From: a virus
Strand: one strand, 5' to 3'
Length of the DNA: 27,771 bases
IMG/VR virus record: IMGVR_UViG_3300033146_001206
Span: 1-27,771 of that record
The position numbers and the translations under genes are program-made. The notes below the pieces were generated by a model. That model had not been told where the DNA came from. It was given only the letters and a program-made list of their open reading frames with translations, and searched no databases. Below are positions 1-27,771 of this stretch, one piece after another (the first letter of the stretch is position 1; each line of letters begins with the position of its first letter).

Positions 1-752
1 GGGCAATCGTCGGTATAAAAGCGCTTCCCAGTGGACGTGCTCCATTGATTGTTTCTCTCTAATAAAAATTGAAAACTCTTATCCCAAAAATATAATTTTT
101 TGGCCTTATTTCCCATTTCTGTAGATTCAATATCTTCAACATCATACACAACAGCATTCAAAGATAGCTTAAACAATTCGTCTGGTAATTCTTCTTTAGA
201 CCCAGGCCATATTTTTATTTTTATTTCATCCCTAGCATCTGATCGAATGTGATAATACGCCCCAGTATACGAACGTTCAAACGACTCCATTTCATTGTCA
301 ATGATTACATATCCACGCATAGGCCAAAATAATAAATCATCTTCTATGCACAATTGCATAATACTATGCGGGGCAACTTTGTATTCTGCCTGTTTGTGGT
401 TGTTCAATGATACAGAATAGTTCCATAGTTGCTGTCCAACCATCCTAGAATGTTCTGTTAGTCCTGGGTAATCTGCCTCTAATTCGATTTGTTTTGCTGT
501 ACTAGAGTTTCCACCAGAACCACCAGAACCACTAGCTATATCAACACTTTCATCTTCTTGAATGAGACTATTTTGTGGGTTCTGTTGGATTCCCTCTATT
601 GGTGGCCCACCATTCTGATATGACATTGGCTGACCTTCCGCATTTAGGGGAGGTTGCACAATAACACTGGCATCATTCAACAACTCAGGTGCTTCTATAT
701 TATTTGCCAAGTTTTGAAAACGTTGACTTTTATTTGTTGTAATATCACTCAT
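1..752 (-). CDS. Baseplate/hub structural protein, N-terminal part (cut by window edge)
   Basis: The reading frame opens at ATG 752-750 and stays open to base 1, so about 250 N-terminal residues are visible and the C-terminus is missing. The first 90 residues are polar and low-complexity, including a Gly/Ser-rich linker (GSGGSGG). A folded part follows, with segments such as LLFWPMRGYVIIDN, YYHIRSDARDEIKIKIWP and KKLYFWDKSFQFLLERNNQW. This style, with a short 'fWPMrG' strand and an 'hirSDaRDEI' strand, reminds me of large structural proteins in the baseplate/hub block of T4-like cyanophages, but I cannot assign a T4 gene number. The start overlaps the stop of the gp53-like gene (TAATG), so the two are translationally coupled. 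The position at the end of the tape-measure/baseplate operon supports a tail role. Confidence 0.6.
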   Translation of the reverse strand, partial: MSDITTNKSQRFQNLANNIEAPELLNDASVIVQPPLNAEGQPMSYQNGGPPIEGIQQNPQNSLIQEDESVDIASGSGGSGGNSSTAKQIELEADYPGLTEHSRMVGQQLWNYSVSLNNHKQAEYKVAPHSIMQLCIEDDLLFWPMRGYVIIDNEMESFERSYTGAYYHIRSDARDEIKIKIWPGSKEELPDELFKLSLNAVVYDVEDIESTEMGNKAKKLYFWDKSFQFLLERNNQWSTSTGKRFYTDDC

Positions 753-1108
753 TAGGCATCATCAATTTTAATATTATTTAGTAGGTTTCTTACGGTTATG
801 CTATTTATTATTTTTAATGTATTTCCAACCTTTGGATTTTCCGTTGGGTTTATTATTTGATTTGCACAGCAAATCACCCACCACAACTTTACATTGTTAT
901 AAAATTTCCACGCAATAAATGCCCATGTGTCATTCAATTCAATAGTGTAATTCTGATAAAAGGATTTATCCATATTAGTCGGAAAATTGACAGTTTTACT
1001 TAGATTATAAAAATAATAATCATCATCCGTTGTATATACATTAAAAATATTTTCAAAACTAGACGAATTTAATGCGCGGTTTATGTCTGGTATATCATTT
1101 TGTTTCAT
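752..1108 (-). CDS. Baseplate wedge protein, gp53-like (LysM-like fold)
   Basis: A 118-residue protein. Residues about 55-100 hold the recognisable part: a 'Tw..iAwkfYnnvkLWWVIccANqIinPtenpkvGntLkI' pattern (short stretches seen: KLWWVICCANQI, NPKVGNTLKII). This matches the core of the T4 gp53 wedge protein, where an 'A..iYGn..lyWvll..N' segment forms a LysM-like module. gp53 clamps neighbouring baseplate wedges together. It is shorter than T4 gp53 (about 196 residues), as is common in distant T4-like phages. The start follows TTGGAG with good spacing. It lies directly downstream of the tube-cap-like gene and is coupled to the next gene by TAATG. The family call rests on motif memory, not a search. 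Confidence 0.65.
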   Translation of the reverse strand: MKQNDIPDINRALNSSSFENIFNVYTTDDDYYFYNLSKTVNFPTNMDKSFYQNYTIELNDTWAFIAWKFYNNVKLWWVICCANQIINPTENPKVGNTLKIINSITVRNLLNNIKIDDA

Positions 1109-1984
1109 TTATTCTCCAAGCAGATTTTTTCCCGTGTCTATAAGTGTTTGTAATGCAGTAAATCCAGCACCCGTCAGATCATTCGTGGCCGCTGTTAACC
1201 CTGCCTGTATGGCTTCTTGTTCGGGGGTTGGTGCTTCAATCGCAACATTGGCTCCAGAAGAATTCCACACCTCATCGTACAAATTTCTGCTTTGTGCAAT
1301 CAATTCTGTAAAAACCATACTCAATTTCCACGCATCTGGTATATTAAAGTTATCAATTTTATTTATTGTGCCCATGTTGTCTATAGCTAAATTAGATACG
1401 ACTGACACTGGCGAATATCTAACCCCAGGAACGTTTACGGAATAAAGACATGGTGGCAATATATTTAGAAAACTTGATTGTTCGTGCAGATTTTGTTTGG
1501 TCAATTGTTTTAATAATTCCATATTCGACGTGTAACCAGCACTGGTGGTGTTTAATAAATACAATTCAAATGACACCGTTGCAGGGGTAACACCACCCCA
1601 GCTTTGTGGGCGAACAATACCTGCTGTGGGTGCGCCGTATTTGCCAAAACCTTCAATAATTTTTTTTGCGTTTCCTAATTTATCCCCAAGCATCCCTTCT
1701 GATGCGTTCCATGTTTGCTGGATGGTTTGGTTGTATTGGGAATAAAATGGGAATATGTATTCCCCGCCTGTTTTTTTTGCGACATATAGCCCCTGATATG
1801 GGTTATCTCCACCACCACCAGATGATATCATATTTTGCCAGTAATTAATACCTTGGAGGATTCCACTTGAATTTTGTTGATATTCAACAAGTTCAACTGA
1901 TGGCATTTCTTCTAAGGCTTTTGCCGTAAATTCCGAAGCTGTCCATATGAAAGAATTGGGGACTGTAAAATCAAACTGCTTCAT
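1109..1984 (-). CDS. Baseplate tube-cap/initiator-like protein (gp48/gp54-like)
   Basis: A 291-residue protein whose ATG overlaps the tape-measure stop codon (TAATG) and follows AAGGAG. The N-terminal third has a Gly-rich loop (SSGGGG) and a 'fPfys' strand. The middle carries the diagnostic-looking stretch PPCLYSVNVPGVRYSPVSVV, followed by 'nlaidNmGt' and 'iPdAWklsmvftELiaqsRNlyde', which I associate with baseplate proteins that cap the hub and start the tail tube in T4-like phages. The C-terminal 45 residues are Ala/Thr-rich and probably flexible. In T4 the tape measure gp29 is likewise followed by gp48 and gp54. Which of these two it matches cannot be decided here. Placement next to tape measure and gp53-like genes makes a baseplate role likely. 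Confidence 0.6.
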   Translation of the reverse strand: MKQFDFTVPNSFIWTASEFTAKALEEMPSVELVEYQQNSSGILQGINYWQNMISSGGGGDNPYQGLYVAKKTGGEYIFPFYSQYNQTIQQTWNASEGMLGDKLGNAKKIIEGFGKYGAPTAGIVRPQSWGGVTPATVSFELYLLNTTSAGYTSNMELLKQLTKQNLHEQSSFLNILPPCLYSVNVPGVRYSPVSVVSNLAIDNMGTINKIDNFNIPDAWKLSMVFTELIAQSRNLYDEVWNSSGANVAIEAPTPEQEAIQAGLTAATNDLTGAGFTALQTLIDTGKNLLGE

Positions 1985-4407
1985 TATGCGTACTCCTTAA
2001 ATCTTGTTCTAAACGAGTGTATTTCATCGCCCCTGCCGCCAGTATTAGATATTGGTGGTAGGTTATCTGGGCCATTGGATGGGCGATCACCACTGTTGGC
2101 AAGATTAGAAACTAATAACTGCAATGTTTCTGATAATCTTTGTATTTCTCTAACAACCTTGTCTTGATTTGTTTCTACGGACACGCTTGGTTTGTTGTCT
2201 TTCAAAGTATCAACTAGTTCATTAAAAGTTCCAGTTGATTTAACACTTAATATATTATCCTTTGAATCAAATTTTTGAGCACCTATGCCATTTCTCCAAA
2301 TAAAATCATGTGCCATATCACCATCTTCACCCATTAATTTGTCTAATTTATTTTGCAAATCTTTCAAACGTTTATCTGAGTTATTTAACACATATTCATT
2401 ATCTTTTTCATCGCCGTAAAAACCCTCGTTTGCAAGTTTAATCCTTTTTCGTTCATTGGACATTTGCCCTTGGATATATGACTCTTGTTCGTCTTGTGGT
2501 AATGAGTCGAATATATCATCATCTTTGTCCTTAAACAAATGAGCAAAACCTGGGGTTCTTTTTAATATTCCTTTAAGCCATTTTGGTGCTTTGTCAAATG
2601 AATCCCGTATTTTTTTCTTAAACTCATCTTTCAAAATTTGCATCATGGATTTTTTTGGAACAGGGGTTCCGTTTGCATCTGTGTCTGGTTCTTCTTTTTG
2701 ATCTAACCATGCCGCAACGGTATTCAATGCTATCTTTGTTGTGAATAATATGGTCGGTAGTGAATCTGATAGTTTTCGCATGCTGTCAGTTGCACTATCT
2801 CTACCAGTAAAAAATCCATACAGGGCATCCCCAAACATATATATTTTGGATTTTTTAAATTTATCCATTATCCATGAACCTATTCTTTGGAAGAATGTTT
2901 GCTTTCCAGCACGTTTAGCTTCTGCTCTACCTTCTTGGCCACCGTCGGCAATGTCTCTAATTGCTAGTAGTGCATCAATACCATATGATATCCCAGTTCC
3001 AATTCCAGGAAATAGGCTGGCAACACCCGATGCCAATTCTAAGAGTCCACCAACAGTATCACCACTTTTAAATCTTCCGACTGCAAAACCAACTGATATC
3101 AGGGCTCCAAGTATTGGAACACCTTTTATTGCCTTAAATAATTTGAGTATCTTTCCACCAACTTTAGCAAGTATCCCCTTTCCAGCCTTTGGAATAACCT
3201 TTGATACGACTTTACCAATGGTTCCTTTGAAAATTGAACCCAAACCTTTTACTATTTTTGTTCCAAATGTTCTTAATGGTGATGTAATAATTTTGATTAA
3301 TGAGCCAATTTTTGACTTTAGGGTAATTAATAGTTCACTCCCTGCGGCTTTCAATGGGCTCATGGCCTTTATAAAATTTTTATTCTTGAGTAGTGCCTTA
3401 AATCCTTTAGTTAGTCTTCCAGATAATCCACCAGTAATAGTATTCAATAGTTTTGGTATAATGGTTTTACCAAATTTTGAGAATAATTTTTTTAATACTT
3501 TTGGAAATATTCTCAAGAATACTTTTTTAAGACCTTTCAAAGGGCCATTATCAAAAAATCCAGACAAACCAAATATAGCCCCACCAGCAATTAGTGCTGA
3601 TGCACCAATAACAAATTTCTCAATAAAGGATAGTTTATTTGATTCTTTTTTATTAACTTTTTTATCATCTCCACCATTAAAAGATGTTTTCCCAAGTATC
3701 TCTAACAAATCCCTTTTGGCTTCTGGGGCAATATTTAATAGCTCAAATGTGCTGACTTTAGACTCACCAATATCTTTATATTTGGCCTTGCCATCACCCG
3801 CGTCATTTTTCAACTTATTTTCTGATTTATTAGATAATCCCAAATTAATAGATTCTAATAGATTAATTATTCTATTAACTTTATTGATCCGTTTATTTCC
3901 AACGTCATCCTTTGCTGTTCCTGCCAATGATTCTAATAGTGTAAGCTCTCTGCTTGGTGTGTCTGATTCATTTTTATCAACACCAAAAAAGTTGTCTTTA
4001 ATACTAGTTATAAATTCTTTTAAGAATTCCCCATTTGTCGGGACTTCATCTTCTTGGGATATGCTTTGACCAAATTCTACTGTAGGAACCTTTATTGTAT
4101 TAGTGTCTAACTCAACACTTATTCCCTCGGTGTTAATAAAATCATTATTTTGTAACTGCTCTTGTATTGCAGAATTTATAGATTTTGAAATTTCATCATT
4201 ATCAATAACAACCTCTGAACGATTGATAACTAAGTTAGTATCAACTTTTGATATCAGCGGTTCAAGAATTTTAGTTTTTATAAGAGAAGACAAGTCATCG
4301 GATGATGTTAATGCCGTATTTAATAGCTCCATGATGTTGTCAGTGTTTAATACTGCCAACCCATCAACATCCAGATTAACGTGTGCTATATTGTCTTTTT
4401 CGTCCAT
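1984..4407 (-). CDS. Tail tape measure protein
   Basis: An 807-residue protein with ATG after AAGGAT. The N-terminal 230 residues are polar and helical. Residues about 255-480 are a long hydrophobic, Gly/Lys/Leu-rich stretch with predicted membrane-active segments (for example ASALIAGGAIFGLSGFF and VPILGALISVGFAVGRF) separated by basic 'KkLfskfgk' linkers. The C-terminal part is charged and helical. This architecture is typical of tape measure proteins, which set tail length and are ejected through the tube to help DNA cross the membrane. The strongest argument is position: it lies immediately downstream of a tail assembly chaperone pair with a -1 frameshift signal, and upstream of tube-cap and wedge proteins. 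T4 gp29 (about 590 residues) is shorter, so a somewhat longer tail is expected. I see no peptidase or lysozyme motif. Confidence 0.75.
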   Translation of the reverse strand: MDEKDNIAHVNLDVDGLAVLNTDNIMELLNTALTSSDDLSSLIKTKILEPLISKVDTNLVINRSEVVIDNDEISKSINSAIQEQLQNNDFINTEGISVELDTNTIKVPTVEFGQSISQEDEVPTNGEFLKEFITSIKDNFFGVDKNESDTPSRELTLLESLAGTAKDDVGNKRINKVNRIINLLESINLGLSNKSENKLKNDAGDGKAKYKDIGESKVSTFELLNIAPEAKRDLLEILGKTSFNGGDDKKVNKKESNKLSFIEKFVIGASALIAGGAIFGLSGFFDNGPLKGLKKVFLRIFPKVLKKLFSKFGKTIIPKLLNTITGGLSGRLTKGFKALLKNKNFIKAMSPLKAAGSELLITLKSKIGSLIKIITSPLRTFGTKIVKGLGSIFKGTIGKVVSKVIPKAGKGILAKVGGKILKLFKAIKGVPILGALISVGFAVGRFKSGDTVGGLLELASGVASLFPGIGTGISYGIDALLAIRDIADGGQEGRAEAKRAGKQTFFQRIGSWIMDKFKKSKIYMFGDALYGFFTGRDSATDSMRKLSDSLPTILFTTKIALNTVAAWLDQKEEPDTDANGTPVPKKSMMQILKDEFKKKIRDSFDKAPKWLKGILKRTPGFAHLFKDKDDDIFDSLPQDEQESYIQGQMSNERKRIKLANEGFYGDEKDNEYVLNNSDKRLKDLQNKLDKLMGEDGDMAHDFIWRNGIGAQKFDSKDNILSVKSTGTFNELVDTLKDNKPSVSVETNQDKVVREIQRLSETLQLLVSNLANSGDRPSNGPDNLPPISNTGGRGDEIHSFRTRFKEYA

Positions 4408-4409
4408 AA

Positions 4410-4634
4410 TTATCCTTTATTGCCCTCCATATTTATCCCTTGCGGGATATTATTGGACAACGCATCATAATTATTTACATTAGACTCCTGTTTATTGCGT
4501 TCATTTTCAAGCTGATTATTCAATAATATCAAATAATTCAACTCATTGAATGTTGTGTGATTAATGTCTGTTATGCTTAAATTTAGGTCTTTTATACCTT
4601 TGAAGTACAACTGGTTAATAGTCCTAAAATCCAT
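4410..4634 (-). CDS. Tail assembly chaperone, frameshift extension domain (gp51/T-like)
   Basis: A 74-codon frame between the gp26-like gene and the tape measure. The N-terminal half (NQLYFKGIKDLNLSITDI, then 'fNeLnyLillNnqLenerNkq') resembles the helical second domain of tail assembly chaperones, such as the T part of lambda G-T. The C-terminus is Asn/Gln-rich and disordered. Its own ATG (4634-4632) has no Shine-Dalgarno site. The frame is open upstream as far as the slippery T7 run at 4661-4667, so it is most likely translated by -1 frameshifting as a fusion: 275 residues of the upstream protein plus 83 from this frame, 358 in all. The role would be to hold the tape measure in an assembly-ready state. 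Independent initiation is possible but looks unlikely. Confidence 0.7.
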   Translation of the reverse strand: MDFRTINQLYFKGIKDLNLSITDINHTTFNELNYLILLNNQLENERNKQESNVNNYDALSNNIPQGINMEGNKG

Positions 4635-4667
4635 ATCGAATATAAATTTTAGGAAATCATAAAAAAA
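4622..4667 (-). promoter_or_regulatory. Programmed -1 ribosomal frameshift signal
   Basis: On the minus strand the zero frame reads GAT TTT TTT ATG ATT TCC TAA. The heptamer T TTT TTT (4667-4661) is a canonical X XXY YYZ slippery site. After a 6-nt spacer (4660-4655) comes a near-perfect hairpin: TCCTAAAAT (4654-4646) pairs with ATTTTAGGA (4630-4622), then two U-G pairs, then ATAT with ATAT, closing on the loop TCG (4639-4637). That is 15 stacked base pairs. The hairpin covers the zero-frame stop and the ATG of the downstream frame. Slippage leads directly into the downstream frame with no intervening stop. Such signals are known for the tail chaperone genes upstream of tape measures in lambda-like and many other phages. 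Confidence 0.85.
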
Positions 4668-5485
4668 TCAGCATTTAACTCCAATTGGTGTTTGAACTTT
4701 TCATCATTTAATGTGAAGTTCCATAAATACAAACCATCAAGCTGTGCTTTTACAACTTCAATGTATGTGATAACCTCTTTTAAGACTTTAGTACTCAAGT
4801 TACTTGTCACTTTAACACGATCACCAACACTCAACTCATCCCAATTGATTTCTAACACTTCACCATCATTTTTGGTGATTGTTACTGCACTAATGTATTT
4901 TATTATTTCATTTATAAACGCATTTCCAACGGCATTTTTAATATCACTCTCATCACTTTGTTCTGTGATGTCTTGATTTACTGCCGAATAGTATTTATTT
5001 GTTGCTCGTTCACTTGATAATTTCGGAACTTCACAAACAACTTCAATATTGCCAATTGAGATTGTTTTGGGATTATAATCAAACGATTTCATTTTAGTTT
5101 GAACTTCATCATATAGAACATTCAAGTCGATGTCGAATTTTATATCCGTATTATTCTTTGTTTTCAATGATGATTTAATAACTGCATCTAAACTATTAAT
5201 TCGCAAACCAAGGGCAATAACCACTTTATCAATAATCGTAAAACTTAATGGATCGACGTCATCGACACAGTTTGCGCTAATAATATCTAATAATGTATCA
5301 GAAAAGTTAATATCCATTATAGAACGATCCAACATAGACTTAACAATATTTTTTTGCTGGGAGATTGTCATCTCCTTAAATCTTACATTTTCTTTAAGGC
5401 TTGGAATAAAGATATTGAACGCATAATTTGTTGTATTTTCGGCTATGGCGTTTGTAATATCCAATATATTTTTAGTTTTAGTCAT
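4649..5485 (-). CDS. Baseplate hub/tail assembly chaperone, gp26-like
   Basis: A 278-residue protein. I start it at the second in-frame Met (MTKTKN, ATG 5485) because AGGAG sits seven bases upstream, rather than at the earlier Met (5506) without a ribosome site. Residues about 25-110 show the pattern 'fniFiPSlkenvrFkemtisQQKniv...ildiISanCvddvdplsftiiDKvvialglRinslda', which resembles the T4 base plate protein family containing gp26. The rest is a mixed alpha/beta domain with a second 'Ei.yI..v' helical region. About 275 residues in, the T7 slippery run allows a fraction of ribosomes to continue into the next frame. It is transcribed leftward from a T4-like late promoter box at 5521-5528. A role as tail chaperone follows from the frameshift and from the adjacent tape measure. 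Confidence 0.7.
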   Translation of the reverse strand: MTKTKNILDITNAIAENTTNYAFNIFIPSLKENVRFKEMTISQQKNIVKSMLDRSIMDINFSDTLLDIISANCVDDVDPLSFTIIDKVVIALGLRINSLDAVIKSSLKTKNNTDIKFDIDLNVLYDEVQTKMKSFDYNPKTISIGNIEVVCEVPKLSSERATNKYYSAVNQDITEQSDESDIKNAVGNAFINEIIKYISAVTITKNDGEVLEINWDELSVGDRVKVTSNLSTKVLKEVITYIEVVKAQLDGLYLWNFTLNDEKFKHQLELNADFFMIS

Positions 5486-5520
5486 AATTTCTCCTATTAA
5501 AAACAATTCTTTTAAGTAAT

Positions 5521-5528
5521 TATTTATA
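5521..5528 (-). promoter_or_regulatory. T4-like late promoter box TATAAATA
   Basis: The minus strand reads TATAAATA, the exact T4 late promoter -10 consensus, 35 bases upstream of the gp26-like start codon. This spacing is like that of the sheath and other boxes in this window. It probably drives the chaperone, tape measure and baseplate operon late in infection. Confidence 0.65.
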
Positions 5529-5538
5529 GAACAGGAAA

Positions 5539-5550
5539 AATCTATAGATT
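5539..5550 (+). promoter_or_regulatory. Palindrome between a distant SD and the start codon
   Basis: AATCTATAGATT is a perfect 12-base palindrome just before ATG 5554. The only Shine-Dalgarno-like stretch (AGGAAA, 5533-5538) lies directly before it, 15 or more bases from the start, which is too far for normal use. If the palindrome folds, AGGA would be brought close to the ATG, as described for T4 gene 38. The stem would be only about four pairs, so this is tentative. Confidence 0.3.
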
Positions 5551-5553
5551 ATT

Positions 5554-6690
5554 ATGACAATACTTGGAAAAGATATAGCAGATTTGCAAAAGAGTTTTTA
5601 TGACTCATTGATTAGTAGTAGTAATGGTATGTCACTTTCTCAATTATGGTTAGTTGGGATCGACACTGGCAAAATATCAGAGATTGATGGTATCTTAAAG
5701 AAAGATTTGCCGAATTATGAGCCAAATATGGCATATCCACAGGCTTCCATTGGAACTGCTGATACTATAAAGTCGTGGTTTATAGGCAATTCATATTGTC
5801 AGTTGGCCAGAAGCGCACAGTTTCCTGGGGATTCTATAGATGTTTCGCGTGTGGGAAATGATCAATCTGGTCACATTAAGGGTGTTATTGGCAATGGTCG
5901 ATCTGATATGCAAACTGCAACAATAACATTTTTAGAAAATAATCAGTCTTTTGCTGATACATTTTTAAGACCTTGGATGATCTATGCTGGCCATAAAAGC
6001 TTAAAATATTTTCCAATAAGAATACCAATTACATTGATTGCAATACAAAAAATGGGTTTCAATCTTCCATTTGTAATAAGAAAAAAATTTGTATTAAAGG
6101 ATGCCGTTCCTGTTAATATTGATGCCGAGGAATTAAATTATACCGCAGACAAAGAAACATTAAGACAAGTTCAGTTTGCATTTTCAAGATATACAATAGA
6201 GGATTGCAATACAACCATTCTTCAAGCAAACCCATTAGAGGGTATTAACGCTCTAAAATATATTCTTAGCAAAGGCTACAACGCACCAACAAAAAGTGAA
6301 TTGTCAGTACAACAAAAAGCAAGTCTTATTGATAGCGCACAAAACATTATTGATACATTGGCTGATACTGTTAATAAGATTGATGGAAAATTATCTTCTT
6401 TAGAATCAAATACATTATCAATTTTAAATAGTCTTGGAATGGATGGCGAATCAAAAGAAGTACAGCAACTATTCTCAAGGCTCAAAAAGAACACCACTCA
6501 AAAGGCCAGTTCTTTGGTTAATGATGCGTCTACAGTTAACAATGCGGTTAGAAGTGCTAAAAATGTTGTTGGGACGTTTACGGGCACTAATAACACCAAT
6601 AACACGGCGATAGCCGTGGATAACGCGGTTGCATTGGCAAAAGAGTCAGCATCAACCACATCCACCACAACAAAAACATCTTCCCCATAA
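5554..6690 (+). CDS. Baseplate tail-tube initiator-like structural protein
   Basis: A 378-residue protein read opposite to the neighbouring tail block. Residues about 60-215 look like a tail-tube-type beta domain: 'sWFIGNSYCqLArsaqfPGdsidvsrvg', then ATITFLENNQSFADTFLRPW and 'fpirIPITLIaiqkmG', ending in 'lrQVQFaFsRYtie'. The 'itFlEn...dtflrpWmiyag' pattern recalls gp54/gp48 proteins of T4-like phages, on which tube polymerisation starts. The C-terminal 150 residues are helical and then Ala/Thr/Asn/Ser-rich (tail ending in TSTTTKTSSP), probably flexible. The start codon lacks a nearby ribosome site (see the palindrome just upstream). A hairpin terminator follows directly. The exact T4 counterpart is uncertain, and another tube-fold virion protein is possible. 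Confidence 0.55.
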   Translation: MTILGKDIADLQKSFYDSLISSSNGMSLSQLWLVGIDTGKISEIDGILKKDLPNYEPNMAYPQASIGTADTIKSWFIGNSYCQLARSAQFPGDSIDVSRVGNDQSGHIKGVIGNGRSDMQTATITFLENNQSFADTFLRPWMIYAGHKSLKYFPIRIPITLIAIQKMGFNLPFVIRKKFVLKDAVPVNIDAEELNYTADKETLRQVQFAFSRYTIEDCNTTILQANPLEGINALKYILSKGYNAPTKSELSVQQKASLIDSAQNIIDTLADTVNKIDGKLSSLESNTLSILNSLGMDGESKEVQQLFSRLKKNTTQKASSLVNDASTVNNAVRSAKNVVGTFTGTNNTNNTAIAVDNAVALAKESASTTSTTTKTSSP

Positions 6691-6694
6691 TAAA

Positions 6695-6718
6695 AGCCCA
6701 TCAAATGAATGATGGGCT
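6695..6718. terminator. Bidirectional hairpin terminator
   Basis: AGCCCATCA (6695-6703) pairs with TGATGGGCT (6710-6718) around the loop AATGAA: nine perfect pairs between two convergent genes. On the minus strand the stem is followed by TTTTATTA, so it best serves the leftward tube/leader-protein transcript. On the plus strand only GTAATTT follows. Confidence 0.7.
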
Positions 6719-6739
6719 GTAATTTGGTTTGGATATTTC

Positions 6740-7060
6740 TTAAATATCGTCTGTAATATCATCCATTGTATTTAAGCGCATTGCATAAGACTTGGCATCT
6801 TCAATAGCTTGGTCATAATTTCCAAAATTTAACAATGATGTCAAATCTTCAATAATGCTTGGATAGTCGTCACTATCAACATGTGCGTCAATTCCATCGC
6901 CACCAATATTGTACAATGCTATATCCAATAATTTAATAGCACTTTTTTCTGGGCCAATAGCTTGGACGAGTGATTTAATTTTACTAGATTCTGTCAACAC
7001 CTCGGCCTTTGGGGTGTAATTTTCTTTGATCATATTCTCATAAATATTTTCTAATTTCAT
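6740..7060 (-). CDS. Leader-bearing small protein, paralogue of 7076-7387
   Basis: 106 residues, function not recognised. It begins MKLENIYENMIKEN. The first 13 residues match the N-termini of several other proteins here and contain IYE (6-8) and IKE (11-13), both fitting an (I/L)-x-E prohead protease site. The remainder is paralogous to the neighbour upstream: 'iksLVQaiGpEKsAikllDiAlynI' and 'iieDLtslLnfgnYdqaiedAksyAmrL' align with its 'iekLVQsnGiEKgAkeiiDmAfksy' and 'viDDLetrLhkkeYntifdrArgwAvtL'. The pair therefore arose by tandem duplication. It lies downstream of the tail tube gene and shares its late transcript, which ends at the hairpin at 6695-6718. A packaged, processed internal head protein is inferred. 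Confidence 0.6.
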   Translation of the reverse strand: MKLENIYENMIKENYTPKAEVLTESSKIKSLVQAIGPEKSAIKLLDIALYNIGGDGIDAHVDSDDYPSIIEDLTSLLNFGNYDQAIEDAKSYAMRLNTMDDITDDI

Positions 7061-7075
7061 AATAATAAGTCCTAA

Positions 7076-7387
7076 CTAATTTTGCATTTTTGAAAGAAAT
7101 GAAAAGCGGTATAAAGTGACTGCCCAGCCTCTTGCCCTATCAAAAATTGTATTATATTCCTTTTTATGTAGTCTTGTTTCTAAATCGTCAATAACCTCTT
7201 GATAAATAAAAAACTCTGTACAATCTTCGGCACCCATTTGTATATCATAACTCTTAAACGCCATGTCTATTATTTCTTTGGCACCTTTTTCAATACCATT
7301 AGATTGTACCAGTTTTTCAATTTCTGAGGGTTCCAAAGTAACATAACCCTCACTGAGCATATTTTCATAAATGAGTTCTAATTCCAT
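7076..7387 (-). CDS. Leader-bearing small protein, paralogue of 6740-7060
   Basis: 103 residues, function not recognised. The N-terminus MELELIYENMLSEG carries the shared leader with LSE at residues 11-13, a good (I/L)-x-E protease site. At DNA level the leader region closely matches the start of the methyltransferase-like gene at 16111 (GAATTAGAA..., then ATTTATGAAAATATG), which suggests a mobile leader module. The body is acidic and helical and aligns along its length with the next gene downstream. AAAGG precedes the start at good distance. It is probably co-transcribed with the tail tube. Inferred role: internal capsid protein; no catalytic motif is visible. Confidence 0.6.
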   Translation of the reverse strand: MELELIYENMLSEGYVTLEPSEIEKLVQSNGIEKGAKEIIDMAFKSYDIQMGAEDCTEFFIYQEVIDDLETRLHKKEYNTIFDRARGWAVTLYRFSFLSKMQN

Positions 7388-7400
7388 AATACACCTTTAT

Positions 7401-7952
7401 TTAATTGCCCAAAGAAATTTTGAAATCAGCAGGTTCCCACCATTGATACGCCAATGTGACGTCAACAGTAACAGGTTGACCGTTTCCAGTTTGATCATAT
7501 GCAATATCACCAACAGTTACGGGATAAATGCCGAACAATTTAATAGCACGGGCGGTATTTCCATCTCTATCATGTACAACCAATTTTCCAATTGACGAAT
7601 CACTAACAGGCCCATAAGCACCAGTATTTCGTGTTTCTCCAGGAAATGCACTAAAAATAGAACTCTGCCAATTTACCAATTTTTCTCGGATGTTCAAATT
7701 CAAATCACATCTGAAACTAACCTGCCAACTTTCCGATCCAGGAAAACTCGCTGTCCCAGGAACATTGAAATTTACACCCATATATGGAACCTGTTGGTTA
7801 TTAATCATATACCCAGGCAATACAGCCGTTGTGATATATACATTATCTGATTCTTCTAAAATCCCACCCAAGCTCAAAACACGCATTTGAAAGTTTCTTG
7901 AAAAATCTTTGTTAATAGCTTGTGTATAAAATCCACCTAAACCAAAACTCAT
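7401..7952 (-). CDS. Tail tube protein, gp19-like
   Basis: 183 residues, close to T4 gp19 (163). The pattern follows gp19: 'fqmrVlslGgi...yittavLPGymInnqqVPYMGvnFnVPGtasFPGsesWqVsFrcDlnlnIReKlvnWQssIfsafpGe', then 'aiklFGIYPVtVGDIaYDqtgngqpVtvdVTLAYQWWEp'. The last strand, with YPVTVGDI and LAYQWWE, is highly characteristic of T4-type tube subunits. The protein stacks in hexameric rings inside the sheath to form the DNA conduit. The start follows ATAGGAG, and a variant late box (GGTAAATA) lies 28 bases upstream. It is separated from the sheath gene only by a homing endonuclease gene; in T4, genes 18 and 19 are adjacent. Confidence 0.88.
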   Translation of the reverse strand: MSFGLGGFYTQAINKDFSRNFQMRVLSLGGILEESDNVYITTAVLPGYMINNQQVPYMGVNFNVPGTASFPGSESWQVSFRCDLNLNIREKLVNWQSSIFSAFPGETRNTGAYGPVSDSSIGKLVVHDRDGNTARAIKLFGIYPVTVGDIAYDQTGNGQPVTVDVTLAYQWWEPADFKISLGN

Positions 7953-7980
7953 TTTAATCTCCTATCTTAATCTTTATAAA

Positions 7981-7988
7981 TATTTACC
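7981..7988 (-). promoter_or_regulatory. Late promoter-like box GGTAAATA
   Basis: The minus strand reads GGTAAATATTTATAAAG 28 bases upstream of the tail tube start. It shares TAAATATTTATAAAG with the box in front of the sheath gene, so the two promoters are probably related by sequence. The first two bases deviate from TATAAATA. Confidence 0.5.
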
Positions 7989-8022
7989 AAAAACACCATT
8001 TTTATTTTATTTGTGCCAGTGA

Positions 8023-9801
8023 TTAATAATTATTTTTAATAAAAACAAGATTCCCACAGTCCCAGATTCTTCGGTATCCATTTAAGAACATATTATGATG
8101 CTCGGATAGACTACTATCAAAAGTTGGTAATATTTTAGAAAGTTTGTGTTTTTGGCATTCCATTCTGGATTTAATTTCATTGCCTTTATAGTAGAAATAA
8201 TTTGGTGGTGATGTGTGGGTGTATTCAAATCCCAATTTATCATATAGATTCCCATTACTATATCGAAGGTTTGCATATGATATTATGGATTTGGGATTAT
8301 AGTGTTTTTCAAAGTATGATAAAAGCTTTCCAGCACCACCGATAACATTATAACCACACAGACCACAATATCGAACCAACTCCCATTCAATTTTTTTGTC
8401 ATATCTTGATTTAGAAAATGTCATGATTGACACTAGTTTTCCATCATGCATGAGACTAACACACACGGAACTGATGTCTTTTCCTTGTAGGTGATTGTTA
8501 ATTAAAAACTTGTTTTTATCTGCTGTGGGGATGTCTTCCGTTACACTACATTTCCTAGCATATAATCTTTTTGATTTTCCTAATTTTGATGAAATCATAG
8601 ATTTCCATATCTTCCTTTTTAATGGGTTTTTCCACTCATTTGAAAATATGTGATAAAGTGATACGGCTTTATCATTACATAATTTTGTTTTGTCTAAATG
8701 GTTTGTTCTATTGACATTCTCCTTTTTATGATTATTCATAATACCTGCCGTGATCCCAAATGAATGATAAAATAATCCGTTATATTCTATAGCAAATTTG
8801 TGCACTGGGATATAAATGTCCAATTCTTTTGGATAAATCACATCTGTAACATTTTCTTCTATTCCGACGTCTAATGCTTGAATAAAATCCTTCACTTCTT
8901 GCTCTTCTTTTGAAATGCCCTTATCACCGTAACACCCGCTACAATAGATATCACCAATCTTTCCATTGTTTAATAGTGGTGTTATGATTGTATTGCATTT
9001 ATCGCAATGCAGTCTTAGACGTGTATTATTCAAACCATTAAAGCTTTCTTTTGGTGTTAATAATGTGAACCCTTGGGATTTAAGTAGATCGATAATATCA
9101 TCATACATATTATCATTTCGCACTTTGCCGTTATATTCAACAAAACAGGCTGGACAGGATTTACTATAACCATATTTGTAATTTCTATATTTGGTTTTGG
9201 CTCCACAAATTTGGCATGCATGTGTTCCGTGTTTTAATATGTAAAACCGTTCACTCCAATGCAGGTCATTGGCATCAAATTGCAGTGTTTGTTCAGTATC
9301 CTTTATTATGCTACATAATATATCTATATTATTTTTTTTATGAGATTCGAGAATAAAGCGAGATTTGGTTCCTCCACGTGTTTTCGTTATCCTGCCATCA
9401 ATAAAGGAAATATATGGTTTGTGTGTATATGCACCTGAAACATATGCACATATAAATGCTTCATGTATTTTTTTGTTTGCAGACTTTTTTGTTTTAGAAG
9501 ATGATTTCCAAGATGATTTATTCTTTCGTTTGCATGAATTTTTATTACATGTTTTGTGATATCCACTAGAATAGGTTTGGAATTGTACAACAGAATTACA
9601 GAATTTGCACGTGGGCTGTGTTGAGATATTGTTCATATAACAATATATTATTTCGCTCGGTGATGATGCAAAATTGATTTGTGACTTCATATCACAAAAC
9701 TCTGGCGATGTTAAAAATTTGTCTCTGCGAATTATTGCAGAGTTTAATTTCCCAGTTTTGGTGAATAATGAATCTAAAATATATTGTTTATGACTAATCA
9801 T
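8023..9801 (-). CDS. Free-standing homing endonuclease (Vsr-like/EDxHD type, with zinc fingers)
   Basis: 592 residues. The N-terminal half has three Cys4 zinc-binding sites: C65/C68 with C85/C90, C196/C199 with C216/C219, and C266/C269 with C287/C290. Next is a Vsr-like nuclease domain: E302 in 'EEQEVKDFI', D328 in 'ELDIYIP', 'FAIEYNGLFYHS' (E339, H346), and H369-D370 in 'NHLDKTKLC', a fair match to the EDxHD arrangement of phage homing enzymes. The C-terminal 180 residues ('LYARKC', VSLMHDGKLVSIMTFSKSR, 'GGAGKLLSYFEKHY', 'YDKLGF') look like the GNAT-like domain often fused to such nucleases. It is inserted between sheath and tube genes, the usual place for such mobile genes. It probably cuts related phages lacking it. 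It has AAAGGAG and its own promoter candidate; the frame is intact. Confidence 0.82.
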   Translation of the reverse strand: MISHKQYILDSLFTKTGKLNSAIIRRDKFLTSPEFCDMKSQINFASSPSEIIYCYMNNISTQPTCKFCNSVVQFQTYSSGYHKTCNKNSCKRKNKSSWKSSSKTKKSANKKIHEAFICAYVSGAYTHKPYISFIDGRITKTRGGTKSRFILESHKKNNIDILCSIIKDTEQTLQFDANDLHWSERFYILKHGTHACQICGAKTKYRNYKYGYSKSCPACFVEYNGKVRNDNMYDDIIDLLKSQGFTLLTPKESFNGLNNTRLRLHCDKCNTIITPLLNNGKIGDIYCSGCYGDKGISKEEQEVKDFIQALDVGIEENVTDVIYPKELDIYIPVHKFAIEYNGLFYHSFGITAGIMNNHKKENVNRTNHLDKTKLCNDKAVSLYHIFSNEWKNPLKRKIWKSMISSKLGKSKRLYARKCSVTEDIPTADKNKFLINNHLQGKDISSVCVSLMHDGKLVSIMTFSKSRYDKKIEWELVRYCGLCGYNVIGGAGKLLSYFEKHYNPKSIISYANLRYSNGNLYDKLGFEYTHTSPPNYFYYKGNEIKSRMECQKHKLSKILPTFDSSLSEHHNMFLNGYRRIWDCGNLVFIKNNY

Positions 9802-9822
9802 TGGTATGCTCCTTTAACTATA

Positions 9823-9850
9823 ATTATACACAAACAAAAAAAAAGAGCAA
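9823..9850 (-). promoter_or_regulatory. Possible sigma70-type promoter for the homing endonuclease
   Basis: The minus strand has a perfect -10 TATAAT (9828-9823), with TTGCTC (9850-9845) 16 bases upstream as a poor -35. It overlaps the stem of the sheath terminator. It would give the mobile gene its own expression, independent of the late transcript. Confidence 0.35.
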
Positions 9851-9869
9851 CAATTAAGTTGCTCTTTTT
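9840..9869. terminator. Hairpin terminator after the tail sheath gene
   Basis: AAAAAGAGCAAC (9840-9851) pairs with GTTGCTCTTTTT (9858-9869) around the loop AATTAA: twelve perfect pairs with T-runs on both strands. It lies 19 bases past the sheath stop codon and so separates the sheath from the endonuclease gene. The loop sequence is the same as in the terminator at 20371-20400. Confidence 0.85.
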
Positions 9870-9888
9870 ATTTTATTCTTTTAACGTA

Positions 9889-12774
9889 TTATATTAATTC
9901 GCTAAAATCTTGGCTTGTTTTTGTGCAAATGAAGTTAAGCAAAATGAACTCAGCAACACGAACAGGCTTGATATAGATATCAACGATTAACTCGTTTCGA
10001 TCAATAGAATCAGGCGTATTATTGCGCTCGTCACAAACAATTAAGTATTCGTAGATACCTTCGTTGTTCTTTGCAAACTCAAAGATTGGCTCCAAAGCAC
10101 TTTTCAGACGTTCACGTGTAAATACTGTGTTTTGTTCAAACACGAAGTATCTAGCCACTTGAAGTGAGGCTTTTTCCAACCACAAGAATAATCTTCTAAC
10201 ATTAATTCTATCGAATGCAGAAGGTTTTGCTTGTAGGGTTTTTTGGCCCCAAACAACATAACCGTCATTAGGCCAGTATACCGTTGGATTAATGCCATTC
10301 TTATATAGCAAATCACGCTGTTTCAACGTAGGGTTGATACCAATGTCATTAACATTAGTTAACAAGCCACGTGTCAACCCTGCTGGTGCAAACCATGGGA
10401 AGAAATTAGTATCGGTATCGATCATCTTTCTAGCCATCCAACCAGACGGTGGCATCCATACAAACTTCCCAGTTGCCTTGTCATTAGTCTTGAACCAGTT
10501 AGCATAGGTACACGCATAGTTCGTATTGGCAAACCCAAAAAGGTTTTTAAGAGGCCATAGGATGTGCTGAGAATAATTTTTCTCTTTATCATCCATGACT
10601 TTCATAGTGCCATTACCCTGAACAAAGATGTATCTTAGTGGATCGGCAATATACAAACAATCTTTTCTTGTATACTGGCAGAATTGATTGAAAACATTAA
10701 AAATGGTTTCATACAAATCTTGCGCCTCGGCAGACGATCCAGTTTTTTGATCCAACAGACCGTCCGAATCCTTATCAAATCTGTGGTTATTCAGAATACC
10801 ATTAACAAATTTGGTGTCATCGAAGTTTTGGGCTGTTTGGGTGTAGTCATATGAATTTGTAGTCTCTGCTGGCCAGTTGGCCATATCCAATTTCATACCA
10901 GTCCAAACAGTCCCCAAACCACCTTCTGGAACAAGGTCAATACGAAGTAATTCATTGTTTTCAGCTAAAGTAAAGGCACGTTCCAATTTCATAGGAAGGT
11001 TTCCAATATACTTATTGCTTCTTGAGAAACAAGTACTAGCTTCACCAATGGCATATAGATTATCACCAGATTTTATGTCCTTATAACTACTCCCCATCGA
11101 ACGCAACAGGTTGGAATTGTACGCTGGGAAATATTCAGACTCATCATCTTCAATTGGTTTGGATGATACTAATCTAGCTGGTCGATATACACGAACGGCT
11201 TTCAATCTTTCTTTTTTCTGAATATCGACCCATGGAGAACCTAGTCCATTGTCATTTCCTGTAATATTAGGATTAAGGAAAATTTCAAAATTCTTAGAAT
11301 TGTTATTGACAACATCCTCTAAAAAGAAATTACTGCTAGAACCGCTTTGGTCTACAATAGTTCTACTATAATCAAAAGAACCAACATATGTTTCATACAG
11401 CATAGAGTCTAGTACTTTATCCTCGGATGTGTACAATGAAGGTCTGGCCTTAAAGATTGACAATACAACGCTATCAGAATAGCCGTCGGCACCATATTTT
11501 GTAATATTAAAATCTGGAACAGATTCTACAATTTCAGAAATACTACCTTGATTACTACTTTCTGTTCCTGTTAATGTGAATGCCAAACTTGATTTGTTTA
11601 AGTCCAACCATTCCGTGGAATCAATAGACGTAGTAATACTTTTCATGTTTTTAAGACTATCATAATCAGAACGTCTTTCCATTTGAGTATTATCGGCAAT
11701 CCCAACATAATATCCAGCGTATAAGTCATCAATGGCGGTTTTTTGCTTATTAACAAGAATCATGCCAGCATAACCAAGACCACTTAAATCTGCCATAGTG
11801 GTCACGTCAAGTGATTCTGGCAATCCTGTTTTCCAAGAAATTGCACCTTGTTTAATGTCATTATATTGCGAATCTGAAAGGGAAATATGATACGGTTCAC
11901 CAATAAAATAATTGTTGGCTGTATCAAATTTTTGATGGTGCGTTTGTGTGGCACTAGTGTCACAAGTTATGGTGGCACTCAATGGGCCGACAAAATTCTT
12001 ATTATTTGTCAATGAACCCAATGTAACATTAAGGACTGTGTACGTTTCTCCAAGTGCTGTGCCAACTTCTTCGACAAGTGTGTATGTTCCAATCAAATTA
12101 GCACCCCCAGGGTTCGATTGTGCTAAATTGCCATTACCATCTCCGTATAGGCGGGTTCTTATAAATGGGCCAATTGACTGTGTATAATTACTTGGATCAC
12201 CATCGTGAAACGTGTGAAAATGACCACTAAGATTAACGGCCAATGTAGATTCATCAAAAATCTGTGTTTTATAGCCCTGAATGTTTTTAGAAATATATCC
12301 CTTTATATTTAATGTTGACGACATTCTATCAGCACTTGGCAAGCGGGTTTCTGTTGCCGCGTCAAATTGTTCATCATATAATAAGGTATCTGCAACCGAG
12401 GTATACATACTACAAACATTTGCCATCAATGTTTCATTTTTAATGATTTCTGGTAGCATAGGATAAACCAAAGCACTATACTTATTTGTAAACCCTTCAC
12501 CAGAACCAGAACCATATGGCAATCTTGTTGTTAATAAATTCCCCTTTGAATTTAGAACTTCTTTACATGTAGTATAGAAGTAACGTTCAGCGGAATTGGT
12601 TGGCAGACCATAAATCTGTTCTAATTCATCTGTACTAGTGATATTAATCAATTCATCAGTTGGGCCTTGTTTGGCATAACCTACAGAAAAGATTGTTGTC
12701 CCTACTGGTAGTTGAGTATTAAATGACAAATCAATTTCATTGATTTCTACTCCTGGACTCTCTAATGTTCTCAT
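9889..12774 (-). CDS. Contractile tail sheath protein, gp18-like
   Basis: 961 residues, much longer than T4 gp18 (659). The N-terminus 'SPGVEINEIDLS', 'pvGTTiFsVGYAKQGPTDELInITStDELEQIYGLPT' and 'AERYFYTTCkEVLnSkGNLLTTRLPYGsG' is the standard sheath opening. The C-terminal 180 residues are also typical: WMPPSGWMARKMIDTDTNFF, 'pWfAPAGLtRGlLtnv', 'lNPTvYWPndGyvvWGqKTLqakpsaFdRinVRRLFlwLEka', and the closing strand 'DIYIKPVRVAEFILLNF'. The middle (about 170-600) holds the extra material and is probably surface-exposed domains. The protein assembles around the tube and contracts to drive it into the cell. AAGGAG precedes the ATG, with a perfect late box 31 bases upstream and a strong terminator after the stop, so it is probably a single-gene late transcript. 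Confidence 0.93.
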   Translation of the reverse strand: MRTLESPGVEINEIDLSFNTQLPVGTTIFSVGYAKQGPTDELINITSTDELEQIYGLPTNSAERYFYTTCKEVLNSKGNLLTTRLPYGSGSGEGFTNKYSALVYPMLPEIIKNETLMANVCSMYTSVADTLLYDEQFDAATETRLPSADRMSSTLNIKGYISKNIQGYKTQIFDESTLAVNLSGHFHTFHDGDPSNYTQSIGPFIRTRLYGDGNGNLAQSNPGGANLIGTYTLVEEVGTALGETYTVLNVTLGSLTNNKNFVGPLSATITCDTSATQTHHQKFDTANNYFIGEPYHISLSDSQYNDIKQGAISWKTGLPESLDVTTMADLSGLGYAGMILVNKQKTAIDDLYAGYYVGIADNTQMERRSDYDSLKNMKSITTSIDSTEWLDLNKSSLAFTLTGTESSNQGSISEIVESVPDFNITKYGADGYSDSVVLSIFKARPSLYTSEDKVLDSMLYETYVGSFDYSRTIVDQSGSSSNFFLEDVVNNNSKNFEIFLNPNITGNDNGLGSPWVDIQKKERLKAVRVYRPARLVSSKPIEDDESEYFPAYNSNLLRSMGSSYKDIKSGDNLYAIGEASTCFSRSNKYIGNLPMKLERAFTLAENNELLRIDLVPEGGLGTVWTGMKLDMANWPAETTNSYDYTQTAQNFDDTKFVNGILNNHRFDKDSDGLLDQKTGSSAEAQDLYETIFNVFNQFCQYTRKDCLYIADPLRYIFVQGNGTMKVMDDKEKNYSQHILWPLKNLFGFANTNYACTYANWFKTNDKATGKFVWMPPSGWMARKMIDTDTNFFPWFAPAGLTRGLLTNVNDIGINPTLKQRDLLYKNGINPTVYWPNDGYVVWGQKTLQAKPSAFDRINVRRLFLWLEKASLQVARYFVFEQNTVFTRERLKSALEPIFEFAKNNEGIYEYLIVCDERNNTPDSIDRNELIVDIYIKPVRVAEFILLNFICTKTSQDFSELI

Positions 12775-12805
12775 GTTTTCTCCTTAATAAAATTCACTTT
12801 ATAAA

Positions 12806-12813
12806 TATTTATA
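12806..12813 (-). promoter_or_regulatory. T4-like late promoter box TATAAATA (sheath)
   Basis: The minus strand reads TATAAATATTTATAAAG upstream of the sheath gene, a perfect T4 late consensus followed by the same ten bases as at the tube promoter. It is well placed, with AAGGAG and ATG following within 32 bases. Confidence 0.7.
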
Positions 12814-12858
12814 TATATTAAGGAAATGCAGACTAATTTTATGTTAATCTATAAATAA

Positions 12859-13455
12859 TTAGATGAGGTTTATATCCATTTGGTTGAAAACAAATGAAAA
12901 ATGGCATTTCAATTGGCTGTCATCTCTGTAATTATATGATAGTTGTCCCAATTTAGTCAAAAACGCATATTTGAATGTGAATTTTGTAGTTTCATTATTA
13001 TATTCATCAAGGCCAATAATTTTTATGTCAGTAACGTAATCATATTCCGTTTCTGGTAATAGTTTTGGTTTACCGTCTGGAAACACATCTTTGCTGGCAT
13101 ATAGTCCAGATGTTTTATCATTATATAGATTTAACCATTTTTGAAGTATCCAGTAATTCTTATATTCATTATCAACTTCAAAACTGCAAACCACTGGTGG
13201 GTATGCTGGCCTGTCATATGATGTTATATTGTAATTTTGCCCGTAAATATGTAATGGATGTTCTGGCACATTTATTTCTGGGATGGTTGCATCATACAAT
13301 GAAAACTGTATTGAGTCTAAATTTATAAGCTCTTCTTCTCGTTTGGAGGTTGATTCCAAATGCTTAAAAATTGTGGGAATATTCATCACAAATCTAAACT
13401 TATCAGAACGGCTTTTATTTAATGACGCCTGTATTGTTGGTTTTGTTATTGTCAT
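12859..13455 (-). CDS. Tail-tube-like structural protein between terminase and sheath
   Basis: 198 residues. I start it at MTITKP because the ATG overlaps the terminase stop as ATGA, giving translational coupling; an ATG six codons earlier lies inside the terminase frame. The pattern 'SDKFRFVMNIPtif', then 'iqFSLydatIPEiNVPEhplhIYGQnyniTsydRPaYPPvvcsFeVDneyknYWiLQkWLnlynd' and 'lKChFSFvFNqMdinl' fits the tube/beta-barrel superfamily of tail proteins (gp19-like). As a canonical tube protein exists at 7401-7952, this one may be a tube terminator, a neck or baseplate tube-like ring, or a second tube subunit. T4 has no gene at this position between 17 and 18. No catalytic motif is seen. Confidence 0.55.
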   Translation of the reverse strand: MTITKPTIQASLNKSRSDKFRFVMNIPTIFKHLESTSKREEELINLDSIQFSLYDATIPEINVPEHPLHIYGQNYNITSYDRPAYPPVVCSFEVDNEYKNYWILQKWLNLYNDKTSGLYASKDVFPDGKPKLLPETEYDYVTDIKIIGLDEYNNETTKFTFKYAFLTKLGQLSYNYRDDSQLKCHFSFVFNQMDINLI

Positions 13456-15173
13456 TGTGCAACTATACTCCATCCATTGTCGGTCATTTCATCAACACCA
13501 TTTTTCTGACTACCCTCATTAATATTTAGGAAATTTGGTAAAGGCGCATTCATATTTTTTTGATAAAACGGGTCTAGTGGCAAATAATTGTCATTCTCAA
13601 CAACTAATTTTTTTATTTTGAGGGGTTTGCCATTTTTATCATACGATATAACCTCAAAATACTGGGTTATTAATTCGTCGATAAGAATTAACAGAGACCA
13701 AATCAAACAATCAACACGGTCATCCCAGATATTTGTCCCTTTACGTTTTTTCCATGTTCCGTTTGGATGTTTAATAAACGTTTTAAATTCATTTATTGTT
13801 CCGATATCATTTAATGTTACTGCTCTTAATGTGTTTACCCAATATCGCATATTCGTTACACCAGTATATTTTGTGTTTGTATGGGAATACACACCTAAAC
13901 GAATTTTTTGTGTTGGGTCATATGAAACTAAATTTGGATAGTGGTGAACTATGTTTAATAGTGATAACACTTCACCGCCGCAATTATTTCTTTCAATTAG
14001 AAGTGGTGCTTGTCCCCAATGATTTCCAATTCTATTTAACACTTCTGCAAAACAAGCTGGGTCTATCATATTGTTATGATAAGTTGCAACTTGTATTATA
14101 TTCGTTAAATCTGTTAAATCTAACACACATGCAGTTGATGCCGCTTGGCCAATACCTTCACCAACATCAACACCAATGGCGTAAATTCGATCCTTTTTGG
14201 GGGCTTTCCAAATTTTATATTTGTTATTCTCATAACTATATAATGGATCAGCACACTTTGCTTTTAACTCATTCAACAACTCATTATCAACTGCGGTTTC
14301 GCCTGTTTCTAAAAATTCATTTTCAAATTCTTGCTTAAATAATACTTCATCATTATTCAATGCTTGTAACATTGATTTTTTCCAACGTTTATCACGACCT
14401 GGAATTTCGTCCCAATTAACTTTTTCATGCGCCCACTCATCTAAATCCCCACTTTCAGAACCAGAAAATATTTCATGAAATTTATTTCCTGTTCCGTTTG
14501 GTGTTGAAACTGCAAATATTTTTGTTTTTTTACTTGAAGAAATGGCAGGAATGACCGACCCCCAAAAATCTTCCATTAAATGGGGTTGAATATATGCCAT
14601 TTCATCTATCATCAAAAGATTCACAGATTCACCACGAACAGCACTTCCTGTTGTTGTGCTAATTGCTATACTAGAACCATTTGCAAAGATAACTTCTGTT
14701 ATCCCCCATTGGTCAATCCCAGGTTTTAGCCAGTTTGGAAGTTTTTTATATGCGGTTTTTATTCTTCTAAGAATATTAATAGCAGTTTTTTCTTTATTGG
14801 CAACAATAACAATTCTTTGATCTTTATTAAAACATGCAATCCACATTGCATATATGGTCATAAGGGTGGTTTTTCCAAATTGGCGAGATGTGCAAACTAC
14901 AACGAATCTGTTTTTTGACATTTTCTTTAAGACTTTTTTTTGTGGCCCATAAAGACTAATTTTTTGTTTCCCCTCATCCAAATTAATAATATAAAAATAA
15001 TTTTCTGCAAAATAAAGAATGTTTTTATCGCATTTTGTAATTTCATTTATCTTTTCAGGTGTCCATTCAATTTCAGCATTAGCCTTTGGCAATCTCTTAT
15101 CTTTTAAGTATTGCTGGTTTGTTGGTAAATCATCATTTAAGCTTGATTTGTTGTGTATATTGTCATTCTTCAT
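13452..15173 (-). CDS. Terminase large subunit, gp17-like
   Basis: 573 residues from ATG 15173, near T4 gp17 (610). ATPase motifs: Q-loop region 'FAENYFYIINLDEGK' and 'YGPQKkvLkkM', Walker A CTSRQFGKTT (95-103), Walker B LLMIDEMAY (186-193), coupling motif STPNGTG (223-229). The nuclease domain starts at YAIGVDVGEG (331-340, D336) and ends in 'iWDDRVDCLIWSLLIL'. It packages concatemeric DNA into the prohead with ATP and cuts it. The frame stays open for 50 codons upstream, but that stretch has no protein-like character and overlaps the divergent gene's promoter. No Shine-Dalgarno precedes ATG 15173, so the start is uncertain. The stop overlaps the next gene's start (ATGA). Confidence 0.93.
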   Translation of the reverse strand: MKNDNIHNKSSLNDDLPTNQQYLKDKRLPKANAEIEWTPEKINEITKCDKNILYFAENYFYIINLDEGKQKISLYGPQKKVLKKMSKNRFVVVCTSRQFGKTTLMTIYAMWIACFNKDQRIVIVANKEKTAINILRRIKTAYKKLPNWLKPGIDQWGITEVIFANGSSIAISTTTGSAVRGESVNLLMIDEMAYIQPHLMEDFWGSVIPAISSSKKTKIFAVSTPNGTGNKFHEIFSGSESGDLDEWAHEKVNWDEIPGRDKRWKKSMLQALNNDEVLFKQEFENEFLETGETAVDNELLNELKAKCADPLYSYENNKYKIWKAPKKDRIYAIGVDVGEGIGQAASTACVLDLTDLTNIIQVATYHNNMIDPACFAEVLNRIGNHWGQAPLLIERNNCGGEVLSLLNIVHHYPNLVSYDPTQKIRLGVYSHTNTKYTGVTNMRYWVNTLRAVTLNDIGTINEFKTFIKHPNGTWKKRKGTNIWDDRVDCLIWSLLILIDELITQYFEVISYDKNGKPLKIKKLVVENDNYLPLDPFYQKNMNAPLPNFLNINEGSQKNGVDEMTDNGWSIVAQ

Positions 15174-15178
15174 GAAAT

Positions 15179-15186
15179 TATTTACT
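15179..15186 (-). promoter_or_regulatory. Late promoter-like box AGTAAATA upstream of terminase
   Basis: The minus strand reads TTTAAAGTAAATAATT, nearly the same as the box before the gene at 19099 (TTTAAGTAAATAATT). Here it ends only five bases before the presumed ATG, so transcription would begin at or inside the start codon. Either the mRNA is leaderless, or the box is not used, or the true start is further in. Confidence 0.35.
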
Positions 15187-15204
15187 TTAAATGTGTAGTA
15201 ATTA

Positions 15205-15212
15205 AATAAATA
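15205..15212 (+). promoter_or_regulatory. Late promoter-like box AATAAATA
   Basis: ATTAAATAAATAGTT lies 22 bases upstream of ATG 15235. The same 15-base string with the same spacing precedes ATG 22719. It matches TATAAATA at seven of eight positions. Confidence 0.5.
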
Positions 15213-15234
15213 GTTAAAAATAACTGGAGAATTT

Positions 15235-16023
15235 ATGAAAAATAAAGATTGGCAAGATGAGTTGTTTGATTTGTATAGTAACGGCGTCCTAACTGAAAGT
15301 AAGGGTGGGGATACTACTGGCAAATCTGGAAAAGTTAAATCAGATGTTAAAGTTGGAAAAAGCTTTGATGGTGCAGAGAAAGAAGAACCACAAACTGGAA
15401 CTAAAAGCCCTGCTATGAAAGATGTAAAAAAATCAAAAGAAAAGAAAACTAAATTAAAGGAGAGTGCAAGAATGAAAAACGAATCTTTTGACGATCTTTA
15501 TGATAAGATTTTAAGTGAAGATGTTTTTGATCAAGATGAAAGCGCGGTTGAACGTAGTGACGCTGGTGAATTTAATGACGATATGGAAGACTTCCCACCA
15601 GAAGGTGAAGACGATGGCGTGGGCGATGAAGTTGATGTTGCAACTGAATTGAAAATGGTTATCGACACCCTTTCAGATATTGCTGAAAGAATGGGTGCCT
15701 TTGATGGTGAAGAAGAAGGTGAAGAAGAAGGTGATGGGTTTGGTGGAGAAGAAGGTGGCGAAGGGTTTGAACCTGAACTAGAAGAATCTGTTCAAGTTAA
15801 ACTTCAAAAGCTTAAATCATCAGTATCAAAGCTTCAAGGTAAGAACAACAAAGTTGCTTCAAAATTTAAGGCTACTGGTGGAAAGGCCAAAAATGTTGGC
15901 CCTGGAAAAGGAAAATGCGATGGAAAGATCGAAAATCCTGGAAAATCTAAGTTTAGTCCTACCATGTCGGGCAAAGCGAATGGAAATTCACCAGCAAATA
16001 AAGCAAATGCAGATTTGTTTTAA
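15235..16023 (+). CDS. Acidic prohead core/internal head protein, with leader
   Basis: 262 residues, extremely charged and low-complexity. Residues 1-21 form a leader-like segment ending VLTE (L-T-E at 19-21). Residues 22-79 are Lys/Ser/Gly-rich. Residues 80-95 start a second leader-like segment, MKNESFDDLYDKILSE (LSE at 93-95). Then come a strongly acidic Glu/Gly tract (about 155-185, repeated GEEEG), a short amphipathic helix, and a basic Lys/Gly-rich tail. This resembles the acidic prohead core proteins of T4-like phages (gp67/gp68 type), which fill the prohead and are cut up by the prohead protease. GGAG precedes the first ATG and AAGGAG the second, in-frame ATG at 15472, so two products are likely. 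A terminator follows directly. Confidence 0.6.
   Translation: MKNKDWQDELFDLYSNGVLTESKGGDTTGKSGKVKSDVKVGKSFDGAEKEEPQTGTKSPAMKDVKKSKEKKTKLKESARMKNESFDDLYDKILSEDVFDQDESAVERSDAGEFNDDMEDFPPEGEDDGVGDEVDVATELKMVIDTLSDIAERMGAFDGEEEGEEEGDGFGGEEGGEGFEPELEESVQVKLQKLKSSVSKLQGKNNKVASKFKATGGKAKNVGPGKGKCDGKIENPGKSKFSPTMSGKANGNSPANKANADLF
15472..16023 (+). CDS. Alternative in-frame product of the prohead-core-like gene
   Basis: An in-frame ATG at codon 80 of the gene at 15235 is preceded by AAGGAG at 15456-15461, ten bases upstream, a stronger site than needed by chance in a Lys-rich stretch. It begins MKNESFDDLYDKILSE, itself a leader with an L-S-E site, so a separate 183-residue protein with its own leader is plausible. 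Alternatively the site is simply a Lys-Glu codon run and the segment is a second protease site in one precursor. Confidence 0.4.
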   Translation: MKNESFDDLYDKILSEDVFDQDESAVERSDAGEFNDDMEDFPPEGEDDGVGDEVDVATELKMVIDTLSDIAERMGAFDGEEEGEEEGDGFGGEEGGEGFEPELEESVQVKLQKLKSSVSKLQGKNNKVASKFKATGGKAKNVGPGKGKCDGKIENPGKSKFSPTMSGKANGNSPANKANADLF

Positions 16024-16047
16024 TATATAATTAAAAATTCATTAAAT

Positions 16048-16079
16048 GGGGATTGGTTTAGAACTGATCCCCTTTTTTT
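16048..16079 (+). terminator. Rho-independent terminator
   Basis: GGGGAT (16048-16053) pairs with ATCCCC (16067-16072), extended inward by wobble and Watson-Crick pairs to a TAG loop, followed by seven T (16073-16079). It ends the prohead-core-like transcript. The next late box begins at its last T. Confidence 0.8.
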
Positions 16080-16086
16080 ATAAATA
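16079..16086 (+). promoter_or_regulatory. T4-like late promoter box TATAAATA
   Basis: A perfect TATAAATA directly after the terminator T-run, 24 bases before ATG 16111, whose ribosome site is GAGGAAG. It probably drives the four-gene set up to 18716. Confidence 0.7.
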
Positions 16087-16110
16087 CTTGTAAAGAAATA
16101 CGAGGAAGAA

Positions 16111-16680
16111 ATGAAACAAGAATTAGAATTAATTTATGAAAATATGTTAGAAGATCGTTTTAATGAAGATCAGCCATTAAATTCTGATAATGAGGGGCAG
16201 TCATTTGATGATGATTATATTACACAAGCTGGAAGAACTGCAAGACCATGGAAAAGCACCGCTGTGTGCAAAAAAGCAGTTGAATATATTTCTGAGGGAG
16301 ATAAAGTTTTAGATTATGGTTCTGGGCCATTTCAAAAGATCAGACCAACTATTGAAGCTTTAGGTGCAGAATATATACCATTTGATAGATATAATAATAT
16401 TGGGTCTATGAATGATTTACATAATAATGATCTTGTTATGCTTAGTAATGTATTAAATGTTGCAGTAAAGGCTAGTGATCCAGAAAAGGTTTATTATAAT
16501 ATTCTACATGAAGCTATTGGTGCGGCAAAAACTGGTGGAATACTAGTTGCAAATATTCCAAAAATTGGCCCAATGGCTGATTGGATGACTGTTGAAAAGC
16601 TTGAAAGTGATATGTCTGAATTTTTTGGTCATATTAAAGCATGGCGCAGTGGTGTAGTTGTTGGTTTAGACAAAATATAA
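16111..16680 (+). CDS. SAM-dependent methyltransferase-like protein with capsid leader
   Basis: 189 residues. Residues 1-15, MKQELELIYENMLED, carry the shared leader (IYE at 8-10). Residues 41-189 have a class I methyltransferase outline: 'GDKVLDYGSGPFQK' (motif I, VLDYGSG at 66-72), 'lGAEYIPFDRYN' (acidic end of strand 2), 'NNDLVMLSNVLNV' (motif IV-like strand), and 'iLheAigAaktGGiLVaNIPK' (motif V/VI helix-strand). No NPPY or DPPY motif is present, so a DNA N6-adenine type is not supported, and the substrate is unknown. It comes after a perfect late promoter and before a neck protein, so it is probably made with virion proteins. I infer that it may be packaged and injected. The frame is intact. 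Confidence 0.6.
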   Translation: MKQELELIYENMLEDRFNEDQPLNSDNEGQSFDDDYITQAGRTARPWKSTAVCKKAVEYISEGDKVLDYGSGPFQKIRPTIEALGAEYIPFDRYNNIGSMNDLHNNDLVMLSNVLNVAVKASDPEKVYYNILHEAIGAAKTGGILVANIPKIGPMADWMTVEKLESDMSEFFGHIKAWRSGVVVGLDKI

Positions 16681-16692
16681 GTTTGGGGCGAT

Positions 16693-17583
16693 ATGAGGTG
16701 CAATTCAAATAATCCATACGGAAACAATTATAGGGTTCTGAGAAAATCTACGAACTTAAATGAACGTAGATTGTTCCAAAGCTATTGGCAAGAACTTGTG
16801 AATATATATGGGACATATATTGATTATTATACTGATATGTATTCGCTGACATCTCATGATTCCTTTTATGGTGAAGATACAACCGCGCCATATAGCAAGC
16901 CAACTGGTCTTGTTTTGTTGGCAGAATTTAATAATGACTCATTACTCTTATCTAAATTCGGCATTCAAACAGATGCGGATGCAACATTTATTATTCCGAT
17001 CCTAACATACAGAGAAACATTTGGCCCAAATGCTGAACCAAAATCTGGGGATTTAATTCGTATGACTGAACTGGGCCTAGACCGCCCAGGAGGTCTTAAC
17101 GATATGAATACTATAACTGCTATGCCAACTGCATGTGACGAACGATTTGACCCCTTAAAAGCAGTTTGTCGGGAGAATTCCGAGGACGGTGCGGTTGTTG
17201 ATTGTCATACCGACGAACAATTAACATCAGAGTATGATGATTTGAATAATTTTAATAATTTATTGCGTGGTGCTCCAGTGTTTGAAATAACAGAACGCCG
17301 TGATGAAATTTTGAACATGCAATACAATTCATTACTAGGACATTATGTTTGGATTATACATGCCAAACAATATGATTATAGTTATAGACCAGAGGCACCA
17401 AGAACTCCTGGGTCAGATCAAGTTAGTGATGATACATTATATGGTAAATTGTCTGGTGACAATAATTCAAATTGGGCAGAGAATCCCAAACTATACGAAC
17501 AGAATACTGAAAAACAAAGTAATGAAATCTGGGATTATGATATGCATTCAAATAGTAATGACAGTGTATATGGTGAATACTAA
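16693..17583 (+). CDS. Neck protein, gp14-like
   Basis: 296 residues against 256 in T4 gp14. The order of features fits gp14: an N-terminal helical part ('erRLFQSYWQELVNIYGTYIDYYTD'), an 'FYGEDTTAPY' motif comparable to the 'ifGED' of gp14, 'LLaEFNndSLLLSKFGIQTDADATFIIP', 'PKSGDLIRMTE', 'GAPVFEITERRDEI', and 'GHYVWIIHAKQYDYSYRPEAP'. gp14 joins the filled head to the tail via the neck. The C-terminal 50 residues are Asn/Asp-rich and repeat short 'YG(K/E)' units. TGGGG precedes the ATG. The stop codon overlaps the next start (TAATG). The family call is from memory of gp14 patterns. Confidence 0.65.
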   Translation: MRCNSNNPYGNNYRVLRKSTNLNERRLFQSYWQELVNIYGTYIDYYTDMYSLTSHDSFYGEDTTAPYSKPTGLVLLAEFNNDSLLLSKFGIQTDADATFIIPILTYRETFGPNAEPKSGDLIRMTELGLDRPGGLNDMNTITAMPTACDERFDPLKAVCRENSEDGAVVDCHTDEQLTSEYDDLNNFNNLLRGAPVFEITERRDEILNMQYNSLLGHYVWIIHAKQYDYSYRPEAPRTPGSDQVSDDTLYGKLSGDNNSNWAENPKLYEQNTEKQSNEIWDYDMHSNSNDSVYGEY

Positions 17584-18320
17584 TGAAAATTACATTTGAG
17601 AAATTATTTAATGAAATGGCCATTGGTCGAGATAAGGCCGAAACATTAAATGTTAAAAAACGCATACCAAATACCGATGATGTTAAGGTTGCTATTAAAA
17701 ACTCTGGTGGAAAAATTGAAAAAGGCGGGGTGAGTATTCCAGTAACAAGACGCCAGAATAAAGATCAAGTGGACGAACAATCATCTAGGAGTTGTGTGTA
17801 TTACTTGCCAGCAAAGACCAAAAACAAATATACGGGCAGTGGTTTTTATGGTGGATCATATCATGTTGAGCAAGAGATATTTGTAAAAAGGCCGTTTGTT
17901 GTTAAAGGCTCAACTGGTGGCTCTGTTCCAAAAAATGCACTAATTAAGTTGACAAAGGATAAAAAAATCTATACAAGTATTCAAAGCGATGCAATGAAAG
18001 TTATTTTTAAGACAATACAAAATGAACCTGCATCAGATGTTATTTTAGAACTTGAGAAGGTATTGAAACAATATGGCGGCAATGTTCCCGATGCAAGCAA
18101 TATGTATTATACTGCAAAAAAGGTTGGTGGAAATTTTTTAATTATGGCAGTCTCAGAAAATATTGCGGCAAACAATATAAGAAATGCTGGCTATGACAGT
18201 ATTCTGGGTGTGTCATATACCAAGCAGAAAGAACCATTTTTGGGAGAAATTATAGATTTGAGAGAAATTAGCTATCCAAGTCAAGAACAATCGGGTGATA
18301 TCCATCCAAGCTATTATTAA
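17583..18320 (+). CDS. Putative ADP-ribosyltransferase-fold protein with leader-like N-terminus
   Basis: 245 residues. It begins MKITFEKLFNEMAIG, similar to the other leaders but with F-N-E rather than (I/L)-x-E. Residues about 60-115 ('SCVYYLPAK', 'GSGFYGGSYHVEQEIFVKRP', 'FVVKGSTGGSVPKNALIKL') and 160-240 ('YYTAKKVGGNFLIMAVSENI', 'iRnAGYDSILGVSY', 'EPFLGEIIDLREisYP') recall phage ADP-ribosyltransferase-like polyvalent-protein domains, in which a 'nPlvvkg.tGG' strand is followed by 'aGYDaiig' and a strand with a Glu. I cannot place all catalytic residues. T4 Alt, an ADP-ribosyltransferase carried in the head and injected, would be the functional parallel. It is coupled to the gp14-like gene by TAATG and so is a late gene. 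Confidence 0.45.
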   Translation: MKITFEKLFNEMAIGRDKAETLNVKKRIPNTDDVKVAIKNSGGKIEKGGVSIPVTRRQNKDQVDEQSSRSCVYYLPAKTKNKYTGSGFYGGSYHVEQEIFVKRPFVVKGSTGGSVPKNALIKLTKDKKIYTSIQSDAMKVIFKTIQNEPASDVILELEKVLKQYGGNVPDASNMYYTAKKVGGNFLIMAVSENIAANNIRNAGYDSILGVSYTKQKEPFLGEIIDLREISYPSQEQSGDIHPSYY

Positions 18321-18332
18321 AAAGATGATATT

Positions 18333-18716
18333 ATGCTAATAGAAAAATACAACAAAGTTTTAGTTCCAACTAACTTAAAATCAATTCAACGTCTTATTTC
18401 ACAAATTGAAGCAATGGCGGCAATTTCAACTGATATTAATGAGTATGATAATGGCGAAGGTTTTAACTCTCCCCATTCTAAATTCTATTTTTATGAAGGT
18501 GGAAATTCTATAACATATAATAAAACTGTTCCAATTGAAGATATTATTGAATGGTTGAATATCCTCAACACATATAAAAATACTCAGATAAGTGGTTATG
18601 ACGATTATAGCGCCGCTGAGAAGTTGTATGATGCGTCTAAACAAATGGATGATTTGGATAATACTATTGGTGGGCTAGTTAAATCTGCGGGTGTTAAAAT
18701 ACATGGGATCATTTGA
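18333..18716 (+). CDS. Hypothetical protein, end of the late neck operon
   Basis: 127 residues, not recognised. A helical N-terminus ('nLKSIQRLISQIEAMAAIS') is followed by a Tyr/Asn-rich middle ('SKFYFYEGGNSITYNK') and two further amphipathic helices. It lies 12 bases after the ADP-ribosyltransferase-like gene with a weak ribosome site (AAGATG) and ends nine bases from the convergent gene at 18725, with no clear terminator between. The short N-terminus (MLIEKYNKVL) lacks a clear leader match. It may be a partner or specificity factor of its upstream neighbour, but nothing in the sequence shows that. Confidence 0.55.
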   Translation: MLIEKYNKVLVPTNLKSIQRLISQIEAMAAISTDINEYDNGEGFNSPHSKFYFYEGGNSITYNKTVPIEDIIEWLNILNTYKNTQISGYDDYSAAEKLYDASKQMDDLDNTIGGLVKSAGVKIHGII

Positions 18717-18724
18717 AGACTTTT

Positions 18725-19099
18725 CTAATGAAAATTAAAGAAACTTTCAAAGTTATCTTTTACAGGAGTTTTATGATTGGTAGCCTCGGCTACCGCCGTG
18801 TCCCAAGTGTGTGTGTTTAGATTTATTTCATTATTTGAAACCCACGACAAAATACTAGATACTTGGGGCAATCGTTCTTGTATTGAATTACTTTTATTTT
18901 CAGACAACATAAATTCATTGTCATTTTTTAACTGTCCAACAAACCAATCAACGTGCTCATTAAATGTATCTTCACACAAGGCGTTGATTGTACTTTTACA
19001 AATCCCATAGTTTGCACACTCTTGCTTAAATTGGGTTTTTAAGGAAACCTTGTGGTGCTTGAGCATCCCTTCATAAATTATACCAATTCTATCGTGCAT
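18725..19099 (-). CDS. Hypothetical protein with capsid-leader-like N-terminus
   Basis: 124 residues, function unknown. The start MHDRIGIIYEGMLKHH matches the 'IYE(N/G)ML' leader of the genes at 6740, 7076 and 16111, with I-Y-E at 8-10 as a possible protease site, though the second (I/L)-x-E is missing. The body has four Cys (C28, C33, C42 and possibly structural others) and mostly helical segments. GAAGGA precedes the ATG, and a late-type box AGTAAATA lies 30 bases upstream. It is a single-gene unit convergent with the neck operon. Confidence 0.55.
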   Translation of the reverse strand: MHDRIGIIYEGMLKHHKVSLKTQFKQECANYGICKSTINALCEDTFNEHVDWFVGQLKNDNEFMLSENKSNSIQERLPQVSSILSWVSNNEINLNTHTWDTAVAEATNHKTPVKDNFESFFNFH

Positions 19100-19129
19100 A
19101 TCTATCCTTCATAAATTAATACGTATAAT

Positions 19130-19137
19130 TATTTACT
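19130..19137 (-). promoter_or_regulatory. Late promoter-like box AGTAAATA
   Basis: The minus strand reads TTTAAGTAAATAATT 30 bases before ATG 19099, nearly the same string as at the terminase. It differs from TATAAATA at the first two positions only. Confidence 0.5.
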
Positions 19138-19171
19138 TAAATTACACAGTATAATGTATTTGTATAATAAA

Positions 19172-20293
19172 TTATACGTCACAGCGATCAATTTTCACCA
19201 CATATGGGAAGCGTGGAATTTGTTTGTCTGGTGTTAGGTTAAAATACTTAACCGTGGCCATTTTTCCAATGTAATGATCCTTATCAATAAGAATCTCTTT
19301 TAGGCGCTCATGCTTCCCTTTGATGCTTGCATTAAAATAGTGTCCACTTTTGGACATAAAACGCATTTTTGCGGCCATATTAGCCTTATTTCCCCTGCCG
19401 TGGTGAATATCCAGTATTTTGTATTCTTCATCGATGAATTTTTTATATTTTAGAAGACTATTAGAGCGTTTGTTGTGATACTTGTCATTAACACGAATAA
19501 TAGCCCCCTCGTAGCCATCTTCTAAAAAACGATCAAGGTAATCATCAATTTCTTCATAAGAATTTGCCTCATACGTTGGCACTAGACGAACGGCACTGTG
19601 CATTTCTGGGTGTTCATCATAGAATTTCTTAAATGCAAAAAATCTATCAGAAAATAAATCACTTTCATCATAAACACCAAATTTTGGAACATCATAAACA
19701 TGATATTGAAGAACGTCTGTGATTTCCATAACATCTATGATGGATAATTTCTTTTTAACTACCAAAGATTGGATTTTACTGAAATCATTATTCAGTTCGT
19801 GGTTATATAGCTCACCATCTAATATAGCCAGCTTATCTAATTCAAATACAGGCTTCAATAAGTCTTGAATGTGGGCAGTAGATTGAAATGTTTCGCCCTT
19901 CCTAGACCGACAGCAAGAAAAATTCGATACACAACGTATTCCGTCTAATTTTCCTTGAATATAACATGGGAATGTTAGTTTGTCTTTGTAATCCTCATAC
20001 TTTTTTGCCAACATTGGTTCATAGAACATATCTACGTTGTCCACATTAGTAACATCCACGGTGTAACCCGTTTTTAATTTTTTGTCCCATTTAGACTTAG
20101 CCTCTTTGATGGCTTGTGTTTCTGGTGTGGTTTCATTGGCCCTGCCAACATTTTTAGCTTTGCATTTTGTGGGATTGGATTGGGTAATCTTTCCACCCTG
20201 CTGACCCTCTTTAGTAAAATATGCACCACCGTCAATAATGATTTCCCATGTTTGAATTGCACCAGTTTTAGTTCGCTTGTATAGAATGTCCAT
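19172..20293 (-). CDS. ATP-dependent DNA ligase
   Basis: 373 residues from ATG 20293, chosen because GGAG lies six bases upstream. The first about 45 residues ('LYKRTKTGAIQTWEI', 'YFTKEGQQGG') look like a small WGR-like DNA-binding module seen in some phage ligases. The nucleotidyltransferase domain has motif I QGKLDGIR (113-120, K115 the adenylated lysine), 'SRKGETF' (130-136), motif III ILDGELY, 'YHVYDVP', motif IV EGAIIR (262-267) and motif V LLKYKKF (280-286). An OB-fold end follows ('GRGNKANMAAKMRF', 'KGKMATVKYFNLTP'-like). It seals nicks in replication and recombination, equivalent in role to T4 gp30 but shorter than gp30 (487). It is a stand-alone gene with its own promoter candidate. 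Confidence 0.9.
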   Translation of the reverse strand: MDILYKRTKTGAIQTWEIIIDGGAYFTKEGQQGGKITQSNPTKCKAKNVGRANETTPETQAIKEAKSKWDKKLKTGYTVDVTNVDNVDMFYEPMLAKKYEDYKDKLTFPCYIQGKLDGIRCVSNFSCCRSRKGETFQSTAHIQDLLKPVFELDKLAILDGELYNHELNNDFSKIQSLVVKKKLSIIDVMEITDVLQYHVYDVPKFGVYDESDLFSDRFFAFKKFYDEHPEMHSAVRLVPTYEANSYEEIDDYLDRFLEDGYEGAIIRVNDKYHNKRSNSLLKYKKFIDEEYKILDIHHGRGNKANMAAKMRFMSKSGHYFNASIKGKHERLKEILIDKDHYIGKMATVKYFNLTPDKQIPRFPYVVKIDRCDV

Positions 20294-20317
20294 AGTATAC
20301 TCCAATGTGTTTATTAA

Positions 20318-20346
20318 TTTATCTGTGCCAATAATAGCACAATCAA
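20318..20346 (-). promoter_or_regulatory. Possible early promoter for DNA ligase
   Basis: The minus strand has TTGATT (20346-20341), a 17-base spacer, then GATAAA (20323-20318), four of six matches in each box to the sigma70 consensus. No late-type box is present here, which suits an early replication gene. Confidence 0.3.
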
Positions 20347-20370
20347 ATAAATAATCAAGATAAAAATAAA

Positions 20371-20400
20371 AAAACGGTGATAAATTAATATCACCGTTTT
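20371..20400. terminator. Bidirectional hairpin terminator
   Basis: AAAACGGTGATA (20371-20382) pairs perfectly with TATCACCGTTTT (20389-20400) around the loop AATTAA, with T-rich flanks on the minus strand. It ends the leftward 20423-21363 operon and isolates the ligase gene. Same loop as the terminator at 9840-9869. Confidence 0.85.
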
Positions 20401-20422
20401 GTTTTATTTTTTATTTTAATTG

Positions 20423-20812
20423 TTAGGACATGGTTAATGTCTCAATTAGGAAGTCCCACCCAGAAGATGATGGCTTTCCAGTAGAACCATCAAATGATTT
20501 GGTGATTTCAACACTGTGACCATCACTAAATGTAAACTTAATAATATCTTTTAAGTTTTCAATGTGTGCAATTTGATGTGTTTGGATTATATTCTTTTCA
20601 AATATCAACCATTCTGGTGGTCTCTTAAACATATCTTGTTGCGTTTGAATAACCTCATTATAATCTTTGATCTTATCTTTGATGTTATTCAAATAATCGT
20701 CCATATTCTTCTTGGCTTCCTCTGTCATAATGGGTTCGCCCGTTTCTGGGTCAAACACAATGTTGTCGGGGATTCCCTCTACATTCGGTATTCCGTTTGC
20801 TTTTTCTTCCAT
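20423..20812 (-). CDS. Hypothetical protein, last gene of the HTH operon
   Basis: 129 residues, not recognised. The N-terminus is Pro/Asn-rich ('NGIPNVEGIPDN', 'FDPETGEPIMTEE'), then a helix ('DDYLNNIKDKIKDYNEVIQTQQDMF'), then a small beta-rich part ('iKFTFSDGHSVEITKSFDGS'). It follows the 61-residue coiled-coil gene without a gap (stop and start touch) and is followed by a strong terminator. Its ribosome site is weak, so translation is probably coupled. Confidence 0.6.
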   Translation of the reverse strand: MEEKANGIPNVEGIPDNIVFDPETGEPIMTEEAKKNMDDYLNNIKDKIKDYNEVIQTQQDMFKRPPEWLIFEKNIIQTHQIAHIENLKDIIKFTFSDGHSVEITKSFDGSTGKPSSSGWDFLIETLTMS

Positions 20813-20998
20813 TTAATCATCACCAACTTGCTTTTCATTCGTTTTAATGGAGTCCATAGTGTCGCCAATTTCCAATTTAATGTCTTTGATTTGTTCATTA
20901 TAATCTTTATTTGCAGACTTCTTCAAAGCTGTAACGCTTGACAGTTCATCTGTCAATCGTACCAATTTGTCTTTTAACTCTGATGTTTCACTACCCAT
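20813..20998 (-). CDS. Small coiled-coil protein
   Basis: 61 residues, almost entirely heptad-like helix (KDKLVRLTDELSSVTALKKS onward) with no Pro or Gly in the core. GAGGAG lies eight bases before the ATG. It is the middle gene of three in a leftward operon, between the helix-turn-helix protein and an unknown. It probably dimerises; the function is unknown. Confidence 0.55.
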   Translation of the reverse strand: MGSETSELKDKLVRLTDELSSVTALKKSANKDYNEQIKDIKLEIGDTMDSIKTNEKQVGDD

Positions 20999-21003
20999 AA
21001 TAC

Positions 21004-21363
21004 TTACTCCTCTTCTTCTGTTTTTGTGTATGTATTTACTGAACGGTTTTTGATAAACTCATCCAATAAGTTTTGTTCAAATCTAATCCATCGTGCACCC
21101 TGTTTTATGCAGGCAACATCCCCAGATCGCACCCACCGCAATAGCGTCTCTCTGCAAACTCCGATATAAACTGCGGCTTCTTTGACATTTAATAGTGTAT
21201 TGTTTGATTTGATTTCTTCATCTTTTTGCAATGATGCTATTATTTTTTGCTGTAGATCATCAGACAGACTAACGGCCAACTCTATAATAAGATCGGCTTT
21301 GGCTGGGTTTGTTAGTGTATTCTCTATTACTTCTTTTATACTTATATCACACGTGCATGCCAT
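21004..21363 (-). CDS. Helix-turn-helix DNA-binding protein (excisionase/MerR-like HTH)
   Basis: 119 residues. The N-terminal 55 residues are helical. Residues about 57-103 ('LLNVKEAAVYIGVCRETLLR', then 'WVRSGDVACIKQGARWIRF', then 'LLDEFI') are a classic HTH_17-type winged helix as found in excisionases, MerR-type proteins and some small terminase subunits. AAAGGG precedes the ATG. The N-terminus holds a Cys-x-Cys (ACTC). No integrase is visible in the window, so a transcriptional regulator or DNA-recognition factor is more likely than a true excisionase. First gene of a three-gene operon, divergent from the 21494 gene, so it might regulate that shared intergenic region. Confidence 0.7.
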   Translation of the reverse strand: MACTCDISIKEVIENTLTNPAKADLIIELAVSLSDDLQQKIIASLQKDEEIKSNNTLLNVKEAAVYIGVCRETLLRWVRSGDVACIKQGARWIRFEQNLLDEFIKNRSVNTYTKTEEEE

Positions 21364-21440
21364 TGTATTCCCTTTTATTTAATTACTGTTAATCAACACC
21401 AATTCAAGTTATCACAACAGAATTAAAAAGCAAATAGTTA

Positions 21441-21468
21441 TTGCATTTATTTTCAAATGTAGTAATAT
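21441..21468 (+). promoter_or_regulatory. Possible early promoter for 21494-22672
   Basis: TTGCAT (21441-21446), 16 bases, TAATAT (21463-21468), followed by GGAGAG and ATG 21494. The boxes match sigma70 consensus at three and four of six positions. There is no late-type box, as expected for replication genes. Confidence 0.3.
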
Positions 21469-21493
21469 GCTTAAACAAATTCGGAGAGTTTAT

Positions 21494-21754
21494 ATGAAAA
21501 TCAAACCAAAAAATAGAGGAATGTATGCCATCAAATCTGGTGATAGGCAAGGTGGTTTTATTGTATTCATAAAGAAATATTTCACAAAAATGGAATACGC
21601 CTGTTTATTTATGCCCGACCCAATGGAAGCTATTTATTTGTCAAAAGATGAAGCAAATAGTATGATCCAAACAAGAAAATTAGATTTTGTTAAAAAATTG
21701 CCAGTACAAATATATGAAATTTGTCAGGCAAACTATGAGCATTATAAATTATAA
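21494..21754 (+). CDS. Hypothetical protein upstream of the exonuclease
   Basis: 86 residues from ATG 21494, which has GGAGAG at good distance; an earlier in-frame ATG at 21467 lacks one. A basic N-terminus (MKIKPKNRGMYAIKSGDRQG) leads to a compact alpha/beta pattern ('GGFIVFIKKY', 'EYACLFMPDPMEAIYLSKDE', a C-terminal helix). Not recognised. Its stop is nine bases before the exonuclease start, so the two form an operon and a DNA replication or repair context is possible. Confidence 0.6.
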   Translation: MKIKPKNRGMYAIKSGDRQGGFIVFIKKYFTKMEYACLFMPDPMEAIYLSKDEANSMIQTRKLDFVKKLPVQIYEICQANYEHYKL

Positions 21755-21763
21755 GGGAAATGG

Positions 21764-22672
21764 ATGAAATATATATTAATAGATGGGTCGAACATTGAAT
21801 ATAGAAACTTCAACATATTAAACCATAATGGTGGAAACACCATGTTGACGTCTAAAGGCATAAATGTTAGTAATGTTAATGCGGTTCTTTGGAGTGTACA
21901 TAAAGTGTGCAAATTGCTGGAGGGTGATAAAATATTTGTGTGTTTTGACAAAACCATTTCAGATAAATCAAATTTCAGAAAGGATTTATTGGATGGCGAG
22001 TATAAAGCAAAGCGTAAGAAACCAGACAATATCCAAGAATTATATGATCAAGAATTGATAATCACTAAAATATTGAAGACAATGGGTATTCAGGTGCTGT
22101 TCCCATATAGAATGGAATGTGATGATATTATAAGCTGGTTGTGTGATACATTGGTTGGTGATAAGGTCATTGTATCTAATGATGGTGATTTTAACCAACT
22201 AATACGCAATGATGTTGAAATTTATAATCCTGGAAAGAAGTGTATAATCGATGTTGCTAATTTTGAAGACAAAGTTGGTGTTAAATTGCAATACTTCAAA
22301 AAATATAAGGCAATTATGGGTGATGCCAGTGATAATATTGTCGGTTTGCGGGGATATGGGAAGGTTCGTGCTAAAAAAATGTCAGAAACTTGGGATGATG
22401 CAAACATTTCTGACGAATATAAAGAAATTGTTGAAAGAAATCTTAGAATCATTGATTTACACACGGGATATGGTGAGTACCCAGAAGAAGTCAGTTCATA
22501 TGAAACTCAACTGTTCGATCAATCCCATGTTAGATATGCTGGCAAAATTTTTAAAAAAATATGCAATAGATATGAATTGCATTCGATTGTTAACCGCATA
22601 TATGAATGGCGGCCTGTGTTTAATGTGCCAAAAGAAGAAAATGAATTGGCAAAAGCACTAGGATTCTGTTGA
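21764..22672 (+). CDS. 5'-3' exonuclease/flap endonuclease, T4 RNase H-like
   Basis: 302 residues, close to T4 RNase H (305). The PIN/FEN fold is clear: 'YILIDGSNIEYRN' (first metal Asp, D7), 'VCFDKTISDKSNFRKDLLDG' with 'EYKAKRKK' (substrate arch), 'MECDDIISWL' (acidic metal pair), 'VSNDGDFNQLI', and the helix-three-turn-helix 'IMGDASDNIVGLRGYGKVRA'. Such enzymes remove RNA primers and flaps at Okazaki fragments, after which DNA ligase seals the nick; a ligase is encoded at 19172-20293. Ribosome site AAGGG precedes the ATG. The C-terminus is T4-like in length. No sign of damage. Confidence 0.88.
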   Translation: MKYILIDGSNIEYRNFNILNHNGGNTMLTSKGINVSNVNAVLWSVHKVCKLLEGDKIFVCFDKTISDKSNFRKDLLDGEYKAKRKKPDNIQELYDQELIITKILKTMGIQVLFPYRMECDDIISWLCDTLVGDKVIVSNDGDFNQLIRNDVEIYNPGKKCIIDVANFEDKVGVKLQYFKKYKAIMGDASDNIVGLRGYGKVRAKKMSETWDDANISDEYKEIVERNLRIIDLHTGYGEYPEEVSSYETQLFDQSHVRYAGKIFKKICNRYELHSIVNRIYEWRPVFNVPKEENELAKALGFC

Positions 22673-22688
22673 TAAATGTGGGATATTA

Positions 22689-22696
22689 AATAAATA
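22689..22696 (+). promoter_or_regulatory. Late promoter-like box AATAAATA
   Basis: ATTAAATAAATAGTT, the same string as before the prohead-core-like gene, again 22 bases from the start codon (ATG 22719). It probably starts the 22719-24956 gene series. Confidence 0.5.
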
Positions 22697-22718
22697 GTTC
22701 AAATATGGAGAAATTATT

Positions 22719-22907
22719 ATGTTATCTGGAAATATTGAAAATAGACCAATGGGATGTAATTATTGTGGCAGTGGCCCATGGAATGGGCGGGAATCTACAC
22801 GAAAAGAACGCACAGAATTGATTACAGAATGTACGTGGGTGTGTGGTAGATGTGGTATGGTTATCAACCAAGGGGTAATTAAACGTGAAAAAATCAACAC
22901 AAAATAA
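22719..22907 (+). CDS. Small zinc-ribbon protein
   Basis: 62 residues with two knuckles: C13/C16 in 'CNYCGSG' and C42/C45 in 'CGRCGM', a Cys4 zinc ribbon, with a further Cys at 38. The rest is short and charged. ATATGGAG precedes the ATG. Function unknown; such ribbons often bind nucleic acid or another protein. It overlaps the next gene by 23 bases in another frame. Confidence 0.6.
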   Translation: MLSGNIENRPMGCNYCGSGPWNGRESTRKERTELITECTWVCGRCGMVINQGVIKREKINTK

Positions 22908-23337
22908 TGTTTTCACTAGTGTTATTGAAGAAGTGTTTGGTGGTGCTAGTGGTGGTGGGTCTGGATCATTTACATATGCACAGCAAACTGGTGCTATGAG
23001 TTGGAACAATAGACCGTCACCAGCACACAGAGCGTCTACGTCAGACTCACTGGGATATAACATTAAAGATATCGCAGAAGAAGATGAAGTTGCTCACGAA
23101 GCCCCAAAGGTTAAACCGTTCCCTTTAGACAATATTGATGAATTGCTTGTAGACGCATATTTGGCACTCTGTGCTACAAATGAACAGTTGAAAATGTGTA
23201 TCAAGAGTAATGGTGCGATAAACACCGAAGACAATAAAGAAGCTAAAAAAACGCTAAAAAAACAATATACAAAAATCGAACAGTTAAAAGAAGAAATCAA
23301 AAAAGTATCAAGTCAAATTGATATTGTTGTGTTTTAA
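22885..23337 (+). CDS. Hypothetical protein with leader-like N-terminus and C-terminal coiled coil
   Basis: 150 residues starting at GTG 22885 (AAGGGG nine bases upstream), overlapping the zinc-ribbon gene. The N-terminus MKKSTQNNVFTSVIEEVFGG is weakly leader-like with I-E-E at 13-15. A Gly/Ser-rich linker follows (GGASGGGSGS), then a polar region ('NNRPSPAHRAST'), then two helices, the last a coiled coil ('KKTLKKQYTKIEQLKEEIKK'). Not recognised. A virion-associated role is possible from the upstream late-type box, but unproven. Confidence 0.6.
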   Translation: MKKSTQNNVFTSVIEEVFGGASGGGSGSFTYAQQTGAMSWNNRPSPAHRASTSDSLGYNIKDIAEEDEVAHEAPKVKPFPLDNIDELLVDAYLALCATNEQLKMCIKSNGAINTEDNKEAKKTLKKQYTKIEQLKEEIKKVSSQIDIVVF

Positions 23338-23370
23338 TTAAAGTAATAAACCCTAAAAATAAGAGGTATG

Positions 23371-23571
23371 ATGGATAACCTAAATGGTATTAAGTTGCGT
23401 GTGTTTAAGTTGAATGAAACAAAAGTTCGGATTCAATTGGATTTAAGCACAATAGATTGTAGAGAGTTTATAGATAAAACAAACTATGGTTCTGATCAAA
23501 ATATAATGTTTAATAAAATAATAATAGATAAAATCAAACAGGACATTGGAGACTGCTTAAATGAACAATAA
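23371..23571 (+). CDS. Small hypothetical protein
   Basis: 66 residues from the second of two adjacent ATG codons (23371), which is better spaced from AAGAGG. The protein is beta then alpha ('GIKLRVFKLNETKVRIQLDL', then an Ile/Lys/Asp-rich helix). Not recognised. Its end overlaps the following gene by 11 bases in a different frame. Confidence 0.5.
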   Translation: MDNLNGIKLRVFKLNETKVRIQLDLSTIDCREFIDKTNYGSDQNIMFNKIIIDKIKQDIGDCLNEQ

Positions 23572-23986
23572 TATCAAATACGCGATTTTTAAGTCATTAT
23601 TTTTAACAACTATCATCTCTATAGGCTTTAGTGGCATATTCGCAATGGTGTATACAAGATTGAATATCCCATGGGCAATTGGTCTTGGATTTGTTGTGGT
23701 TTGTGTTTTGCAGTATTTAATAAGTGCACTGTCACAAAAAGAAGTCATTGTTCAAGAAACTGTTGTTGCCGAAAATACTATCAACACCGCAATGTCATGC
23801 GCATATTGTAATAAGATTAGTAGTGTCAATGTTGATATGAATGGGGATGAAAGTGTTTATGTCTGCCCTAACTGCAATCAAACAAACCGTGTTATGTATC
23901 AATTCATGACAACAAGAATAACAGTGCCTTTAGCTGAAACTACCACACACCCCCTAAAAGAGGTTAATATCGATGGAAGCGAATAA
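23561..23986 (+). CDS. Membrane protein with a cytoplasmic zinc ribbon
   Basis: 141 residues. Two hydrophobic segments, about 8-28 ('AIFKSLFLTTIISIGFSGIF') and 37-57 ('PWAIGLGFVVVCVLQYLISA'), form a helical hairpin; short loops with Lys/Arg suggest both ends face the cytoplasm. Residues about 80-110 contain C80-x2-C83 ('CAYCNK') and C102-x2-C105 ('CPNCNQ'), a Cys4 zinc ribbon. GGAG lies eight bases upstream inside the preceding gene. The function is unknown; a host-membrane anchor for a phage complex, or a host-takeover factor, would fit. It overlaps the next gene by 14 bases. Confidence 0.6.
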   Translation: MNNNIKYAIFKSLFLTTIISIGFSGIFAMVYTRLNIPWAIGLGFVVVCVLQYLISALSQKEVIVQETVVAENTINTAMSCAYCNKISSVNVDMNGDESVYVCPNCNQTNRVMYQFMTTRITVPLAETTTHPLKEVNIDGSE

Positions 23987-24413
23987 ACACGACCCGTTTA
24001 CAAATGTTGCAAGTTCTTCTATTCCATTAAATAAACCAAAAGAAAAAGAAGAACAAGTATTAAAAATAAAAGAAAATATCTTTGATTTTATTGAGAACAC
24101 GGATATGAAAAATTACAGTGTGTTGGATACTGGGTATAATCTTGGAAAAATAAAGCCTGTATTCCAAACACCAAAAATGTGTTTAGACCAATTCATACGG
24201 CATTATACGGAAACAATTTCAAAAATATATGCAGAATCATCTGAGGTCAATCCAAATATTGTTAACATATTAGATAATTACAATTCATTAACTAAAATCT
24301 TGACAAGTACAATGGAAGCTGATAATATATCAGACGTAAATTCAAAACAAGTCATTTTGTATTTGATTGGAATATTAATAGCGTATTTAGAGGATGAAAT
24401 TGAATATGAGTAA
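23973..24413 (+). CDS. Hypothetical helical protein
   Basis: 146 residues, not recognised. A polar N-terminus (about 25 residues) is followed by mostly amphipathic helices ('VLKIKENIFDFIENTD', 'CLDQFIRHYTETISKIYAES') and an acidic C-terminus with a hydrophobic helix ('VILYLIGILIAYLEDEIEYE'), which is probably a buried rather than a membrane helix. GAGG lies nine bases before the ATG, within the preceding gene. Tightly packed in the 22719-24956 series. Confidence 0.6.
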   Translation: MEANKHDPFTNVASSSIPLNKPKEKEEQVLKIKENIFDFIENTDMKNYSVLDTGYNLGKIKPVFQTPKMCLDQFIRHYTETISKIYAESSEVNPNIVNILDNYNSLTKILTSTMEADNISDVNSKQVILYLIGILIAYLEDEIEYE

Positions 24414-24645
24414 AATTACAGAAACAGTTGAAGCAATGGACGTCGAAACACTATCAAGATATGCGTCATTGTTTGAGGCAATTGATTTGATAGACATGAA
24501 TTGTAAAAAATATAAAACAGACTTCAAAAAAATTAAATTTAATGTTGTTGGATTAAAGAAATATGTAAATGATACACATAAAAATCATGCAAAACGGTTG
24601 CAGGATGAACACCTTAGCCAAAAATTACAAAAGATTGGATACTAA
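24406..24645 (+). CDS. Small basic helical protein
   Basis: 79 residues if started at ATG 24406; an in-frame ATG at 24394 sits directly on AGAGG and so is less likely to be used. Highly helical and Lys-rich ('SRYASLFEAIDLID', 'KYKTDFKKIKFN', 'HKNHAKRLQDEHLSQKL'). Overlaps the previous gene by eight bases and the next by one (TAATG). Not recognised. Confidence 0.5.
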   Translation: MSKITETVEAMDVETLSRYASLFEAIDLIDMNCKKYKTDFKKIKFNVVGLKKYVNDTHKNHAKRLQDEHLSQKLQKIGY

Positions 24646-24956
24646 TGATATACATTGTTGGACATAAATTCCCCGTAACAAAAACGGGCAATAACATGAT
24701 AAATAAACGCATTGAAAAATTAATCAACGCATATGGTGGAAAATTCCAATATGATGTCACGTATAGTGTCCACCATATATCAAAGACAGATGATAACAAA
24801 GTCAAATATCAATTCCTAAGCAATATGGGAGAAATGTTTGACTGTGATTTTGTATCTGTTGGGGACGCTGAAAGAGTTATTTCAACATTATCAAATAAAA
24901 CAGATGAGTTGGGTGCTATGAGAGCGGCCATTATGAAAAACTTGGCAAGCTCTTAA
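24645..24956 (+). CDS. Hypothetical protein, end of the small-gene series
   Basis: 103 residues, not recognised. An N-terminal strand 'MIYIVGHKFPVTKTGN' and a beta-rich middle ('KFQYDVTYSVHHISK', 'KVKYQFLSNMGEMFDCDFVSV') lead into C-terminal helices. It starts by TAATG coupling, and its TAA overlaps the stop of the convergent nucleotidyltransferase gene by four bases (TTAA at 24953-24956). Confidence 0.55.
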   Translation: MIYIVGHKFPVTKTGNNMINKRIEKLINAYGGKFQYDVTYSVHHISKTDDNKVKYQFLSNMGEMFDCDFVSVGDAERVISTLSNKTDELGAMRAAIMKNLASS

Positions 24957-25852
24957 TCACCTTTAACATCAACAGTATTCATTTTACCAATATAAGATGC
25001 TAGATTTCGCATGGAATTTACGTTCCTGTGATTTCTGCCATCCTTATATAAAGCATTTATCTTCTTGAGAAACTTTAAATAATAATACTTCTCAAGTAAT
25101 TTATAAACAACGTTCTCAGGTAAATTGTTACGACTACCAAGCTCTTTGATCTCATGAGGGGTTAACCGTGTGTTAAATGCGTCTTTGCGTGCTTGCAAAA
25201 CGTTCTCATAGGTATTAGATAAACTCTTAATGTTCTCTTCAATGTTATCAAGCTTAGTCTTAATCAAAGATCGAAGCTTAATAGTCTTACTCTGACCCAA
25301 AGACTTAATCTCAAAAATATCAATCAAATCACGCTTCAATTCACCAGTGTCAATATCAATGCTACTAACGGTATCAAAAAACTTCCCAGCAATTTTGCTG
25401 ATATCTGGATCAACTTCGGCATCACTTTTAATCCAACGCTCATTTACAATATCATAAATAGCATCAAATTTATCATCGGGAATATCATCAAAAGAAATAT
25501 AATAATTAATAGGATGGGTAGTGCCAGTAGCAAGCTCTCCATTATACTTCTTAACCCAATGAAGTAAATCGGCCCTCATCATCTCATCAACGCGTTCCTT
25601 GTCAACAATTACATTAACATCAATATCGCAAGCCTTACTATACTTCTTAGTTAAAATACTGCCAACCATATAAAAATCAAGAATGTTTACAAAACTCCCA
25701 AGACTATCAAGCTTTGTAAGGATTTGAGCCTTAATAGAATCTTGAAGAATAGGCTCACCACCATCATCATAAAATTGGAAAACAGTAGGGTCTAAACTAT
25801 TACGACTAATGTTAACAATAGACTCGGAAATAACAGTATTGAAAATCCGCAT
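24953..25852 (-). CDS. Nucleotidyltransferase-fold protein with leader-like N-terminus
   Basis: 299 residues. The N-terminus MRIFNTVISES contains I-S-E at 8-10, an (I/L)-x-E site like the other leaders. Residues about 55-85 hold the polymerase-beta-type nucleotidyltransferase signature: YMVGSILTKKYSKACDIDVN, i.e. G-S at 64-65 and D-x-D at 76-78 followed by a hydrophobic strand. A third acidic residue could come from 'NYYISFDDIPDD' (about 111-122). The remaining 150 residues are helical ('EIKSLGQSKTIKLRSLIKTK', coiled). The reaction (AMP or NMP transfer to protein or RNA) cannot be told. AGAGG precedes the ATG, and the upstream leader gene is five bases away, so they form a late two-gene operon. 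Confidence 0.65.
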   Translation of the reverse strand: MRIFNTVISESIVNISRNSLDPTVFQFYDDGGEPILQDSIKAQILTKLDSLGSFVNILDFYMVGSILTKKYSKACDIDVNVIVDKERVDEMMRADLLHWVKKYNGELATGTTHPINYYISFDDIPDDKFDAIYDIVNERWIKSDAEVDPDISKIAGKFFDTVSSIDIDTGELKRDLIDIFEIKSLGQSKTIKLRSLIKTKLDNIEENIKSLSNTYENVLQARKDAFNTRLTPHEIKELGSRNNLPENVVYKLLEKYYYLKFLKKINALYKDGRNHRNVNSMRNLASYIGKMNTVDVKGD

Positions 25853-25857
25853 AAAAA

Positions 25858-26253
25858 TTAACCTCTATTGTTTTCTAACCACTCGGAAGTCATGTCAGTT
25901 ATTACTTCGGTTAATTTAGTATACAATTCAACGTTTTTTTCTAATTCAGCATTCTCACGGGTAGCTTGTAATGTGTGGATGTTGTATTCAGTAACATCTA
26001 AATCATCAATCTCAAAACCACTAATAAACGTGTACTTACCATAACCCGTTTCACGGTTGTAATCAGAATCATCTCCAATGGTGTATTGACCACTAAGGAT
26101 AACACTATAAAATCGATCAGGACGCCCAACATACTTACCATCTAAATCATCAATTTCATGGGAAAACTCTTCCCTACTATCAAATTCAGCATCAACAGAA
26201 CTGTAGCTCTCCTGAATAATACTACGGCATAAACTATCAAAACTCTTTTTCAT
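25858..26253 (-). CDS. Hypothetical protein with capsid-leader-like N-terminus
   Basis: 131 residues, not recognised. It begins MKKSFDSLCRSIIQES with I-Q-E at 13-15, closely matching the pattern of T4 internal-protein leaders. The body is acidic with a beta-rich middle ('RPDRFYSVILSGQYTIGDDS', 'YGKYTFISGFEIDDLDVTEY') and C-terminal helices. GGAG lies upstream. Two late-type boxes precede it, and it shares its transcript with the nucleotidyltransferase. It may be a co-packaged partner; no evidence for an inhibitor or antitoxin role beyond adjacency. Confidence 0.55.
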   Translation of the reverse strand: MKKSFDSLCRSIIQESYSSVDAEFDSREEFSHEIDDLDGKYVGRPDRFYSVILSGQYTIGDDSDYNRETGYGKYTFISGFEIDDLDVTEYNIHTLQATRENAELEKNVELYTKLTEVITDMTSEWLENNRG

Positions 26254-26280
26254 ATTAAATAAACTCCATTCAGATAAAAC

Positions 26281-26308
26281 TATTTACAATGCAATATAAG
26301 TATTTATA
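26281..26308 (-). promoter_or_regulatory. Two tandem late promoter-like boxes
   Basis: On the minus strand a perfect TATAAATA (26308-26301) is followed 13 bases later by TGTAAATA (26288-26281). They lie 47 and 27 bases upstream of ATG 26253. Both could direct the 26253-24953 operon. Confidence 0.55.
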
Positions 26309-26316
26309 GAAAACCC

Positions 26317-26344
26317 TTGAATATAACCAAAATTTATGTATAAT
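26317..26344 (+). promoter_or_regulatory. Early-type sigma70 promoter
   Basis: TTGAAT (26317-26322), a 16-base spacer, and a perfect TATAAT (26339-26344). It faces right, towards 26387-27574. Back-to-back with the late boxes on the other strand, so early and late transcription diverge here. Confidence 0.55.
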
Positions 26345-26386
26345 CAAAATTAATTAAACCACTATTAAAATGGATGAGGAAATGGT

Positions 26387-26491
26387 GTGAAAAAATTCTA
26401 TGATACGAAACTCAGGGGAGCATTGCAAGCAGTGTGCGACGTTAGCACACAGAAAGGCAAGAGAAATAATGGACGAGAAAAAAACGGATGA
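26387..26491 (+). CDS. Possible 34-residue peptide
   Basis: GTG at 26387 with GAGGA eight bases upstream opens a 34-codon frame (MKKFYDTKLRGAL, then a basic polar end). It is the first frame after the early promoter. It overlaps the 82-residue frame at 26400, and only one of them may be real. Very short, so weak. Confidence 0.25.
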   Translation: MKKFYDTKLRGALQAVCDVSTQKGKRNNGREKNG

Positions 26492-26648
26492 AGACATACA
26501 CAGACTCGAATTTCTGAGCGACCAAGTGCGAAAGGGGATTCCTGTATCATTTACGGAGGCGATAGAGGTGGTTGATTATCAATCCAGTCTGCCAAAGAAA
26601 AACACGCTACTGGTGAAAATTAAGGAGTTTTTTTGCATTTACAACTAA
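26400..26648 (+). CDS. Small hypothetical protein
   Basis: Up to 82 residues. The part from Met 24 (ATG 26469) onward, 'MDEKKTDEDIHRLEFLSDQV' then 'RKGIPVSFTEAIEVVDYQSS', looks like a genuine helical protein with a 'GIPVSFTEAIEVVDYQ' motif. The upstream part has a Cys pair ('HCKQCATLAHRK') and overlaps the 34-codon frame, so the start may be 26469 instead; neither ATG has a strong ribosome site. The end contains seven T in a row (26628-26634) just before the stop region. Function unknown. Confidence 0.5.
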   Translation: MIRNSGEHCKQCATLAHRKAREIMDEKKTDEDIHRLEFLSDQVRKGIPVSFTEAIEVVDYQSSLPKKNTLLVKIKEFFCIYN

Positions 26649-26767
26649 CAAAGATCAACGACATGAAAAATTGGTGGGAGCAGTATCCAAAACTTAGCGC
26701 AAACAAATTTTTGTACGAAAACAGCGGCGCTTGCAACAGGGAAAGTTGTTACAAAAAAAGGAACATT

Positions 26768-27280
26768 ATGAAAATATCATATAAAATTGCAAGTAAAATT
26801 GAAACAATTAGAGTATTCTTTAGATATGATATCATATATGGTATCAATAATTTGAGAATGTGGTTTAAAATCATATGGAATGATAGAGACTATGATTATA
26901 TGTTCCTAATGATATTAATAAAATTTAAACTAAAAAGAATGGTGAAATTATTCAAGGACTCAGGTGATACATATGTAGGACAAGAAAAAGATGTAGAAAA
27001 AATAAACCTTTGTATCAACCTAATAGAAAGAATCACTGGGGATGTCTACCATGATAAAATATTTGTGAACCATGAAAAAAAATGGGGAAAATTAACAATC
27101 AAGGATAAAGGTAAAGGTAAAAGGCAAATCAAAAGAGAAAACGTCCACACAAAAGATGATGAAAAATTGGAAAGAAGCCAGTCTAAAAGATTATATGCAG
27201 ATCAGGCCGTATTAGAAACACAAGATCTTAAACTCCTATATAAAACCCTACTAAAAAATATGATAAAATGGTGGATATAA
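26768..27280 (+). CDS. Conserved phage hypothetical protein
   Basis: 170 residues from ATG 26768, chosen for the AAGGA six bases upstream. The frame is open further up, to a TTG at 26633 that also has AAGGAG at good distance, giving 215 residues; the family as I know it starts near the shorter form. The pattern 'ygInNLrMWFKIIWNDRDYDYMFLmilIkFKLKrM', then 'kINLCInLieRItgDvYhdkif', and the final 'DlkLLYKtLLKNMIKWWI' matches a family of uncharacterised phage proteins found in many large phages. Strongly basic towards the C-terminus. No catalytic residues are evident. Confidence 0.7.
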   Translation: MKISYKIASKIETIRVFFRYDIIYGINNLRMWFKIIWNDRDYDYMFLMILIKFKLKRMVKLFKDSGDTYVGQEKDVEKINLCINLIERITGDVYHDKIFVNHEKKWGKLTIKDKGKGKRQIKRENVHTKDDEKLERSQSKRLYADQAVLETQDLKLLYKTLLKNMIKWWI

Positions 27281-27283
27281 TAA

Positions 27284-27574
27284 ATGACGCAAGTATTTAA
27301 AAATCCGCTCAATGAAAATGTCTGCTCGGTAGTAAACATTAAAAATACAGAAGAATATGACGTATACATCGGAAGACCTTCAAAGTGGGGAAACCCATTC
27401 AAAGGAAACGGAAGAAATAAAGATATAGAACTATACGAAAATTATATAAGTAAATCAAAAAAACTTATGAATGATCTACAGGAACTAAAAGGGAAAACAT
27501 TGGGGTGCTTCTGTAAACCAAAAAAATGCCATGGGGATGTATTAGTCAAACTTGTAAATAATAAATTTTTTTAA
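27284..27574 (+). CDS. DUF4326 family protein
   Basis: 96 residues starting three bases after the preceding stop. The family pattern is clear: 'CSVVNIKNTEEYDVYIGRPS', 'KWGNPF', 'lYENYI', and 'LKGKTLGCFCKPKKCHGDVL' with conserved C/H residues (CFC, CHGD) that may bind a metal. DUF4326 proteins are small and occur in phages and bacteria; I do not know an established function. It is the last gene of the rightward early set, before the T-rich repeat region. Confidence 0.75.
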   Translation: MTQVFKNPLNENVCSVVNIKNTEEYDVYIGRPSKWGNPFKGNGRNKDIELYENYISKSKKLMNDLQELKGKTLGCFCKPKKCHGDVLVKLVNNKFF

Positions 27575-27771
27575 TTTTTTTAATTTAAATTTTTTTTATA
27601 ATAGAAAATTTGTTGTCCTTAAAAAATTTAATTTTTTTTAATTTAAATTTTTTTAATTTAATTTTTTTTAATTTAATTTTTTTTAATTTAAATTTTTTAT
27701 AATTTTTTTTTTTTAATTTAATTTTTTTTAATTTAATTTTTTTTAATTTTTTTTTTTATAATAGAAAATTT
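27575..27771 (+). repeat. T-rich low-complexity repeat region with a 160-base spaced direct repeat
   Basis: Nearly all A/T, built from units like TTTTTTTTAATTTAA (about 15 bases) repeated irregularly. A 21-base string of seven T followed by ATAATAGAAAATTT occurs at 27591-27611 and again at 27751-27771, exactly 160 bases apart, and the second copy ends at the last base of the window. The string contains a TATAAT-like hexamer. No open frame of note. It may be a promoter or origin-like region, or a break point in an assembly. Confidence 0.6.

Follow-up and report, generated by a model that had tools for sequence, protein, structure and literature searches.

The locus and its leader-bearing genes

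The window analysed here is the whole of the IMG/VR record IMGVR_UViG_3300033146_001206, a fragment of 27,771 nt (27.8 kb) from the genome of an uncultured T4-like phage with a contractile tail. A PHROGs search of the window identified the tail sheath, three tail-tube proteins and a gp14-type head-closure protein, and the gp17 terminase shares 31–36% identity with its counterparts in the best-matching cultured phages and 46–54% with those of 80 uncultured relatives (L001–L080). A nucleotide search of the window against phages gave no match, and searches with the sheath and terminase placed the phage outside the cultured groups. Distributed along the fragment are genes whose products begin with a similar short peptide, termed the leader; these genes, identified below by their lower coordinate, are listed with the associated features.

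6740..7060, minus strand: leader protein A2, with leader MKLENIYENMIKE at 7022-7060; tandem paralog of A1
7076..7387, minus strand: leader protein A1, with leader MELELIYENMLSE at 7349-7387
13452-15173, minus strand: gp17 terminase
15235..16023, plus strand: putative nested leader gene adjoining gp17, with leader 1 MKNKDWQDELFDLYSNGVLTE at 15235-15297
15457..15462, plus strand: Shine-Dalgarno sequence AAGGAG of the internal start, 9 nt before the ATG at 15472
15472..16023, plus strand: predicted in-frame internal product of 15235, with leader 2 MKNESFDDLYDKILSE at 15472-15519
16079..16086, plus strand: T4-type late promoter sequence TATAAATA, before 16111
16111..16680, plus strand: methyltransferase-like protein, with leader MKQELELIYENMLED at 16111-16155
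17583..18320, plus strand: basic protein (body pI 9.3), with leader MKITFEKLFNE at 17583-17615; Alt-like spacing
18725..19099, minus strand: leader-like protein, with MHDRIGIIYEGMLKH at 19055-19099
22885..23337, plus strand: leader protein with a GTG start, leader MKKSTQNNVFTSVIEE at 22885-22932
24953..25852, minus strand: nucleotidyltransferase-like protein, with leader MRIFNTVISE at 25823-25852
25858..26253, minus strand: leader protein, with leader MKKSFDSLCRSIIQE at 26209-26253; upstream of 24953 on the same strand
26301..26308, minus strand: T4-type late promoter sequence TATAAATA, before 25858-26253 and 24953-25852

All ten of the open reading frames and starts named in an earlier note on this DNA are present at the positions given there. 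Its count of about nine leader genes stands in that the leaders are real, with the correction that 15472 marks an internal start within 15235 and is not a separate gene. The sequence (I/L)-x-E, which the note had seen in most leaders, is indeed kept by most; the exceptions are 16111, with Asp at the usual cleavage Glu, 18725, with His in that place (both have an earlier I-Y-E at residues 8–10), and 17583, with Phe where I/L is expected. The leader of 15235 is one residue longer, that of 24953 reads F4, V7, I8 and E10 in T4 numbering, and the orthologs of 22885 in the clade begin with KKLILED or FKDFVKVIKED. A tail-tube gene of the same strand immediately precedes the A1 gene. The description of the bodies behind the leaders as unrelated applies to most of the window proteins, among which no convincing mutual similarity was found apart from the 6740/7076 pair; because these two are tandem paralogs over their full length (36%, E=2e-13), the bodies are not all unrelated.

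Two of the three enzyme folds proposed in the note are plausible. The product of 16111 matches PF17987 weakly (E=3e-4, below the Pfam cut-off) and contains a VLDYGSG motif, so that it is a plausible class I methyltransferase, and a plausible nucleotidyltransferase is encoded by 24953, given a weak match to PF01909 (NTP_transf_2; E=9e-4, 20 bits against a cut-off of 21), a GS...DID motif and a weak match to a nucleotidyltransferase of L077 (E=5e-4). For 17583, neither profile nor PDB searches gave an ADP-ribosyltransferase match, and an AlphaFold model built without relatives was unusable (pLDDT 31). No close relatives of 7076, 16111, 17583 or 24953 were found among the viral contigs searched, no relatives of 17583 among the genomes searched, and nothing when 16111 and 17583 were compared with phages by tblastn. 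PDB sequence searches returned chance matches only, and defence-system profiles gave nothing convincing. Equating 16111 with the methyltransferase that occupies the same slot in L066, or A1/A2 with a leader pair in L074, was rejected, as no similarity was found in either case.

Leaders in the relatives and tests against chance

The T4 internal proteins IPI, IPII and IPIII were reportedly described with a capsid-targeting sequence (CTS) by Mullaney and Black in 1996. In the uncultured relatives, where gene starts were set by a simple script except for those fixed by a late promoter, leaders of this kind stand on many unrelated bodies and fall into two subtypes. The T4-like subtype is found on a cytidylyltransferase-type enzyme (MKTFRQFLIES), an M15-type peptidase (MISFKKFVKEA), a DUF6267 protein (MNSFINFIQEE), a Zn-protease-like protein (MVTFKQFFYEQ) and a helix-turn-helix protein (MKTYKQFLNEA). 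The second subtype, D-x-x-LIFEAY-x-x-x-L-x-E, precedes several bodies that do not match one another, and its string LIFEAY occurs 17 times at N-termini and three times elsewhere in 400,000 residues. A 20-residue leader, MTFNxLYTILENDFMNGLDxV, is common to two proteins of L074 whose bodies differ, and in L077 an internal leader-like LIHQAYDKSLTES joins a nucleotidyltransferase and the head-neighbour protein of the next gene within one open reading frame. Proteins with MQGFKTFLSEA and MLTLINFSKYITEDK leaders were also observed in the cultured T4-like Methylophilales phage Melnitz.

A bare [IL]-x-E near the start, found in 15 window genes where composition-preserving shuffles give 8.3 (p=0.007), is a weak test of leaders when used alone, and a first PSSM, anchored on the Glu with fixed spacing, was dropped, having missed 15235 and 18725. 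A motif derived from the T4 CTS, [hydrophobic]-x-x-[hydrophobic]-[ILVF]-x-E within residues 2–17, matches 6 of the 37 genes in the window where 0.42 would be expected (P=3.8e-6) and none of the reversed window proteins, placing the leader similarity above chance. The same motif matches 14 of 226 T4 genes (3.4 expected) and 47 of 792 clade genes (18.4 expected); since the reversed proteins of the clade likewise show an excess (27, with 14 expected), part of the enrichment in the clade is a general end effect. A fuller motif with an aromatic residue or Cys at the first position and a spacer of 2–3 residues, which was shaped after the data were seen, matches seven window genes against 0.50 in shuffles, and none of 2000 shuffles reaches seven. 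In the T4 positive control, IPII, IPIII, Alt and gp24 were recovered; orthologs of tail genes 4649 and 752 match the leader motif as false positives. In an ungapped comparison of the 11-residue N-termini of 1514 genes from the clade and the window with T4 MKTYQEFIAEA, 19 genes had at least five identities, against 2.8 for the permuted CTS (19 was reached in 17 of 2000 permutations) and against 3 of 4841 11-mers at internal Met residues. Leaders of the relatives rank near the top among all genes in this comparison, one of them, MKTDQDLIFEA, being identical at 7 of 11 positions; window protein 16111 is identical at 5 of 11.

A nested gene, late promoters and the head module

Orthologs of 15235 adjoin gp17 in the relatives, and most of them carry leader 1. 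Leader 2 is found near residue 75–125 in 48 of 50 distinct orthologs, with the internal start kept, and is the most conserved part of the protein (mean pairwise identity 0.69, vs 0.33–0.52 elsewhere); about a dozen orthologs depart from the canonical cleavage site. In the relatives, TATAAATA stands a short spacer ahead of the Met of leader 2, with an exact match in 27 of 38 distinct sequences, whereas Met 15472 of the window has AAGGAG upstream instead of this late promoter. The presence of two different signals for the same codon argues that the internal start is really used. The gene is most likely a nested pair of leader proteins and a component of the prohead core.

Exact copies of TATAAATA precede not only 16111 and 25858 but also the sheath gene and 4649, and the number of copies in the window (seven, 5.2 expected) is not above chance. 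Among the relatives, 88 distinct genes lie directly behind TATAAATA; 28 of them show a leader-type start where 4.2 would be expected, although some of the 28 are orthologous to each other. No gp21-type protease was found within the window, which is a genome fragment; gp21 was found in 2 of the 22 relatives' fragments searched. The two relatives that reach the head module, G002 and G006, encode a gp21 protease (PF03420) and gp23 with gp22 between them, and their gp22 begins with MDIKQILSEA or DIKAILKEA, similar to the leader site.

Probable capsid targeting and delivery of cargo

The window leaders resemble those of T4 IPI, IPII and IPIII in being short and N-terminal, with hydrophobic residues at positions 4 and 7, I/L at 8 and Glu at 10, and in standing on different bodies and, clearly so in the relatives, behind the same type of late promoter. 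They differ in favouring LIYENML(S)E, which offers two possible cut sites, in their number (about ten leaders in 27.8 kb), in the nested gene with two leaders, and in that most of the bodies are acidic, unlike T4-type internal proteins, which are described as basic. T4 Alt is a packaged ADP-ribosyltransferase and thus an enzyme cargo, and the spacing of its leader, MELITELFDE, is that of 17583, a protein for which the searches given above yielded no sign of an ADP-ribosyltransferase. In phiKZ and SPN3US, a gp21-related protease cleaves the inner-body and ejection proteins of the head behind a Glu, and these proteins are ejected. Several of their propeptides exceed 100 residues (PMC5694885), unlike the window leaders of 10–21 residues. 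For enzyme cargo, the closest experimental clue is the cyanophage cytidylyltransferase T4-GC190, which was detected in purified S-SM1 virions (PMC3037559); since the cyanophage cytidylyltransferases examined have no such leader at their start, unlike the clade and Melnitz versions with their N-terminal extensions, that finding supports the packaging of this enzyme type and not the leader. In the CTS of T4 IPIII, MKTYQEFIAE, residues 4 and 7 act in targeting and residues 8 and 10 in processing, and replacement of Glu10 with Asp blocks cutting while targeting is kept (PMC9026906), so that loss of the Glu from a leader is no argument against a CTS.

We consider it probable that the leaders are T4-type CTSs, whose cargo would be packaged within the prohead core, cleaved behind the Glu and delivered with the DNA. 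The earlier note's reading of these genes as internal head proteins is in part supported: the leader spacing agrees with the functional residues of the T4 CTS, leaders stand on unrelated bodies in the relatives, gp21 and gp22 are present in two relatives and late promoters directly precede many leader genes in the relatives, with the amendment that some bodies are related. By analogy with T4, the precursors would be made late in infection with a leader of 10–21 residues, whose hydrophobic positions, equivalent to Y4 and F7 of IPIII, would dock them to the gp22 scaffold core. Cutting by the gp21 protease after the Glu of [IL]-x-E would leave the body loose in the head, from which it would be ejected into the host together with the DNA. 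The leader is modular, carried here by A1/A2, the methyltransferase-like and nucleotidyltransferase-like proteins and several orphans, and in the relatives by other enzymes and small proteins.

It is also conceivable, if unlikely, that the leaders target the prohead core and that most of the proteins are structural parts of the core or neck, kept or destroyed rather than injected as effectors. Both 15235 and the gene of the HRHR protein belong to the conserved head neighbours beside gp17 and gp14 in most relatives, and the T4 core proteins gp22, gp67 and gp68 are substrates of the same protease and are mostly lost (PMC9026906); however, several bodies are enzyme-like and patchy in distribution (methyltransferase, nucleotidyltransferase, peptidase, cytidylyltransferase), as expected of cargo and not of structure. 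Docking of uncut proteins to another late structure, such as the portal, the terminase or a membrane, would suit the position of 15235 beside gp17 and the leaders that lack Glu (16111, 18725 and orthologs in L058, L073 and L077), but is very improbable, given that Asp10 in T4 blocks cutting only, with targeting kept (PMC9026906), and that most leaders keep [IL]-x-E, a site common to gp22. Equally hard to credit is coincidence, in which short amphipathic N-terminal helices ending in Glu would simply be common in AT-rich phage genes: the weakness of the bare [IL]-x-E test, the chance matches of tail genes and the modest enrichment of chain ends even in reversed proteins speak for it, and against it stand the shuffling result for the fuller motif, the P-value of the T4-derived motif, the ungapped match of the relatives' leaders to the T4 CTS and the retention of the second leader in 15235 orthologs.

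Under the capsid-targeting explanation, the cargo may act in the host. Because one T4 internal protein, IPI, blocks a restriction system and another, IPIII, is required on one E. coli strain (PMC9391042), counter-defence is a reasonable guess for the cargo of the clade, and no more than that. Somewhat short of an even chance is given to a broader proposal, in which the clade would run a general cargo delivery system: a portable leader on many enzymes and orphans, a slot of variable content, lying between gp14 and the neighbour of gp17, in which cargo is swapped, and a nested core gene in which a late promoter within the frame starts a second leader protein on a nearly leaderless mRNA.

To our knowledge, T4 and the giant phages aside, little has been established about what phages deliver into the cell together with their DNA. 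As the leader can be read from sequence, it points directly to candidates for injection in an uncultured phage group, some of them enzyme-like and perhaps active within minutes of infection, and the old T4 result that targeting and cutting are separable (residues 4 and 7 vs 8 and 10) is turned into predictions for named proteins.

Gene content of the slot beside gp14 and leader-like starts

A putative cargo slot of variable gene content is flanked by gp14, a head-closure type gene, and the ortholog of 15235, the leader gene that lies beside gp17 in the window.

Genes found in the slot in the window and in contigs of uncultured T4-like relatives (L-numbers)
Window, 16111-16680: methyltransferase-like gene
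L066, 8223-8996: methyltransferase-like gene
L077, 7820-8929 (-): nucleotidyltransferase
L074, 8098-8541: leader protein

A comparison of the methyltransferase-like slot genes of the window and L066 revealed no similarity. The L077 gene is a single ORF that joins the nucleotidyltransferase to an HRHR-type head-neighbour protein, and the leader-like stretch between the two could be a protease-cut linker. In the window, the N-terminus of 18333-18716 (MLIEKYNKVLVPTN) is possibly an additional leader: some 15235 orthologs have leaders that lack Glu (L058 and L062, with LYEEKVFVPK), and it is similar to these. T4 gene 61.1 (L103, 18966; T4) begins with MKTFKEFIKED, which is identical to the T4 capsid-targeting sequence at 7/11 positions.

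Tail genes of the window

Three window proteins (5554-6690, 7401-7952 and 12859-13455) match the tail-tube family phrog_45, and the sheaths of cultured phages match only the C-terminal third of the 961-residue tail sheath (9889-12774, -). A 592-residue orphan ORF amid the tail genes (8023-9801, -) contains many Cys-x-x-Cys pairs and is perhaps a homing endonuclease; an NCBIfam search with its product returned no family.

Late promoter spacing

In the relatives (L001-L122), many late genes carry a T4-type late promoter, TATAAATA, ending 5 nt (also 6-7) upstream of the ATG, compared with a gap of 13-28 nt in T4; this implies that their late mRNAs would be nearly leaderless. In the window, the promoter-to-start gap is 24-47 nt and Shine-Dalgarno sites are present. 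Within the long contigs of relatives, the gap between TATAAATA and ATG was exactly 5 nt in 30 of 152 cases.
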